Source: Mumia sp. Pv4-285 | GTDB lineage: Bacteria > Actinomycetota > Actinomycetes > Propionibacteriales > Nocardioidaceae | Reading direction: 5' to 3' | Assembly: GCF_041320275.1 (NCBI RefSeq) | Contig: NZ_CP162023.1 | Location: 1,922,001-1,986,000 of the forward strand | Length of the DNA: 64,000 bases | Shown: positions 1-64,000 of the stretch, one piece after another | How positions within the stretch are numbered: position 1 is the stretch's first letter | Layout of the letters: every line of letters begins with the position of its first letter | The notes under the pieces: model-generated | Seen by the model: the letters and a program-made list of their open reading frames with translations, nothing else | What the model was told of the DNA's origin: nothing | Database searches by the model: none | Translations under genes and position numbers: made by a program

Positions 1-527
1 AGGCGCTCGCCGACGCGGTCGCCCTCGTGCCGCAGCACACCTTCATCTTCGACGACACCGTGCGCGACAACATCACCCTCGGCGCGGACGTCGACGACGA
101 CCGCCTCCGTGCGGTGCTCGACCTGACCCAGGCGAGCGAGTTCGTCGATGCGCTCCCCGACGGCACAGCCACGCAGCTGGGAGAGCGGGGCACCACGCTC
201 TCCGGGGGCCAGCGGCAGCGTCTCGCGCTGGCCCGCGCGCTGGTGCGCGACCCGCGGCTGCTGATCCTCGACGACGCCACGAGCGCCCTGGACCCCGACG
301 TCGAACGCCGCATCCTCACCGCGCTGGCAAGCTCGACCGCCTCTGGCGACGGGCCGACGGTGTTCGTCGTCGCCTACCGCAAGGCCACCATCGCGCTCGC
401 CGACGAGGTGCTGTTCCTGCGCCACGGTTGCATCGTCGACCGCGGGACGCACGCCGAGCTCGTCGAGCGGTCGCCCGAGTACGCCGACATCGTGCAGGCC
501 TACGACCGGACGAGGGAGGCGTCATGA
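1..527 (+). CDS. ABC exporter subunit, C-terminal ATPase fragment (degenerate site)
   Basis: Only the last 174 codons are present (reading frame from base 3); the membrane domain and Walker A lie left of the window. Visible are a Q-loop region (VPQHTFIF), a canonical signature LSGGQRQ at fragment residue ~66, Walker B LLILDD at ~86 and a D-loop SALD. Two catalytic positions are altered: the Walker B glutamate is Asp (LDDATSALD), and the switch histidine is Tyr (VVAYRKAT, residue ~125). Such losses are known for the degenerate-site half of heterodimeric type IV ABC exporters. The stop overlaps the start of the next exporter gene by ATGA, so the two are probably co-translated and form one heterodimer. 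The substrate cannot be told. Confidence 0.88.
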
Positions 528-2413
528 GCATCGGGTCGCGATCAGGCCCCGTGCCGCTTCCCGTCCCCGGTCTGGAGACACCGCGGGAGGGTGGGCTGGC
601 CGTGCTGCGGCGTGGCTTCGCGCTGTCGCCGGCGCTGTCGCGCGGCCTGCCGTTGACGCTCCTGCTGGCAGCCCTCAGCACGGTCGGTGGTGCCGTGGTG
701 CCGATCGTCGTCCAGGTCGCGATCGACCAGGGGCTCAGCGCCGAGGGCGGCCCGGACGAGGGCGTCGTGCTGCGGTGGAGTGCCCTCGCCGCCGCGATCG
801 TCGTGATCACGGGCTTCTGTGCCTCCGTCATGAAGGTCCGGCTGTTCACCGCCAGCGAGCGGGGGCTCGCCGAGCTGCGGGTGAAGGCCTTCCGGCACGT
901 GCACGACCTCTCCGTGCTCACCCAGAACCGTGAGCGCCGCGGCGCGCTCGTCTCGCGCGTGACGTCCGACATCGACCAGGTGTCGTTGTTCCTGCAGTTC
1001 AACGGGATCACGTTCGTCACCAGCATCGGTCAGGTGCTGGTCGCGACCGTCGTCATGCTGTTCTACAGCTGGCAGCTCACGGCCGTCGTGTGGGTGTGCT
1101 TCCTGCCGCTCGTGGTCACGCTGATCGTCCTGCAGGGTCACATGTCGCGCGCGTACGACAAGGTGCGGGCGACGGTCGGAGGCATGCTCGGCGTGATCGC
1201 CGAGCCCGTGGTCGGCGCCTCGGTGGTGCGGTCGTACGCGGTGGAGCAGCGCACGCAGCGTCGCATCGACGAGGCGATCGACGTCAACCTCCGTGCCAAC
1301 GTGCGGGCCCAGCGCATCGTCGCCGGCACGTTCGCCTCGGCGGGCATCGCCAGCGGCCTCGCCAACGCCGCGGTGATCGTCGTGGGCGTGATGCTCGGGG
1401 TCGCCGGCGACCTCACCCTCGGCGGGGTCGTCGCGTTCGCCTTCCTCGTGTCGTTGTTCGTGGGTCCGGTGCAGTCGGCGACGCAGGTCCTCACCGATGC
1501 CCAGAACGCGATCTCGTCGTGGCGGCGCGTGATCGAGATCCTCGACACGCCGGCCGACGTCCGCGACCCCGGTGACCGTGCGGTCCCGTTGCCGAAGGGC
1601 GCGCTGGAGGTCGCCTTCGAGCACGTCCGGTTCGCCTATCCCGAGGGCCCCGACGTGCTGCACGACGTCGACGTCGTCGTCCCGGCCCGCCAGCGGGTGG
1701 CGGTCGTGGGTGAGACGGGATCGGGCAAGAGCACCTTCGCCAAGCTCCTCACTCGACTGTCCGACCCGAGCGCGGGCACCGTGTGCCTCGACGGGGTCGA
1801 CCTGCGCGAGATCGGGTTCGCCGACCTCCGCTCACGCGTCGTGATGGTGCCGCAGGAGGGCTTCCTCTTCGACGCGTCGCTGGCGGAGAACCTCCGCTAC
1901 GGCGACCTCCACGCCTCGCGCGAGCAGATGCGGGAGGCGTTCACCGCGCTCGGCATCGACGACTGGTACGCGACCCTTCCCGACGGCCTCGACACCGAGG
2001 TCGGACAGCGGGGCGAGTCGCTGTCGGCGGGGGAGCGACAGCTCGTCTCGCTGGTCCGCGCCTACCTCGCCGACCCGGACCTGCTGGTGCTCGACGAGGC
2101 GACGAGTGCCGTCGACCCGCAGACGGAGATGCGGGCGTCCCGGGCGCTCGAGCACCTCCTCGCCGGACGTACCTCCGTCGTCATCGCGCACCGGCTCTCC
2201 ACGGCGGAGGCGGCCGACCGCGTCCTCGTCTTCGACGTGGGCAGGCTCGTCGAGGACGGGCCCCACGACGAGCTCGTGGCGCGCGGGGGCACGTACGCAC
2301 GCCTGCACGCCTCCTGGATCGCGCAGGCCCACCTCGGGATCGATCCCTCCTTGGCGGTCGACGGCATCGACGACGCGGCTGGCGCGGCCTGGGAGAATGA
2401 ACGACGTGACTGA
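524..2413 (+). CDS. ABC exporter, fused membrane and ATPase domains
   Basis: A 629-residue half-transporter. The N-terminal ~300 residues form the six-helix exporter membrane domain, followed by an ATPase domain with Walker [10 protein letters not shown] (~396-404), signature LSAGERQ (~500), Walker B LLVLDE (~520-525) with an intact catalytic Glu, and an intact H-loop (IAHRLST). The signature deviates from LSGGQ. With the previous subunit's altered Walker B and switch residue, this gives one canonical and one degenerate ATP site. ATG at 524 is chosen because it overlaps the upstream stop (ATGA); an earlier in-frame start at 428 would lie deep inside the upstream gene. It could export a drug, lipid or peptide; the sequence does not decide. 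Confidence 0.9.
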
Positions 2414-2765
2414 CTCCGTGCGACTGGATCCCGCGATCGCGGCTCGGCTCAAGCGAGACGCGGACGGCCTCGTGCCTGCCGTCGTCCAGGAGGTCGACAC
2501 GCACGAGGTGCTGATGGTCGGCTGGATGGACGACGAGGCGCTGCGTCGCACGCTGACCACCGGGCGCTCGACGTTCTGGAGCCGGAGCCGCCACGAGTAC
2601 TGGGTCAAGGGGATGACCTCCGGCAACGTCCAGCACGTCCGCGAGGTCCGCCTCGACTGCGACGGCGACACCCTTCTAGTCAAGGTCTCGCAGACCGGTC
2701 CGGCCTGCCACACCGGGGCGCGTACGTGCTTCGACGCCGACGTCCTCCTCGAGCCTGACCAGTGA
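2406..2765 (+). CDS. hisI: Phosphoribosyl-AMP cyclohydrolase
   Basis: A 119-residue protein catalysing the third step of histidine biosynthesis, opening the adenine ring of phosphoribosyl-AMP. It shows the family signatures: [12 protein letters not shown] near the N-terminus, the [13 protein letters not shown] block, the acidic metal-binding run DCDGD, and the C-terminal zinc cysteines in [17 protein letters not shown] at 2406 is preferred because GGGAGA at 2391-2396 is well spaced from it. ATG at 2397 is in frame but almost touches that site, and would overlap the ABC gene by 17 nt. The stop overlaps the next start (GTGA). Other his genes are not in the window. Confidence 0.92.
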
Positions 2766-3343
2766 GCTCCCGCGGTTACGGCACGACAGTCCTGCTCGGC
2801 GTGGTCGGAGCGGCTGTGGCCTTCTTCGCCGCCTCGCGGCCGTGGGCACGCATCACGGTCGAGACCGAAGGCCTCGCGCGCGACGCCGTGTCGATCAGCG
2901 GCAACGACGCCATCCCGGTGGTCGGCGGCCTCGCGCTGGTCGCGCTCGCCGGGTGCGTCGCGGTCCTCGCGACCGCGGGCCGGATCCGTGTCGCGGTCGG
3001 TGCGGTCGTGACGCTCGCCTCGATCGGCGCGATGGTCGCCGTCGTCACAGGGGGCGGCGCCCTGCACGACGCCCTCGCGCTGTCGCTGGCGGACTCACCG
3101 GCGATGGCCGGCAACGCGGCGCTCCAGGAGTCTCTCGCGGACGAGGCTGCTGCGACGGCGTGGCGATGGGTCGCGCTGGTCGCGCTCGTCCTCCCGGCGC
3201 TCGCGGGGCTGGCGGTCGTCCGCTGGGGACGTACGTGGCCCTCGATGGGCCGGCGCTACGACTCGGTCGGCCAGCAGAAGGCCGCCCGCAACGACGACGA
3301 TCCGTGGAAGGCGCTCGACCGCGGCGAGGACCCGACCGTCTAG
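2762..3343 (+). CDS. Trp biosynthesis-associated membrane protein (TIGR02234 type)
   Basis: A 193-residue membrane protein with about four hydrophobic helices (roughly residues 8-25, 50-70, 75-97 and 137-157) and a charged cytoplasmic tail ending [16 protein letters not shown]. The architecture and the [10 protein letters not shown]-like first loop match the actinobacterial integral membrane family normally encoded between trpE and trpC; its function is unknown. GTG start overlaps the hisI stop by four bases. In this genome trpE is missing from the expected position directly upstream. The TAG stop is part of a TAGGCT -10-like element for the next gene. Confidence 0.8.
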
Positions 3344-3346
3344 GCT
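3341..3346 (+). promoter_or_regulatory. Putative -10 box (TAGGCT) for the HGxxPAAW gene
   Basis: TAGGCT fits the actinobacterial TANNNT consensus; its first three bases are the stop codon of the preceding gene. Transcription would start near 3353, giving a leader of about 50 nt that contains the GAGAGG ribosome site. No clear -35. Confidence 0.4.
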
Positions 3347-3401
3347 GGGCCCACCCCTTCCGCTCGTCCGCGAGCACGTCACGTCTAGAGAGGTTTGCAC
3401 G

Positions 3402-3590
3402 ATGCATGGTTCCTCCCCGGCCGCTTGGACGGCAGTCGTCATCTGCCTGATCGGTTTCACCGTCGGCGGTGTCGCGCTGCTGATGGGCCCTGCCTGGGTG
3501 ATGTTCTGGATCGGTGTCGCGCTCGTCCTCGGCTCGGCGATCGTCGCCAAGGTCATGGGCGCGGCGGGTCTCGGCGCCAAGGCGCACTGA
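3402..3590 (+). CDS. HGxxPAAW family small membrane protein
   Basis: A 62-residue protein beginning MHGSSPAAW, the diagnostic N-terminus of a short actinobacterial family, followed by two hydrophobic helices (about 8-27 and 30-52) and a basic/Gly tail. GAGAGG at 3389-3394 supports the ATG start. It is typically found with the Trp-associated membrane protein and trpC, as here; its molecular role is unknown. With the upstream membrane protein it may form a small conserved membrane module. Confidence 0.85.
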   Translation: MHGSSPAAWTAVVICLIGFTVGGVALLMGPAWVMFWIGVALVLGSAIVAKVMGAAGLGAKAH

Positions 3591-3659
3591 ATCCGCGAGA
3601 CTGCGCTCGTACGCGTTGAACGCACCGCGCTCCGGCGTCGGTGACGAAGGGAGCCCACG

Positions 3660-4352
3660 ATGTCCGACCAGCCGCCGTACCCGCCGCAGGAGCCGCAGCA
3701 GCCGCCGTACGGCCAGCAGCCTCCGCCGGGATACGGACAGCAACCGCCTCCCGGTTACGGGCAGCAGCCCCCGCCCGGCTACGGCCAGCAACCCTCGCCG
3801 TACGGTCAGCAGCCCCCGCAGTACGGCCAGTACGGCGGAGGCGGCTACTCGCCGCTCGCCGACTACCAGCCGCCGTCGCCGTACGCGGGCTGGTGGTCGC
3901 GCGTCGCCGCGCTGATCATCGACGGTCTGATCGGCACGCTCGCCTCAGCGATCCCGATCATCATCGGGGCGGTGCTGCTCTCCACCTCCGTCGAGGTCCA
4001 GTCGGACCCGTACGGCAACACCTCCGAGAGCGAGGTGACGAACGAGGGGCTGTTCGCGCTCGGCATCATCCTGCTGATCGTCGGCTTCCTGGTCGCCTTC
4101 CTGTTCCAGATCTGGAACCAGGGCATCCGGCAGGGCAAGGGTGGTCAGAGCCTCGGCAAGCAGTTCCTCGGGATCACCGTCATCGAGATGAGCACCGGCC
4201 AGCCCCAGGGGGCCGGCAAGGGTGCGCTCCGCTGGCTGCTCTACTACGTCCTGGCGAGCCTCTGCTTCCTCGACCTCCTGTGGCCGCTCTGGGACAAGAA
4301 GCACCAGACGTGGCACGACATGATCGTCTCCTCGGTGGTCGTGAAGGCGTGA
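3660..4352 (+). CDS. RDD family membrane protein with Pro/Gln/Tyr-rich N-terminus
   Basis: A 230-residue protein. Residues 1-75 are low-complexity and rich in Pro, Gln, Gly and Tyr, with repeated GYGQQPPP-type octads. From about residue 78 an RDD domain follows (WWSRVAALIIDGLIGTL) with three hydrophobic segments, including the typical GQSLGKQFLGITVI and WHDMIVSSVVV endings. RDD proteins are poorly characterised; some act in ion exchange. GAAGGGAG upstream supports the ATG. The stop overlaps the next GTG start (GTGA). Confidence 0.88.
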   Translation: MSDQPPYPPQEPQQPPYGQQPPPGYGQQPPPGYGQQPPPGYGQQPSPYGQQPPQYGQYGGGGYSPLADYQPPSPYAGWWSRVAALIIDGLIGTLASAIPIIIGAVLLSTSVEVQSDPYGNTSESEVTNEGLFALGIILLIVGFLVAFLFQIWNQGIRQGKGGQSLGKQFLGITVIEMSTGQPQGAGKGALRWLLYYVLASLCFLDLLWPLWDKKHQTWHDMIVSSVVVKA

Positions 4353-4780
4353 CCACCGAGGCCGGTCCCCGCCCCGCCACCTCGACGTGGCGCGCTCTTC
4401 GCGCACCGCTCGCGGTGGGTGCGGCGGGGGCTGGCCTCGCGGCGATCCTTCACTTCCGCGACCCGAACACCGCCGGCAGCTATGGGTTCTGCCCGTTCGA
4501 GGTGCTGACCGGCTGGGACTGCCCGGGCTGCGGCGGGCTGCGGGCGGTGCACGCACTCACCGACCTCCAGGTGGGTGTGGCCCTGTCGAGCAACGTTCTC
4601 GCCGTCGCACTGGTGGTGGCGCTCGCTGTCGCGTTCATCGCCTGGATCCCGCGTCGGCTCGCCGATCCTCGTTCGTCGATGATCGCGATCTCGTCGCGTA
4701 CCGGCGTCGTGCTGATCGCGATCGGCTTCGTCTTCACCGTCGTGCGCAACACCCCGTGGGGGTCGTGGCTCGCTCCGTGA
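4349..4780 (+). CDS. DUF2752 family membrane protein
   Basis: A 143-residue protein with three predicted helices and the family hallmark CPFEVLTGWDCPGCGGLRA, where cysteines flank a Gly-rich turn before an Arg. GTG at 4349 overlaps the RDD gene stop by four bases, so the pair is probably translationally coupled. The function of the family is unknown. A strong hairpin directly downstream ends the transcript. Confidence 0.85.
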   Translation: MTTEAGPRPATSTWRALRAPLAVGAAGAGLAAILHFRDPNTAGSYGFCPFEVLTGWDCPGCGGLRAVHALTDLQVGVALSSNVLAVALVVALAVAFIAWIPRRLADPRSSMIAISSRTGVVLIAIGFVFTVVRNTPWGSWLAP

Positions 4781-4793
4781 CCTCCCCGACGCC

Positions 4794-4829
4794 GAAGGGC
4801 CTCTCACCGCACGCGGTGAGAGGCCCTTC
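4794..4829. terminator. Bidirectional terminator between DUF2752 and DUF4190 genes
   Basis: An inverted repeat of 15 bp (GAAGGGCCTCTCACC with its complement) closes a six-base loop, between two convergent genes. There is no long T-tract, as is common in actinobacteria. Confidence 0.8.
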
Positions 4830-4839
4830 GTGCCGTAGG

Positions 4840-5214
4840 TCAGACGGCGCCGGACAGCCGGGCGACGAGGCCGAGCGCCCAGAGCACCACGGCGATGATG
4901 CCGATGATGAATCCGGCCTGGGCCAGACCGGCGCCGGTGAGCCGGCCGTTCGATGCGGCGATCTCGTCCTTGGCCTGGCGGCCGAGAACGATGCCGACGA
5001 CGCCGAGCGGTCCGCAGCACAGGCCGAGGATGCCGGTCACCAGGGCCCACGTGGCCTTGGTCGAGTTCTTCGGCGGCTCGCCGTACGGATCACCGCCGGG
5101 CGGCGGACCTCCGTATCCGCCCGGCGGCGGACCTCCGTATCCGCCAGGAGGCGGGTTGTAGCTGGGCGGCTCGTTGCCCGGTGGTGTGGGGCCACCGGGT
5201 GGGGGATAGCTCAT
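4840..5214 (-). CDS. DUF4190-type membrane protein
   Basis: A 124-residue protein. The first ~48 residues are Pro/Gly/Tyr-rich with a duplicated GGYGGPPP unit (a ~21-bp direct repeat at about 5101-5145). Then come two hydrophobic helices (about 53-77 and 98-118) joined by [19 protein letters not shown], the conserved loop of the DUF4190 family. GAAGGAG just upstream supports the ATG at 5214. Function unknown; such proteins are common in actinobacteria. It is transcribed away from trpC. Confidence 0.82.
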
Positions 5215-5316
5215 GGTGCTCCTTCATCAAGGGGCTGGGGAGGTTCGCATTCTGCCGTACGAAGGTGCCGACGAAGTCAGATGGTCCAGCGCCTGCGCGC
5301 GCCCTCCAGGGGGCGG

Positions 5317-5346
5317 TGACCTGGCGCACAGCGGGCTGGCTACTCT
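5317..5346 (+). promoter_or_regulatory. Putative trpC promoter
   Basis: GTGACC (5317-5322) and TACTCT (5341-5346), separated by 18 bp, resemble the -35/-10 pair of the rpsA promoter in this window. The predicted start near 5353 leaves a leader of about 60 nt before trpC. Confidence 0.5.
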
Positions 5347-5376
5347 GTTGTGAAAGGGTCGGTTACCTCGGGGAGC

Positions 5377-5406
5377 ATGCTCCGGCGACCACGGGTGGGA
5401 AGGTAG
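5377..5406 (+). other. Possible short leader ORF before trpC
   Basis: ATG preceded by GGGGAG opens a nine-codon frame ending in TAG, nine bases before trpC. It encodes MLRRPRVGR and has no Trp codon, so it is not a classical trp attenuator peptide. It may be fortuitous. Confidence 0.2.
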
Positions 5407-5414
5407 GTCCGGCG

Positions 5415-6221
5415 ATGTCCGTTCTCGACGACATCATCGCGGGAGTCCTCGAGGACCTCGAGACTCGCATGGCGACTGTGCCCTTGGCCGATCTCAAGGA
5501 GCGCGCAGGCCGACAGGATCCCGCGCTCGACCCCATGCCGACGTTCCGAGCCGACGGCGTCTCGGTCATCGCCGAGGTGAAGCGTGCGAGTCCCTCCAAG
5601 GGTTCGCTCGCGGCGATCAAGGACCCTGCGGCGCTGGCCGTCGACTATGCGGCCGGTGGTGCTGCGGCGATCTCCGTGCTCACCGAGCAGCGGCGCTTCT
5701 CCGGCAGCCTCGACGACCTCCGCGCCGTCCGCGCCCAGGTCGCCTGCCCGGTCCTCCGCAAGGACTTCATCACGACCTCCTACCAGCTGTGGGAGGCCCG
5801 CGCCGCCGGTGCCGACATGGCGCTCCTCATCGTCGCGGCTCTCGACCAGTCGGCCCTCGAGTCGCTGATCGAGCGCGCACGCTCCATCGGGCTGACCCCG
5901 CTGGTCGAGGTGCACGACGAGGAGGAGGTCGAGCGAGCGATCGCCGCCGACGCACGGCTCGTCGGTGTCAACGCGCGCAACCTCAAGACCCTCGAGATCG
6001 ACCGTACGACCTTCGCCAGGCTGGCCCCGCTCATCCCCGACACGGTCGTCAAGGTCGCCGAGTCCGGTGTGCGCGACACCAAGGACGTCATCGAGTACGC
6101 CCGCTCCGGCGCCCAGGTCGTCCTGGTGGGGGAGACGCTCGTGACGGGCGGCAACCCGCGCTCGACCGTCGCTGACCTTGTCGCCGCCGGGTCGCACCCC
6201 GCTCTGCAGCACCGATGGTGA
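5415..6221 (+). CDS. trpC: Indole-3-glycerol phosphate synthase
   Basis: A 268-residue TIM-barrel enzyme that cyclises carboxyphenylamino-deoxyribulose phosphate to indole-glycerol phosphate. Family blocks are in order: [13 protein letters not shown] (catalytic Lys), [21 protein letters not shown], the [14 protein letters not shown] strand and the phosphate-binding [11 protein letters not shown] near the C-terminus. It heads the trpCBA-lgt run, with its own likely promoter. The ATG at 5415 matches the normal length of the family; longer in-frame openings upstream lack protein similarity. Confidence 0.96.
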
Positions 6222-6287
6222 CCGGACCCGCTCCGGCCGCCATCTCCCGTCGCACTCCGTGTTGACGCCACCTGCAAGGATCGATCC

Positions 6288-7535
6288 ATGTTCAGCTCTG
6301 CCTCCTCGGCCGACCCGCAACCCACGACGCTGCCCGACGAGCACGGCCACTTCGGCCGTTTCGGCGGCCGGTTCATGCCCGAGGCGCTGATCGCTCCTCT
6401 CGACGAGCTCGAACGCGCGTGGCGCGAGGCCAAGCAAGACCCGACGTTCGTCGACGAGCTGGACCGCATGTTCCGCGAGTACGCGAACCTTCCCAGCCCG
6501 CTGTACGAGGCGTCGCGCCTGTCCGAGCGCGCGGGGGCTCGGATCCTCCTCAAGCGCGAGGACCTGAACCACACGGGCGCGCACAAGATCCGCAACGTGC
6601 TGGGTCAGGCCCTGCTCACCCGCCGGATGGGCAAGCGGCGCGTGATCGCCGAGACGGGGGCGGGCCAGCACGGCGTCGCCACGGCCACCGCCTGCGCGTA
6701 CCTCGACCTCGAGTGCGTCGTCTACATGGGCGAGGTCGACACCGAGCGTCAGGCACTGAACGTCGCCCGCATGAACATGCTCGGCGCCACGGTGGTCCCG
6801 GTGACCACCGGCAGCCGCACCCTCAAGGACGCCATCAACGAGGCGCTGCGCGACTGGGTCAGCACCGTCGACGACACGCACTACCTGCTCGGTACGGCGG
6901 CCGGCGCGCACCCGTTCCCCGAGATCGTGCGAGACCTCACCCGTGGCATCGGCGACGAGTCCCGCGCCCAGGTGCTCGAGCGGATCGGCAGCCTGCCCGA
7001 CGCGGCCGCGGCCTGCGTCGGCGGCGGCTCCAACGCGATCGGCCTGTTCGCCGGGTTCCTCGCCGACTCCGACGTACGCCTGTACGGTTTCGAGGCCGGC
7101 GGCGACGGTTTCGAGACCGGTCGCCACGCGGCGACGATCACCGCGGGCGACGTCGGCGTGCTCCATGGCACGCGCTCGTTCCTCCTCCAGGACGAGGACG
7201 GCCAGACGATCGAGTCGCACTCCATCTCGGCCGGCCTCGACTACCCGGGCGTCGGCCCCGAGCACGCCTACCTCGCCGAGACCGGGCGCGTCACGTACGA
7301 GCCGGTCACCGACGACGAGGCGATGGCGGCCTTCGACCTGCTCTGCAAGACCGAGGGCATCATCCCCGCGATCGAGTCCGCCCACGCCGTCGCAGGGGCT
7401 CTGCGGATCGTCCCTCAGCTGACGAGCGAGCTCGGTCGCACGCCGACGATCCTGGTGAACCTCTCCGGACGCGGCGACAAGGACGCTCACACGGCGGCCG
7501 AGTACTTCGGGCTGCTCTCCGAGGAGGACGCATGA
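6288..7535 (+). CDS. trpB: Tryptophan synthase beta chain
   Basis: A 415-residue PLP enzyme that condenses indole with serine. Lys100 in [10 protein letters not shown] is the PLP Schiff-base lysine; the PLP-phosphate glycine loop GGGSNAIG and the ETGAGQHG and LSGRGDKD motifs are present. AAGGA at 6276-6280 supports the ATG. The stop overlaps the trpA start (ATGA), ensuring stoichiometric alpha and beta subunits for the alpha2beta2 complex. Confidence 0.97.
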
Positions 7536-8380
7536 GCGCGCTGGCCGACACCCTGGCACGGATCCGCGCCGAGGGACGTCCGGCGCTGGTCGGATACCTG
7601 CCGGCGGGCTTCCCCGACAAGCAGACCGCGATCGATGCGATGGTCGCGATGGTCGAGGGCGGCGTCGACATCGTCGAGATCGGCCTCCCCTACTCCGACC
7701 CCGTGATGGACGGACCCACGATCCAGCGTGCCGCCGAGGCAGCGCTGAGGGCGGGGATGCGGGTGGCCGACGTGTTCGACACGGTCGAGGCTGTGGCGGC
7801 CACCGGCGCGCCGACTCTGGTGATGACCTACTGGAACCCGGTCGAGCGCGTCGGCGTCGAGGCGTTCGCGTCGCGGCTGGCGGCGGCCGGGGGAGCGGGC
7901 CTCATCACCCCTGACCTGATCCCCGACGAGGCGGCGGAGTGGATCGAGTCCTCCACCACGCACGGCCTCGACCGGGTCTTCCTGGTGGCACCGTCGTCGA
8001 CCGACGCCCGGCTCGCGATGACGGCGCAGGCGTCGAGCGGGTTCCTGTACGCCACCTCGGTCATGGGGGTGACAGGCACGCGGACCGCGACGAGCACGGC
8101 GGCCCCGACCCTCGTCGAGCGTGTCAAGAAGGTGAGCGACATCCCGGTCGGCGTCGGCCTGGGTGTGAGCAACGGTGATCAGGCGGCCGAGGTCGGCGCG
8201 TTCGCCGATGCCGTGATCGTCGGTTCGGCACTCGTGGCACGGCTGCTCGATGCGGGCTCGGACACCGCGACGGGCATCGCCGCCGTCCGCGCCCTCGCCG
8301 AGGACCTTCGCGCAGGTGTCGAGCGAGCCCGCACGGCACCCTCCGTACCGACCACCGCAGACAAGGGAGCCCTCGCGTGA
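7532..8380 (+). CDS. trpA: Tryptophan synthase alpha chain
   Basis: A 282-residue TIM barrel that cleaves indole-glycerol phosphate to indole, channelled to TrpB. Diagnostic motifs are [20 protein letters not shown] (catalytic Glu and Asp) and the phosphate loop [14 protein letters not shown] at 7532 overlaps the trpB stop; the trpA stop in turn overlaps the lgt GTG start, giving three genes chained by 4-base overlaps. Confidence 0.96.
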
Positions 8381-9378
8381 TCCTGGCCTCGATCCCGAGC
8401 CCGTCGGAGTCCGTCTGGAACCTCGGTCCCTTCCCGATCCGGGCGTACGCCCTCTGCATCATCGCCGGTGTCGTCGCGGCGATCTGGGTCGGCGACAAGC
8501 GCTTCCAGGCCCGCGGCGGCAAGCCCGGCGCCGTGGCGGACGTCGCGATCTGGGCAATCCCGTTCGGGCTCGTCGGTGCCCGCCTCTACCACGTGGTCAC
8601 GAACCCCGAGCTCTACTTCGCCGAGGGCCGTGACCCGGTCCGCGCCCTCTACATCTGGGAGGGCGGACTCGGCATCTGGGGCGCCATCTCGCTCGGTGCC
8701 CTCGGTGCGTACATCGCCTGCCGTCGGTACGGCATCCGCTTCGCGCCGCTGGCGGACGCTCTCGCACCCGGCATCCTGCTCGCGCAGGCGATCGGGCGGT
8801 TCGGCAACTGGTTCAACCAGGAGCTCTTCGGCAGCCCGACCGATCTTCCGTGGGGACTGGAGATCGACGCCGCGCACCGTCCCGCCGGCTACGAGCAGTA
8901 CGAGACGTTCCACGCGACCTTCCTCTACGAGTCGCTCTGGAACCTCGCCGGCTTCTTCCTCCTGATCTGGCTCGACCGCCGGTTCCGGCTCGGCGGTGGC
9001 CGGGTCGTCGCGCTGTACGTGGCGATCTACACGCTCGGGCGGTTCTGGATCGAGGGCCTCCGCATCGACACGGCCCACGAGCTCCTCGGCCTCCGACTGA
9101 ACCAGTGGACCTCCATCGTCCTGTTCGTCGCCGCGATCGGCCTGTTCGTCTGGCTCACCAGGACGGGCCGAGGCGAGCGCGAGGACGTCGTCCAGGTCGA
9201 CAAGGACGACTCCGACGCCGAAGCCGAGCCCGCCGCGGGCGCGGTCGAGCCGGACCCGGCAGCGGGCGACGCGACGGAGCCTGCGGTCGACCGCGACGTC
9301 ACGGAGGCCACGGCAGCCGACGAGACCGTCGCGGACGACACGACCTCCTCGGGTGACGGCGACGCGCCACGGTCGTAG
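8377..9378 (+). CDS. lgt: Phosphatidylglycerol--prolipoprotein diacylglyceryl transferase
   Basis: A 333-residue multi-pass enzyme that attaches diacylglycerol to lipobox cysteines, the first step of lipoprotein maturation. It carries the Lgt signature GRFGNWFNQELFG and the conserved His/Arg face of the membrane helices. After the last helix (~265) a ~65-residue acidic, Ala/Asp-rich tail extends the protein; such tails are frequent in actinobacterial Lgt. GTG at 8377 overlaps the trpA stop. A client lipoprotein, LivK, is encoded in this window. Its TAG stop forms part of the next promoter. Confidence 0.95.
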   Translation: MILASIPSPSESVWNLGPFPIRAYALCIIAGVVAAIWVGDKRFQARGGKPGAVADVAIWAIPFGLVGARLYHVVTNPELYFAEGRDPVRALYIWEGGLGIWGAISLGALGAYIACRRYGIRFAPLADALAPGILLAQAIGRFGNWFNQELFGSPTDLPWGLEIDAAHRPAGYEQYETFHATFLYESLWNLAGFFLLIWLDRRFRLGGGRVVALYVAIYTLGRFWIEGLRIDTAHELLGLRLNQWTSIVLFVAAIGLFVWLTRTGRGEREDVVQVDKDDSDAEAEPAAGAVEPDPAAGDATEPAVDRDVTEATAADETVADDTTSSGDGDAPRS

Positions 9379-9381
9379 ATT
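9376..9381 (+). promoter_or_regulatory. Putative -10 box (TAGATT) for leaderless VIT gene
   Basis: TAGATT begins with the lgt stop codon and is followed by six bases and then the GTG at 9388, the spacing expected when transcription starts at the start codon. Confidence 0.5.
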
Positions 9382-9387
9382 CGAGGG

Positions 9388-10143
9388 GTGACCGAGCCAT
9401 CCACCCCAGAGGACGCAGCCGGTGCTGCGCCGTACCCGCTGCCTGACCCGGCGACGATCGGCGACGAGCACCAGGACGTCACCGGCGGGTGGCTCCGCCC
9501 CGCGGTGTTCGGCGCCTCCGACGGTCTGGTCTCCAACTTCGCGCTGATCATGGGGATGGCCGGAGGGACGAGCGACCCGACCCCGGTGATCGTCGCCGGC
9601 GTCGCCGGTCTCGCCGCCGGGGCGTTCTCGATGGCCGTCGGCGAGTACACGTCGGTCGCCAGCCAGTCGGAGCTCGCTCGGGCCGAGGTCAAGCGGGAGC
9701 GACGCCAGATCCTGCGCGACGACCGGCAGGAGCAGGCCGAGCTGGCGTCGTTGTTCGTCGCGAAGGGCGTCGAGGAGGACGTCGCACGCGAGGTCGCCGA
9801 GCAGATCCACTCCGACCCCGACAACGCCGTACGCGTCCATGCGCGCGAGGAGTTCGGCGTCGACATCACCGACCTCCCGTCGCCGATGCTCGCCGCGGTC
9901 TCGTCCTTCCTGTCGTTCGCGATCGGAGCGCTGATCCCGCTCCTCCCGCTGATGATCGGGTTCACCTCGTTGGCCCCGACCGTGGGGGCGTCGCTCGTCG
10001 CGCTCTTCGCGACCGGAGCCCTCGTCACGGCGATCACCGACCGTCCGTGGTGGTTCGGCGGTCTGCGCCAGCTGGTCCTCGGTGGCGCCGCCGCGGCGCT
10101 CACCTTCGGGATCGGTGGACTCGTCGGCGGGGTCACGGGCTGA
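9388..10143 (+). CDS. VIT1/CCC1-family transporter
   Basis: A 251-residue membrane protein of the vacuolar iron transporter family. The first helices contain FGASDGLVSNFALIMGMAGG and the MAVGEYTSVASQSE segment typical of the family; a charged cytoplasmic metal-binding-like domain (about 90-160) is rich in Glu, Asp and Gln, and three C-terminal helices follow. Plant and yeast members move Fe2+ or Mn2+; the bacterial substrate is inferred as a divalent metal. GTG at 9388 is preferred because a TAGATT box lies six bases upstream; GAGGG also lies just ahead, very close to the start. Confidence 0.88.
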   Translation: MTEPSTPEDAAGAAPYPLPDPATIGDEHQDVTGGWLRPAVFGASDGLVSNFALIMGMAGGTSDPTPVIVAGVAGLAAGAFSMAVGEYTSVASQSELARAEVKRERRQILRDDRQEQAELASLFVAKGVEEDVAREVAEQIHSDPDNAVRVHAREEFGVDITDLPSPMLAAVSSFLSFAIGALIPLLPLMIGFTSLAPTVGASLVALFATGALVTAITDRPWWFGGLRQLVLGGAAAALTFGIGGLVGGVTG

Positions 10144-10191
10144 CCCCGCATCTGCAGGCGTACCGCGGGGTCGGTGCCCGCAACAATCGTG

Positions 10192-10197
10192 TAACCT
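10192..10197 (+). promoter_or_regulatory. Putative -10 box for gltBD with a 125-nt leader
   Basis: TAACCT matches TANNNT and predicts a start near 10204. A minimal AUG-UGA reading frame follows at 10207-10212, then about 115 nt of leader before gltB. The 10144-10327 gap holds no other gene that I can see. Confidence 0.4.
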
Positions 10198-10327
10198 GAG
10201 GAAGCCATGTGAGGGCCAAGGTCGTCCCTTCGGTGTGGTTGTACCCCGCTGACGGACCGGCACCTCGTCTCTGAGCGAGTTCCCCCTGTTCGCAGCGCCA
10301 TAGCGAAGACGACGGGAGAAGAGCGGC

Positions 10328-14843
<4,516 letters not shown>

Positions 14844-14851
<8 letters not shown>

Positions 14852-16310
14852 TCCGAAGGGTTTCATGAAGACGCCGCGCCAGGTGGCGCAGCGCCGCCCC
14901 GTGGGCGAGCGCATCCACGACTGGAACGAGGTGTACCCCGGTACGCCCGGTCGTGCGCTCCTGCCGATCATCACCGAGCAGGCTGGTCGGTGCATGGACT
15001 GCGGCATCCCGTTCTGCCACTCGGGCTGCCCCTTGGGCAACCTCATCCCGGAGTGGAACGACCTGGTCTGGCGTGACGACTGGGAGGAGGCGATGGCGCG
15101 TCTGCACGCGACGAACAACTTCCCGGAGTTCACCGGTCGCCTCTGTCCCGCGCCGTGCGAGACGGCCTGCGTCGTCGGCATCAACCGCGACGCGGTGACC
15201 ATCAAGAACGTCGAGGTCTCGATCATCGACCGTGCCTGGGACGACGGGCGCGTCGTCCCGGAGCCTCCGGAGTGGCTCACGGGCAAGACCGTCGCCGTGA
15301 TCGGCTCCGGCCCGGCGGGGCTCGCCGTCGCGCAGCAGCTGACGCGTGCCGGCCACACCGTCGCCGTCTACGAGCGTGACGACCGCCCGGGCGGCCTGCT
15401 CCGGTACGGCATCCCCGAGTTCAAGATGGAGAAGTCAGTCCTCGACCGCCGCATCGAGCAGATGAGGGCCGAGGGCACGGTCTTCCGCAACGGCGTTGCG
15501 ATCGGCACCGACCTGACCGGCGACGACCTGCGCGACCGCTACGACGCCGTCGTGCTCGCGACCGGCGCCACCGTGCGCCGCGACCTGCCGACCACCGGAC
15601 GCGAGCTCGGCGGGATCCACCAGGCGATGGACTTCCTCCCGCAGGCGAACCGCGTGGCGCGCGGCGAGACGGTCGAGGGCCAGATCCTGGCCACCGCCAA
15701 GGACGTCGTCATCATCGGCGGCGGTGACACCGGTGCCGACTGTCTCGGCACGGCGATCCGTCAGGAGGCGCGCTCCATCACCCAGCTCGAGATCATGCCG
15801 CGCCCGAGCGAGGAGCGGCCGGGTCACCAGCCGTGGCCGACGTACCCGATGCTCTACCGGGTGGCCTCCGCGCACGAGGAGGGTGGCGACCGCGTCTACG
15901 CGGTCTCGACCCAGGAGTTCCTCGGCGACGAGGACGGCAACGTCCGTGCGCTGCGCCTGGTCGAGGTCGAGATGGTCGACGGCCGCTTCCAGGAGGTCGA
16001 GGGCTCGGCGCGCGAGATCCCGACGCAGCTGGTGCTGCTCGCGATGGGCTTCACCGGTCCGGAGACCGACGGCGTCGTCTCGCAGCTCGGTGTGGCGCTC
16101 GACGATCGGGGCAACGTGGCGCGCGACAACGCGTACATGACCGACGTCCCGGGTGTCTTCGTGGCCGGTGACGCCGGCCGTGGGCAGTCGCTGATCGTGT
16201 GGGCGCTGGCCGAGGGACGTTCGTGCGCCGCCGGCGTCGACGCCTACCTCAACGGCTCCACGACGCTCCCGTCGCCCATCCTGCCGACGGAGCGTCCACT
16301 GGTCGTCTGA
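14844..16310 (+). CDS. gltD: Glutamate synthase small subunit
   Basis: A 488-residue FAD protein that takes electrons from NADPH and passes them to GltB. The N-terminal cysteine sets [14 protein letters not shown] and CPAPCETAC bind the 4Fe-4S clusters; [13 protein letters not shown] is the FAD-binding Rossmann motif and [11 protein letters not shown] the NADPH one; [12 protein letters not shown] is the C-terminal FAD motif. GTG at 14844 overlaps the gltB stop by eight bases, indicating coupled translation. The operon ends at a hairpin. Confidence 0.97.
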
Positions 16311-16331
16311 CCGGCACCGGTCCCCGACGTT

Positions 16332-16366
16332 GGGCCAGACATCGCGCTCGCCGCGAAGTCTGGCCC
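16332..16366 (+). terminator. gltBD terminator
   Basis: A perfect 9-bp stem (GGGCCAGAC with GTCTGGCCC) around a 17-base loop, 21 bases after the gltD stop. A following AT-rich patch (16390-16415) may belong to the pyk promoter region, but no convincing -35 was found. Confidence 0.65.
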
Positions 16367-16449
16367 TTCGGCGTCTCACCCTTCGAGAGATTTTGCCTGC
16401 GAAACAACAAATATCGGGGGTCGGGTCGCGCAGCCCCCGACCACGGAAC

Positions 16450-16455
16450 TAGGGT
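16450..16455 (+). promoter_or_regulatory. Putative -10 box (TAGGGT) for leaderless pyk
   Basis: TAGGGT is followed by six bases and the GTG at 16462. The intervening TTGAGGA is too close to the start to be a normal ribosome site, so a leaderless mRNA is the simpler reading. Confidence 0.5.
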
Positions 16456-16461
16456 TGAGGA

Positions 16462-17919
16462 GTGCGTAGAGCAAAGATCGTCTGCACCATCGGTCCCGCC
16501 GTCTGGTCCGAGGAGAAGATCCTCGAGCTGGCCAGAGCAGGCATGAACGTCGCCCGCCTCAACCTCAGCCACGGAGACCACGCGACCCACGAGAAGTCCT
16601 TCGCGTGGACCCGCAACGCGGCCGAGGTCACGGGGCAGCCGATCGCGATCCTGGCAGACCTCCAAGGCCCCAAGATCCGTCTCGGCAGATTCGCAGCGGG
16701 CCCTGTGCCCCTCGCCGTGGGGGACACCTTCACCATCACCACCGACGACGTCCTCGGTGACGACAAGCGGTGCTCGACGACGTACGCCGGACTCCCCGGC
16801 GACGTCACCGTCGGCGACACCATCCTCATCGACGACGGCAAGGTGCGGCTGCGTGCCACCGAGGTCACCGACACCGAGGTCACCACGGTGTGCGAGGTCC
16901 CCGGCGCCCTGAGCAACAACAAGGGCATCAACCTTCCCGGCGTGGTCGTGAGCGTCCCTGCGCTGTCCGAGAAGGATCGTGAGGACCTCCGCTGGGCCCT
17001 CCGCGCCGGCGTGGACCTCATCGCGCTCTCGTTCGTGCAGCGTGGCGAGGACGCCGACGACGTGCGCGGGATCATGGACGAGGAAGGCGTACGCCGACCG
17101 GTGATCGCCAAGATCGAGAAGCCGCAGGCGGTCGAGAACCTCGACGACATCATGGACGCCTTCGACGGCGTCATGGTGGCGCGAGGCGACCTCGGCGTGG
17201 AGCTGCCGCTGGAGGACGTCCCCGTCGTCCAGAAGCTGATCGTCGAGAAGGCCCGCCGCAACGCGAAGCCGGTCATCGTCGCGACACAGATGCTCGAGTC
17301 GATGATCTCCGCGCCCCGCCCCACGCGCGCCGAGGCCTCCGACGTCGCCAACGCCGTGCTGGACGGCGCGGACGCCGTGATGCTGTCGGGCGAGACCAGC
17401 GTGGGGGAGTTCCCCATGGAGACGGTCCGCACGATGGCCCGCATCGTCGAGAGCACGGAGGAGCACGGGCTCCCGCGGATGGCGGCCTACCACTGGGACC
17501 CGAAGACCCGCAGCGGCGTCATCGGGCGTGCCGCGGCCGGTGTGGCGCAGAGCGTCGGCGCGAAGTACCTGTGCGCGTTCACGACCTCCGGCGACAGCGC
17601 CCGCCGCATGACGCGATACCGGTCGACCGTGCCGGTGCTGGCCTTCACGCCGGACCCGGTCGTCCGCAACCAGCTCGCGCTGTCGTGGGGCGTCCAGACC
17701 TTCCTCGTCCCCGAGGTCGAGCACACCGACATGATGGTGCTGCAGGTCGACCGTGCGCTGCTCGAGATCGGCCAGTGCTCCGAGGGCGACGAGGTCGTGA
17801 TCGTGGCCGGGAGCCCGCCGGGCATCGCCGGGTCGACCAACGCGCTGCGCATCCACCGCATGGGTGACGCGATCAAGGGGATCTCGCCGGCCTACACGAC
17901 GCCGCTCGTCCGCGAGTAG
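16462..17919 (+). CDS. pyk: Pyruvate kinase
   Basis: A 485-residue glycolytic enzyme transferring phosphate from phosphoenolpyruvate to ADP. Markers: RAKIVCTIGPA at the N-terminus, RLNLSHGDH, the B-domain, the active-site segment VIAKIEKPQAVENLD, MVARGDLGVELPLE, and MLSGETSVGEFPMETV. The C-terminal domain after ~350 would carry allosteric sites. GTG at 16462 is favoured by the promoter spacing and the canonical N-terminus. The TAG stop is followed by CCC, so here it does not form a -10 box; the next gene converges. Confidence 0.96.
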   Translation: MRRAKIVCTIGPAVWSEEKILELARAGMNVARLNLSHGDHATHEKSFAWTRNAAEVTGQPIAILADLQGPKIRLGRFAAGPVPLAVGDTFTITTDDVLGDDKRCSTTYAGLPGDVTVGDTILIDDGKVRLRATEVTDTEVTTVCEVPGALSNNKGINLPGVVVSVPALSEKDREDLRWALRAGVDLIALSFVQRGEDADDVRGIMDEEGVRRPVIAKIEKPQAVENLDDIMDAFDGVMVARGDLGVELPLEDVPVVQKLIVEKARRNAKPVIVATQMLESMISAPRPTRAEASDVANAVLDGADAVMLSGETSVGEFPMETVRTMARIVESTEEHGLPRMAAYHWDPKTRSGVIGRAAAGVAQSVGAKYLCAFTTSGDSARRMTRYRSTVPVLAFTPDPVVRNQLALSWGVQTFLVPEVEHTDMMVLQVDRALLEIGQCSEGDEVVIVAGSPPGIAGSTNALRIHRMGDAIKGISPAYTTPLVRE

Positions 17920-17943
17920 CCCTGCAGCCCTGCTGCACGACAA

Positions 17944-17977
17944 AAGCCGGCCTGTCCCTCGCGGGACAGGCCGGCTT
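17944..17977. terminator. Bidirectional terminator between pyk and livF
   Basis: A perfect 15-bp stem (AAGCCGGCCTGTCCC and its complement) with a four-base TCGC loop, located between convergent genes. Confidence 0.85.
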
Positions 17978-17993
17978 CGTCGTACGACACCCG

Positions 17994-18707
17994 TCAGGCG
18001 ACGCCGAGGTAGGCCTCCTTGACGGCCGGATCGGCCAGGAGCTCCGGGCCGGTGCCGGTCCGCGTGATGCGGCCGGTCTCCAGCACGTACGCCCGGTCGG
18101 CTCGGCTGAGCGCCTGGTTGGCGTTCTGCTCGACGAGGAGAACCGTCATCCCCTGCTCGTTCACCTGCGAGATGATCGAGAAGATCTGCTTGATGAACTG
18201 GGGTGCGAGCCCCATGGACGGCTCGTCCAGCAGCAGGACCTTGGGTCGACCCATGAGGGCACGCCCGATGGCGAGCATCTGCTGCTCACCACCGGAGAGC
18301 GTGCCGCCCGCCTGCGCCTCCCGCTCCTTGAGCCTCGGGAACAGGTCGAAGACGCGGTCGAAGCTCTCGTCGACCGTCGCCCGGTCCTTGAGGGCGTACG
18401 TGCCCATCTCGAGGTTCTCGCGCACCGTCATGGCCGAGAAGATGCCGCGGCCCTCCGGCGTGAGCGAGATGCCGCGGACGACCCGCTTGTGGCCTGCGAG
18501 CTTCGAGATGTCCTCGCCCTCGAACGTGACGCTGCCCGACGACAGGCTGAGCAGGCCGGCGAGCGCACGCATCGTGGTCGTCTTGCCGGCGCCGTTCGCG
18601 CCGATCAGCGTGACGATCTCGCCCTCCTCGACGGAGATCGAGATGTTGTGGAGCGCCTGGATGCGCCCGTAGTGGACCGAGATGTCGTTGATCTCGAGGA
18701 GCGCCAC
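17994..18707 (-). CDS. livF: Branched-chain amino acid ABC importer, ATPase LivF
   Basis: A 237-residue ATPase: Walker A GANGAGKTT, signature LSGGEQQM, Walker B VLLLDEPSMGLAP and H-loop region VLLVEQNANQAL, with the LivF-type LAGHKRVVRGISLTPEGRGIF block. It energises uptake of leucine, isoleucine and valine with LivG. GTG start lies one base after the livG stop. Last gene of the livKHMGF run. Confidence 0.94.
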   Translation of the reverse strand: MALLEINDISVHYGRIQALHNISISVEEGEIVTLIGANGAGKTTTMRALAGLLSLSSGSVTFEGEDISKLAGHKRVVRGISLTPEGRGIFSAMTVRENLEMGTYALKDRATVDESFDRVFDLFPRLKEREAQAGGTLSGGEQQMLAIGRALMGRPKVLLLDEPSMGLAPQFIKQIFSIISQVNEQGMTVLLVEQNANQALSRADRAYVLETGRITRTGTGPELLADPAVKEAYLGVA

Positions 18708-18708
18708 G

Positions 18709-19587
18709 TCAGTCCTCCTCTCCGAGGTAGGCGGCGATGACCGTCGGGTTGTTGCGGATCTCGGCGGGAAGACCGTCGGCGATCTTCTTGCCGAACTCCA
18801 GCACGACGATCCGGTCGGTCACGCCCATCACGAGCCGCATGTCGTGCTCGATGAGCAGCACGGTGTAGCCGTCGTCGCGGATGGTCCGGATGAGAGCCAT
18901 CAGCTCTTCCTTCTCCGCCGGGTTGAAGCCGGCAGCCGGCTCGTCCAGGCAGAGAAGCTTGGGGTCCGTGGCGAGGGCGCGGGCGATCTCGAGCCGGCGC
19001 TGGTAGCCGTACGGCAGCGCGCTGGCCTGAGCCATCGCCTTGTCGGCGATGCCCACGAACTCCAGCAGAGCCATGCCGCGCTCGATGGCCTCCTTCTCCT
19101 CGCGATAGAGCCGCGGGGTCCGGAAGAGCGATCCCCAGACGCCGGTCTTGTGCCGGGCGTCCAGTCCGACCACGACGTTCTCCAGCGCGGTCATCTCGCC
19201 GAAGAGCCGGACGTTCTGGAACGTCCGGGCGATGCCGAGACGGGTGATCTTGTGCTGCTTGCGCCGCCCGATCGCCTCGCCCTCGAGCAGGACCTGTCCC
19301 TCGGTCGGCCGGTAGACACCGGTCATCGCGTTGAAGCAGGTGGTCTTGCCGGCACCGTTCGGGCCGATGAGCCCGAGGATCTCGCCGCGCTTGATGTCGA
19401 AGCTGACGTCGTCGAGCGCCGTCAGGCCTCCGAACCGCATGGTGAGGTTGCTGATCTCGACGAGCTTGTCACCGACCTCGACCGCGATCTCGCGCTCGGC
19501 GGCCGCCAGCTGCGCGACCTCGGAGTCGAGCGGCGGCGGTGCGTCGGGCTTCGGGGTCGCCGGCAGGGGAGTGGAGTGATCGGTCAC
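18709..19587 (-). CDS. livG: Branched-chain amino acid ABC importer, ATPase LivG
   Basis: A 292-residue ATPase with Walker [10 protein letters not shown], Walker [14 protein letters not shown] and the LivG-specific long insert after [13 protein letters not shown]. About 40 extra N-terminal residues, rich in Pro and charged residues, precede the core at [15 protein letters not shown] at 19587 overlaps the livM stop by four bases (GTGA), which decides the start against longer openings in the same frame. It pairs with LivF under the LivH/LivM pore. Confidence 0.93.
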
Positions 19588-20753
19588 TGTCCGGTCTCCT
19601 TCGCAGCGGGGGAGGGCGCGTCGGCGAGGTTGGCGATGCGTTTGTGCGCTCGCCGCTCGAACGTCAGCAGGTGCGGACGCTTGCCGAACAGACCCTGCGG
19701 TCGGAAGATCATCAGGATCACGAGGACAGCACCGAAGATGAGGTACTTGTACTCGGCGATCGCGGTGAACCGCAGCGGGATGTAGGCGACGATCGCGCCG
19801 CCCAGGATGGCTCCGAACTTGTTGCCCTGACCGCCGAGGACGACGGCCACCAGGAACAGCACGGACATCTGCACGTCGAACCGTTGGTTGTTGACGAACC
19901 CGATCTGACCGGCGGCGATCGCGCCGGCGGAGCCGCCGAGCGCGGCGCCGATGCCGAACGCCCACAGCTTGAAGCGGAACGTCGGCACGCCCATGATCTC
20001 GGCGGCGTCCTCGTCCTCGCGCAGTGCGATCCAGTTGCGGCCGACCCGGCTGCGCTCGAGGTTGCCGAGCGCGATCATCACGAGGATGATCACCGTGATC
20101 GTCAGCCAGTACCACGGAGCGCCGGCGCTGTTGGAGAAGATCGGGTTGCCCTCGGCGTTCGTGCCCGGCGGGTGTCCGACCTCCTGGAAGCCCTGCTGGC
20201 CGCGCAGCGCGGGGATGATCGTCGCGAGCAGGCGGATGATCTCACCGAACCCGAGCGTCACGATCGCGAGGTAGTCGCCTCGTAGCCGCAACGTCGGGAT
20301 GCCGAGCAGGACACCGAACACGACCGTGACCATCGCGGCCAGCGGCAGCGTCAGGAGGTACGGGATGTGGACGAGGTTCGAGTCCGGCGACGTCCACAGC
20401 GCTGCCACGTATGCGCCGACGGCGAAGAAGCCGACGTAGCCCAGGTCGAGCAGGCCCGCCTGACCGACCACGACGTTCAGGCCGACCGCGACCAGCGCGT
20501 AGCGAGCCATCTCGGCGCAGGCGAGCGGCCAGTCGTTGCCCGGCTCGGTCGTCAGGAGCGGGATGTTGACCAGCGGGAGCGCGAACGCTGCCGCGACGGC
20601 GATCAGCAGGAAGGCCCACTGACCGAGCCGCGGGAAGTGGTTCCACCACTCCGACAGGCCGTGGAGGCGCGACGGCTTGGTGACCTCTTCGAGCAGCTCG
20701 TCGGCGCGGGCCTGGGACTCTCCAGCCCCGCCCATCGGGGTTCCGGTACTCAT
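19584..20753 (-). CDS. livM: Branched-chain amino acid ABC importer, permease LivM
   Basis: A 389-residue permease. A ~40-residue hydrophilic N-terminal extension precedes about nine helices; the coupling region LRGDYLAIVTLGFGEIIRL and the EDEDAAEIMGVPTFRFKLWAF segment are diagnostic of LivM. The start overlaps the livH stop (ATGA), and its stop overlaps livG. Forms the membrane channel with LivH. Confidence 0.94.
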   Translation of the reverse strand: MSTGTPMGGAGESQARADELLEEVTKPSRLHGLSEWWNHFPRLGQWAFLLIAVAAAFALPLVNIPLLTTEPGNDWPLACAEMARYALVAVGLNVVVGQAGLLDLGYVGFFAVGAYVAALWTSPDSNLVHIPYLLTLPLAAMVTVVFGVLLGIPTLRLRGDYLAIVTLGFGEIIRLLATIIPALRGQQGFQEVGHPPGTNAEGNPIFSNSAGAPWYWLTITVIILVMIALGNLERSRVGRNWIALREDEDAAEIMGVPTFRFKLWAFGIGAALGGSAGAIAAGQIGFVNNQRFDVQMSVLFLVAVVLGGQGNKFGAILGGAIVAYIPLRFTAIAEYKYLIFGAVLVILMIFRPQGLFGKRPHLLTFERRAHKRIANLADAPSPAAKETGQ

Positions 20754-21724
20754 GCCCTCACCTTCCCGAGGTTGCTGCCGAGGATGCCCTCCGGACGGAC
20801 CATGAGCACGGCGATCAGGACGACGAAGCAGACGACGTCGTTCCACTGTGCACTGCCGAGGAGGATCTGGCCGTAGTTGCCGATCAGGCCCAGCAGGAGC
20901 CCGCCGACCAGAGCGCCGCGGACGTTGCCGATGCCGCCGAGCACCGCGGCGGTGAATGCCTTGACGCCGAGCAGGAAGCCGCCGAGGTACAAGACTCCGG
21001 ACGGCACCTTCATCACGTAGAACAGCGCCGCGACGCCCGCGAGCAGACCGCCGATGATGAACGTGCTGACGATGATGCGCTCACGGTTGACGCCCATCAG
21101 GGTCGCCGTGTCCGGGTCCTGGGCGACGGCGCGGATGCCGCGGCCGAGCTTCGACCGCCGGATGAACTGGTCGACGACGATCATCATGATGACCGCGGCC
21201 GACACGATCAGGATCGAGTCGAAGTAGATGAGCGTCCCGCCGACGTCGAAGATCGCCTTGTTCTCGAACATGATGACCGTCGGCTCCGGGTTGGGCCCGC
21301 GCCACAGGAAGATCAGGTACTGGATGACGAACGACATGCCGATCGCCGAGATCAGGAAGACGAGGCGTGGCGCCCCCTTCGCTCTCAGCGGTTTGTAGGC
21401 CACGCGTTCGACGATGAACGCCGTTATCGCTGCGGCGAGCATGCCGAACACCAGCGCCAACAAGAGGTTGGCCGCGATCGCGTACCAGGCGAGGTTCGGG
21501 ACGGACGGCCCGAAGCCGAGCGAGCTCAAGGTGAAGACGACGGCGTAGGCGCCGACGATGAAGACCTCGGAGTGCGCGAAGTTGATGAGGTTGAGGACGC
21601 CGTACACGAGGGTGTAGCCGAGCGCGACGAGCGCGTAGATGCCGCCGAACGTGAGTCCATCGACGGTGGCGCTCCAGAAGTTCGCGCCCAGCGCATCCCA
21701 GTCGAGACTGATCCACTGGTCCAC
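20750..21724 (-). CDS. livH: Branched-chain amino acid ABC importer, permease LivH
   Basis: A 324-residue permease with about eight helices and the LivH motifs GLTFGGIYALVALGYTLVYG and NFAHSEVFIVGAY near the N-terminus, and RAVAQDPDTATLMGVN in the coupling loop. GTG at 21724 follows AAGGAG at a five-base distance. It is separated from livK by a strong hairpin. Confidence 0.94.
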   Translation of the reverse strand: MDQWISLDWDALGANFWSATVDGLTFGGIYALVALGYTLVYGVLNLINFAHSEVFIVGAYAVVFTLSSLGFGPSVPNLAWYAIAANLLLALVFGMLAAAITAFIVERVAYKPLRAKGAPRLVFLISAIGMSFVIQYLIFLWRGPNPEPTVIMFENKAIFDVGGTLIYFDSILIVSAAVIMMIVVDQFIRRSKLGRGIRAVAQDPDTATLMGVNRERIIVSTFIIGGLLAGVAALFYVMKVPSGVLYLGGFLLGVKAFTAAVLGGIGNVRGALVGGLLLGLIGNYGQILLGSAQWNDVVCFVVLIAVLMVRPEGILGSNLGKVRA

Positions 21725-21754
21725 TTGGGCTCCTTGAGGAGTGGGATGTGCAGA

Positions 21755-21789
21755 GGAGGGGGTCCGTCTGGATCAGACGGACCCCCTCC
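21755..21789 (-). terminator. Strong intra-operon hairpin between livK and livH
   Basis: A perfect 16-bp stem (GGAGGGGGTCCGTCTG with its complement) and a three-base loop between the binding-protein gene and the permease genes on the same strand. It probably ends most livK transcripts while letting some continue, so that LivK exceeds the membrane subunits. Confidence 0.75.
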
Positions 21790-21823
21790 GTTGACGAGCT
21801 GTTGCTACTGAGAGGTGTCTCTC

Positions 21824-23035
21824 TTAGAGGACGCCGACCGAGACGATCTGGCCATCCTGCACCTTGTAGCCGTAGACAGCGAGCTCGGTGAGCTCACCGG
21901 TCTCGTCCCACTGGAACTTCTTGCTGAGACCCTGGGCGTCGTAGCTCGTGACCCATTCCTTCAGCTTCGCGCGGTCCTGGTTGCCGGCGTCGATGCCTGC
22001 GAGCAGGACGGTCGCCGCGTCGTAGCCCTCGACCGAGTAGGTGCCCGGAGCGTCGCCGCCGGAGACCTTCTTGTAGGCGTCGCTGAAGCTGGTGATCAGC
22101 TCGCCCGGGATGCACGGGCAGGTGAAGTAGGCGTTGCTCGAGGCGTCACCGGCCTGGTTGATGAACTCCTGGTCCTTCACGCCGTCCGGCCCGATGAAGA
22201 TGCCGTCGAAGCCCTTCGCGACGAGCTGCTGGTTCAGCGGCGCGCCCTCGGCGTAGTAGCCCGAGTAGAAGACGGCGTCCGGCTTCTCGGCGAGGATCTT
22301 GGAGATCGTGGCCGAGAAGTCCTTCTGGCCGGTCGTCACCTTGTCGGAGCCGACGACGTTGTCGCCGAGCGCCTCGGTGGCGGTGCCGGCGAGGCCGACG
22401 CCGTACTCGGAGTCGTCCTGCACGACGTAGACCGTCTCGGCACCGAGCTTCTCGGTGAGCTTCGGCACGGCCGGGCCCTGCACGTTGTCGTTGCCGAGCG
22501 CGCGGAAGAAGGTCGTCCAGCCGTTCTGCGTCAGCGCCGGGCCGGTGGCCGACGGCGTGATGTGGACGAGGCCGGCCTGCTCGAAGATCGCGCCGGTCGC
22601 CTTCGACTCACCCGAGAACGGAAGGCCGACGACACCGATGATGTTGGTGTCGTTGGTCGCCTGGGTCACGGGGCCGGTCGACTTGTTGGGGTCGCCCTCC
22701 GTGTCGAAGTTGGTCAGCTTCACCTGGCAGTCGGGGTTGTTCTCGTTGTGCTCGTCGATGGCCAGCTGCACACCGTTGACGATGTTGATGCCGAGCTGGG
22801 CGTTGGGGCCGGTCTCGGCGCCGATGTAAGCAAGGGTGGTGGTCGCGGGGCATTCCGCCTTGCCGTCGCCCGCGGGGCTGACGGCGTCGTCGGGTGCGTC
22901 GATCGCAGTCTGGACGGTGAGCTCGGGTGACGAGCTGTCCTCGTCTCCGCTGTCGCCGTCGTCGGTGTTGGCACACGCCGCAAGCGTGAGCGCCAGCACT
23001 GCGGCGGTCGCGAGTGCCTTCGTGGAACGAGACAC
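21824..23035 (-). CDS. livK: Branched-chain amino acid-binding lipoprotein
   Basis: A 403-residue substrate-binding protein. The N-terminus VSRSTKAL, a hydrophobic stretch and the lipobox TLAAC (Cys21) mark a lipoprotein anchored after Lgt processing; a Ser/Asp/Glu-rich linker follows. The type I periplasmic-binding fold includes TLAYIGAETGPNAQLG, the family's GVVGLPFSGESKA ligand loop and VYVVQDDSEYGVG. Two cysteines in FTCPCIPGEL may pair. GTG at 23035 is decided by GGAGG about nine bases upstream and by the signal peptide. It delivers ligand to LivHMGF. Confidence 0.93.
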   Translation of the reverse strand: MSRSTKALATAAVLALTLAACANTDDGDSGDEDSSSPELTVQTAIDAPDDAVSPAGDGKAECPATTTLAYIGAETGPNAQLGINIVNGVQLAIDEHNENNPDCQVKLTNFDTEGDPNKSTGPVTQATNDTNIIGVVGLPFSGESKATGAIFEQAGLVHITPSATGPALTQNGWTTFFRALGNDNVQGPAVPKLTEKLGAETVYVVQDDSEYGVGLAGTATEALGDNVVGSDKVTTGQKDFSATISKILAEKPDAVFYSGYYAEGAPLNQQLVAKGFDGIFIGPDGVKDQEFINQAGDASSNAYFTCPCIPGELITSFSDAYKKVSGGDAPGTYSVEGYDAATVLLAGIDAGNQDRAKLKEWVTSYDAQGLSKKFQWDETGELTELAVYGYKVQDGQIVSVGVL

Positions 23036-23157
23036 GGTGGTGTCCTCCGATTCGTTGGGGCCGGCCCCCGAGCGGGGCGGGGCGGACATTGCGTCCCATG
23101 CAAGTAACTGCAACGTTCTAACACAGGGAGAGCGGCTCGAACGTCGATGAATCCAAG

Positions 23158-23185
23158 CCGTTATGAAATGGTGAAATCCGGTCAA
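23158..23185 (-). promoter_or_regulatory. Putative livK promoter
   Basis: On the minus strand, TTGACC and TAACGG are separated by 16 bp inside an AT-richer patch. The predicted start would leave a leader of roughly 115 nt before livK. No other gene lies in the 23036-23283 gap. Confidence 0.4.
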
Positions 23186-23283
23186 CCCTCCGAAAGCCGC
23201 CTGAGAGGCCTCTGTGCGCCCGTCATCGTAGGCGACAGATGTTCCGCGAAGATTTCCTGACCTGCCGTCGATCAGGTGAGATG

Positions 23284-23366
23284 TGCCGGGTGCGGGACTC
23301 GAACCCGCACATCCTTTCGGACAGTGGTGTTTGAGACCACCGCGTCTACCATTCCGCCAACCCGGC
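23284..23366 (-). tRNA. tRNA-Leu (anticodon CAA)
   Basis: An 83-nt class II tRNA with acceptor arms GCCGGGT/ACCCGGC, discriminator A, anticodon stem GTGGT/ACCAC around loop CTCAAAC (anticodon CAA, reading UUG), a variable arm, and the T arm GCGGGTTCGAGTCCCGC. The long variable arm fits leucine. CCA is not encoded, so it is added post-transcriptionally. Confidence 0.93.
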
Positions 23367-23395
23367 TGGCCCGTCGGTCGCCGGCGGGCGCGGGA

Positions 23396-23401
23396 TAACC
23401 T
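23396..23401 (+). promoter_or_regulatory. Putative -10 box (TAACCT) for leaderless ANTAR regulator gene
   Basis: TAACCT, six bases, then GTG at 23408; no ribosome site is visible between them. Confidence 0.5.
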
Positions 23402-23407
23402 TCTCAC

Positions 23408-24055
23408 GTGACTTCTCCTGAGAGCACCCCCGGTACGCTGCCGCCCGTCCGTCGTGTCGTCATCGCGGAGGACGAGGCACTGATCCGCCTCGACCTCGCC
23501 GAGATGCTCGCCGAGGAGGGCGTCGAGGTCGTCGGTCAGGCAGCCGACGGCGAGCAGGCCGTGGCGCTCGCCGAGGAGCTGCGGCCGGACCTCGTCGTGA
23601 TGGACGTGAAGATGCCGAAGCTCGACGGCATCTCGGCCGCGGAGCGGATCGCGTCGCAGCGCATCGCCCCCGTCGTCATGCTCACCGCGTTCAGCCAGCG
23701 GGAGCTGGTCGAGCGTGCGCGGGACGCCGGCGCGATGGCGTACCTCGTGAAGCCGTTCAGCAAGGCCGACCTGGTGCCGGCGATCGAGATGGCGGTGAGC
23801 CGGTTCGCCGAGATCGCGACGCTCGAGGCGGAGGTCGCCACCCTCGAGGACCGGCTGGAGACTCGGCGTGCCGTCGAGCGGGCCAAGGGACTCCTCCAGG
23901 AGGCGCTCGGCATCACCGAGCCGCAGGCGTTCCGGTGGATCCAGAAGACGGCGATGGACCTGCGGCTCTCGATGCGCGCGGTGGCCGAGGGCGTCGTGGA
24001 GCACGGTCCGGCACTGGGTGGCGCGGGCCAGTCCGACGCCGAGCCCGGCAGCTGA
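23408..24055 (+). CDS. pdtaR: ANTAR-domain response regulator (PdtaR-like)
   Basis: A 215-residue two-domain regulator. The receiver domain (~15-135) has acidic residues EDEALIRLD, the phospho-acceptor Asp in DLVVMDVKMP, and the Lys of VKPF. A coiled linker leads to an ANTAR RNA-binding domain (~150-200) with the conserved RAVERAKGLLQ and AFRWIQKTAMDLR. In mycobacteria PdtaR with kinase PdtaS acts on RNA antitermination; no kinase gene is next to it here. GTG at 23408 fits the leaderless spacing. Confidence 0.9.
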   Translation: MTSPESTPGTLPPVRRVVIAEDEALIRLDLAEMLAEEGVEVVGQAADGEQAVALAEELRPDLVVMDVKMPKLDGISAAERIASQRIAPVVMLTAFSQRELVERARDAGAMAYLVKPFSKADLVPAIEMAVSRFAEIATLEAEVATLEDRLETRRAVERAKGLLQEALGITEPQAFRWIQKTAMDLRLSMRAVAEGVVEHGPALGGAGQSDAEPGS

Positions 24056-24060
24056 GCCGA

Positions 24061-24079
24061 GGCTGCGCTCAGCGCAGCC
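24061..24079. terminator. Hairpin carrying a stop codon in its loop
   Basis: A perfect 8-bp stem (GGCTGCGC/GCGCAGCC) whose three-base loop is the TGA stop of the convergent DUF554 gene. It lies six bases past the stop of the ANTAR gene and could end both transcripts. The short stem makes this tentative. Confidence 0.4.
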
Positions 24080-24815
24080 ACACCACCGTCTGGACGAGGA
24101 CCGGTGCGATCAGCAGCGCCGGGAGCATGTCGCCGACGGCGACGGGCCGGATGTTGAGCAGCCTCAGCGCGACACCGATCAGGAGGACACCGCCCGTCGC
24201 CGTGAGCGCGACGACGTGAGGTTCGGGGACGAACGACCCCATGACGGCCCCGAGCACGGTCAGGCTGCCCTGGATGACGGCGACCGCGATCGCCGAGGCC
24301 ATCACGCCCACCCCGAGCGACGCGGCGAAGGCGATCGCGGCGAACCCGTCCAGCGCCGACTTGAGGAGGAGCTGCTCGGCGCCTCCGCCGAGCCCGTCGG
24401 TGATCGAGCCGAGGATGGCGAGGGGGCCGACGCAGAAGACGAGCGATGCCGTCACGAAGCCTTCGACGAACTGGGCGCGCGCTCCTGCGTCGCCGCTGCC
24501 GCCCAGGTGCGACTGGAGCCAGGCCCCTGAGTGCTCGAGCCGGTGCTCGATCCGCAGCAGCGAGCCGATCACCCCGCCGACGACGACCGCTCCCAGCACG
24601 ATCAGCACCGGCGCGCTCGCCCCGACGGCGTCGGAGAGGACGCGGTCGGTGACGGCGACGACCGAGAGGCCGGCGATGAGGAGCGTGACGAGGCCGAGCC
24701 CGTCCGTCACGACCGCCCGGGTGCGCGCGGGGAGGCGGTTGCCGACGAGCAGGCCGATGCCCGACCCCGCGACGACCGCGGCGACGTTCACGACCGTCCC
24801 AGCTCCGACGAACAT
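24069..24815 (-). CDS. DUF554 family membrane protein
   Basis: A 248-residue protein with about seven hydrophobic helices, starting MFVGAGTVVNVAAVVAGSG, the typical DUF554 N-terminus, and containing FVEGFVTASLVFCVGPLAILGS, the conserved central motif. A GGAGGAGG site just before ATG 24815 fixes the start; longer openings upstream would run into the divergent GNAT gene. Possible transporter; function unknown. Confidence 0.88.
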   Translation of the reverse strand: MFVGAGTVVNVAAVVAGSGIGLLVGNRLPARTRAVVTDGLGLVTLLIAGLSVVAVTDRVLSDAVGASAPVLIVLGAVVVGGVIGSLLRIEHRLEHSGAWLQSHLGGSGDAGARAQFVEGFVTASLVFCVGPLAILGSITDGLGGGAEQLLLKSALDGFAAIAFAASLGVGVMASAIAVAVIQGSLTVLGAVMGSFVPEPHVVALTATGGVLLIGVALRLLNIRPVAVGDMLPALLIAPVLVQTVVWLR

Positions 24816-24960
24816 GCGCCTCCTCCGACCGGGACCTTCGTCCCGCCCTGATCCTGACCGAGCCCGAATCCGAGTGCCCGAGCCGCTGACAGCCGAGGCT
24901 GCCACGGCGTAGTGTTTCACCCCGAGCCGAGCGCCCGGTCGCGCGGCTCTGGGAGGAGGG

Positions 24961-25572
24961 GTGGTGGCACGTCTGCCGCTGGAGATCCGCGATGCCCGTC
25001 CTGACGACGCCGGTGAGCTGATCGCTCTCTGGTCGCTGTGCGTCGCCGAGGGGTTGAACGACGAGACCGATCCTCTCAGCGTCGGCTGGGACGTCCCCAC
25101 CGAGGAGGAGTCCCGGCACGCCCTCGCCGAGATCTCTCGCGCGCCGTCCCAGCGACTCTGCGTGGCGCTGAGCGGTCCGCAGATCGTCGGCGTGATGAAG
25201 GCCGACCTGTCGGCGGCCACCCCGCTTCACCTCCGCTCGGTCGTCGTCGTGAGCGAGCTCCACGTCCATCCCCGCCACCGGCGCCGCGGAGTCGCCTGGT
25301 CGCTGATGAGCATCGCTGCCGAGTGGGCCGACCAGGTCGGGTCGTCGGTCGTGTACGCCTGGGCGCCGGCGCCCTCGCGCGACGCGCACCGGTTCCTCAC
25401 CCGGATCGGCTTCGGCCACTTCGCCACCGTCCGCGCGGCGAGGGTGCGGGTGCTGCAGGCGCGGCTGGCGGGTCGCACCGCCTCGGGTCGCGGCACCGGG
25501 CGGCTGATCGCCGTCCGTCGCTCCCTGCGTCGTACGCACGAGGAGGCGGCCGCGGCGGGTGCCACCGACTGA
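24961..25572 (+). CDS. GNAT family N-acetyltransferase
   Basis: A 203-residue protein with a GNAT fold: N-terminal IRDARPDDAGELIALW, and the acetyl-CoA-binding motif A VSELHVHPRHRRRGVAWSLM at about residues 99-118, followed by the motif B helix with FLTRIGFG. A basic ~45-residue tail is an extra feature and may contact nucleic acid or protein. Two adjacent GTG codons (24961, 24964) follow GGGAGGAGG. Substrate unknown. Confidence 0.85.
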   Translation: MVARLPLEIRDARPDDAGELIALWSLCVAEGLNDETDPLSVGWDVPTEEESRHALAEISRAPSQRLCVALSGPQIVGVMKADLSAATPLHLRSVVVVSELHVHPRHRRRGVAWSLMSIAAEWADQVGSSVVYAWAPAPSRDAHRFLTRIGFGHFATVRAARVRVLQARLAGRTASGRGTGRLIAVRRSLRRTHEEAAAAGATD

Positions 25573-25610
25573 GCGAGGTCAGCCCTCGCAAGGGTGTCGG
25601 CTGCGCCCGT

Positions 25611-25616
25611 TAGAGT
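25611..25616 (+). promoter_or_regulatory. Putative -10 box (TAGAGT) for leaderless polA
   Basis: TAGAGT, six bases, then GTG at 25623 with no ribosome site between. Confidence 0.5.
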
Positions 25617-25622
25617 CGGTTC

Positions 25623-28325
25623 GTGGACTCGCCCAGCCTCGCTGACACCGCTCCCGCCGACTCCGGTCGGCTCCTCCTCATCGACGGCCACTCCGTCGCC
25701 TACCGCGCCTTCTTCGCGCTGCCCGTCGAGAACTTCTCCACGACGACCGGTCAGCACACGAACGCGGTCTACGGCTTCACCTCGATGCTGATCAACGTCC
25801 TGCGGGACGAGAAGCCGACGCACCTCGCGGTGGCGTTCGACGTGTCGCGCCAGACGTTCCGCAGCGCCGAGTACGCCGAGTACAAGGCCAACCGGTCCAA
25901 GTCGCCCGAGGAGTTCTCCGGGCAGGTGGCGCTGGTCAAGGAGGTCCTCGACGCGCTCCACGTGACCTACCTGGAGCTGGAGGGCTTCGAGGCCGACGAC
26001 ATCATCGGCACCCTTGCGACCCGCGCCGAGCAGGACGGCTTCGACGTCCTCATCTGCACGGGCGACCGCGACGCGCTCCAGCTCGTGACCGACCGCACCA
26101 CGGTGCTCTACCCGCGCAAGGGCGTCTCCGACCTCGCACGCATGACGCCGCAGGCGGTCGAGGAGAAGTACGGCGTCGCCCCGGAGAGATACCCCGACGT
26201 CGCGGCGCTGGTCGGCGAGACGAGCGACAACCTCCCGGGTGTCCCGGGCGTCGGCCCCAAGACCGCAGCGAAGTGGCTCGCCCAGTTCGACGGGCTCGAG
26301 GCGCTCGTCCGCGATGCCGACAAGGTCCCCGGCAAGGCGGGGCAGTCCTTCCGCGACCACCTCGGCGACGTCGTGCGCAACCGCCGCATCAACGCGCTCG
26401 TCCGTGACCTCGACCTGCCGGTGACGACGGCCGATCTCGCCATGCAGCCGTGGGACCGCGACGCGGTGCACCAGGTCTTCGACGGGCTGGAGTTCCGGGT
26501 CCTGCGCGACCGGCTGTTCGAGACGCTATCGACCGAGGAGCCGGAGGCCGAGGAGGGCTTCGAGGTCGACGGTGCGGTTCTCGGTGAGGGCGAGGTGGCG
26601 CCCTGGCTCGCCGCCCACGCTCCGGCCGGGGTGCGCGTCGGCGTGCAGGTCGTGGGGTCGTGGGGGCGGGGCACGGGCCGCGTCGACGCGATCGCCGTGG
26701 CCACCGCCGACGGCGAGGCCGCCGCGTGGTGGGACGTCGCGACGCTCGCGGCCGACGACGAGGCCGCTGTCGCCGCCTGGCTCGCCGATCCCGGACGGCC
26801 CAAGGTCCTGCACGACGCGAAGGGGCCGGTCCTGGCGCTCCGCGCCCAGGGGTGGTCGGTCGACGGGCTCGCCAGCGACACGGCGCTCGCCGCCTACCTC
26901 GCCCGCCCCGACCAGCGCTCGTACGACCTCGAGGACCTCGCGCTGCGCTACCTCAAGCGCGAGCTGCGCGTCGAGGACCACGGCGACCAGCTGACCCTCG
27001 ACGTCGCCGACGACGCCGTGGCCCAGGACGCCATGCTCGCCGCAGCAGCGGTGGTCGAGCTCGGGTCGGCGCTCGACGCCGAGCTCGACCAGCTCGGCGG
27101 CCGCGCCCTCCTCGACACCGTGGAGCTGCCCCTGGTGCAGGTTCTCGCCGACATGGAGGAGATCGGCATCGCCGTCGACGGCGACGCGCTCGAGCGGCTG
27201 GAGGACGAGTTCGCGACGCGTGTCCGCACGGCGGCCGACGAGGCGTACGCGGTGATCGGCAAGGAGATCAACCTCGGCTCGCCCAAGCAGCTCCAGGTGG
27301 TGCTGTTCGACGAGCTCGGCATGCCCAAGACCAAGCGCACCAAGACCGGCTACACGACGGACGCCGACGCGCTGCAGCAGCTCTACGTCAAGACCGAGCA
27401 CCCGTTCCTGCTGCACATGCTCGAGCACCGCGACGCCACCCGGCTGCGCGTGACGGTCGAGGGGCTCCGCAAGACGGTCGCCCCGGACGGCCGCATCCAC
27501 ACGACCTACAACCAGACGATCGCCGCGACGGGCCGCCTCAGCTCGGCCGACCCCAACCTCCAGAACATCCCGATCCGCACCGCGGCCGGCCGCCGGATCC
27601 GAGAGGCCTTCGTGGTCGGTGAGGGCTTCGAGACGCTGCTCACGGCCGACTACAGCCAGATCGAGATGCGCATCATGGCCGACCTCTCCGAGGACCGGGG
27701 CATCATCGACGCCTTCAACTCCGGTGCGGACTTCCACACGATCACGGCGTCGAGGGTCTTCCAGGTCGAGCCGGAGTCGATCGACGTCGGCATGCGGTCC
27801 CGGATCAAGGCGATGAACTACGGGCTCGCGTACGGCCTCTCCTCGTACGGCCTGAGCCAGCAGCTCGGCATCGAGACCCGCGAGGCGCAAGGTCTGATGG
27901 ACGAGTACTTCGCGCAGTTCGGGGGCGTCCGCGACTACCTGCGGGGGGTGGTCGACGAAGCCCGCCGCACCGGGTTCACCGAGACGATCATGGGCCGGCG
28001 GCGCTACCTCCCAGACCTCACCAGCGACAACCGGCAGCGTCGCGAGATGGCCGAGCGGATGGCTCTGAACGCGCCGATCCAGGGCTCGGCGGCCGACATC
28101 ATCAAGGTGGCGATGCTCGGGGTGCGTCGTGCGCTGCGCGAGTCCGGCCTGACGTCACGGCTGCTGCTCCAGGTGCACGACGAGCTCGTCCTCGAGGTCG
28201 CATCGGGCGAGCGCGATGCCGTCGAGGCGCTGGTCCGCGCCGAGATGGCATCCGCCGCGTCGCTCGCCGTGCCGCTCGACGTCTCGGTCGGCATCGGTCG
28301 TTCCTGGCACGAGGCCGGCCACTAG
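25623..28325 (+). CDS. polA: DNA polymerase I
   Basis: A 900-residue repair and Okazaki-fragment polymerase. The 5' nuclease domain (~15-305) shows LLIDGHSVAYRAFF, GFEADDIIGTLA and the helix-hairpin-helix VPGVGPKTAAKW. The middle domain (~310-490) keeps the 3'-5' exonuclease fold but lacks the metal-binding acidic residues of the proofreading site (GVQVVGS replaces the usual D-x-E strand). The polymerase domain has motif A DYSQIEMRIM (Asp676), motif B RSRIKAMNYGLAYG and motif C VHDE (Asp853). Its TAG stop is the first half of a TAGCCT box. Confidence 0.97.
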   Translation: MDSPSLADTAPADSGRLLLIDGHSVAYRAFFALPVENFSTTTGQHTNAVYGFTSMLINVLRDEKPTHLAVAFDVSRQTFRSAEYAEYKANRSKSPEEFSGQVALVKEVLDALHVTYLELEGFEADDIIGTLATRAEQDGFDVLICTGDRDALQLVTDRTTVLYPRKGVSDLARMTPQAVEEKYGVAPERYPDVAALVGETSDNLPGVPGVGPKTAAKWLAQFDGLEALVRDADKVPGKAGQSFRDHLGDVVRNRRINALVRDLDLPVTTADLAMQPWDRDAVHQVFDGLEFRVLRDRLFETLSTEEPEAEEGFEVDGAVLGEGEVAPWLAAHAPAGVRVGVQVVGSWGRGTGRVDAIAVATADGEAAAWWDVATLAADDEAAVAAWLADPGRPKVLHDAKGPVLALRAQGWSVDGLASDTALAAYLARPDQRSYDLEDLALRYLKRELRVEDHGDQLTLDVADDAVAQDAMLAAAAVVELGSALDAELDQLGGRALLDTVELPLVQVLADMEEIGIAVDGDALERLEDEFATRVRTAADEAYAVIGKEINLGSPKQLQVVLFDELGMPKTKRTKTGYTTDADALQQLYVKTEHPFLLHMLEHRDATRLRVTVEGLRKTVAPDGRIHTTYNQTIAATGRLSSADPNLQNIPIRTAAGRRIREAFVVGEGFETLLTADYSQIEMRIMADLSEDRGIIDAFNSGADFHTITASRVFQVEPESIDVGMRSRIKAMNYGLAYGLSSYGLSQQLGIETREAQGLMDEYFAQFGGVRDYLRGVVDEARRTGFTETIMGRRRYLPDLTSDNRQRREMAERMALNAPIQGSAADIIKVAMLGVRRALRESGLTSRLLLQVHDELVLEVASGERDAVEALVRAEMASAASLAVPLDVSVGIGRSWHEAGH

Positions 28326-28328
28326 CCT
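28323..28328 (+). promoter_or_regulatory. Putative -10 box (TAGCCT) for the sulfatase gene
   Basis: TAGCCT starts at the polA stop codon and would give a transcript start near 28335. A 7-bp hairpin (28340-28356, TCACCCC/GGGGTGA) then lies in the leader. Confidence 0.35.
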
Positions 28329-28339
28329 CTTGCCGGGTC

Positions 28340-28356
28340 TCACCCCCAAGGGGTGA
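28340..28356 (+). other. Small hairpin in the polA-sulfatase gap
   Basis: A 7-bp perfect stem with a three-base loop, either a weak polA terminator or a leader element of the sulfatase mRNA. Confidence 0.3.
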
Positions 28357-28413
28357 CGGCGGTCGGAGTCGTTCGTGCGCAAGGTGGAGCATCGGCGACG
28401 AACGGAAGCGACG

Positions 28414-30780
28414 ATGAGCCCTGACCGCCATGCCCGCACGATGCTCCCGATCCCGGACCGGCGGGCGCCCGGGCTGACGACGTACGACGCGAAGGACCCC
28501 GACACGGCGTACCCGCCGATCGAGCCCCTCCTTCCGCCGGACGGAGCGCCGAACGTCCTCGTCGTGCTGCTCGACGACGTCGGGTTCGGCGCCGCGAGCG
28601 TGTTCGGCGGCCCGTGCGAGACGCCGACCGCCGAACGGCTGGCCACCGGCGGGTTGCGCTACAACCGGTTCCACACCACCGCGCTCTGCGCCCCGACGCG
28701 CCAGGCGCTGCTCACCGGACGCAACCACCACTCGGTCGGCATGGGCAGCATCACCGAGACGGCGACGTCCGCACCGGGCAACAGCTCGCTGCGACCGAAC
28801 ACCAAGGCTCCGCTGGCGACGACGCTCAAGCTCAACGGCTACTCGACGGCGCAGTTCGGCAAGTGCCACGAGGTCCCGGTGTGGCAGGCGTCGCCGATGG
28901 GCCCGTTCGACGCCTGGCCCTCGGGGGGCGGCGGGTTTGAGACGTTCTACGGCTTCATCGGCGGTGAGAACAACCAGTGGGACCCTGCCCTGTACGACGG
29001 GACGACCGCGATCGAACCACCGAAGACCGCCGAGGAGGGCTACCACCTCACCGAGGACCTGGCCGACCATGCGACCAGCTGGATCCGCCAGCAGAAGGCC
29101 CTGATGCCGGACAAGCCGTTCTTCGTCTACTTCGCGCCCGGGGCGACCCACGCCCCGCACCACGTGCCGAAGGAGTGGGCCGACAAGTACGCGGGGAAGT
29201 TCGACGACGGCTGGGACGTCCAGCGCGAACGCACGTACGCCCGTCAGCAGGAGCTCGGCGTCGTCCCCGCCGACGCCGACCTGACGGCGCGCCACGACGA
29301 GATCACCGCCTGGGACGACATGCCGGACGAGCTCAAGCCCGTGCTGGCGCGTCAGATGGAGGTGTACGCCGGCTTCCTCGAGCACACGGACCACCAGGTC
29401 GGCCGGCTGATCGACACCCTCGAGGAGCTCGACATCCTCGGCGACACGCTCGTCTACTACATCATCGGCGACAACGGAGCGTCGGCCGAGGGCACGATGA
29501 ACGGTGCCTTCAACGAGATGGCCAACTTCAACGGGATGGCGGCGATCGAGACGCCGGAGTTCATGGTCAGCAAGATGGACGACCTCGGCACACCCGACTC
29601 GTACAACCACTACTCCGTCGGCTGGGCCTGGGCGATGAACACGCCGTTCCAGTGGACGAAGCAGATCGCCTCCCACTGGGGCGGGACCCGCAACGGGACG
29701 ATCGTCCACTGGCCCGAGGGCATCACGGACCACGGCGGCCTGCGGTCCCAGTTCACGCACGTCATCGACGTGGCGCCGACCATCCTCGAGGCGGCAGGGC
29801 TGCCCGAGCCGACCATGGTCAACGGCGTGATGCAGTCCCCGATGGAGGGGACCAGCATGGCGTACACGTTCACCGACGCCGACGCCGACGAGCGTCACGA
29901 CCTCCAGTACTTCGAGATGTTCGCGAACCGCGGCATCTACCACCGGGGGTGGAGCGCGGTCACGAAGCACCGGACCCCATGGGTCATGGTCGGCGGAGAC
30001 CTCCCTGCGTTCGACGACGACGTGTGGGAGCTGTACGACGGCCGTACCGACTTCAGCCAGGCACACGACCTGGCGGCGGAGAATCCGGAGAAGCTCGCCA
30101 CGTTGCAGCGTCTGTGGTTGATCGAGGCCACGAAGTACGACGTGATCCCGCTCGACGACCGGACGTCGGAGCGCCTCGAGCCGACGATGGCCGGCCGGCC
30201 GACGCTGATCCGCGGCGACTCGCAGCTGTTGTTCCCGGGGATGGGGCGCCTGTCAGAGAACAGCGTCGTGAGCATCAAGAACAGGTCGTACGCCGTCACC
30301 GCGGAGGTGGACGTTCCCGAGAACGGCGCGGAGGGCGTGATCATCGCCCAGGGCGGTCGCTTCGGCGGCTGGGCCGTCTACGCGAAGGACGGGCGCGCGA
30401 AGTTCGCCTACAACGTCCTCGGCATCCAGCAGTTCGCTGCTGTGGCGGACACCCCGATCCCGGCGGGGCGCCACCAGATCAGGATGGAGTTCGCGTACGA
30501 CGGTGGCGGGCTCGCGAAGGGCGGCGACGTCACGTTGTACTACGACGGCACGGTCGTCGGCGCCGGGCGGGTCGAAGCGACGCAGCCGATGGTCTTCTCC
30601 GCCGACGAGACCACCGACGTCGGTTACGAGTCGGGGACGACCGTGACTTCCGACTACACGTCACGTCAGAGCCGCTTCACGGGGACGATCCACTGGGTCC
30701 AGCTCGACGCGGGGAGCGACGACCACGACCACTACATCGATCCCGAGGAGCGTCTGCGGGTCGCGATGGCGCGTCAGTAG
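28414..30780 (+). CDS. Arylsulfatase-family sulfatase
   Basis: A 788-residue type I sulfatase. The cysteine-type formylglycine motif CAPTR (Cys92) sits in TTALCAPTRQALLTGRN; it would be oxidised by a formylglycine-generating enzyme not in this window. Metal-binding acidic residues VVLLDDVGFGAAS and GDNGASAEG are present, as is a ~150-residue C-terminal beta-rich region (about 640-785) seen in larger arylsulfatases. No signal peptide is obvious, so it may be cytoplasmic. ATG 28414 (after GGAAG) is preferred over the in-frame GTG at 28375. It ends convergently on the flippase gene, overlapping it by seven bases. Confidence 0.9.
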   Translation: MSPDRHARTMLPIPDRRAPGLTTYDAKDPDTAYPPIEPLLPPDGAPNVLVVLLDDVGFGAASVFGGPCETPTAERLATGGLRYNRFHTTALCAPTRQALLTGRNHHSVGMGSITETATSAPGNSSLRPNTKAPLATTLKLNGYSTAQFGKCHEVPVWQASPMGPFDAWPSGGGGFETFYGFIGGENNQWDPALYDGTTAIEPPKTAEEGYHLTEDLADHATSWIRQQKALMPDKPFFVYFAPGATHAPHHVPKEWADKYAGKFDDGWDVQRERTYARQQELGVVPADADLTARHDEITAWDDMPDELKPVLARQMEVYAGFLEHTDHQVGRLIDTLEELDILGDTLVYYIIGDNGASAEGTMNGAFNEMANFNGMAAIETPEFMVSKMDDLGTPDSYNHYSVGWAWAMNTPFQWTKQIASHWGGTRNGTIVHWPEGITDHGGLRSQFTHVIDVAPTILEAAGLPEPTMVNGVMQSPMEGTSMAYTFTDADADERHDLQYFEMFANRGIYHRGWSAVTKHRTPWVMVGGDLPAFDDDVWELYDGRTDFSQAHDLAAENPEKLATLQRLWLIEATKYDVIPLDDRTSERLEPTMAGRPTLIRGDSQLLFPGMGRLSENSVVSIKNRSYAVTAEVDVPENGAEGVIIAQGGRFGGWAVYAKDGRAKFAYNVLGIQQFAAVADTPIPAGRHQIRMEFAYDGGGLAKGGDVTLYYDGTVVGAGRVEATQPMVFSADETTDVGYESGTTVTSDYTSRQSRFTGTIHWVQLDAGSDDHDHYIDPEERLRVAMARQ

Positions 30781-31988
30781 GCCGTGGTCTCCGGTGTCCG
30801 GCTGGACAGCCACCAGGCCGTCGCGGCGACCACCGACGCGGTCACCGTCATCGTGATGACGACGCCCGCGACGTGCAGCGGTGCGATCAGGATGATGCCG
30901 CCGGCGACGGCGGCGGCGCCCCACAGCAGCGGCACGATGCCGTGCGAACGCCGGGCGAGCGCGTCGAAGACGAGCAGCTGGACGACGGCGAGCATCGCGC
31001 CCTCGAGCGTGAACAGCCAGAGCAGCGGCTTCACCTCGGCGTACTGGTCGCCGCCGACGAGGATCAGCGCGATCCCCGGCAGCAGAGCGGTCGCCACCGT
31101 GGCGGCCAGGCCGACGAGCGCCACCGTGCCGACCGCGAGGCGACGGGCGCGTTCGGCACGGGCCCGGGCGAGACGCGGGAACGCGACGATGCTGACGAAC
31201 TGGGGGAGGAACAACGCTGACTTCGTGAGGATGAGACCGGCCGCGTAGAGGCCGCTGTCGTGGGGCGTGAGCGCGACGCGCGCCAGCAGAGCGTCGAGGT
31301 TGCTCAGCACGAGGTAGGCGAGCATGGCGTGCGAACCGGCGAGCAGCTCCCAGACGTACGCCCGCGAGCCGCCGAGACCACCGGGGCGCAGGTAGCGGAG
31401 CCCGAGCAGGACGGGGAGCCATGCCCCGACCATCACACCGGCGATCGCCGCGGTCGGCGTGGCGCTCACGAGCATGGCAGCCGTGCCGAACACGACACGG
31501 CCGACTCCGTTGGCGACGTAGAGCACCGAGAGGACGGTCCACCGGTGCTGGCCCTGAGTGATGCCGGCGAGCGCACCCATCAGCGTGAGCGGCACCACGG
31601 TGGCTCCGCACAGCACGAGCGGCCAGACCGAGTCGAGCTGGAGGAGCGGCGCGAGCACGGGGCTGAGCACGACGAGGGCGAGACCGACCACCGTGCCGAG
31701 CGAGACCGACACGGCGGTCGCCGTCGCGGCGATGCGGTCGGCATGCTCGGGCGCGACAGCGATGCGGCGGGCCGTCGTCGTCTGCACGGCCAGCGAGGCG
31801 ACGTTGGCGACGAGGAGCACTCCCAGCAGCGCGGTCAGCGCGCCGAAAGACGCCGGGATCAGCAGGCGTGCGGCGAGCAGCGTGAAGGCGTAGGCACCGA
31901 CGTTCTGGAGCGTCATGGCCACCGCGATGCGGCCCCCGGCACTCACAGCGGCGGGTGCGCGCGTCGGTTCGGCGGGGGGCGTCGGCAC
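30774..31988 (-). CDS. Wzx/MurJ-like polysaccharide flippase
   Basis: A 404-residue protein with 12 or so hydrophobic helices, of the oligosaccharide-flippase/MATE-like fold (early segments GGRIAVAMTLQNVGAYAFTLLA and ARLLIPASFGALTALLG). It probably moves a lipid-linked glycan across the membrane. GTG at 31988 lies six bases after a TATATC element on its strand; an ATG at 32018 would add ten residues and overlap the divergent gene. It forms one end of the glycan locus. Confidence 0.8.
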   Translation of the reverse strand: MPTPPAEPTRAPAAVSAGGRIAVAMTLQNVGAYAFTLLAARLLIPASFGALTALLGVLLVANVASLAVQTTTARRIAVAPEHADRIAATATAVSVSLGTVVGLALVVLSPVLAPLLQLDSVWPLVLCGATVVPLTLMGALAGITQGQHRWTVLSVLYVANGVGRVVFGTAAMLVSATPTAAIAGVMVGAWLPVLLGLRYLRPGGLGGSRAYVWELLAGSHAMLAYLVLSNLDALLARVALTPHDSGLYAAGLILTKSALFLPQFVSIVAFPRLARARAERARRLAVGTVALVGLAATVATALLPGIALILVGGDQYAEVKPLLWLFTLEGAMLAVVQLLVFDALARRSHGIVPLLWGAAAVAGGIILIAPLHVAGVVITMTVTASVVAATAWWLSSRTPETTAY

Positions 31989-31994
31989 GGACCC

Positions 31995-32002
31995 GATATA
32001 AC
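31995..32002. promoter_or_regulatory. Overlapping divergent -10 elements
   Basis: The eight bases GATATAAC hold TATAAC on the plus strand (5 and 8 bases before GTG 32008 and ATG 32011) and TATATC on the minus strand (six bases before GTG 31988). Both genes could be transcribed leaderless from one nearly symmetric element. Neither hexamer is a perfect TANNNT. Confidence 0.4.
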
Positions 32003-32007
32003 CATGC

Positions 32008-33561
32008 GTGATGGACATACGTCGCTTGGGGCGCGCCTGGCCGTGGGTCATGGCGTTGCTGGTGTGCGCCCCGATGCTCGCGTGGGGCTACGTCCTCTCG
32101 TACGACATGGTCTTCGTCCCGCGCCTGGATGTCACGCGTCCGGACGTCTGGGGGCTCGGATCGGCCATGCCGCGGGCGGTCCCGTCAGATGCCGTGGTGG
32201 CTGTCCTCAACCTGGTCGTCCCGGGCTGGCTGCTGCAGAAGCTCGTGCTGGTCGGCGTCTTCGTGGTGGCCGGTGCTGGCGCGATGCGGATGCTCGAACG
32301 CTTCGGCCCCGGCGCGCAGCTCGCCGGGACGACCTGGTTCGTCTGGAACCCGTACGTCGCCGAGCGTCTCGTGATCGGCCACTGGCCGCTGCTGGTGGCG
32401 TACGCCGCGATGCCGTGGGTGGTGGTCGCGTGCCTGCGGGTCAGGGGAGGGGAGCCGGTCCGTTGGTGGCGGTGGGTGCTGCCGCTGGCCGCCACGGCGC
32501 TGACGCCCGCCTCAGGCGTGATCGGCGTGGTGCTCGCGCTCTCCGTGTGCGGGTGGCGCCGCTGCGGCCGCGTCCTGTTCGTCGGGCTCGTTCTCAACCT
32601 GCCCTGGATCGTGGCGGGGTTCGCACACCCGGCTGTCGGGCGGAGCGACCCTGCCGGTGTGGGGGCGTTCGCACTGCAGCCGGAGGCGGGTCTCGGGCGG
32701 CTCGGGGCGGCGCTCAGCCTGGGCGGCATCTGGAACGTCGAGGTGGTGCCAGCCTCCCGCGACCTCGTGACGGCGACCGTGTTCTGCCTGATCCTGTGGG
32801 CGGTGATGGGGCTCGGCGCGGTGGCCGCGTGGCGGCGCCCGCGTCGCCGTACGCTGCTGCTCGCGCTCGCGCCCGCTGCGGGGGTGGGCCTCACGATCGC
32901 ACTGCTTGGAGCGTTCGTGCCCGATCTCCTCGAGTGGATCGTCGGCACCCTGCCCGGTGGCGGCCTGCTGCGCGACGGCGCCCGGTACCTCGCTCTGGTC
33001 GCGCCGCTCCAGGCGGTCCTGGTGGCCGCCGGTGTCGGCGCCCTCGCCGAACGTGTCCGTCAGCGGTCCGCGCGGTGGAGCCTCCTCGCGGTGGCGATCC
33101 TGCTCCCGGTCCTCGCCATGCCGGACCTGGCGTGGGGTGCGGCCGGCCGGCTCCAACCGGTCTCGTACCCCGACGAGTGGGCCCAGGCGCGGACCGCGAT
33201 CGCCGAGTCCGACGTCGACGGCGACATCGTCGCCCTGCCCTTCAGCGCGTTCAGGGCGCCCGGGTGGAACCACGGTCGCGTGGTGCTCGACCCGGCCGGC
33301 CGCTACTTCTCGCGCGAGACCGTCGTCAACGACGACCTCGTCGTGTCGGGCGAGGCGATCGCGGGCGAGGACGAGCGCGCCGAGGCGGTCGGGGAGGCGC
33401 TCGGGTCCAGCGATCCCGCGAGTGGCCTGCGGGACGAGGGCATCGGCCTCGTCGTCGTGGAGCTCGACGCGCCCGGAGCCGACGACCTCGGCGAGCTCCT
33501 GGAGGACCTGGACCCGGTGTACACCGGTGACGACCTGGCCGTCTACGCGGTGCCCGACTGA
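32008..33561 (+). CDS. Multispanning membrane protein, GT-C-like, unknown
   Basis: A 517-residue protein with about ten helices in residues 1-380 and a soluble C-terminal part (~380-517). The loop after the first helix (SYDMVFVPRLDVTRPDVWG) and the later NPYVAERLVIGHWPLL segment recall GT-C glycosyltransferases and the membrane part of AftD-like proteins in this locus, but I cannot assign a family. GTG 32008 or ATG 32011 starts it, both near a TATAAC box. Convergent with the UbiA-type gene. A role in envelope glycan assembly is inferred from context only. Confidence 0.75.
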   Translation: MMDIRRLGRAWPWVMALLVCAPMLAWGYVLSYDMVFVPRLDVTRPDVWGLGSAMPRAVPSDAVVAVLNLVVPGWLLQKLVLVGVFVVAGAGAMRMLERFGPGAQLAGTTWFVWNPYVAERLVIGHWPLLVAYAAMPWVVVACLRVRGGEPVRWWRWVLPLAATALTPASGVIGVVLALSVCGWRRCGRVLFVGLVLNLPWIVAGFAHPAVGRSDPAGVGAFALQPEAGLGRLGAALSLGGIWNVEVVPASRDLVTATVFCLILWAVMGLGAVAAWRRPRRRTLLLALAPAAGVGLTIALLGAFVPDLLEWIVGTLPGGGLLRDGARYLALVAPLQAVLVAAGVGALAERVRQRSARWSLLAVAILLPVLAMPDLAWGAAGRLQPVSYPDEWAQARTAIAESDVDGDIVALPFSAFRAPGWNHGRVVLDPAGRYFSRETVVNDDLVVSGEAIAGEDERAEAVGEALGSSDPASGLRDEGIGLVVVELDAPGADDLGELLEDLDPVYTGDDLAVYAVPD

Positions 33562-33595
33562 CGGCTCGAGCCTCGGGCGGTGCTGGGCGCCGCGC

Positions 33596-34477
33596 TCAGG
33601 CCCACACGCCGAGCGCGAACGTGACCAGCCAGGCGACGGCGATCGTCTGGAGCACCCGGTCGCGCAGCACGATGTCCTCCGGCTCACCGGCGAGCCCGCG
33701 GTCGACGTCGACCGAGTAGCGCAGGACTCCGAGCACGAACGGCGCGATCGAGATCGCCTGCCACGGCGTGCCGGAATCGGGGGAGATCTCGAACGCCCAC
33801 AGGCTGTAGGCCGTGATCGTGACGCCGGCGGCGAGTCCCCAGACGAAGCGGAGATAGGACTCCGAGTACAGCTCGAGCGAGCGGCGCGTGCCCGCTGCGC
33901 TGCCGAGCGCCTTGAACTCGGAGTACCGCTTGCCGGCCACCATGAACAGAGATCCGAACGCAGCCACGAGAAGGAACCACTGCGACAGGACCACCCCGGC
34001 CGCGACACCGCCCCCGACTGCACGAAGGACGAAGCCGGAGGCGACGACCGCGAGGTCGATGACGGCCAGGTGCTTCAGCCACAGGGCGTACGAGACCTGG
34101 AGGCCGGCGTAGACGGCGAGCGTGACGCCGAGCTGCCAGTCGAGGACCGAACCCGCTGCGATCCCGACCGCCGCGAGGAGCGCTGCTGTGAGCAGCGCCG
34201 TGGACGGTGCGACATCTCCCGCGGCGATGGGACGCAAGGACTTGAGCGGGTGCCGTCGGTCCTCCTCGGCGTCGCAGACGTCGTTGACGAGGTAGACCGC
34301 AGCTGAGACCAGGATGAACGTCGCGATCGCCACGAGAACCCGGAAGAGGACCGGTGGATCGGTCAGGACACCGGCGGCGAGGGGAGCGGTCGCCACGATG
34401 AGGTTCTTCAGCCACTGGCGTGGCCGCATCGAGACGACGAGGCTCGTGACCGGGGACCGGCGTGTCAGGGATCTCAT
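33596..34477 (-). CDS. ubiA: Polyprenyl-phosphate phosphoribosyltransferase (UbiA superfamily)
   Basis: A 293-residue membrane prenyltransferase with about eight helices. The Mg-diphosphate motif is NDVCDAEEDRRHP, followed by KSLRPIAAGDV, as in decaprenyl-phosphate phosphoribosyltransferases, which transfer 5-phosphoribose from PRPP to decaprenyl phosphate, the first committed step toward the arabinofuranosyl donor. The second acidic region around DLAVVASGFVLRAVGGG also fits. Proximity to an AftD-like gene supports this over menaquinone or heme prenyltransferases. A TAGGCT box lies nine bases upstream of the ATG. Confidence 0.85.
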   Translation of the reverse strand: MRSLTRRSPVTSLVVSMRPRQWLKNLIVATAPLAAGVLTDPPVLFRVLVAIATFILVSAAVYLVNDVCDAEEDRRHPLKSLRPIAAGDVAPSTALLTAALLAAVGIAAGSVLDWQLGVTLAVYAGLQVSYALWLKHLAVIDLAVVASGFVLRAVGGGVAAGVVLSQWFLLVAAFGSLFMVAGKRYSEFKALGSAAGTRRSLELYSESYLRFVWGLAAGVTITAYSLWAFEISPDSGTPWQAISIAPFVLGVLRYSVDVDRGLAGEPEDIVLRDRVLQTIAVAWLVTFALGVWA

Positions 34478-34486
34478 CGTCCGCCA

Positions 34487-34492
34487 AGCCTA
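34487..34492 (-). promoter_or_regulatory. Putative -10 box (TAGGCT) for the UbiA-type gene
   Basis: TAGGCT on the minus strand with nine bases to the ATG at 34477 and no ribosome site; transcription would start within a few bases of the start codon. Confidence 0.4.
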
Positions 34493-34577
34493 GGTGATGG
34501 GGGCCTCGAAGTGCCTCGTGATGATATCGGTACGGTCTTCGGCCTCGGGATGTTGGTCATTCGGCCTAACCGGCTGG

Positions 34578-34583
34578 TAACCT
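34578..34583 (+). promoter_or_regulatory. Putative -10 box (TAACCT) for the DUF2613 gene
   Basis: TAACCT with a weak TTGGTC 19 bp upstream; predicted start near 34590, just before the GGAGGG ribosome site. Confidence 0.4.
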
Positions 34584-34614
34584 GGCGGCTCGGACTTCAG
34601 GAGGGAAGAATCTC

Positions 34615-34761
34615 GTGGGTGGTTTCCTTGGCGGCATTGCCGCCATCGTTGTTGGTGCGGGCCTTGGCGCTGCCACGGTGGTCGGCGTCGTCCAGACGCA
34701 GGCCGCTGACAACAGCCCGACGCAGCCGACGTCGCAGGTCGTCGACTACGGCTCCAACTGA
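34615..34761 (+). CDS. DUF2613-type mini membrane protein
   Basis: A 48-residue protein: VGGFLGGIAAIVVGAGLG begins a single hydrophobic helix, and a Ser/Thr/Gln-rich tail ends in YGSN. GGAGGG at about 34600-34605 and the GTG give good initiation. The family is a short secreted or membrane protein that in mycobacteria sits beside aftD; finding it here inside an AftD-type locus supports the assignment. Function unknown; a small partner of a GT-C enzyme is possible. Confidence 0.75.
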   Translation: MGGFLGGIAAIVVGAGLGAATVVGVVQTQAADNSPTQPTSQVVDYGSN

Positions 34762-34793
34762 GCGATCACGGCACGCTCTGACGCAGGGCAGAC

Positions 34794-35909
34794 TTACCGA
34801 GAGGGCTTCGCCAGGACACTGGCGAAGCCCTCTCGTGTCTGTGCCCAGGTGAACATCTGAGACTTCTCGAAGGCGCCCTTGCCGAGGCGGCGACGGTCCT
34901 CGTCGTCGGTGAGCACGGAACGGATCGCGGCCACGAACTCGGCGTGCTCGTCGACCAGCACGCCAGATGCACCGTCGTCGATCGACTCGCGGGTGCCGCC
35001 GGCCGAGCGGTAGGCGATCGTCGGCGTGCCGTGCGAGCCGGCCTCGCCGACGACCAGACCCCAGCCCTCCTTGAGCGAGGGGAGCGCCATCACCCAGCTG
35101 CTCGCGTAGATGTCGTGCTTGGTGCGCTCGTCCACGAACCCGGTGAAGTCGACCCGGTCGGCGACCCCGAGCCGTGCGGCGTACGCACGGAGCTCGTCCT
35201 CCCACCAGCCGTCGCCGACGACGGTGAGGGTCAGCTCGGGGAACTCAGGCAGCTCTGCGACGGCGTCGATCGCGTGCTCGACCTGCTTGTGGGGGACCAG
35301 GCGGCCGACGACGCACACCGAGGGGTGCGGGGTCCGTGTCACGTGCGTGACCGGACTCGGCTCGGTGCCGTTGTGGACGATCGAGATCCGGTCGGCCTCC
35401 ACGCCCAGCGCGACGAGCTCGTCGCGGGTCGCGGTCGACACAGCGACGTAGCGGGACCGACGGTAGAGCCGTGGGGCGAGCCAGGACTCGACCCACCACC
35501 CGATGCGCCCGACGAGCCCGGGATAGACGACCGGCCACTGCTCGCGGTGCACGTGGTGGACGAGGACGACGACCGGCTTGCGGGTCGCGAGCCGAGTGAA
35601 GAACGGGAGGCCGTTCTGGACGTCGACCACCACGTCGACCCGGCCGAACCGGCGGAGCAGCAGACCGAGGAACGCGAACGCGTAGACCGCCATCTTGTCG
35701 CCGCGGCGCACGAAGCGGATGCCGTCACGCACCTCGTTGCGGGGTGCGTGGTCGTGGGCCGCGCAGAACGCCGTCACCCGGTATCCGCGTTCGACGAGAC
35801 CGAGCGCGACCTCCTCGACGAACTTCTCGGAGCCGCCCCCCTCAGGATTGCGGGTGTCGCGCCAGTTGCAGATCAGCACATGGCGCGGGCTAGTCGAACG
35901 CAGCGACAT
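34794..35909 (-). CDS. GT4 family glycosyltransferase
   Basis: A 371-residue GT-B enzyme. The N-terminal acceptor domain has the Gly-rich loop RDTRNPEGGGSEKF; the donor domain has VVGRLVPHKQVEHAI, the VGDGWWEDEL strand and the nucleotide-sugar motif SLKEGWGLVVGEAGSHGTP (the E-x7-E region). It probably adds a sugar to a lipid-linked or envelope glycan on the cytoplasmic face. ATG 35909 follows GGGAGGGAG. Its last codons form the arms of a terminator hairpin shared with the DUF2613 gene. Stop is TAA. Confidence 0.88.
   Translation of the reverse strand: MSLRSTSPRHVLICNWRDTRNPEGGGSEKFVEEVALGLVERGYRVTAFCAAHDHAPRNEVRDGIRFVRRGDKMAVYAFAFLGLLLRRFGRVDVVVDVQNGLPFFTRLATRKPVVVLVHHVHREQWPVVYPGLVGRIGWWVESWLAPRLYRRSRYVAVSTATRDELVALGVEADRISIVHNGTEPSPVTHVTRTPHPSVCVVGRLVPHKQVEHAIDAVAELPEFPELTLTVVGDGWWEDELRAYAARLGVADRVDFTGFVDERTKHDIYASSWVMALPSLKEGWGLVVGEAGSHGTPTIAYRSAGGTRESIDDGASGVLVDEHAEFVAAIRSVLTDDEDRRRLGKGAFEKSQMFTWAQTREGFASVLAKPSR
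34801..34832. terminator. Terminator built into the 3' end of the GT4 gene
   Basis: A perfect 14-bp stem (GAGGGCTTCGCCAG and complement) with a GACA loop, encoding residues EGFASVLAKPS of the glycosyltransferase. It lies 40 bases past the DUF2613 stop, so both convergent genes can use it. Confidence 0.75.
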
Positions 35910-35985
35910 AAAAGTTGGTCTCCCTCCCAAGTTCGCTAGGTTACCAGCGAGTTAGGCACGTCACGAACGGCTCGGTACGGTCGGA

Positions 35986-35991
35986 TATCGT
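35986..35991 (+). promoter_or_regulatory. Putative -10 box (TATCGT) for leaderless methyltransferase-aftD transcript
   Basis: TATCGT, seven bases, then GTG at 35999; no ribosome site in between. Confidence 0.5.
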
Positions 35992-35998
35992 CGGGCGC

Positions 35999-36748
35999 GT
36001 GACCGATCCGTCCTACGCCACGCCTACCTCACGTCCGACGCTCGGTCGTTCCTTCCGGCTCTTCCGGGCGCACCGCGTGGAGCAGACGGATCCGGACCTC
36101 TTCTACGGCATGCTCGCCGCCGACTCGGTCGGTCAGCTGTCGCAGTACGCGGACCTGCGGGGCTCCCGGGTGCTCGACGTCGGTGGAGGTCCCGGCTACT
36201 TCGCCAACGCCTTCCGCGCGGCGGGCGCCTCGTACACGCCGCTCGACTCCGACCTCGGTGAGCTGTCCGGCCTGGGCGATCCCGAGAAGGGCACCGTGAT
36301 CGGCAGCGGCATGTCACTGCCGTTCCGCGACGACGCCTTCGATGTCACCTACTCGTCCAACGTCCTCGAGCACGTGCCCGAGCCGTGGACGATGGCGGAC
36401 GAGATGATCCGGGTCACCCGTCCGGGCGGCCTGGTGTTCCTGTCGTACACGTTGTGGTGGGGGCCGTGGGGTGGCCACGAGACCGCCCCGTGGCACTACC
36501 TCGGCGGACACCGCGCTGCCGATCGCTACGCCCGCACTCACGGCAAGCGTCCCAAGAACGACTTCGGCAGCTCGCTCTTCGCGGTCACGGCCGGTGCCGG
36601 CCTGCGGTGGGCGAGCTCGCAGACCGGAGCGGACGTGCTCGAGACGATGCCCCGCTACCACCCACGCTGGGCGTGGTGGACGCTGCGCGTGCCGGTGCTG
36701 CGGGAGGTGACGACGTGGAACCTCGCGATCGTCCTTCGCAAACGCTGA
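35999..36748 (+). CDS. SAM-dependent class I methyltransferase
   Basis: A 249-residue methyltransferase of the type 11 group: motif I VLDVGGGPGYFANAF, an acidic residue in TPLDSD for the ribose, the SLPFRDDAFDVTYSSNVLEHV post-motif block, and MIRVTRPGGLVFLSY. The C-terminal ~100 residues include WWGPWGGHETAPWHYLGG and hydrophobic helices, as seen in homologues encoded with AftD. The substrate is probably a glycan or lipid intermediate. Start GTG 35999 is set by the upstream TATCGT box. Its end overlaps aftD by 34 bases. Confidence 0.85.
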   Translation: MTDPSYATPTSRPTLGRSFRLFRAHRVEQTDPDLFYGMLAADSVGQLSQYADLRGSRVLDVGGGPGYFANAFRAAGASYTPLDSDLGELSGLGDPEKGTVIGSGMSLPFRDDAFDVTYSSNVLEHVPEPWTMADEMIRVTRPGGLVFLSYTLWWGPWGGHETAPWHYLGGHRAADRYARTHGKRPKNDFGSSLFAVTAGAGLRWASSQTGADVLETMPRYHPRWAWWTLRVPVLREVTTWNLAIVLRKR

Positions 36749-39700
36749 GCTCGCTGACCTGGCGCTTCCGGCTCGCCGCCGTCAGCCTGGCCCTCGTCGC
36801 CGTCGCGTTCGTCCAGGCGCCCGGGAGGATCGTCGCCGACACCAAGCTCGACCTCGTGATCGACCCGGGCGGGTTCCTCGGACGTGCCCTCACCATGTGG
36901 GACCCGGTCGGCGCCTTCGGGCAGGTCCAGAACCAGGCGTACGGCTACCTCTTCCCGATGGGCCCGTTCTTCCTCCTGGGCAAGCTCGCGGCGATCGAGC
37001 CGTGGGTGATCCAACGGCTGTGGTGGTCCTTGCTGCTGGTGACGGCGTTCCTGGGCATCGTCAAGCTGTCGGGCGCGATGGGCATCGGTGCCCCCTGGGC
37101 GCGGATCGTCGCCGGCCTCGCGTACGCCCTCTCGCCCCGCATGCTCACCGTGATCGGGCCGAGCTCGATCGAGGTCTGGCCGATGGCGCTCGCCCCGTGG
37201 GTCCTGGTGCCGCTCGTGATCGGCATGCGACGTCACGACCCGCGGTGGATGGCGGCGCTCAGCGCGCTCGCCGTCGCATGCGTAGGGGGCGTCAACGCGG
37301 TCGCCACGTTCGCGGTCATCCCGCTCGGCGGACTCTGGCTGCTCCTTCAGCCCGCGTCGCCCAGGCGGCGCTCGCTGATGGTCTGGTGGCCGCTCTTCGT
37401 CCTGCTCGGCACCCTCTGGTGGCTGGTCCCGCTCCTCATGCTGGGCGCGTACAGTCCACCGTTCCTCGACTACATCGAGAGCGCTTCCACCACCACGTTC
37501 GCCGCGACGCTGTTCGACGCGCTGCGCGGGACGACGAACTGGGTCCCGTACGTCGACGCCAACTCCGTCGCCGGCAACGACCTGCTTCGCTCGATCGGAC
37601 TGATCGTCAACGGCGCCGTCGTCGTCGCCCTCGGCATCGTCGGCATCGCTCGCCGCGGCACACCACAGCGGCGTTTCCTGCTCGGCGGCTTGCTGATGGG
37701 CCTCCTGCTGGTCACCCTCGGTCACACCGGCACCGTGCACGGCTGGGGCGCGGAGTCCGTCCAGCAGGCGCTCGACGGCGTCCTGGCACCGCTGCGCAAC
37801 ACGCACAAGTTCGACCTCGTGATCCGCATCCCGCTCGTCCTCGGGTTCGCGCACACCATCTCGCGACTCGGGTCCGCGGTGCGGGAGACCGACTCCGAAC
37901 GACTCCTGCGCAGGGGAGTCGCTGTGCTCGGCGTGAGTGCGCTCCTGGGAGCGACCGTCCCAGCATGGACGGGCGCTCTCGCCAGCCGCGGTGCGTTCGA
38001 GAGCGTCCCCGGCTACTGGCAGGAGACGGCAGACTGGCTGGCGCAGCACGATTCCGGCCAACGCGCGCTCCTCGTCCCAGCGGCGTCGTTCGGCGACTAC
38101 CTGTGGGGACGGACGGGCGACGACGTGATCCAGCCGCTCGCCGACTCCCCGTGGGCCACCCGCAACGCCATCCCGCTGGCACCGGGCGGCAACATCCTGA
38201 CCCTCGACGTGATCGAGCGCCGTCTCGCCTCCGGCCATGGATCGGCAGGGTTCGCCGACTACCTCGAGGGCTCCGGCGTCCGCTACCTGGTCGTCCGCAA
38301 CGACCTCGCCGCCACCAGCGAGCACACCGATCCTGAACGCGTGTACGCGACTCTCGCCGAGACGCCGGGCGTCACGTCGGTCGCGCAGTTCGGTCCCGGT
38401 CTCGGCAGCGATCCTGTCCTCACCGACGAGGACGGCGAGCGCGTGCTCGTCAAGGGTGGATGGCAGGCGATCCGCCCGGCTGTCGAGGTCTTCGCGGTCG
38501 GCTCGTCGGGGCGAGGCCCGGTGAGCGTCCAAGACCTCGACGAGACGCCGGTCGTGGCGGGCGGACCGGACTCCTTGCTGGCCCTGGACGAGCTCGGCGT
38601 GGCACCGGGTGCGGCGATCCTCGCCGACGACGTCGTCGACCGCGACGAGCGTCCCGGACGGGTCGTGCTCACCGACGGCGACCGGCGGAGGGAAGCGGCG
38701 TTCGGCCGAGCCGAGCAGAACCGGTCGGGTTCCTTGGCCGACGACGAGCCGTACTCCCTCGATCGACCGGTCCACGACTACCGGGTGAGCCCGACCTCAG
38801 ACTTCCAGTCCTCGCCGCAGATGGTGGGCGCTGCCGGGATCGAGGCCTCGTCCTCGCAGTCGGACGCTGGTTCGCCAGGACCTGCCGTGCCCGGTGCGCA
38901 GCCCTGGTCTGCCTTCGACGGAGATCCGCGGACGCAGTGGAAGGCCGGCGGCGCCGACGTGGACACCTCCTGGATCGAGCTGCGGCTCGGCGGCCCGACC
39001 GAGGTGGACGAGATCACGATCACCCTCGCGCCGACGATGGAGCGCACCCGGACGCTCACGGTGACGACCGACGCAGGCAGCGTCGAGGCGGTCGCGCAGC
39101 CCGGGCTCCCGACCACGGTCGACCTCCCGCCCGGCGCCACGGACAGCATCCGGATCAGCGCCGCGGCCTCGGCGTTCGACCCGATCACCATCACCGACGT
39201 CGTCGTCCCCGGCCTTGACCTGTCGCGGCCGCTGGTGATGCCGCAGCTGCCGTCGTCCTGGGGTGCCCCCGACGACATCGTCATGACCGTCGACCAGGGC
39301 TACCGGTCGGGCTGCCTCGACGTAGCGGGCACCCTCCGGTGCGTCGCAGGGCAGGAGCAGTGGGGCGAGGACGGCCGCACGATCGACCGCGAGCTGACGA
39401 TGTCGTCCTCTGCGACCTACACCCCGTCGCTCGCGGTCGCTCCGATCGGCGGCGCCGCGCTGGACGCGGCGGTCCAGGTCGGCCGACTGGCCGCCGTCGC
39501 CGCGAGCTCGTACCTGGTGGAGGACCCGCGTGACAGCGCGGTACGCGCGATCGACGGCGACCCGTCGACCGGCTGGATCGCCGCCGACGACGACGCCGAC
39601 CCCACGCTCACGCTGGCGTGGCTCGGTGATCGTCAGATCCGGTCCCTGAGCGTCGAGACCGACGAGGACCTGGGCGCCTCGCCCCCGACGTCGGCGACCC

Positions 39701-40827
39701 TGCGGTTCGACGACGGCACAGTGCGTGAGGTCGAGCTCGAGGACGGTGTCGCCCGCTTCGCGCCAGTGCGAGCCTCCTCCGTCGAGGTCCACCTCGACTC
39801 CGACGAGACCCGCTCGGGGATCGACGCGTTCGGGACCACCTCGCCTCTGCCCGTGGGGGTCAGCGAGATCGACGTGCGAGGTCCCCGGCGTCTGTTCCCG
39901 CAGCCTCCGAGCGACGCGGCCGTCCGGGGCCGGTGCGGGGACGGACCGGCGGTGGAGATCGACGGGCGCCGCTACCGGACGCGGGTGACCGCGTCGGAGC
40001 AGAGCCTGCTCGCGGCCGAGCAGGTCCAGGCCCAGATCTGCGGTCTCCCCGAGGTGACGCTCGACGAGGGGACCCACAGGATCCAGGTCGTCGGCAACGA
40101 CGTGTACCGACCGGTGTCCTTCGTGCTCGGTGCACCGGAGCCCGAGGCGGTGGACGCGCCCACAGTGGCGACGACTCCCCGGTGGGGCAAGACGGAGCGG
40201 ACGGTCGATCTCGACGGCGCGCAGTCGGGGGACCGGCTCGTCACCGTTGCCGAGAACGGCAACGCGGGTTGGCGTGACGTGGCGGGCAGCACGTCGGTGC
40301 AGGTCAACGGCTGGCAGCAGGGCTACGTCGTGCCTGCTGCGGCGGACGAGCTGAGGCTGGAGTTCGCACCGGCCGCACGTTATCGCTGGGCACTGCTGGT
40401 CGGTGCGCTCGCGTTCGTCGCGCTTCTCGGGATGACCTTGCTGCGGCGCCGCGTCCGCCAGCCGGCCGAGCGCGAGCGCGAGTTCCGTGGGTCGTTGCTG
40501 GTGCTGGGACTCACCTTCGCGGTGTCGGGCCTCCTGGCAGGCACCGTCGGTCTGGGCATCGCGGCCCTCGGATGGGTGACCGGCCTCGTCGTACGACGGT
40601 TCTCGGCCGAGGCCGCCGCCTGGCTCACCGCCGTCCCGGTGGTGGTCGCCGCTGGTGCGTACGCGGTCCTGCCGTGGGGCTCAGACGACGGCTGGGCGGG
40701 TGACCTCGCGTGGGCTCAGCTGGTGCTGGCGCTCTCGCTCGGGATGCTCGCCGCGTCGGTGGTCGGCGGGGTTCGTCTCCGGCCGAGGTTGCGCAGGCGC
40801 ATCGAGGGCAGCTCCACCACGCGGTAG
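36715..40827 (+). CDS. aftD: AftD-like arabinofuranosyltransferase
   Basis: A 1370-residue GT-C protein. The first ~470 residues hold about eleven helices; the loop after helix 1, ADTKLDLVIDPGGFLGRALT, carries the Asp pair typical of AftD. A large exported part includes two discoidin-like carbohydrate-binding modules (around residues 700-830, with SAFDGDPRTQWKA, and 930-1050, with AIDGDPSTGWIA) and a beta-rich region; four helices close the C-terminus. AftD adds alpha-1,3-linked arabinofuranose using decaprenyl-phospho-arabinose. GTG 36715 follows GGGAGG inside the methyltransferase gene. The 3' end overlaps the convergent acyltransferase by 112 bp. Confidence 0.85.
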   Translation: MEPRDRPSQTLSSLTWRFRLAAVSLALVAVAFVQAPGRIVADTKLDLVIDPGGFLGRALTMWDPVGAFGQVQNQAYGYLFPMGPFFLLGKLAAIEPWVIQRLWWSLLLVTAFLGIVKLSGAMGIGAPWARIVAGLAYALSPRMLTVIGPSSIEVWPMALAPWVLVPLVIGMRRHDPRWMAALSALAVACVGGVNAVATFAVIPLGGLWLLLQPASPRRRSLMVWWPLFVLLGTLWWLVPLLMLGAYSPPFLDYIESASTTTFAATLFDALRGTTNWVPYVDANSVAGNDLLRSIGLIVNGAVVVALGIVGIARRGTPQRRFLLGGLLMGLLLVTLGHTGTVHGWGAESVQQALDGVLAPLRNTHKFDLVIRIPLVLGFAHTISRLGSAVRETDSERLLRRGVAVLGVSALLGATVPAWTGALASRGAFESVPGYWQETADWLAQHDSGQRALLVPAASFGDYLWGRTGDDVIQPLADSPWATRNAIPLAPGGNILTLDVIERRLASGHGSAGFADYLEGSGVRYLVVRNDLAATSEHTDPERVYATLAETPGVTSVAQFGPGLGSDPVLTDEDGERVLVKGGWQAIRPAVEVFAVGSSGRGPVSVQDLDETPVVAGGPDSLLALDELGVAPGAAILADDVVDRDERPGRVVLTDGDRRREAAFGRAEQNRSGSLADDEPYSLDRPVHDYRVSPTSDFQSSPQMVGAAGIEASSSQSDAGSPGPAVPGAQPWSAFDGDPRTQWKAGGADVDTSWIELRLGGPTEVDEITITLAPTMERTRTLTVTTDAGSVEAVAQPGLPTTVDLPPGATDSIRISAAASAFDPITITDVVVPGLDLSRPLVMPQLPSSWGAPDDIVMTVDQGYRSGCLDVAGTLRCVAGQEQWGEDGRTIDRELTMSSSATYTPSLAVAPIGGAALDAAVQVGRLAAVAASSYLVEDPRDSAVRAIDGDPSTGWIAADDDADPTLTLAWLGDRQIRSLSVETDEDLGASPPTSATLRFDDGTVREVELEDGVARFAPVRASSVEVHLDSDETRSGIDAFGTTSPLPVGVSEIDVRGPRRLFPQPPSDAAVRGRCGDGPAVEIDGRRYRTRVTASEQSLLAAEQVQAQICGLPEVTLDEGTHRIQVVGNDVYRPVSFVLGAPEPEAVDAPTVATTPRWGKTERTVDLDGAQSGDRLVTVAENGNAGWRDVAGSTSVQVNGWQQGYVVPAAADELRLEFAPAARYRWALLVGALAFVALLGMTLLRRRVRQPAEREREFRGSLLVLGLTFAVSGLLAGTVGLGIAALGWVTGLVVRRFSAEAAAWLTAVPVVVAAGAYAVLPWGSDDGWAGDLAWAQLVLALSLGMLAASVVGGVRLRPRLRRRIEGSSTTR

Positions 40828-41909
40828 AGGACCTCGGAGACGAGGAGGCTGGCGCCGAGCGTCAGGGCCAGCAGCAGGAAGAAGGGCGCGTCGAACAGCG
40901 TGTAGCCACGCCACTCGAACACCAGGTGGAGCACCACCAGGTGGCAGCAGAACAGTCCGTACGAGATATGGCCGAGATGCCGGAAGAACGGCACCGAGAG
41001 CGCCCGCTGGAACACGGTCGCCGGGTCGCTGAAGATCGCCGGCAGCACCAGGAGCGCGGCCGCCGCGGCGTACACGACGTTCTTCGTGACTGCCTCGGCC
41101 GGCGTCGAGGCCTCGAGCATGAGGGGGCCTCCGAGTGGCGTGGCGACGACCAGGAGCAGTGCTCCGCCGGCGAGCCATGCCGTCCAGGGCGCCTCGGCGA
41201 GCCGGCGCAGCGCCGGCGTCCGTTCCCGCTCGGCGATGGCGAACGCGATCCCCACGGCGAACCAGCTGAGGTAGGCGGGGAGCCACTGGCCGGGCGAGGG
41301 GAGGTCGCCGAGCACCGGGCTGGCGGCGAGCCCGACCCACACCCAGCTCGCGACCGACGCGACGCCCAGGAAGACGAGCAAGGCGACGGGGCGCCACCGC
41401 GCACGGCACACCGTACGGGCGAGGAGCCACATCAGTACGGGGAGCGACACGTAGAACGCGACCTCGGTCGAGAGGCTCCACATCTGGGTCAGGCCGGGGG
41501 TCAGCTCCGGGTCGTTGTACAGACGCACCAGCAGGAGGTTCTCGAGCCAGATGCGTGGGCCTGCCGACTCGTTCTCCGGGAGGAGCGTCATCGCCGCGAC
41601 GACGGTCACCCAGTAGACCGGCAGGATCCGGAGAGCACGGTGCCAGAAGTAGCGGCCGGCGCGAGGCGTGTCGCGACGACCGGCCATCGCGCCCAGGTAC
41701 GGCTGGCTGAGGAGGAAGCCCGACAGCACGAAGAAGATGGCGACGCCGAAGTCCATCCGGGCCAGCAGCGCACCGGGGATCCCGTCGGAGTACGTGCCTG
41801 CCCAGAACGCCACGTGGGTCGCCACGACCGCGATCGAGGCGATCGCGCGCATCGTGTCGAGCCCCGGGTAGATGCGCCGGTGCTCCCGCTCATCGGGTCT
41901 GTCCTTCAC
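40716..41909 (-). CDS. Acyltransferase family 3 membrane protein
   Basis: A 397-residue, ten-helix O-acyltransferase. Key family features are LDTMRAIASIAVVATHVAFW with its catalytic His in the first helix, LSGFLLSQPY, RALRILPVYWV and SLSTEVAFYVSLPV, ending in VVELPSMRLRNLG. It likely acetylates or acylates hydroxyls of an envelope glycan. GTG 41909 overlaps the stop of the upstream GT-C gene (GTGA). The last 112 bases are antisense to the aftD end. Confidence 0.9.
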   Translation of the reverse strand: MKDRPDEREHRRIYPGLDTMRAIASIAVVATHVAFWAGTYSDGIPGALLARMDFGVAIFFVLSGFLLSQPYLGAMAGRRDTPRAGRYFWHRALRILPVYWVTVVAAMTLLPENESAGPRIWLENLLLVRLYNDPELTPGLTQMWSLSTEVAFYVSLPVLMWLLARTVCRARWRPVALLVFLGVASVASWVWVGLAASPVLGDLPSPGQWLPAYLSWFAVGIAFAIAERERTPALRRLAEAPWTAWLAGGALLLVVATPLGGPLMLEASTPAEAVTKNVVYAAAAALLVLPAIFSDPATVFQRALSVPFFRHLGHISYGLFCCHLVVLHLVFEWRGYTLFDAPFFLLLALTLGASLLVSEVLYRVVELPSMRLRNLGRRRTPPTTDAASIPSESASTS

Positions 41910-43738
41910 CCTGTCGCCTCCAGCGTCCCGACCGTGATCTGGTCGACGCAGATGGTCGCGCCGTCGGTGGCGCGCAGACGCACGGTGTCGAAGGCGCCCT
42001 CGGTGCGGAGGAACAAGGTGTGGAGCCCCGCCCTCACAGGGACCGTCTCGGACACGTCTCCGGCAGACACCGCCATCTCGCCGTCGCTGCCGGCGAGATA
42101 GCCGATCGTCATCCAGAACGGGAAGTCGAAGGTCTCCGCCTGCAGGGCGACAGTCTCCGGCAGCTCTTGGACCAGGTGGCCGCAACCGGCGACCGTGCCC
42201 GGGACGCTCGTCATCCCGGGGACCACGACCGCCTGCGTGACGTCGCCGTCGTCATCGAGCACCTGGAGGTCGTTGGACACGGCGGGCGTCGTGAACCGGT
42301 CGCCGAGCGGCGCGAAGAAGACCGAGGTGAGGTTGTACGGGGCGTTGGCGTTCCACATCACGTCGTCGGGCACTGGGACGTCAGCGAGCTCGGGGCGTTC
42401 GGCGTCCTCGATCGACTCGATCGCACGGAGGCCGTAGTCCTTGGTCACGTTGCCGTCGTGCCAAGGCCGGGCGTACATGACGGTCGAGAACGTCGATGCT
42501 GCGACGTAGACGACCAGCCCGGCGACGATCGACCGGTGCGACAGCCGGACGGTCAGGAGCGGCTCAGGGCGTCGCGCGGAGGACTCCCACGCACCCTTGA
42601 GGTGCATCGTCGCCAGCGCGAGGACGAGCGCGAGGATCGCGGAGGTGTCGGAGAGGTAACGGGCCTCGTTGCCGCTCACCGCGCCGAAGGAGCTGGAGCG
42701 TCCCACGGCGATGATCCCGTAGCCGAGGAGGAGGTAGGGGACCAGGAGGACGAGGGACCGCAGGACGCGCACGCGTGTCGCGTACAGGTAGAACCACACC
42801 GCCGTCACGACCACCCATGAGACGGCGACCAGGAACGTCGACGGATCGGTGACCGAGCGGGGACCGCCGTTCAGGAGGTCCCAGCTCCACGAGAGGCCCG
42901 TGAGGCCCGTGCCCAGCGTGTCGAAGAGCATCGACCGGGCGAGCCCGAGGTAGTCGGTGCCGCCCTCGGCGGGCTCGCGCGGCATGTGGATCCAGTACAT
43001 GACGAGGTACGCGGCACCGAGAGCGGCGTACGTCAACCAGCCCCACAGGTAGCGGCGTACGACCCCCAGGAAGCGCCGGACGAACGGACCGCGGCCGAAG
43101 TAGAGCAGCGCGAGGAGGCCGAACACCATCAGCAGCGCGATCGCCTTGACGTAGAAGAGCAGCCCGACCGCCGTGACCAGGGCGGCGACCAGCGCCCAGC
43201 GGTAGTGCCGGGTCCGCAGGTAGGTCACGTGGGCCAGCACGCCGAGGAAGATGCAGGTGTGCAGCGGAAGCTGGTTGATCATCGCCGCGTACCAGGTGAG
43301 CGTCGGCACACTGAAGATCGAGAACAGGTACACGGTGAGCGGGGCCAGGATCGCCGGCCGGTCGCCGAAGAGCTTGCGGAGCATCCACCAGCACGAGACG
43401 CTCGCCGCCAGCTGCAGCAGCAGCGTCTCGACCACGGCGAGCCACCACGCGAACGGGCCGCCCAGGGTGACGATCTTGACCAGGACGAAGCTCAGCGGCA
43501 TGAAGTGGACGTTGTGCGGCCGGAGGTACCAGTCGAGGTCGTCGCGCCCCAGTGCGATGTCGGACAGGAACTGGAAGTCGTCCTCGAAGAACCAGCTGCC
43601 CTGGGTCACCCATGCGCGCAGCGCCAGCTGTGCGGCGATCAGGGAGAGCGCCGCTGCGGTGACCATCTGGGCACGCGTCATGTCGGCGGGGACCCAGCCA
43701 CGGACCGCCCGCGTCGTGTCCGCGGCAAGGGTGTTCAC
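41906..43738 (-). CDS. GT-C-like membrane glycosyltransferase with C-terminal beta domain
   Basis: A 610-residue protein with about eleven helices (residues 25-450). The first external loop FFEDDFQFLSDIALGRDDLD has the acidic motif expected of GT-C catalysis, followed by LRPHNVHFMPLS. The last ~130 residues form a soluble beta-rich domain with paired cysteines, resembling a carbohydrate-binding module. Substrate and family are not recognised with certainty. GTG 43738 overlaps the arylsulfotransferase stop by four bases and its own stop overlaps the acyltransferase start, so the three genes form one unit. Confidence 0.78.
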   Translation of the reverse strand: MNTLAADTTRAVRGWVPADMTRAQMVTAAALSLIAAQLALRAWVTQGSWFFEDDFQFLSDIALGRDDLDWYLRPHNVHFMPLSFVLVKIVTLGGPFAWWLAVVETLLLQLAASVSCWWMLRKLFGDRPAILAPLTVYLFSIFSVPTLTWYAAMINQLPLHTCIFLGVLAHVTYLRTRHYRWALVAALVTAVGLLFYVKAIALLMVFGLLALLYFGRGPFVRRFLGVVRRYLWGWLTYAALGAAYLVMYWIHMPREPAEGGTDYLGLARSMLFDTLGTGLTGLSWSWDLLNGGPRSVTDPSTFLVAVSWVVVTAVWFYLYATRVRVLRSLVLLVPYLLLGYGIIAVGRSSSFGAVSGNEARYLSDTSAILALVLALATMHLKGAWESSARRPEPLLTVRLSHRSIVAGLVVYVAASTFSTVMYARPWHDGNVTKDYGLRAIESIEDAERPELADVPVPDDVMWNANAPYNLTSVFFAPLGDRFTTPAVSNDLQVLDDDGDVTQAVVVPGMTSVPGTVAGCGHLVQELPETVALQAETFDFPFWMTIGYLAGSDGEMAVSAGDVSETVPVRAGLHTLFLRTEGAFDTVRLRATDGATICVDQITVGTLEATG

Positions 43739-45963
43739 CCGGCGGATTCTAGCCGGGCGGGGTTCGGCGCCCGCCGGGCCTTCGCCCGGACGACCGCCGC
43801 CACCGTGTCCCGCGCAGACGCCTGCGCGGTCGACGTGGCGCGGATCTTGAACGTACGCCGTGCTCCCGCCGGTGTGGAGGCGCTGCGGCGGACGACGATC
43901 TTGAGCGTGATCGACCGGCCCGGGAGCAGGACCGGGGTGCGGTACGCACCACGGACGATCTTCGTGGTGCGGTTGGCGCCGGCGACGCGGTACTTCGCCG
44001 GGAAGCGCTTCGTCCCCTTCGTCCCCTCGACCGTGAACCGCTCCGCTCGGTTGCCCCGGTTGGTGATCCGCACGACGAACGTGCGGCTGGCTCCGCGGCG
44101 CCGGATCGTCCCCGCCACGGTCTGGGCCCGTGCGGAACCGATCGTGCCGACCCCGCGGTAGGTCGCGGTTCCGGCCGCCCGCACGGCGACGTCGGGTCGG
44201 CGGACCTGGGGGACCGCGGCGGCGGTCGGCCGGACGACGTACGAGCGCGCGACCGTCGTCGAGTTCCCGGCACCGTCGGTCGCGGTGACGCGGACCTGGC
44301 GCGTGCCGGGCGTCCGCGTGTCCAGCCGCGTGCCGTCGAGTCCGGCGACCGTGCAGGAACGCAGGCTCGATCCTCCACGGTCCGTGCACGAGTAGGTCGG
44401 CGTGAGCCGGGCTCCCTCGGCGTACGAGGCACCGCTCGTGAACCCGCTCACCGCGATCTCCGGGCGGAGGGCGTCGTCCACGGTCGCGCGCGCTGCACGG
44501 TAGGTGAACTGCCGGGCGTTCGGGTCGGCGGTGGTGGCGTCGATCAGCTCCCAGACCTTCGTACCCGTCGCATCCACCTCGGTCGCGACGGCAAGCCGTG
44601 ACGAGGCCCATCCGATGAGGGTGTTGCCGTTGCTCAGGCGCTCGGACGACCCCGCGAACAGGGCGAAGCGCCCCGGCTCCTCGTAGCTCCACGCGGTGGT
44701 CGCCGTGCCCGCGTCCACGTCGAGCGCGTACTCGGTGACCCGCGTCTGCGGCCTCGCCAGGAGCGGACCGGACGGGTCGGCGGGGTCGACGCACAGCTCA
44801 CTGTCGTTGTAGTCCCACGAGCCGTTGTCGAACAGCAGGATGCGGCCTCCGGAGACGACCGACGCGGTGTGCTGCGCACACGGGCCGCCGTCGCCGGGGA
44901 CGGGTTCGCCGTTCTCGTCCACGAACGTGAAGTCGCTGTGGCGTCCGCCGAGCCTCCAGACGACATCTCCCCGCGCGTGGCCGTCGTGCGAGTGCCGCGC
45001 GATCTTGAAGACCGAGCTGAAGTGCCGGAACGACGCCAGCACATCGCCGTCGGGCATGATCTCGATCGAGTTGATGTGGGCGTAGTCCGGGTTGCTCGCG
45101 ATGTCGATCACGGTCTCCGTCGACGGATCGACGTGGTCGGCCGTGCTCCACTCCCAGAGCAGGTCACCGGTCGCGGACAGGTGCTGGATCACCGAGTCCG
45201 TCAGCCCGGTGGCTGGGTTCGGCTCGTACGCGAGGAGATAGACGCTGCCGTCGTCCAGGAGGATCGAGTCGTGCCCGTCGGTGTCGACGAGGCCGGCCGT
45301 CTCCCGTCGACCCACCTCCGCGAGCCGCTCGTCGAGGAGGGCGAGGTCGCTGCCGGTGCGCCCCGGCGTCGTCGTACCCCGCGACACCGTCAGCGTGCCG
45401 TCGGGTTGCCGCTTGAAGTCCATGGAGCTGCTGGTTCGGCGCGCGAGCACCGGGACCCCGTTGGCGTCGACCGCGGTCTCGTAGAACGGTGCGCCGCCCG
45501 TCCAGGTGCTCAGCGTGAGCAGGATGTGCCCTGGGGGGACCGCCGTGGTGGCGCTGCCGTCGTCCTGCCGCTCCAGCGTCGGGAACCCCGCCGGCGTGAC
45601 GAAGAGGGAGTGCACGGCCGTGCCGGTGCTGTCGGTGATGAGGACCGAGATCTCGTCACCGGGCTCGAGGCCGGTCAGCGTACGCGTCCCTCCTGGGGCG
45701 GGCGCGCCGTTGATGCGGACGACGCTGCCCGGCTCGCTGCTCGCTGCCTTGACGGTCACCGTCGGCGCTCCGCTCGGTGAGGTGATCGCGTACCGCTCGA
45801 TGGCCGGGTCGAAGCGCGGGTACATCGCCGCTCCAGGGCCCGCCACCGTGAGCGTGTGGGTCGGTGCCGCGGCAGCATCGGCGCGCGTGGCGGGCTGGGC
45901 GACGACGAGGCCGGCGACCAGCAGAACGGCGACCACGAGGGCGACCGGAAGAGCGGGCTTCAT
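43735..45963 (-). CDS. Arylsulfotransferase (ASST)-like secreted protein
   Basis: A 742-residue exported protein. A signal peptide (MKPALPVALVVAVLLVAGL, cleavage near ADA) precedes an N-terminal Ig-like segment, then a beta-propeller (~140-500) with VDTDGHDSILLDDGSVYLL, YAHINSIEIMPDGDVLAS and GDVVWRLGG, repeats typical of ASST proteins. Cysteine-bearing and basic, Arg/Thr-rich Ig-like repeats (~510-735) follow and may bind the wall. ASST enzymes move sulfate from a phenolic sulfate to another phenol; sulfation of a glycan or lipid is only a hypothesis here. It heads the minus-strand operon with the GT-C and acyltransferase genes. Confidence 0.8.
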   Translation of the reverse strand: MKPALPVALVVAVLLVAGLVVAQPATRADAAAAPTHTLTVAGPGAAMYPRFDPAIERYAITSPSGAPTVTVKAASSEPGSVVRINGAPAPGGTRTLTGLEPGDEISVLITDSTGTAVHSLFVTPAGFPTLERQDDGSATTAVPPGHILLTLSTWTGGAPFYETAVDANGVPVLARRTSSSMDFKRQPDGTLTVSRGTTTPGRTGSDLALLDERLAEVGRRETAGLVDTDGHDSILLDDGSVYLLAYEPNPATGLTDSVIQHLSATGDLLWEWSTADHVDPSTETVIDIASNPDYAHINSIEIMPDGDVLASFRHFSSVFKIARHSHDGHARGDVVWRLGGRHSDFTFVDENGEPVPGDGGPCAQHTASVVSGGRILLFDNGSWDYNDSELCVDPADPSGPLLARPQTRVTEYALDVDAGTATTAWSYEEPGRFALFAGSSERLSNGNTLIGWASSRLAVATEVDATGTKVWELIDATTADPNARQFTYRAARATVDDALRPEIAVSGFTSGASYAEGARLTPTYSCTDRGGSSLRSCTVAGLDGTRLDTRTPGTRQVRVTATDGAGNSTTVARSYVVRPTAAAVPQVRRPDVAVRAAGTATYRGVGTIGSARAQTVAGTIRRRGASRTFVVRITNRGNRAERFTVEGTKGTKRFPAKYRVAGANRTTKIVRGAYRTPVLLPGRSITLKIVVRRSASTPAGARRTFKIRATSTAQASARDTVAAVVRAKARRAPNPARLESAG

Positions 45964-45969
45964 GCCGGA

Positions 45970-45975
45970 ACCCTA
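45970..45975 (-). promoter_or_regulatory. Putative -10 box (TAGGGT) for leaderless ASST operon
   Basis: TAGGGT on the minus strand, six bases, then ATG 45963; no ribosome site between. It is identical to the hexamer before pyk. Confidence 0.5.
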
Positions 45976-46061
45976 GGCGCACCAACCCCCTCCGCGGACC
46001 CGAGTGGCGACCTATGCCGAATCGTTGTAGAGGGAGATGCCGTCTCAGGGCTACTCACTGG

Positions 46062-46067
46062 TAGTCT
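46062..46067 (+). promoter_or_regulatory. Putative -10 box (TAGTCT) for the DUF3068 gene
   Basis: TAGTCT matches TANNNT and leaves a ~28-nt leader with GAGGGAG before GTG 46102. No -35 was recognised. Confidence 0.3.
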
Positions 46068-46101
46068 CTCCCGCGTCTCAAACGACTGTGAGGGAGTTCA
46101 C

Positions 46102-47145
46102 GTGGGCAAGAAGACAGGGTTCGCCGCCGTCATCATCGGCGCGTTCCTCTTGGTGCTGGCCGTCCTGGCCAAGACGTACGCGTACGACGAGCTGGCCGTC
46201 GTTCCGCTCGATCAGGACACGACGACGGTCTCGAAGACCATGCCGGGTGAAGACGCCACCTATCTCAACGTCGCGGCGGCCGGTGGTCCCGCGATCGAGA
46301 CCGGCCCCCTCGAGTCGCGACGCAAGGTCGTCGGCCAGGTCGAGGCGAGCAAGGACGCCAGCGACGAGCTCGACGAGAACCTCGCCGTCTGGGAGACCTT
46401 CTCCTACACCGCACCGCCGGGGACACCCGCCGAGGAGGCGCTCAGCGGCACGCGTGACGTGGTCCCGTTCGAGCGCACCACGGGCGAGACGGTCCGCTGG
46501 CAGGGCGCCGAGACCGAGAGCAACGAGATCGTCATCTCGCCGTTCAGCTTCTACGGCAACTACTTCAAGTTCCCGTTCAACACCCAGAAGGACTCCGTGG
46601 ACTTCTGGGACGGTTCTCTCAAGAAGGCGATGCCCGCCGAGTACGAGAGCACCGAGGAGATCGAGGGCCTCGAGGTCTACAAGTTCGTCCAGACGATCGA
46701 GCCGACCAAGATCGCCGAGCAGCCCGTGCCGGGCACGCTCGTCGGCATGCCCGAAGAGTCCACGGTCGTCGCTGACCGCATGTACGCCAACACCCGCACC
46801 CTGTGGGTCGAGCCGGAGACCGGCGTGATCATCAAGGGCCAGGAGGAGCAGCTGGCGACGCTCGACGTCGAGGGCGAGCCCAAGGCGACGATCACGGAGG
46901 CCACGCTCGGCTACGACGACGAGACGGTGAAGGCGACCGTCGACGAGTACAAGGGCAAGGCGACGGCGCTGGGTCTGGTCCGCACGACGGTCCCGCTCGT
47001 CGGCGGCATCCTCGGTGGGCTGCTGGTCCTCGGTGGCGCCGTCCTGCTGCTCCGCTCCCGCAAGGGTGGCGCGGGTGGCGACGAGGCGCAGACCGAGCCC
47101 TCGGGCGAGGGTTCGCCCGCGAAGGCGGCCCACATCAAGGCATGA
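46102..47145 (+). CDS. DUF3068 (PorA-family-like) membrane-anchored protein
   Basis: A 347-residue protein with an N-terminal helix (~5-23), a large external domain (~24-292) and a C-terminal helix (~295-317) with a short charged tail. The [18 protein letters not shown] start, the [12 protein letters not shown] core motif and the [15 protein letters not shown] segment are typical of DUF3068. The family is widespread in actinobacteria and often linked to envelope loci; some databases name it PorA-like. GAGGGAG supports the GTG at 46102. It is divergent from the ASST operon. Confidence 0.82.
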
Positions 47146-47175
47146 TCGCCGGGCGCCGTCGTCGGTCGGGCTGAC

Positions 47176-47181
47176 TACGAT
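47176..47181 (+). promoter_or_regulatory. Putative -10 box (TACGAT) for leaderless aminopeptidase gene
   Basis: TACGAT is followed by seven bases and ATG 47189. A second ATG (47180) lies inside the hexamer, which argues for the downstream start. Confidence 0.4.
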
Positions 47182-47188
47182 GGCGTCG

Positions 47189-48493
47189 ATGTCGAAGCAG
47201 AGCACGACCACCAGCCCACGTGACGAGCGCGCACAGGATCTGTGCGCGCTCGTCGACGTCTCGCCGAGTCCCTTCCACCTGTGCGAGGAGGTCGCCCGAC
47301 GCCTCGGCGCGGCCGGCTTCGTCCCCGTGGCCGAGGTCGATCCGTGGCCGTCCGAGCCGGGTCGCTACTTCGTCGTACGCGGCGGATCCGTCGTCGCCTG
47401 GAGCACGGAGGCGGCCACCGGCCCGCACACGGCCTTCCGCGTCGTCGGCGGGCACACGGACTCCCCGAACCTCCGCGTCAAGCAGCACCCCGACCGTACG
47501 AGCGCGGGCTGGGAGACGGTCGCGCTCCAGCCGTACGGCGGGCCCCTCCTGAACTCGTGGCTCAACCGTGAGCTCGGACTCTCGGGCCGGGTCACCGTCC
47601 GACGCGACGGTCGCGCGGTTCCGATGCTCCTGCGGATCGATGAACCCGTGCTCACCGTCGCGCAGCTGGCGATCCATCTCTCCGAGGACCGCAAGGGCGT
47701 CGCGCTCGACCCGCAGCGCCACCTCGACGGGGTCTACGGCGTGGGGGAGGGGGCCGATCTGCTCGCGGACGTCGCGGCCCGGCTCGAGGTGGAGCCGGAC
47801 GCCCTTCTCGGGTGGGAGCTGATGACCCACGACCTGGCCCCCAGCCGGGTCTTCGGGCGGCAGGACGACCTCCTCGCTGCGCCTCGCCTCGACAACCAGA
47901 CCACCTGCTGGGCGGGGACGACGGCCCTGCTGGCGGCCGTCGAGGAGCCCGCAGACGCCGTGATCCCGCTGCTCGTGCTGTTCGACCACGAGGAGGTCGG
48001 TTCGACGTCGGACCGGGGCGCGGAGTCCGAGCTGCTGATCACCGTGCTCGAGCGGATCGTCCTGGCAGCGGGCGGGACCCGCGACGACTACCACCGCGCG
48101 GTCGCCGCCTCGGTGGTCGCGTCGGGCGACATGGCGCACGCGACCCACCCGAACTACGCCGAGCGGCACGAGCCCTATCACCGCATCACCCCGAACGGCG
48201 GCCCGGTGCTCAAGGTCCACCCCAACCTGCGTTACGCCACCGACGCCGCCGGCACGGCCGAGATGGCGCTCGCGTGCGAGCAGGCCGGTGTCCCGCTGCA
48301 GCGCTACGAGCACCGCGCCGACCTGCCGTGCGGGTCGACGGTCGGCCCGATGACGGCCGCCAGGACGGGCATCACGACGGTGGACGTCGGCGCACCGCAG
48401 CTGGCGATGCACTCCGCGCGCGAGCTCATGGGTGCAGCCGACCCCGGCATGTACGCCGACGCGCTGACCGCGTTCCTCGCCCCCGTCGGATGA
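47189..48493 (+). CDS. M18 family aminopeptidase
   Basis: A 434-residue zinc aminopeptidase. The metal ligands are visible in [14 protein letters not shown] (His), LDNQTT (bridging Asp), [17 protein letters not shown] (catalytic Glu pair) and the C-terminal [12 protein letters not shown] (His). It removes N-terminal, often acidic, residues from cytosolic peptides. ATG 47189 is preferred over 47180 from the promoter spacing. It stands alone between the DUF3068 gene and rpsA. Confidence 0.92.
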
Positions 48494-48521
48494 GCGGGTC
48501 CGCAGGGTGTGGTATCCCGCG

Positions 48522-48551
48522 TTGACCGTGCTGTGAGCGACCCCGTACCCT
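48522..48551 (+). promoter_or_regulatory. rpsA promoter
   Basis: TTGACC (48522-48527) and TACCCT (48546-48551) with an 18-bp spacer form the best -35/-10 pair in the window. The predicted start near 48558 gives a ~113-nt leader. Confidence 0.7.
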
Positions 48552-48670
48552 AGACGTGCGCTGTGGACTCGTACGGCCCCAGACCGAGCGGGTTCGTGCT
48601 CGTGGCATGCACGCGACCAGAGTTCACGACGTCTCGGCACGACTTCTATCCACCCAGGACTCAATCCCAT

Positions 48671-50164
48671 ATGACGAGCAGCATCCAGGCAGCACCCGCG
48701 CCGCAGGTCGCGATCAACGACATCGGCAGCGAGGAGGACTTCCTCGCAGCGGTCGACAAGACCATCAAGTACTTCAACGACGGTGACATCGTCGACGGCA
48801 TCATCGTGAAGGTCGATCGTGACGAGGTTCTCCTCGACATCGGCTACAAGACCGAAGGTGTCATCCCCTCGCGGGAGCTGTCCATCAAGCACGACGTGGA
48901 CCCCCACGAGGTCGTCTCCGTCGGCGACGCCGTCGAGGCCCTCGTCCTCCAGAAGGAGGACAAGGAGGGGCGTCTGATCCTCTCGAAGAAGCGGGCGCAG
49001 TACGAGCGCGCCTGGGGCGACATCGAGAAGATCAAGGAAGAGGACGGCGTCGTCGAGGGCACCGTCATCGAGGTCGTCAAGGGCGGCCTGATCCTCGACA
49101 TCGGCCTCCGCGGCTTCCTGCCCGCCTCGCTCGTCGAGATGCGTCGCGTCCGTGACCTGGCCCCGTACGTCGGCCAGAAGCTCGAGGCGAAGATCATCGA
49201 GCTCGACAAGAACCGCAACAACGTGGTCCTGTCGCGCCGCGCGTGGCTCGAGCAGACCCAGTCCGAGGTCCGCCAGAACTTCCTCACGCAGCTGCAGAAG
49301 GGCCAGATCCGCAAGGGTGTCGTGTCCTCGATCGTCAACTTCGGCGCATTCGTCGATCTCGGCGGCGTGGACGGCCTCGTGCACGTCTCGGAGCTGTCCT
49401 GGAAGCACATCGACCACCCGAGCGAGGTCGTCGCGGTCGGCGACGAGGTCACCGTCGAGGTGCTCGACGTCGACATGGACCGCGAGCGTGTGTCGCTGTC
49501 GCTGAAGGCGACCCAGGAGGATCCGTGGCAGCACTTCGCCCGGACCCACCAGATCGGCCAGATCGTCCCGGGCAAGGTCACCAAGCTCGTCCCGTTCGGT
49601 GCGTTCGTTCGCGTCGAGGAGGGCATCGAGGGCCTGGTGCACATCTCGGAGCTCGCCGAGCGTCACGTCGAGATCCCCGAGCAGGTCGGCGATGCGGTGA
49701 TGGTCAAGATCATCGACATCGACCTCGAGCGTCGCCGCATCTCGCTGTCGCTGAAGCAGGCCAACGAGACCGAGGTCGCGCAGGACGCCGACGACTTCGA
49801 TCCGACGCTCTACGGCATGGCTTCGTCGTACGACGCCCAGGGGAACTACATCTACCCCGAGGGCTTCGACCCGGAGACCGGCGAGTGGCGCGAGGGGTTC
49901 GACGAGCAGCGGGAGACCTGGGAGCGGCAGTACGCCGAGGCCCACGCCCGCTGGGAGGCCCACAAGAAGCAGATCGCCGACGCCGAGGTCTCGGCACGCG
50001 AGGCCGGCGAGGCCACCGGCGGGTCGTACTCGTCCGGCGGCGGCGCCGCGACGACCACGTCGTCGTCGACCACGTCGCAGGACGCAACCCGCTCCACGGG
50101 TGGCGCGCTCGCGTCGGACGAGGCGCTTCAGGCGCTGCGCGACAAGCTCACCGGCGGCGAGTGA
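48671..50164 (+). CDS. rpsA: 30S ribosomal protein S1
   Basis: A 497-residue protein with four S1 domains (about 35-105, 120-190, 208-278 and 295-365), each with the VxGxV...GAFVDL pattern (KGVVSSIVNFGAFVDLGG, GKVTKLVPFGAFVRVEEG). The ~120-residue C-terminal tail is acidic, then Ser/Thr/Gly-rich. It helps recruit mRNAs to the 30S subunit. ATG 48671 has only a weak AGGA ahead; the long leader allows S1 autoregulation, as known for rpsA elsewhere. Confidence 0.96.
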   Translation: MTSSIQAAPAPQVAINDIGSEEDFLAAVDKTIKYFNDGDIVDGIIVKVDRDEVLLDIGYKTEGVIPSRELSIKHDVDPHEVVSVGDAVEALVLQKEDKEGRLILSKKRAQYERAWGDIEKIKEEDGVVEGTVIEVVKGGLILDIGLRGFLPASLVEMRRVRDLAPYVGQKLEAKIIELDKNRNNVVLSRRAWLEQTQSEVRQNFLTQLQKGQIRKGVVSSIVNFGAFVDLGGVDGLVHVSELSWKHIDHPSEVVAVGDEVTVEVLDVDMDRERVSLSLKATQEDPWQHFARTHQIGQIVPGKVTKLVPFGAFVRVEEGIEGLVHISELAERHVEIPEQVGDAVMVKIIDIDLERRRISLSLKQANETEVAQDADDFDPTLYGMASSYDAQGNYIYPEGFDPETGEWREGFDEQRETWERQYAEAHARWEAHKKQIADAEVSAREAGEATGGSYSSGGGAATTTSSSTTSQDATRSTGGALASDEALQALRDKLTGGE

Positions 50165-50191
50165 TCACCCGCTCCCGCTGACGCGCTGCAC

Positions 50192-50221
50192 GAGGCCCCT
50201 GCCCACTCGGGCGGGGGCCTC
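50192..50221 (+). terminator. rpsA terminator
   Basis: A 13-bp stem (GAGGCCCCTGCCC with GGGCGGGGGCCTC, one G-T pair) and a four-base loop, 28 bases after the rpsA stop. Confidence 0.8.
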
Positions 50222-50243
50222 GTCGTCTGTCGCGGACGGTCGG

Positions 50244-50249
50244 TAGCCT
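50244..50249 (+). promoter_or_regulatory. Putative -10 box (TAGCCT) for leaderless lipoate ligase-family gene
   Basis: TAGCCT, six bases, then GTG 50256; no ribosome site. Confidence 0.5.
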
Positions 50250-50255
50250 TGCCTC

Positions 50256-51032
50256 GTGCGCTTCATCCTCGACCCCAAACCGGTGGACTCCGAGCCGGTC
50301 ACCGACGTGGCCATCGCGCATGCGCTGCTACGCCAGGCGGGCGAGGGCAAGATCGGTCCGACGGTGCGCATCAGTGTCCCCGGTTCGCCGACAGCGGCCT
50401 TCGGGCGCTCCGACGTCCGCCGCCCGGGGTTCGCCTCGGCGGCGGAGGCATGTCGTGCTCTCGCCTTCGCGCCGATCGTCCGTGGTGCCGGTGGTCGTGT
50501 CGCCGCCTACACCGAGAAGACACTCGTCATCGACCATGTCAGCCCCGACTCAGACCCCGGCACGGGCATGCGCGACCGCTTTCGCGACTACGGTGCGCTG
50601 ATCACGGCGGTTCTCGCCGAGCTCGGAGTGGACGCACGCGTGGGCGCCGTTCCCGGTGAGTACTGCCCGGGTGAATACAGCATCAACGCGGGCGGGCTCA
50701 CCAAGCTGGTCGGGACCGCGCAGCGGGTCGTGCGAGGAGCCTGGCTCTTCAGCGCCGTCGTCGTCGTCGGTGACGGGCCCACGCTCCGGTCGGCGCTTCC
50801 CGTGATTCACAACCGGCTCGAGCTGCCGTTCCGGCGGCAGTCCGTCGGCTCGGTCGCTGAGGAGGTCCCGGGCGTCCAGGTCGACGACGTCGCCAGCACC
50901 CTGATGCGGCACTACGCCCGGATGACCGACGTCGAGATCGACACGCTCGACGACGCGACGAGGGGTCGAGCGGAGAGTCTTCAGGCCGACCACCGTGTGG
51001 GTCGTGAGGGCGAGGTCCGACGGCCCGCATGA
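50256..51032 (+). CDS. Lipoate--protein ligase family (biotin/lipoate A/B) protein
   Basis: A 258-residue protein of the lipoyl/biotinyl ligase fold. The core runs from PTVRISVPGSPTAAFGRSD through RVAAYTEKTLVIDHV and PGEYCPGEYSINAGGLTKLVGTAQRV, whose Lys is the conserved adenylate-binding lysine, to GAWLFSAVVVV. It may attach lipoate or an analogue to carrier domains; the substrate is uncertain. The stop overlaps coaE (ATGA). Confidence 0.85.
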   Translation: MRFILDPKPVDSEPVTDVAIAHALLRQAGEGKIGPTVRISVPGSPTAAFGRSDVRRPGFASAAEACRALAFAPIVRGAGGRVAAYTEKTLVIDHVSPDSDPGTGMRDRFRDYGALITAVLAELGVDARVGAVPGEYCPGEYSINAGGLTKLVGTAQRVVRGAWLFSAVVVVGDGPTLRSALPVIHNRLELPFRRQSVGSVAEEVPGVQVDDVASTLMRHYARMTDVEIDTLDDATRGRAESLQADHRVGREGEVRRPA

Positions 51033-51640
51033 CACGAGTCGGACTGACCGGCGGTATCGGTGCCGGCAAGAGCGCGGTGACGTCGCTGCTTCGAGCCCGC
51101 GGAGCCGTCGTGGTCGATGCGGACGTGCTGGCACGCGAGGTCGTCGAGCCGGGCACGCCTGGTCTGGCTGCGGTCGTCGACCGGTTCGGAGCCGAGGTCC
51201 TCGACGCGGAGGGTCGGCTCGACCGGCCCGCTCTCGGCGCGCTGGTCTTCGCCGACGCCTCGGCCCGGCGCGATCTCGAGGCGATCATCCACCCACAGGT
51301 GCGGGTTCGGGCAGCCGAGCTCGAGGCCGCAGCCGGCGACGGCGCGGTCGTCGTCCATGACGTCCCGCTGCTCGTCGAGACCGGCCAGGCCGCGGCGTAC
51401 GACGTGGTGGTCGTCGTCGATGCGCCGGTCGAGACCCAGATCGACCGTCTGGTCACAAAGCGCGGCATGTCTCGGGATGAGGCCGAGGGCAGGATCGCGG
51501 CGCAGGCTTCCCGCGACCAGCGCCTGGAGGCCGCAGACGTGGTGATCGACAACACAGGCTCGCTCGACGACCTCGAGCACGCTGTCGACAGCCTGTGGTC
51601 CTCGTTGTCGAGCGGCGAGGATGTCAGCCGCCGGCGTTAG
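51029..51640 (+). CDS. coaE: Dephospho-CoA kinase
   Basis: A 203-residue P-loop kinase completing coenzyme A synthesis by phosphorylating the 3'-hydroxyl. The P-loop GGIGAGKS covers residues 8-15; VVDADVLAREVVEPG, HPQVR and VVHDVPLLVETG are family motifs. ATG 51029 overlaps the upstream stop, indicating coupling with the lipoate ligase-like gene. The usual domain length is kept, without the C-terminal UPF0157 fusion of mycobacterial CoaE. Its TAG stop forms the first half of the next gene's TAGCGT box. Confidence 0.94.
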   Translation: MTRVGLTGGIGAGKSAVTSLLRARGAVVVDADVLAREVVEPGTPGLAAVVDRFGAEVLDAEGRLDRPALGALVFADASARRDLEAIIHPQVRVRAAELEAAAGDGAVVVHDVPLLVETGQAAAYDVVVVVDAPVETQIDRLVTKRGMSRDEAEGRIAAQASRDQRLEAADVVIDNTGSLDDLEHAVDSLWSSLSSGEDVSRRR

Positions 51641-51643
51641 CGT
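51638..51643 (+). promoter_or_regulatory. Putative -10 box (TAGCGT) for leaderless NmrA-like gene
   Basis: TAGCGT begins with the coaE stop and is followed by six bases and ATG 51650. Confidence 0.5.
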
Positions 51644-51649
51644 TGCCGG

Positions 51650-52540
51650 ATGACCACCATCGCTGTCACGACACCCACCGGGCACGTGGGTTCGCGGGTG
51701 GTGCGCCTCCTCGTCCAGGCCGGCGTACGCCCGATCGTCCTCCTCCGCGACGCCGGTCGCCTCGACCCCGATCTGCTGCCGCACGTGGATCCTCGCGAGG
51801 GTGACCTCCACGATCCGGACTACGTCGTTGCTGCGACCGAAGGCGTTGACGCACTGTTCTGGGTCGATCCCACCGACCTGAGCGTCGACGACCCCAACGC
51901 CTCGACGCGCGCCCTCGCCGAGAACGCCGCTGCTGCGGTGAGCCGGCACGCGATCTCGCGGGTCGTGCTCCAGAGCAGCGCCGGCGCGGAGCTCCGCCGG
52001 GGCGCCGGCCTGATCGACGGACTCGGTGCGGCGGAGGAGATCCTCGGGGCGACCGACGCTGACCTGCTCGCTCTGCGGTGCGGATACTTCTTCACCAACC
52101 TCCTCGACGACCTCGACTCGCTGCGCGCGGGTGTCCTGACAACAGCGATGACGCCGGACCGGCCGCTCCCGTGGGTGGCCCCGCACGACGTCGGTGACGT
52201 GGTGGCGGCAAATCTCCTCAGCGGAGCCTGGTTGGGGCTGCGCGTCCAGGGGGTCCACGGGCCTCAGGACCTCTCCTTCGCCGACGTCGCCCGGACGGTC
52301 ACCGAGGTCACGGGGCACCCGGTGGCGGCCCAGCAGATCGGCGACGACGAGCTGGCGGCTGCGCTCACCTCGGTGGGGATCCCCGAGGGTGCCGCGCGCG
52401 GTGTGGTGGGAATGTCTGCGGGACTCCGCGACGGTTACGTGCCCGAACAGACGCGGGACGCGCTGACGACGACTCCCACGACGCTCGCGGCGTGGGCGTA
52501 CGACGAGCTCCGCCCGGCGCTCGCCCCGCAGCCGACCTGA
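51650..52540 (+). CDS. NAD(P)-binding NmrA-like protein
   Basis: A 296-residue atypical short-chain dehydrogenase. The N-terminal dinucleotide motif TPTGHVGSRVVRLLVQAG and the ISRVVLQSSAGAELRRG strand match NmrA/SDR-a5-type proteins; no YxxxK catalytic pair is clear, suggesting a sensor or a non-classical reductase. A C-terminal region with VTEVTGHPVAAQQI completes the fold. Substrate unknown. Confidence 0.85.
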   Translation: MTTIAVTTPTGHVGSRVVRLLVQAGVRPIVLLRDAGRLDPDLLPHVDPREGDLHDPDYVVAATEGVDALFWVDPTDLSVDDPNASTRALAENAAAAVSRHAISRVVLQSSAGAELRRGAGLIDGLGAAEEILGATDADLLALRCGYFFTNLLDDLDSLRAGVLTTAMTPDRPLPWVAPHDVGDVVAANLLSGAWLGLRVQGVHGPQDLSFADVARTVTEVTGHPVAAQQIGDDELAAALTSVGIPEGAARGVVGMSAGLRDGYVPEQTRDALTTTPTTLAAWAYDELRPALAPQPT

Positions 52541-52607
52541 GCGGGCCGGCGGGGGACGGCGCCCGGCTCGGGTGGCGTGTCGGGGCGGACCGTAGTTGCG
52601 TGGAGGA

Positions 52608-52967
52608 ATGACCGTCACACGATTCCAGGACCTGCCGCTGGCCGACCGTGACCGCGAGTGGGACGGAGCAGCAGCCGAGAAGAGGGTCCGCGCCTGGGCC
52701 GACGCCGAGGACGGGCCCAACGACAAGTACCGCGACGCTCATCTCTGGTACGACGGGGACTCGCCGGACAATTTCACGTCCTACAAGATGCTGGTCGCCG
52801 ACGTGGTGGACGGGCACATGCGCGCCGTGCCCCGAGGCCTCATGGCCGCTGCGGGCGTGCTGGAAGGCGCCCGTAGTGGTGTCGACATCCCCTCAGACGA
52901 GGTCGATCGGGTGAAGGCGCATGTCGCGCGCTACTACGAGAAAATGGGCGACGACCCGCCCTGGTAG
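52608..52967 (+). CDS. Small hypothetical protein resembling a phage-protease-associated domain
   Basis: A 119-residue acidic protein without helices for membrane insertion. Its C-terminal half (HMRAVPRGLMAAAGVLEGA and VDRVKAHVARYYEKMG, ending PPW) recalls a short module found with HK97-type phage prohead proteases and in stand-alone actinobacterial proteins; this is from memory of the pattern, not a search. TGGAGGA abuts the ATG. It ends TAGACC and converges on the sigB gene. Function unknown. Confidence 0.7.
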   Translation: MTVTRFQDLPLADRDREWDGAAAEKRVRAWADAEDGPNDKYRDAHLWYDGDSPDNFTSYKMLVADVVDGHMRAVPRGLMAAAGVLEGARSGVDIPSDEVDRVKAHVARYYEKMGDDPPW

Positions 52968-53005
52968 ACCGCGCGCCGCCGTAGCCCTGCTGCGCCAGGG
53001 ACGAC

Positions 53006-53053
53006 GACGGGCCGGCGCCCTCGACCTCGTCGGTCGAAGGGCACCGGCCCGTC
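53006..53053. terminator. Bidirectional terminator between the small ORF and sigB-like gene
   Basis: A 10-bp outer stem (GACGGGCCGG/CCGGCCCGTC), a one-base mismatch, and an inner GCCCT/AGGGC stem form a long hairpin between convergent genes. Confidence 0.75.
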
Positions 53054-53093
53054 GGTCTTGCTGGACGTGCTTCGTCGTGCGGGACCTGCTCCG

Positions 53094-54044
53094 TCAGGCA
53101 GCCAGATCCGGGTCAGCGATCTTGCGGAGGCGCTGGATCGACTCCCGCTCGAGCTGACGGACCCGCTCCGCAGAGATGCCGTGGCGCTTGCCGATGTCGG
53201 CGAGCTTGTGCTGTCGGCCGTCGAGGAGGCCGTACCGGCATCGGATGATGTCGGCCTCGCGCTCGCCGAGGTGCTCCACGAGGCCCGAGAGGCGGTCGCG
53301 CGACTCGGTGTCGAGCACCGCGTGGTCCGGGCCCGGCTGGGTCTCGCGGGCGACCAGGTCACCGAGCGACGTGTCGCCGTCCTCGTCCACGGGGGAGTCG
53401 AGGCTGACGTGGTCGCGGCCCCACGAGATCAGGTCGAGCACACGGTCGACCTCCATGCCGAGCTCCTCGGCGATCTCGGCGGGATCGGGCTCGTAGCCGA
53501 GCTTGCGCTCCAGGTTGCGCCGTGCGGCACCGACCTGGTTGAGCTCCTCGACGACGTGGACGGGAAGGCGTACGACGCGACCCTGCTGCGCGATGCCGCG
53601 GGTGATGGCCTGGCGGACCCACCACGTGGCGTACGTCGAGAACTTGAAGCCCTTGAGGTAGTCGAACTTCTCGACCGCGCGGATGAGGCCGGTGTTGCCC
53701 TCCTGCACGAGGTCGAGCAGCGGCATCTGCGAGCGCCCGTACTTGCGGGCGATCGAGACGACCAGGCGGAGGTTCGCGGTGATGAACTCGTCGATGGCAC
53801 GGTCGGCCTCGGCCGCCATCCACTCGAGCTCCTCCTGGGTGGCGGACTTGGGGGCGCCGCCCTTCTTGCGACCCACGCGGCCCTCCGCGAGGAGGTTCTT
53901 CGCGAGAAGACCGGCTTCGATGGTCTTGCTCAGCTCGACCTCGCGGGCGGCGTCGAGCAGCGGAGTGCGCGAGATCTCGTCGAGGTACATCCCGACGCTG
54001 TCTCGGCCATCGACGCGCTCTCGCACCTGGGTTGCTGTCGTCAC
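53094..54044 (-). CDS. sigB: SigB-like primary-type sigma factor (group 2)
   Basis: A 316-residue sigma-70 protein. Region 1.2 ([17 protein letters not shown]), region 2 ([48 protein letters not shown]), region 3 ([14 protein letters not shown]) and region 4 ([19 protein letters not shown]) are complete. It lacks the Lys/Ala-rich N-terminus of the SigA in this window and resembles mycobacterial SigB, a stress and stationary-phase primary-like factor. GTG 54044 follows AAGGAG. An AT-rich tract (about 54155-54180) upstream may hold its promoter. Confidence 0.88.
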
Positions 54045-54196
54045 GCAGACCAGCTCCTTACTTCGTGTTCGGCTCGACCTGTACAACAAGGTCAGCCGCC
54101 GGTCGATTCCGTCCTGCACTGGAAAAGACGAACGGAGCGTGCTAAAGGTGCCGGTCTCAGGTTTTTCTTAACTCAGATCACACGAATCCCGGGAAA

Positions 54197-54742
54197 TCAC
54201 GGCTTCCGGACCTCGAATCGGGCTGTCACGAACGGATCGTCGTGACGCACCTCACGCAGGTCGAGATCGAGACGACGGGGTAGCAGGGGCGCTCCTGAGC
54301 CCAACGTCACGGGTGCGTACGACAGCTCGACGACGTCGAGGAGGCCCTCGTCGGCGAGCTGACCCGCCAGGTCGCCGCCGCCGACGACCCACACGTCCTT
54401 GTCGCCAGCAGCGGCGACCATCTCGGTGTGGACGTCCTTGACGGGACCTTGAGCGAACCGGATGTCGGCTCCGGGAACCGCCGGCAGCTCACGGTGCGTC
54501 ATCACCCAGGTCGGGGCCGGGTAGGCCCACTTCTCAGGATGGTCCAGCAGGGCTTCGTGGTCGAGCAGCCACTGATAGGTGCTCGATCCCATCAGCTGGG
54601 CTCCGAAGCGGGTCCCCAGCTCCTCCATCTCGCCCTGCAGGTCGTCGGACACCGGTTGCGAGAGCAACCACGCGAGCGAGTGGTCCTCGGTGGCGAGGAA
54701 TCCGTCGAGACTGGATGCCGTGTAGTAGATCGTGCGTGTCAT
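54197..54742 (-). CDS. Dihydrofolate reductase-like (RibD C-terminal) protein
   Basis: A 181-residue reductase-fold protein: MTRTIYYTASSLDGFLA start, SSTYQWLLD, VWVVGGGDLAGQLADEGL (NADPH-binding) and the LSYAPVTLGSGAPLLP ending typical of the YyaP/RibD C-terminal group. It probably reduces an unknown small molecule. The ATG is preceded by GACGAT at a six-base distance, an imperfect leaderless arrangement. It lies 37 bases after the oligopeptidase gene end on the same strand. Confidence 0.88.
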   Translation of the reverse strand: MTRTIYYTASSLDGFLATEDHSLAWLLSQPVSDDLQGEMEELGTRFGAQLMGSSTYQWLLDHEALLDHPEKWAYPAPTWVMTHRELPAVPGADIRFAQGPVKDVHTEMVAAAGDKDVWVVGGGDLAGQLADEGLLDVVELSYAPVTLGSGAPLLPRRLDLDLREVRHDDPFVTARFEVRKP

Positions 54743-54779
54743 GTCGCCATCGTCGCGCAGGAGACTGACAGTCGCGGTC

Positions 54780-56927
54780 TCAGTCGCCGACGAGGTCGTG
54801 AGGAGCGCCGGACGTGTCGATGACCCACGCGAGCTCGTACGCGCGCTCCTTCCAGGCCTCGTACCGTCCGCTGACGCCACCGTGCCCGGCGCTCATCTCG
54901 GTCTTGAGCACCACGTCGGCGTCGGCCACCGCCCGCAGACGCGCCACCCACTTGGCGGGCTCGACGTAGAGGACGCGGGTGTCGTTGATGCTCGTGATCG
55001 CCAGGATCTTGGGGTAGGCCTGGGCGGAGACGTTCTCGTACGGCGAGTAGGACTTCATGTAGGCGTAGACCTCGGGGTCGTGCAGAGGGTCACCCCACTC
55101 GTCCCACTCGATCACGGTCAGCGGCAACGACGGGTCGAGGATCGAGGTCAGCGCGTCGACGAACGGGACGACCGCCAGGACGCCGGTGTAGTCCTGAGGA
55201 GCGTCGTTGGCGACGGCACCCATCAGCAGGCCCCCAGCCGAGCCGCCCTCGGCGACGAGACGGTCGTGGGACGTCCAGCCCTCGGCGACCAGGTGGCGGC
55301 CGCAGTCGACGAAGTCGGTGAACGTGTTCTTCTTGTGGAGCATGCGGCCGTCCTCGTACCAGCCCCTCCCCATCTCGCCCCCGCCGCGGACGTGCGCGAC
55401 GGCGAAGACGATGCCTCGGTCGAGCAGCGGCAGTCGCGTCACCCGGAAGCTCGGGTCCATGCTCGCCTCGTACGCGCCGTAGCCGTAGAGCAGCGCAGGG
55501 GAGGTGCCGTCGAGGGAGACGCCCTTGCGTGCGACGACGGAGACCGGCACGCGGACCCCGTCACGAGCGGTCGCCCACAGGCGGTGCTGCTCGTACGCCG
55601 ACGGGTCGTAGCCTCCGAGGACCGGCTGCTGCTTGCGCATCAGCAGCTCGCCCGTCGCCACGACGTAGTCGTAGACCGTCTCCGGCGTCACGAACGACGT
55701 GTAGCCGAGGCGAACGAGAGGTTGCTCCCACTCCGGGTTGGCGCCGACGCCGCTGGTGTAGAGCGGCTCGTCGAAGGCGACGGGCTCGGGACGGCCCAGC
55801 GGGTCACCAGGCGACGCGGCGGGGTCGAGGCGCACGACGGCGACCTGGCTGAGGGCGTCGCGACGGAGGCTCACGGCGACGAAGCCGGCGAACGCGTCGA
55901 CATCCTCCAGACGCGTGTCGGGACGGTGGGCGATCTCGGGACGCCAGTGCTCGGGCCCGGGCGTGGCGACGGGCGCGCTGGCCAGCTCGAAGTTGACGGC
56001 GCCGTCGTTGTGGAGGATCAGGAAGCGGTCCTCGCCGCCGACCACGACGTGGTCCACCGAGTACTCGATGCCTTCGCGGCGCGGCGCGACCACCCGGAAC
56101 TCGCCGGTCGGATCGGTCGCGTCCAGCACCCGGATCTCGGTGGTGATCTTCGAGCCGGACGCGATCACGAGGTAGCGGTCGCTGCGGGTGGCGCCGATGC
56201 CGGTGAAGTAGCGCTCGTCGGTCTCGTGGAAGACGAGCTCGTCGTCCGCGGCCGGCGTGCCGATCGTGTGGCGCCAGACCTTGTCGGGGCGCCACGCGTC
56301 GTCGACCGTCGAGTAGTAGAGGTGCCCGGCGTCGAACGACCAGGTGGCGCCGTACGAGACGTCGGTGACCTCGTCGTCGAGCAGCTCGCCGGTCGTGAGG
56401 TCCTTGACGCGCAGGGTGAAGCGCTCGTCACCGGCGGTGTCGACCGAGTAGGCGAGGAGCGCCCCGTCGCGGCTCACGCTCAGGGCACCCAGCGAGAAGT
56501 AGTCGTGACCGTCGGCCTCCACGTTGCCGTCGAGGAGGACCTCCTCACCGGCGACCGCGACGGCCGAGTCGAGCTCAGGAGGCGTCCAGTCGTCAGGGCC
56601 GGCGATCGGGCACCGGCAGTGGACGGCGTACTCGCGGCCCTCGAACGTCCGCGCGTAGTACCACCAGGAACCGCGGCGGACGGGGACGGAAAGGTCCGTC
56701 TCGAGCACACGCGACTTGATCTCGTCGAAGAGGCGGTCGCGGAGCGAGGCGAGGTGGTCGGTGCGCTCGGCGGCGTACGCGTTCTCGGCCTCGAGATAGG
56801 CGACGGTCTCCGGTGACTCCTTGTCCCGCAGCCACTCGTAGTCGTCGACGAAATCGTCACCGTGGTGGGTCCGGACCTGCGGATGGCGCGGCGCGACCGG
56901 TGGCCGCGAAGCGGAAGACGTGCTCAT
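54780..56927 (-). CDS. ptrB: Oligopeptidase B-like S9 prolyl oligopeptidase
   Basis: A 715-residue serine peptidase. An N-terminal seven-bladed propeller (~80-420) gates a C-terminal alpha/beta-hydrolase: GYGAYEASMDPSF, nucleophile Ser563 in GGSAGG, Asp in SINDTRV and His in SAGHGG complete the triad. The acidic WDEWGDPLHDPEVY segment fits oligopeptidase B, which cleaves after Arg/Lys in short peptides. ATG 56927 overlaps the dinB stop (ATGA), although a TACGGT box six bases ahead of the start could also give its own leaderless transcript. Confidence 0.92.
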   Translation of the reverse strand: MSTSSASRPPVAPRHPQVRTHHGDDFVDDYEWLRDKESPETVAYLEAENAYAAERTDHLASLRDRLFDEIKSRVLETDLSVPVRRGSWWYYARTFEGREYAVHCRCPIAGPDDWTPPELDSAVAVAGEEVLLDGNVEADGHDYFSLGALSVSRDGALLAYSVDTAGDERFTLRVKDLTTGELLDDEVTDVSYGATWSFDAGHLYYSTVDDAWRPDKVWRHTIGTPAADDELVFHETDERYFTGIGATRSDRYLVIASGSKITTEIRVLDATDPTGEFRVVAPRREGIEYSVDHVVVGGEDRFLILHNDGAVNFELASAPVATPGPEHWRPEIAHRPDTRLEDVDAFAGFVAVSLRRDALSQVAVVRLDPAASPGDPLGRPEPVAFDEPLYTSGVGANPEWEQPLVRLGYTSFVTPETVYDYVVATGELLMRKQQPVLGGYDPSAYEQHRLWATARDGVRVPVSVVARKGVSLDGTSPALLYGYGAYEASMDPSFRVTRLPLLDRGIVFAVAHVRGGGEMGRGWYEDGRMLHKKNTFTDFVDCGRHLVAEGWTSHDRLVAEGGSAGGLLMGAVANDAPQDYTGVLAVVPFVDALTSILDPSLPLTVIEWDEWGDPLHDPEVYAYMKSYSPYENVSAQAYPKILAITSINDTRVLYVEPAKWVARLRAVADADVVLKTEMSAGHGGVSGRYEAWKERAYELAWVIDTSGAPHDLVGD

Positions 56928-58336
56928 GGCTCGACCGTACCGGGTCGCAACGACGGGTCGTCCGCGTCGAAGGTGCGTACCGGTCCGGGTCCGGTGTGGC
57001 GGGTCTCGAAGCGCACGGTGACGCGCCCGATGCCGGATCCCCACACCCAGCCGGGGCCGTGCTCGGCGTGGACGACGTCGGCACCCGGCGACCAGCGCGG
57101 GCGGGCCCGGAGGGTACGAGGGGTCGACCCGCCCGTGCCTGCGGCGGCGTCGACCCCCGCAGCCGTCGTGGCGCCGCTCGGGGGGCGGTCGTCCGCGCCG
57201 GCAGCCTCGCGCGGGTCGGCGTGGTCGTCGGCCGGGGCATCGTCGGCCGGGTCGTCGTCGTCCGGGGCGAACAGGTCGTCCTGCACCCAGTCGGCCATGC
57301 CCGACATGCCGACGCCCAGCAGCCGGATGCCCGACGACGTGTCGATCTCGGCGAGGAGCCCGGTCGCGGTGCGCGCGATGACTCGTGCGTCGTCGGTGGG
57401 TCCGGCCAGGGTCGCGGACCGTGTGTGGGTCTCGAAGTCGTGGTGCCGGATCTTGAGGGTGACCGTACGCCCGGACATGCCGTTGCCTCGGAGTCGCTCG
57501 GAGACGCGGCGGCTCATCATCGTGGCGACGTCGGCGAGGATCCGGCGGTCGGTGATGTCGGTCTCGAAGGTGTCCTCGACGCTGAGGGACTTCGTCTCGC
57601 GCTCGGCGACGACCGCCCGGTGGTCCTCGCCTCGGGCGAGCGCGTGCAGCGAGGTGCCGTACGCGGACCCGAGCAGAGAGGTCAGGTCGGGCAGGTCGAG
57701 TCCGCGGAGATCAGCCACGGTGTGGACCCCCAGGCGACGGAGCCGCTCCGCGGTGACGGGTCCGACACCGGGGATCGCGCGCACCGAGAGCGGTGCGAGG
57801 ACCTCCAGCTCGGTGCCAGGGGTCACGACGTGCACGCCGTCCGGCTTGGCGAGCTCGCTCGCGATCTTGGCGAGGAACTTCGACGACGCGATGCCGACGG
57901 ATGCGGTCAACCCGCCGGTGCGCTCGGCGACGTCGCCGCGGACCTGCTCCGCCAGCAGGCGGATGCGTTCCAGGTCGAGGTCGCGGGTGGTCTCGCCGGC
58001 TGCGAGGTCGACGAACGCCTCGTCCAACGACAGCGGTTCGACCAGCGGGGAGATCTCACGCAGTCGGCCCATGACGACGCGGCTTGCTGCACGGTAGGCG
58101 TCGAAGCGCCCGGACAGGTACGCCGCGTGGGGGCAGCGTGCCCGCGCCTCGGCCGTACGCATGGCGGAACGGACGCCGTACTCCCGTGCTTCGTACGAGG
58201 CGGTCGACACGACACCGCGGGCGCCGAGCCCGCCGACGACCACCGGCTTGCCCCGCAGCGACGGCTTGTCGCGCTGCTCGACGGCGGCGAAGAACGCGTC
58301 GAGGTCGAGATGGAGGACGGTGGCCTGGCGGCGCAT
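56924..58336 (-). CDS. dinB: DNA polymerase IV with extra C-terminal domain
   Basis: A 470-residue Y-family translesion polymerase. Catalytic acids lie in LHLDLDAFFAAVEQ and SLDEAFVD; the steric gate and fingers (SYEAREYGVRSAM), the helix-hairpin-helix IPGVGPVTAERLRRLGV and the little finger (VEDTFETDITD, VTLKIRHHDFETHTRS) follow. After ~365 an acidic Asp/Ala linker leads to a ~55-residue beta-type domain (HGPGWVWGSGIGRVTVRFE). ATG 58336 lies six bases after CAGAAT. Shares ATGA with ptrB. Confidence 0.93.
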   Translation of the reverse strand: MRRQATVLHLDLDAFFAAVEQRDKPSLRGKPVVVGGLGARGVVSTASYEAREYGVRSAMRTAEARARCPHAAYLSGRFDAYRAASRVVMGRLREISPLVEPLSLDEAFVDLAAGETTRDLDLERIRLLAEQVRGDVAERTGGLTASVGIASSKFLAKIASELAKPDGVHVVTPGTELEVLAPLSVRAIPGVGPVTAERLRRLGVHTVADLRGLDLPDLTSLLGSAYGTSLHALARGEDHRAVVAERETKSLSVEDTFETDITDRRILADVATMMSRRVSERLRGNGMSGRTVTLKIRHHDFETHTRSATLAGPTDDARVIARTATGLLAEIDTSSGIRLLGVGMSGMADWVQDDLFAPDDDDPADDAPADDHADPREAAGADDRPPSGATTAAGVDAAAGTGGSTPRTLRARPRWSPGADVVHAEHGPGWVWGSGIGRVTVRFETRHTGPGPVRTFDADDPSLRPGTVEP

Positions 58337-58427
58337 GAGTCCATTCTGACTTCGTCCACAGACCTGCTCGTCCCCAGGGACGTCTCGGCGACCGTCACGG
58401 CCCACGGCCAGGACCCACCTTGTCCTC

Positions 58428-59465
58428 ATGACCGATCTCCTGCGCGCACGCACACTGTCCGACCTGATCGGGGTGGTCCCCGCCCTCTTCGGGTTCCATC
58501 CCCACGACTCGCTGGTCGCACTCTGCCTCGACGGACCGTCCGGGCGTGCCGGGTTTCGGCTCCGCACCGACCTGCCGCCCGTCGTCGAGGCCGAGGCGGC
58601 TGCCCGCTCGCTCGTGGGCTACCTCGTCGCCCAGGAGCCCGAGGCGGTCGTCCTGATCGCCTTCGCCGAGGAGGGTCGAGACCACGAGGCCCGTGCCGTC
58701 GTCGACGCCATGACCGAAGGGCTCACCGCTGAGGGTGTGCGGGTGGTCGAGGCCGTCCGCTACGACGGCACGCACTACTTCTCCTACTCGTGCACCGACC
58801 CGGAGTGCTGTGCACCTGAAGGTGTCCCGTGCGACGTGGCGTCGTCGCCGATGCTCGCCGAGGCCGTCTACCGCGGGCTCGAGGTGCTCCCGAGCCGGGA
58901 CGACCTCGTCCGCCGGTACGCCGCCGTCACCGGCCCGGCGCGTCGTGAGGCCGAGCGGGCGACGGCGCGCGAGGCCGCAGCGCTCGGCCGCAGGCGCTCC
59001 TGCCTGCCGGCTCAGCGCGACCCCGACCTCCTGCGGCGGGGCCTCGATCGCGTGCGTCCGATCGTCGAGCGGCTCGACGGACTCGCGGTCGCCGACGGGG
59101 TGGTGCTGTCGATCCCCGACAAGGCCGCCCTGGCGGTGTGGACGTCGCTGATCGTGGTCCGCGACGTGCTCTGGTCGCGCATCACGCACAGCAACGCTGC
59201 AGTGAGCCTCGCGACCTGGCGGGAGGTGGGCGTGAGCGCCGTCGCACCGTTCCAGGCCGCCCCGCTGACGCTGGCGGCGTTCTCTGCATGGTTGTCGGGG
59301 GACGGGGCACAGGCACAGTGCGCGCTCGACCGGGTCGCGGAGGTGGCACCCGGCTATTCGATGGCCGGCCTGGTCCAGACGACACTGACGGGTTGCCTCG
59401 ATCCGCGAGCGTGGCAGGGGATCGGCGAGGACGACGTCCTGCGGACAGTGCCCGGACTCTCCTAG
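58428..59465 (+). CDS. DUF4192 family protein
   Basis: A 345-residue soluble protein: the LIGVVPALFGFHPHDSLVAL start, the YDGTHYFSYSCTDPECCAPEGVP cysteine block and the C-terminal Ala-rich helical part with QAAPLTLAAFSAWLSGDGA are the marks of DUF4192. Clustered cysteines may bind metal. ATG 58428, divergent from dinB, is preceded by CACCTT at six bases. Function unknown. The TAG stop is within the next gene's TAGTCT box. Confidence 0.88.
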   Translation: MTDLLRARTLSDLIGVVPALFGFHPHDSLVALCLDGPSGRAGFRLRTDLPPVVEAEAAARSLVGYLVAQEPEAVVLIAFAEEGRDHEARAVVDAMTEGLTAEGVRVVEAVRYDGTHYFSYSCTDPECCAPEGVPCDVASSPMLAEAVYRGLEVLPSRDDLVRRYAAVTGPARREAERATAREAAALGRRRSCLPAQRDPDLLRRGLDRVRPIVERLDGLAVADGVVLSIPDKAALAVWTSLIVVRDVLWSRITHSNAAVSLATWREVGVSAVAPFQAAPLTLAAFSAWLSGDGAQAQCALDRVAEVAPGYSMAGLVQTTLTGCLDPRAWQGIGEDDVLRTVPGLS

Positions 59466-59468
59466 TCT
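59463..59468 (+). promoter_or_regulatory. Putative -10 box (TAGTCT) for the glutamate-cysteine ligase gene
   Basis: TAGTCT starts at the DUF4192 stop codon; a start near 59475 gives a ~37-nt leader with the GAGAGGGG ribosome site. Confidence 0.45.
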
Positions 59469-59511
59469 GGAGTCGCCCGGGCCGGAGCGGCGCAGGCGAG
59501 AGGGGCACACG

Positions 59512-60984
59512 ATGGGGCAAGAGGTCGATCCGCAGGTATTCACCCGCGAGGACCGCACGGCGTTCCGGGCGAAGATACGCCAGAGCCTCGACGTCTTCTC
59601 CCGGATGCTTCGCGACGCCACGTTCGACGCTGCGCGGCCGATGACCGGGGTCGAGATCGAGCTCAACCTGATCGACGACGAGGGCATGCCCGCGCTCCGC
59701 AACGAGGTGGTCCTCGAGGCGATCGCCGACGACGACTTCCAGACCGAGCTCGGGCAGTTCAACATCGAGATCAACATCGATCCACGAGCCCTCGACGGCG
59801 AGGGGCTGAGCCGGTACGAGAAGACGATCCGCGACGACCTCAACCACGCGGACGCGAGCGCGCGCTCCGTCGGCGTGAACCTCCTGATGATCGGGATCCT
59901 GCCGACCCTGAAGGCGGGGCACATGACGGCATCGACGATCTCGGCGAACCCCCGCTACGCGTTGCTGTCGGAGCAGGTGCTGGCCGCACGCGGCGAGGAC
60001 ATCGCGATCAACATCTCCGGTGCCGAGCGCCTGTCGACGACGTCCGAGTCGATCATGCCCGAGGCTGCCTGCACGAGCGTGCAGCTCCACCTGCAGGTTA
60101 GTCCTTCGGAGTTCGCCGCCTACTGGAACGCATCCCAGACCATCGCGTCGACCCAGCTGGCGATCGGCGCCAACTCGCCGTTCCTCATGGGCAAGCAGCT
60201 GTGGCACGAGACCCGCATCCCGTTGTTCGAGCAGGCGACCGACACCCGGTCCGACGAGCTGAAGGCGCAGGGTGTGCGTCCGCGAGTGTGGTTCGGCGAG
60301 CGATGGATCACGTCGATCTTCGACCTCTTCGAGGAGAACGTCCGCTACTTCCCGGCGCTGCTCCCGGTGCTCGAGGACGAGGACCCCGAGGTGGTGCTCG
60401 CAGCCGGTGACACGCCGTCGTTGGCCGAGCTGCGGCTGCACAACGGCACGATCTACCGGTGGAACCGGCCGATCTACGACGTCGTCGGTGATCGGCCGCA
60501 CGTCCGCGTCGAGAACCGGGTCCTCCCGGCCGGCCCCACGGTGATCGACACGGTCGCCAACGCCGCGTACTACTTCGGCCTGGTCAAGGCGCTGGTGGAC
60601 GCCGACCGCCCGTTGTGGACGCAGATGTCCTTCAGCGCTGCCGAGGAGAACTTCACGGCGGCTGCCAAGGACGGCATCGGAGCCTCGATCTACTGGCCGG
60701 GGATCGGCACGGTCGGTGTCTCCGAGCTCGTGCTCCGCAAGCTCCTGCCGATGGCGGCCGACGGGCTCCACTCGCTCGGTGTCGACAGCACCGACCGCGA
60801 CAAGTACCTCGGGATCATCGAGCAGCGTTGCCTGACCGGCCGCAACGGTGCGACGTGGCAGATCGACCGGTTCCGAGCGCTGTACGAGCATGCCGGCACC
60901 GACCGCGCCGAGGCCCTGCGTGCGATGACGCTCGACTACCGCGAGCGCATGCACAGCAACGAGCCGGTCCACACCTGGGACTGA
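59512..60984 (+). CDS. Glutamate--cysteine ligase (GCS2-type)
   Basis: A 490-residue ATP-dependent carboxylate-amine ligase. VEIELNLIDDEGMP (Mg-binding Glu), ELGQFNIEINIDPRAL, ISGAERLSTTSESIMPEA, the ANSPFLMG loop and VRVENRVLPAGPTVIDT are the GCS2 family blocks. It would join glutamate and cysteine; in actinobacteria such enzymes feed glutathione-like or ergothioneine pathways, or have other substrates, so the physiological product is open. The GAGAGGGG site supports the ATG. Confidence 0.88.
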   Translation: MGQEVDPQVFTREDRTAFRAKIRQSLDVFSRMLRDATFDAARPMTGVEIELNLIDDEGMPALRNEVVLEAIADDDFQTELGQFNIEINIDPRALDGEGLSRYEKTIRDDLNHADASARSVGVNLLMIGILPTLKAGHMTASTISANPRYALLSEQVLAARGEDIAINISGAERLSTTSESIMPEAACTSVQLHLQVSPSEFAAYWNASQTIASTQLAIGANSPFLMGKQLWHETRIPLFEQATDTRSDELKAQGVRPRVWFGERWITSIFDLFEENVRYFPALLPVLEDEDPEVVLAAGDTPSLAELRLHNGTIYRWNRPIYDVVGDRPHVRVENRVLPAGPTVIDTVANAAYYFGLVKALVDADRPLWTQMSFSAAEENFTAAAKDGIGASIYWPGIGTVGVSELVLRKLLPMAADGLHSLGVDSTDRDKYLGIIEQRCLTGRNGATWQIDRFRALYEHAGTDRAEALRAMTLDYRERMHSNEPVHTWD

Positions 60985-61018
60985 TCGTCGCGAGCGGCGG
61001 TCAGGTGTTCGCGAGGGG

Positions 61019-61609
61019 TCAGTTTCTGCGCGAACCCGCTCGCGTGCTCGCTCGGGTGCTGCGTGAACGCCCGACGATGCCGTCCGGGACGCTGACCCAG
61101 CCGCCACGGGACACGACCAGCACGGTCGGTGACTCGCGCCGGACGTCGTCTGCCTGCTCCGCGTGCTCCGCGTGCTCTGTCTGCTCCGCGTGCTCCGCGT
61201 GCTCCGCGTCCTGACCGGTCGCCGTCGCGCGCACTGCGGCGAACCAGGCGAGGTCGTCCGACCTGATCTCCGGGCGGCCGGTCCGGCCCCACGCGAGCAC
61301 TGTTCCGATCGCTCCACCGGGCGCAGAGAGGGGGCCCGAGGTGCGGGCGAGGCGTCGCAGCACCTCCGTGCGGGCCCAGGCGTCGAGACGGTGTGCCGAG
61401 CGAGCGGGACCTGACCAGTCGCCCAGCAGCCGTGCAGACGCGAAGTCGTACGACCAGAGCGACAGCCACGGGTCGACGCCCGGACCGGCGCCGCGGGCGA
61501 TCCAGCGTTCGACCAGCGCATCGGCGAGCGCACGCACGCTCGCAGAGGGAGGCCGAACAGAGGGTTCCAGGGTCAGCCGTGGCGGCAGAGAGTTGTCTCG
61601 TCGCGTCAT
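61019..61609 (-). CDS. Hypothetical protein with AEH/AEQ tandem repeat
   Basis: A 196-residue protein I do not recognise. Residues ~1-130 are a globular-looking part (LADALVERWIARGAGPGVDPW and SLWSYDFASARLLGDW), then a 21-residue low-complexity stretch of AEH/AEQ triplets encoded by seven 9-bp repeats, then a VLVVSRGGWVSVPDG strand and a basic tail. ATG 61609 has CACTGT six bases upstream. Converges on the ligase gene. Confidence 0.6.
   Translation of the reverse strand: MTRRDNSLPPRLTLEPSVRPPSASVRALADALVERWIARGAGPGVDPWLSLWSYDFASARLLGDWSGPARSAHRLDAWARTEVLRRLARTSGPLSAPGGAIGTVLAWGRTGRPEIRSDDLAWFAAVRATATGQDAEHAEHAEQTEHAEHAEQADDVRRESPTVLVVSRGGWVSVPDGIVGRSRSTRASTRAGSRRN
61149..61211. repeat. Tandem 9-bp repeat, seven units
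   Basis: Unit TCCGCGTGC, with four exact copies and three close variants, in frame with the minus-strand hypothetical gene (each unit encodes three residues). Confidence 0.9.
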
Positions 61610-61716
61610 GACTCCACAGTGGTCCCCGGAGACCGTCCACCGCTGTGGCTTCCACAGCGCACACCGCGATGTCGGACCGGTGTGGGTGCCGGGTATCGAG
61701 GACGCTCGAACAGGGA

Positions 61717-61722
61717 TACTGT
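61717..61722 (+). promoter_or_regulatory. Putative -10 box (TACTGT) for the universal stress protein gene
   Basis: TACTGT would start transcription near 61729, leaving a ~32-nt leader with GGAGG before ATG 61761. Confidence 0.4.
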
Positions 61723-61760
61723 CGGATCCGTCGAGATCATCGAGAAGCTGGAGGTCGAGG

Positions 61761-62165
61761 ATGGGCACGATCGTCGTGGGTTACGTCCCCAAGCCCGAGG
61801 GTCACGCTGCGCTGGCGCGTGCCGTGGAGGAGGCGAAGCTCAGGGGAGCACAGCTCGTCGTGGTGAACTCCCACCGCGGTGGACGCGACTTCGACGACGA
61901 GGATGCCGTCAAGACCGAGGAGCAGCTCGCTGAGGTCCGCGGCCGGCTCGCGGACTCGGGTGTCGAGTCCGAGGTACGCCAGCTCGTGCGAGGCATGGAT
62001 CCCGCTGACGACCTGATCAAGGTCGCCGACGAGGTGGGGGCCGAGTTCATCGTGATCGGTCTCCGTCGCAGGTCGCCCGTCGGCAAGCTCATCCTGGGCA
62101 GCAACGCGCAGCGGGTCCTGCTGGACGCGACGTGCCCGGTGCTCGCGGTCAAGGCGACGAGCTGA
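61761..62165 (+). CDS. Universal stress protein (UspA family)
   Basis: A 134-residue single Usp domain: TIVVGYVPKPEGHAAL start, LRGAQLVVVNSH, and the nucleotide-binding C-terminus VIGLRRRSPVGKLILGSNAQ. The G-x2-G-x9-G pattern of ATP-binding Usp proteins is modified (RRRSPVGKLILGS). Likely a cytosolic stress or nucleotide sensor. GGAGG upstream supports the ATG. Next gene is sigA. Confidence 0.9.
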   Translation: MGTIVVGYVPKPEGHAALARAVEEAKLRGAQLVVVNSHRGGRDFDDEDAVKTEEQLAEVRGRLADSGVESEVRQLVRGMDPADDLIKVADEVGAEFIVIGLRRRSPVGKLILGSNAQRVLLDATCPVLAVKATS

Positions 62166-62370
62166 CGACCTCGCAGGGGCGTAACGTTGGGCTGACGAAG
62201 GACAAAGGTCGCGTTTCGGTCACGGTCCGAATTCGATGGCCGGGTGGTTCGTGGTTCGTCCCGAGCGCGTGGCACACTGGACGGTGCCGCGGTTGACGGG
62301 AGGCCGGTTGATCGCGCCCTCGAACGCCTGCAGCGACCTTCTGGTCCAAGCACCCCAAGGGAGTCACCTC

Positions 62371-63662
<1,292 letters not shown>

Positions 63663-63684
<22 letters not shown>

Positions 63685-63714
63685 GCCTGCGCGACTACCT
63701 CGACTGAGCCTGCG
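63663..63714 (+). repeat. Tandem duplication of the sigA 3' end
   Basis: A 23-bp unit (CCTGCGCGACTACCTCGACT plus GAG) occurs at 63663-63685 and exactly again at 63686-63708, with a 6-base third start. It repeats the last sigA codons and stop. Confidence 0.95.
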
Positions 63715-63725
63715 CCACGAACGCG

Positions 63726-63763
63726 ACGAGCGCCGCGTACGGGACTCCGTACGCGGCGCTCGT
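63726..63763. terminator. Terminator between sigA and phytase genes
   Basis: A perfect 17-bp stem (ACGAGCGCCGCGTACGG and complement) with a GACT loop, between convergent genes. Confidence 0.85.
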
Positions 63764-63775
63764 GCGTGACGTCCG

Positions 63776-64000
63776 TCAGAACCGGCCGACCTTGCCGAGG
63801 TCGACGAGCTTGAAGTTCGTGCTCACTCGCACCTCGCCGTCGGTGCCAGTGATGTCGGGCGCGTTCTCGCCGTCGTGGGTGACCAGTAGGCCTCGGGGAT
63901 ACTCGCGGCCGAGCGGCGTCGTGACGACGGCAGCACCATCACTGTGCTGGACCCCGTCGGATGCTGCGGAGTCGACGACCGCGAAGGTGTCGACGTAGCG
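63776..64000 (-). CDS. Phytase-like beta-propeller protein, C-terminal fragment
   Basis: The last 74 residues of a gene that continues past the right edge. YVDTFAVVDSAASDGVQHSD, then YPRGLLVTHDGENAP and STNFKLVDLGKVGRF are the closing motifs of beta-propeller (3-phytase) proteins, where the final strand is NFKxVxW-like. Such enzymes remove phosphate from inositol hexakisphosphate. Signal peptide and catalytic part are not visible. Confidence 0.7.
   Translation of the reverse strand, partial: RYVDTFAVVDSAASDGVQHSDGAAVVTTPLGREYPRGLLVTHDGENAPDITGTDGEVRVSTNFKLVDLGKVGRF

Follow-up and report, generated by a model that had tools for sequence, protein, structure and literature searches.

The gene cluster at positions 28414-47145 of the window (the whole 64,000-nucleotide stretch of DNA analyzed) raises the question of what a set of envelope genes known from mycolate-producing bacteria could assemble in a host that lacks mycolate genes. 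The host is Mumia, a soil bacterium of the Nocardioidaceae, in agreement with the Nocardioidaceae-type organism surmised in an earlier note on this DNA, and the flanks (polA on the left, M18-rpsA on the right) are also as described there. That note had proposed an undescribed system producing an arabinofuranose-containing, acylated and possibly sulfated surface glycan. The reading adopted here, to which we assign a probability of roughly 0.5, is that of an old actinobacterial locus for the assembly of envelope glycans, here in a version without mycolates, in which UbiA would supply a ribofuranose donor.

All of the genes named in the earlier note were found where it had placed them, in matching families and with a GC content by codon position as is usual for coding DNA, but the MmpA-family gene had been overlooked, and the sulfatase gene that opens the interval has been added. 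The putative MOP-superfamily flippase (30774..32018, - strand), a member of the conserved core, is assigned by its conserved synteny, its PF01943 score of 23.9 bits being just under the cut-off of 28.2. It is followed by the MmpA-family gene (Rv0226c/NCgl2761-type; about 32011..33561, + strand; NF053599, 489.8 bits, cut-off 210), the UbiA gene, identified as a decaprenyl-phosphate phosphoribosyltransferase (DPPR synthase) of the Rv3806c family (33596..34477, - strand; NF008978, 358.7 bits, cut-off 207), and a small DUF2613 membrane protein (34615..34761, + strand; PF11021, 23.5 bits, cut-off 22.1). A GT4 glycosyltransferase (34794..35909, - strand), identified by profile match, occupies the Rv0225 position of the mycobacterial locus and is 46% identical to the copy in locus L064. 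The class I SAM methyltransferase (about 35999..36748, + strand) corresponds by profile match and synteny to MtrP (Rv0224c/NCgl2764), with identities of 53% to the L064 copy and 92% to that of another Mumia. Further downstream are the AftD-family GT-C protein with CBM domains (about 36715..40827, + strand; PF11847, 787 bits), collinear with structure 6w98, an acyltransferase-3 in the TmaT (Rv0228) position (40716..41909, - strand; PF01757, 108 bits, and synteny), and an orphan GT-C-like protein (41906..43738, - strand) with a WFxDDF motif and a C-terminal CBM6-like beta-sandwich. The interval ends with PgfA/LmcA (DUF3068, PF11271; 46102..47145, + strand; NF053601, 248.2 bits, cut-off 160), a periplasmic lipid-trafficking protein that matches the LmcA structure 7n3v with 56 bits.

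In a synteny comparison, the order of the core genes between polA and rpsA was kept across the Nocardioidaceae, where the earlier note had suggested looking for conservation, and in other families. The arrangement is not due to chance, since the same genes recur in the same order in many genomes. A contiguous AftD-TmaT-PgfA-flippase-MmpA-GT4-MtrP order was observed in L064, which comes from a Pks13-positive, mycolate-making genome. The locus is the polA-rpsA version of the mycobacterial and corynebacterial cell-wall cluster (mtrP-Rv0225-mmpA-pgfA-tmaT plus aftD), which published work has called Corynebacterineae-specific. In the Corynebacterineae (NCgl2759-2765 / Rv0224c-Rv0228), this cluster comprises tmaT, lmcA/pgfA, mmpA, a GT4 gene and mtrP, with aftD and Rv0236A nearby, and in Mumia these gene families recur with their arrangement conserved. 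Unlike its Corynebacterineae counterpart, the Mumia version is placed between polA and rpsA, holds an additional GT-C protein as well as a DPPR synthase, and resides in a host without Pks13, Emb, MptB, DprE1 or DprE2. The novelty claimed in the earlier note holds for the glycan, which has no described counterpart, but not for the gene combination, which is that of the known cluster and had gone unrecognized.

The mycolate condensase Pks13 is missing from Mumia: the window genome scored no more than 50 bits and no Mumia more than 329, against a cut-off of 2100 and controls above 2700. The host is thus not expected to make mycolyl-arabinogalactan, as the earlier note had anticipated. The Emb domain (PF04602) was found in none of 39 genomes, including that of the window, while the C. 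glutamicum control was positive, so that the search for an embC-like gene suggested in the earlier note gave a negative answer. Similarly, no MptB-family alpha-1,6-mannosyltransferase was present in six Mumia genomes or in five other tested genomes carrying the locus or its core genes, both mycolate controls being positive. Given these absences, the Mumia locus is unlikely to act on mycolates, Emb-made arabinan or the usual lipomannan backbone.

As judged from its sequence, the UbiA protein is a true DPPR synthase and is under selective constraint. In sequence-to-structure comparison it matched the Rv3806c structures with 273 bits, and in the alignment with 8j8j the residues that bind PRPP and Mg (R22, K28, Y70, N73, D77, K87, R90, Q135, Y138 and K143; list for the Rv3806c family from PMC10994848) were all identical, with differences at K208 (R) and Y157 (F). 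The protein has 293 residues and no fused phosphatase domain, and its dN/dS across Mumia is 0.10-0.18, below the AftD value. A role as a menaquinone or haem prenyltransferase was rejected: DPPR synthase models scored 165-359 bits and other models at most 55, with the exception of one uncharacterized UbiA-family model (151.5 bits), and these scores uphold the identification made in the earlier note. One Mumia genome (G004) has lost UbiA and kept AftD.

In the arabinose-donor pathway, ribose is converted to arabinose by DprE1 and DprE2. The best DprE1 match reached 76 bits in the genome of the window and 83 bits among the six Mumia genomes, true DprE1 proteins scoring at least 350, and no DprE2 match was obtained at 1e-20 in these six genomes, in a search that recovered the positive controls. 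The best DprE1-like candidate (G000:C1:701160-701789, L147) was judged not to be DprE1 by score, match length and context; it belongs to a 476-residue FAD oxidase resembling sugar-lactone oxidases, beside an alanine-racemase/deaminase-like gene. Moreover, none of the genes predicted in the Mumia locus encodes an oxidoreductase or an SDR protein. Compared with the mycobacterial DPA pathway (Rv3806c, Rv3807c, DprE1, DprE2, Emb/Aft), Mumia shares the first enzyme and an AftD-family member but lacks DprE1, DprE2 and Emb. With DprE1 and DprE2 absent from six of six Mumia genomes while the DPPR synthase is kept, and with no Emb domain, the arabinofuranose-containing glycan is unsupported; the earlier note had itself named the absence of these two enzymes as evidence against it.

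The orphan state of the DPPR synthase is shared by Nocardioides, Aeromicrobium and Geodermatophilaceae, and arose several times on the tree, which requires 11 label changes, at least 7 of them forced by supported branches. Comparison of close relatives showed that in Modestobacter and Klenkia the DprE1-DprE2 pair was cleanly lost or replaced next to an intact UbiA, and in other Nocardioidaceae UbiA, DprE1 and DprE2 lie together inside the same locus (G018, L069, L117, L119, L127 and L134). In Lentzea NBRC 102530 an Emb-like gene stands beside UbiA with no DprE1 match, which hints at either a gap in the draft or another enzyme in its place.

A 2021 paper restricted MmpA homologues to corynebacteria and mycobacteria (PMC8698533); MmpA was detected here in 97 of 247 genomes, representing 40 of the 96 genera of the class, and AftD co-occurs in 90 of the 96 clear MmpA genomes. 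The predicted MmpA structure matches AftD (6w98) with a Z score of 20.9, and hhalign with deeper profiles aligned MmpA to the AftD N-terminal domain at P 1e-15; the single-sequence comparison was not significant. Eight charged residues (D32, R55, D60, E118, R119, R321, D322 and R415) are invariant in 59 of 59 sequences. On this modeling, MmpA is a paralogue of the AftD N-terminal domain with a predicted GT-C fold, and hence probably a glycosyltransferase. If mycolates are absent, as the lack of Pks13 suggests, delivery of trehalose mycolates would not be its role in Mumia.

AftD itself aligned with 6w98 over residues 13-1358 (631 bits), carries both GT-C_AftD and CBM_AftD domains, and retains an invariant D42 regardless of DprE1 status. 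Outside the mycolate family, where the DPPR synthase is missing from 67 of 99 AftD genomes, a general tie between AftD and UbiA was rejected (odds ratio 1.5, P 0.18). These 67 genomes, together with the Mumia strain that kept AftD without UbiA, indicate that AftD need not use the ribose donor. The orphan GT-C-like protein had no Pfam or NCBIfam match; its predicted structure has an overall pLDDT of 61.6, with 85-91 in the C-terminal domain and low confidence in the membrane part, for which the fold match is indicative only.

In the order of steps that we infer, GT4 and the methyltransferase would build a lipid-linked glycan or glycolipid in the cytoplasm, and the MOP flippase would move this material across the membrane, outside which AftD, MmpA and the orphan GT-C protein with its CBM would extend or decorate it from polyprenyl-phosphate sugars. 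The acyltransferase-3 may then acylate the glycan product, and PgfA/LmcA would move it in lipid-anchored form. The DPPR synthase would form polyprenyl-phospho-ribose-5-phosphate; since the step to arabinose is missing, the dephosphorylated lipid would serve directly as a ribofuranose donor for one of the GT-C enzymes. A polyprenyl-phosphoribose synthase, a MATE flippase and a GT-C enzyme are known to add ribofuranose, an epimerase setting which pentose is used (PMC11127046). Like the three-component pentofuranose system of Citrobacter youngae O1 (PPPRS, MATE flippase and GT136 GT-C; PMC11127046), the Mumia locus combines a phosphoribose-lipid synthase of the UbiA type with a putative flippase and with predicted GT-C enzymes that carry CBM domains, and has no DprE epimerase. 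It differs in belonging to a Gram-positive actinobacterium, in having an AftD-type GT-C where the Citrobacter system has GT136 and a UbiA without a fused phosphatase domain, and in the addition of the methyltransferase, acyltransferase, PgfA and MmpA. By this analogy ribofuranose transfer is more likely than arabinofuranose transfer, and Mumia probably decorates a surface sugar chain with ribose, as far as its genes indicate; nothing usable on Mumia sugar chemotaxonomy was found in the open literature.

Arabinofuranose might still be made if an epimerase unrelated to DprE1 and DprE2, perhaps encoded elsewhere in the genome, converted the ribose lipid and AftD added the product as in mycobacteria. 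The full-length AftD with its conserved residues, the UbiA-DprE1-DprE2 sets within the same locus in G018, L069, L127 and L134, and the unrelated SDR epimerase that yields xylofuranose in Citrobacter (PMC11127046) lend this some credibility; we nevertheless consider it unlikely, as the locus has no candidate oxidoreductase, Emb is missing along with both DprE enzymes, and several relatives lost the pair together without replacement. Alternatively, the orphan UbiA could be left over from an arabinose pathway that has since been lost and have no function today, as the disappearance of DprE1 and DprE2, and of UbiA itself in strain G004, might suggest. The low dN/dS, the retained PRPP-binding residues and the survival of an intact UbiA where the DprE enzymes were lost on several separate occasions make this scarcely plausible.

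Two further explanations concern the product of the core genes. These may use TmaT, MtrP and MmpA to export a small glycolipid, such as an acylated one of the trehalose type, whose acyl chain is not a mycolate, UbiA serving a separate purpose: in C. glutamicum the three proteins cooperate on trehalose corynomycolate (PMC8698533), an analogue of TMM is bound by PgfA (PMC9678360), and the whole gene set is conserved in order. This appears rather improbable in a host without Pks13, where AftD and GT4 are constant members and the predicted fold and invariant charged residues of MmpA suggest sugar transfer rather than transport alone. A lipoarabinomannan-like lipoglycan, with PgfA/LmcA and AftD acting on lipomannan, would recall the Corynebacterineae, in which LM/LAM require LmcA and AftD (PMC8972800), but is highly improbable with the MptB family missing from all of the Mumia and other locus-bearing genomes tested, and DprE1 and DprE2 from Mumia.

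Beyond the ribofuranose reading of the Mumia locus, it may tentatively be suggested, against the odds as we see them, that in actinobacteria ribosylation repeatedly took the place of arabinosylation in a module of the mycobacterial type, through deletion of DprE1-DprE2 and retention of the DPPR synthase. On this view MmpA-MtrP-TmaT-PgfA-AftD, to which published accounts ascribe a part in the traffic of mycolates and LAM in the Corynebacterineae, would represent an assembly line that is older and independent of mycolates, with MmpA itself acting as a GT-C glycosyltransferase. MmpA, MtrP, TmaT, PgfA/LmcA and AftD have been studied as mycobacterial envelope factors; several are essential in mycobacteria, and their biochemical roles are unsettled. 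Their joint presence in bacteria that lack mycolate genes sets the basic job of these proteins apart from mycolate transport and offers genetic systems in which the genes may be non-essential. An AftD-like GT-C fold changes the hypothesis for the role of MmpA, and the recurring orphan DPPR synthase makes it possible to ask directly, by chemical means, whether ribose can feed machinery of the arabinan type.

Sulfation was rejected as a core trait of the system, and the possibly sulfated glycan of the earlier note is weakened, since the two relevant accessory genes vary among strains, each occurring in two of six Mumia loci. The sulfatase (PF00884, 224 bits; 28414..30780, + strand) is present in the window and in L049; L047, L048, L050 and L051 have none in the interval from polA to the flippase. 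The ASST-like arylsulfotransferase (PF05935, 83.4 bits; 43735..45963, - strand) is shared, among the five other Mumia, by L050 only.

The window (G000:C1:1922001-1986000, in a closed Mumia genome of 4.65 Mb) contains 12 genes between polA (25623-28325) and M18-rpsA (47180-50164), encoding a sulfatase, a flippase, an MmpA-family protein, DPPR synthase (UbiA), DUF2613, GT4, a methyltransferase, AftD, acyltransferase-3, an orphan GT-C-like protein, ASST and PgfA/LmcA. Most of these had been named in the earlier note, but MmpA was overlooked and the sulfatase left unnamed. The MmpA-family gene (32011-33561; NF053599, 489.8 bits, cut-off 210) belongs to the family of Rv0226c/NCgl2761, and PgfA (NF053601, 248 bits, cut-off 160) to that of Rv0227c/NCgl2760. 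The sulfatase and ASST, each present in two of the six Mumia loci, are accessory genes; the ASST-like arylsulfotransferase gene has an identical position, with the orphan GT-C on one side and PgfA on the other, in the window (43735-45963) and in locus L050 (3067-5196).

In C. glutamicum, tmaT (NCgl2759) and mtrP (NCgl2764) are among the neighbours of these genes (PMC8698533, PMC8972800). In L064, the matching locus of a Pks13-positive genome, AftD (34% identity to the window), acyltransferase (39%), PgfA (26%), flippase (38%), MmpA (36%), GT4 (46%) and methyltransferase (53%) are grouped together. From the MmpA and PgfA families and these matches, the window locus is recognizable by sequence as the cell-wall locus of Corynebacterineae, to which AftD and DUF2613 are joined. 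The order flippase-MmpA-GT4-methyltransferase-AftD-acyltransferase-PgfA, lying between polA and rpsA, is repeated in Mumia, other Nocardioidaceae and several other families. In an even draw of the class (247 genomes, 96 genera), MmpA was detected in 97 genomes from 40 genera and AftD in 122 from 44; AftD accompanies MmpA in 90 of the 96 genomes where MmpA is clear. The spread of MmpA over 40 genera contradicts the 2021 statement (PMC8698533) that its relatives are restricted to corynebacteria and mycobacteria, and our literature search found no account of the locus in mycolate-free bacteria.

Partial homology of MmpA to AftD was noted previously and interpreted as a membrane anchor (PMC8698533). 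The AlphaFold model of MmpA (pLDDT 74) best matches AftD (VIA Z 20.9, 451 residues), as well as many other GT-C enzymes; its profile aligned to that of the AftD GT-C domain over 438 columns with P 1e-15, and D32, R55, D60, E118, R119, R321, D322 and R415 do not vary among the 59 sequences compared, which come from both mycolate and mycolate-free genomes. These results make MmpA a probable glycosyltransferase, or a descendant of one, rather than a transporter or plain anchor. The Mumia protein ends ∼45 residues earlier than other Nocardioidaceae MmpAs, with loss of the predicted last membrane helix.

The Emb domain was found in none of 39 genomes, including that of the window. Pks13 scored at most 50 bits in the window genome and 329 in any Mumia (cut-off 2100, controls >2700). 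The MptB family was found in both mycolate controls and not in Mumia or five other tested genomes with core locus genes. DprE1 scores were bimodal (true enzymes ≥350 bits, counting one split hit; all others ≤93), and the best Mumia score was ≤83 bits; DprE2 had no match at 1e-20 in the six Mumia genomes. Since these five are absent, Mumia is predicted not to use the known enzymes to make mycolates, Emb arabinan, the established lipomannan backbone or the established arabinose donor.

The Mumia UbiA aligns with the solved Rv3806c (273 bits, residues 10-289) and is identical to it at R22, K28, Y70, N73, D77, K87, R90, Q135, Y138 and K143, the PRPP and Mg contacts (PMC10994848). Its dN/dS between Mumia species (0.10-0.18) is below that of AftD (0.15-0.33), and the gene is thus under constraint. 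Among the relatives, DPPR synthase above the cut-off and true DprE1 occur together, mostly as adjacent genes, in 14 genomes from other genera, and several Nocardioidaceae (G018, L069, L117, L119, L127, L134) carry UbiA-DprE1-DprE2 within this same locus. Orphan UbiA, in genomes lacking DprE1, occurs in Mumia, Nocardioides sp. Root122, genome G164, an Aeromicrobium MAG, Modestobacter, Geodermatophilus, Klenkia, Quadrisphaera and Lentzea. On a tree of 76 UbiA sequences the orphan label changes 11 times, at least seven of them forced by well-supported branches; some changes may reflect draft gaps. The event is visible in close pairs: Modestobacter VKM Ac-2985 has UbiA-DprE1-DprE2-LCP, a flippase-like gene occupies the DprE1-DprE2 place in VKM Ac-2982, and the pair is cleanly missing from L085, L104 and L109. 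Across these loci (L101 versus L107, Modestobacter; L085 versus L082; L104; L109), DprE1-DprE2 adjoins UbiA in one strain, a close relative has a clean deletion or a flippase-like ORF in its place, and an LCP-like gene comes next in each. The genome of Lentzea sp. NBRC 102530 gave no DprE1 hit below 1e-40 and has an Emb-like gene next to UbiA (L141, 6724-10873), which points to a gap in the draft assembly or to a different epimerase. Gordonia zhenghanii (G331) has two full-length DprE1 genes (C12:443303-444682 and C12:769392-770771; 559 and 602 bits).

Citrobacter adds ribofuranose by means of a polyprenyl-phosphoribose synthase, a MATE flippase and a GT-C; an extra epimerase alters the pentose, and the suggestion was made that the sugar could be switched by its gain or loss (PMC11127046). 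In the Mumia locus there are a synthase, a putative flippase and predicted GT-C enzymes carrying CBM domains. It contains no epimerase gene, although an epimerase of unrelated type may act in Mumia. We infer that the locus most likely serves to decorate with ribofuranose a glycan that would be built by GT4, methylated, acylated and handled by PgfA.

Outside the mycolate family, AftD does not depend on UbiA, since 67 of 99 AftD genomes lack DPPR synthase over the cut-off and one Mumia (G004) has kept AftD and lost UbiA. In Mumia, the enzyme that uses the ribose donor may be the orphan GT-C rather than AftD; this orphan protein carries a WFxDDF motif, and its model has a confident C-terminal CBM6-like domain and a poorly modelled membrane part. 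In family f19, the tested genomes with multiple AftD-family proteins have no DPPR synthase and no true DprE1; G071, G111, G121 and others of that family each encode at least two such proteins, of ∼700 and ∼290 bits.
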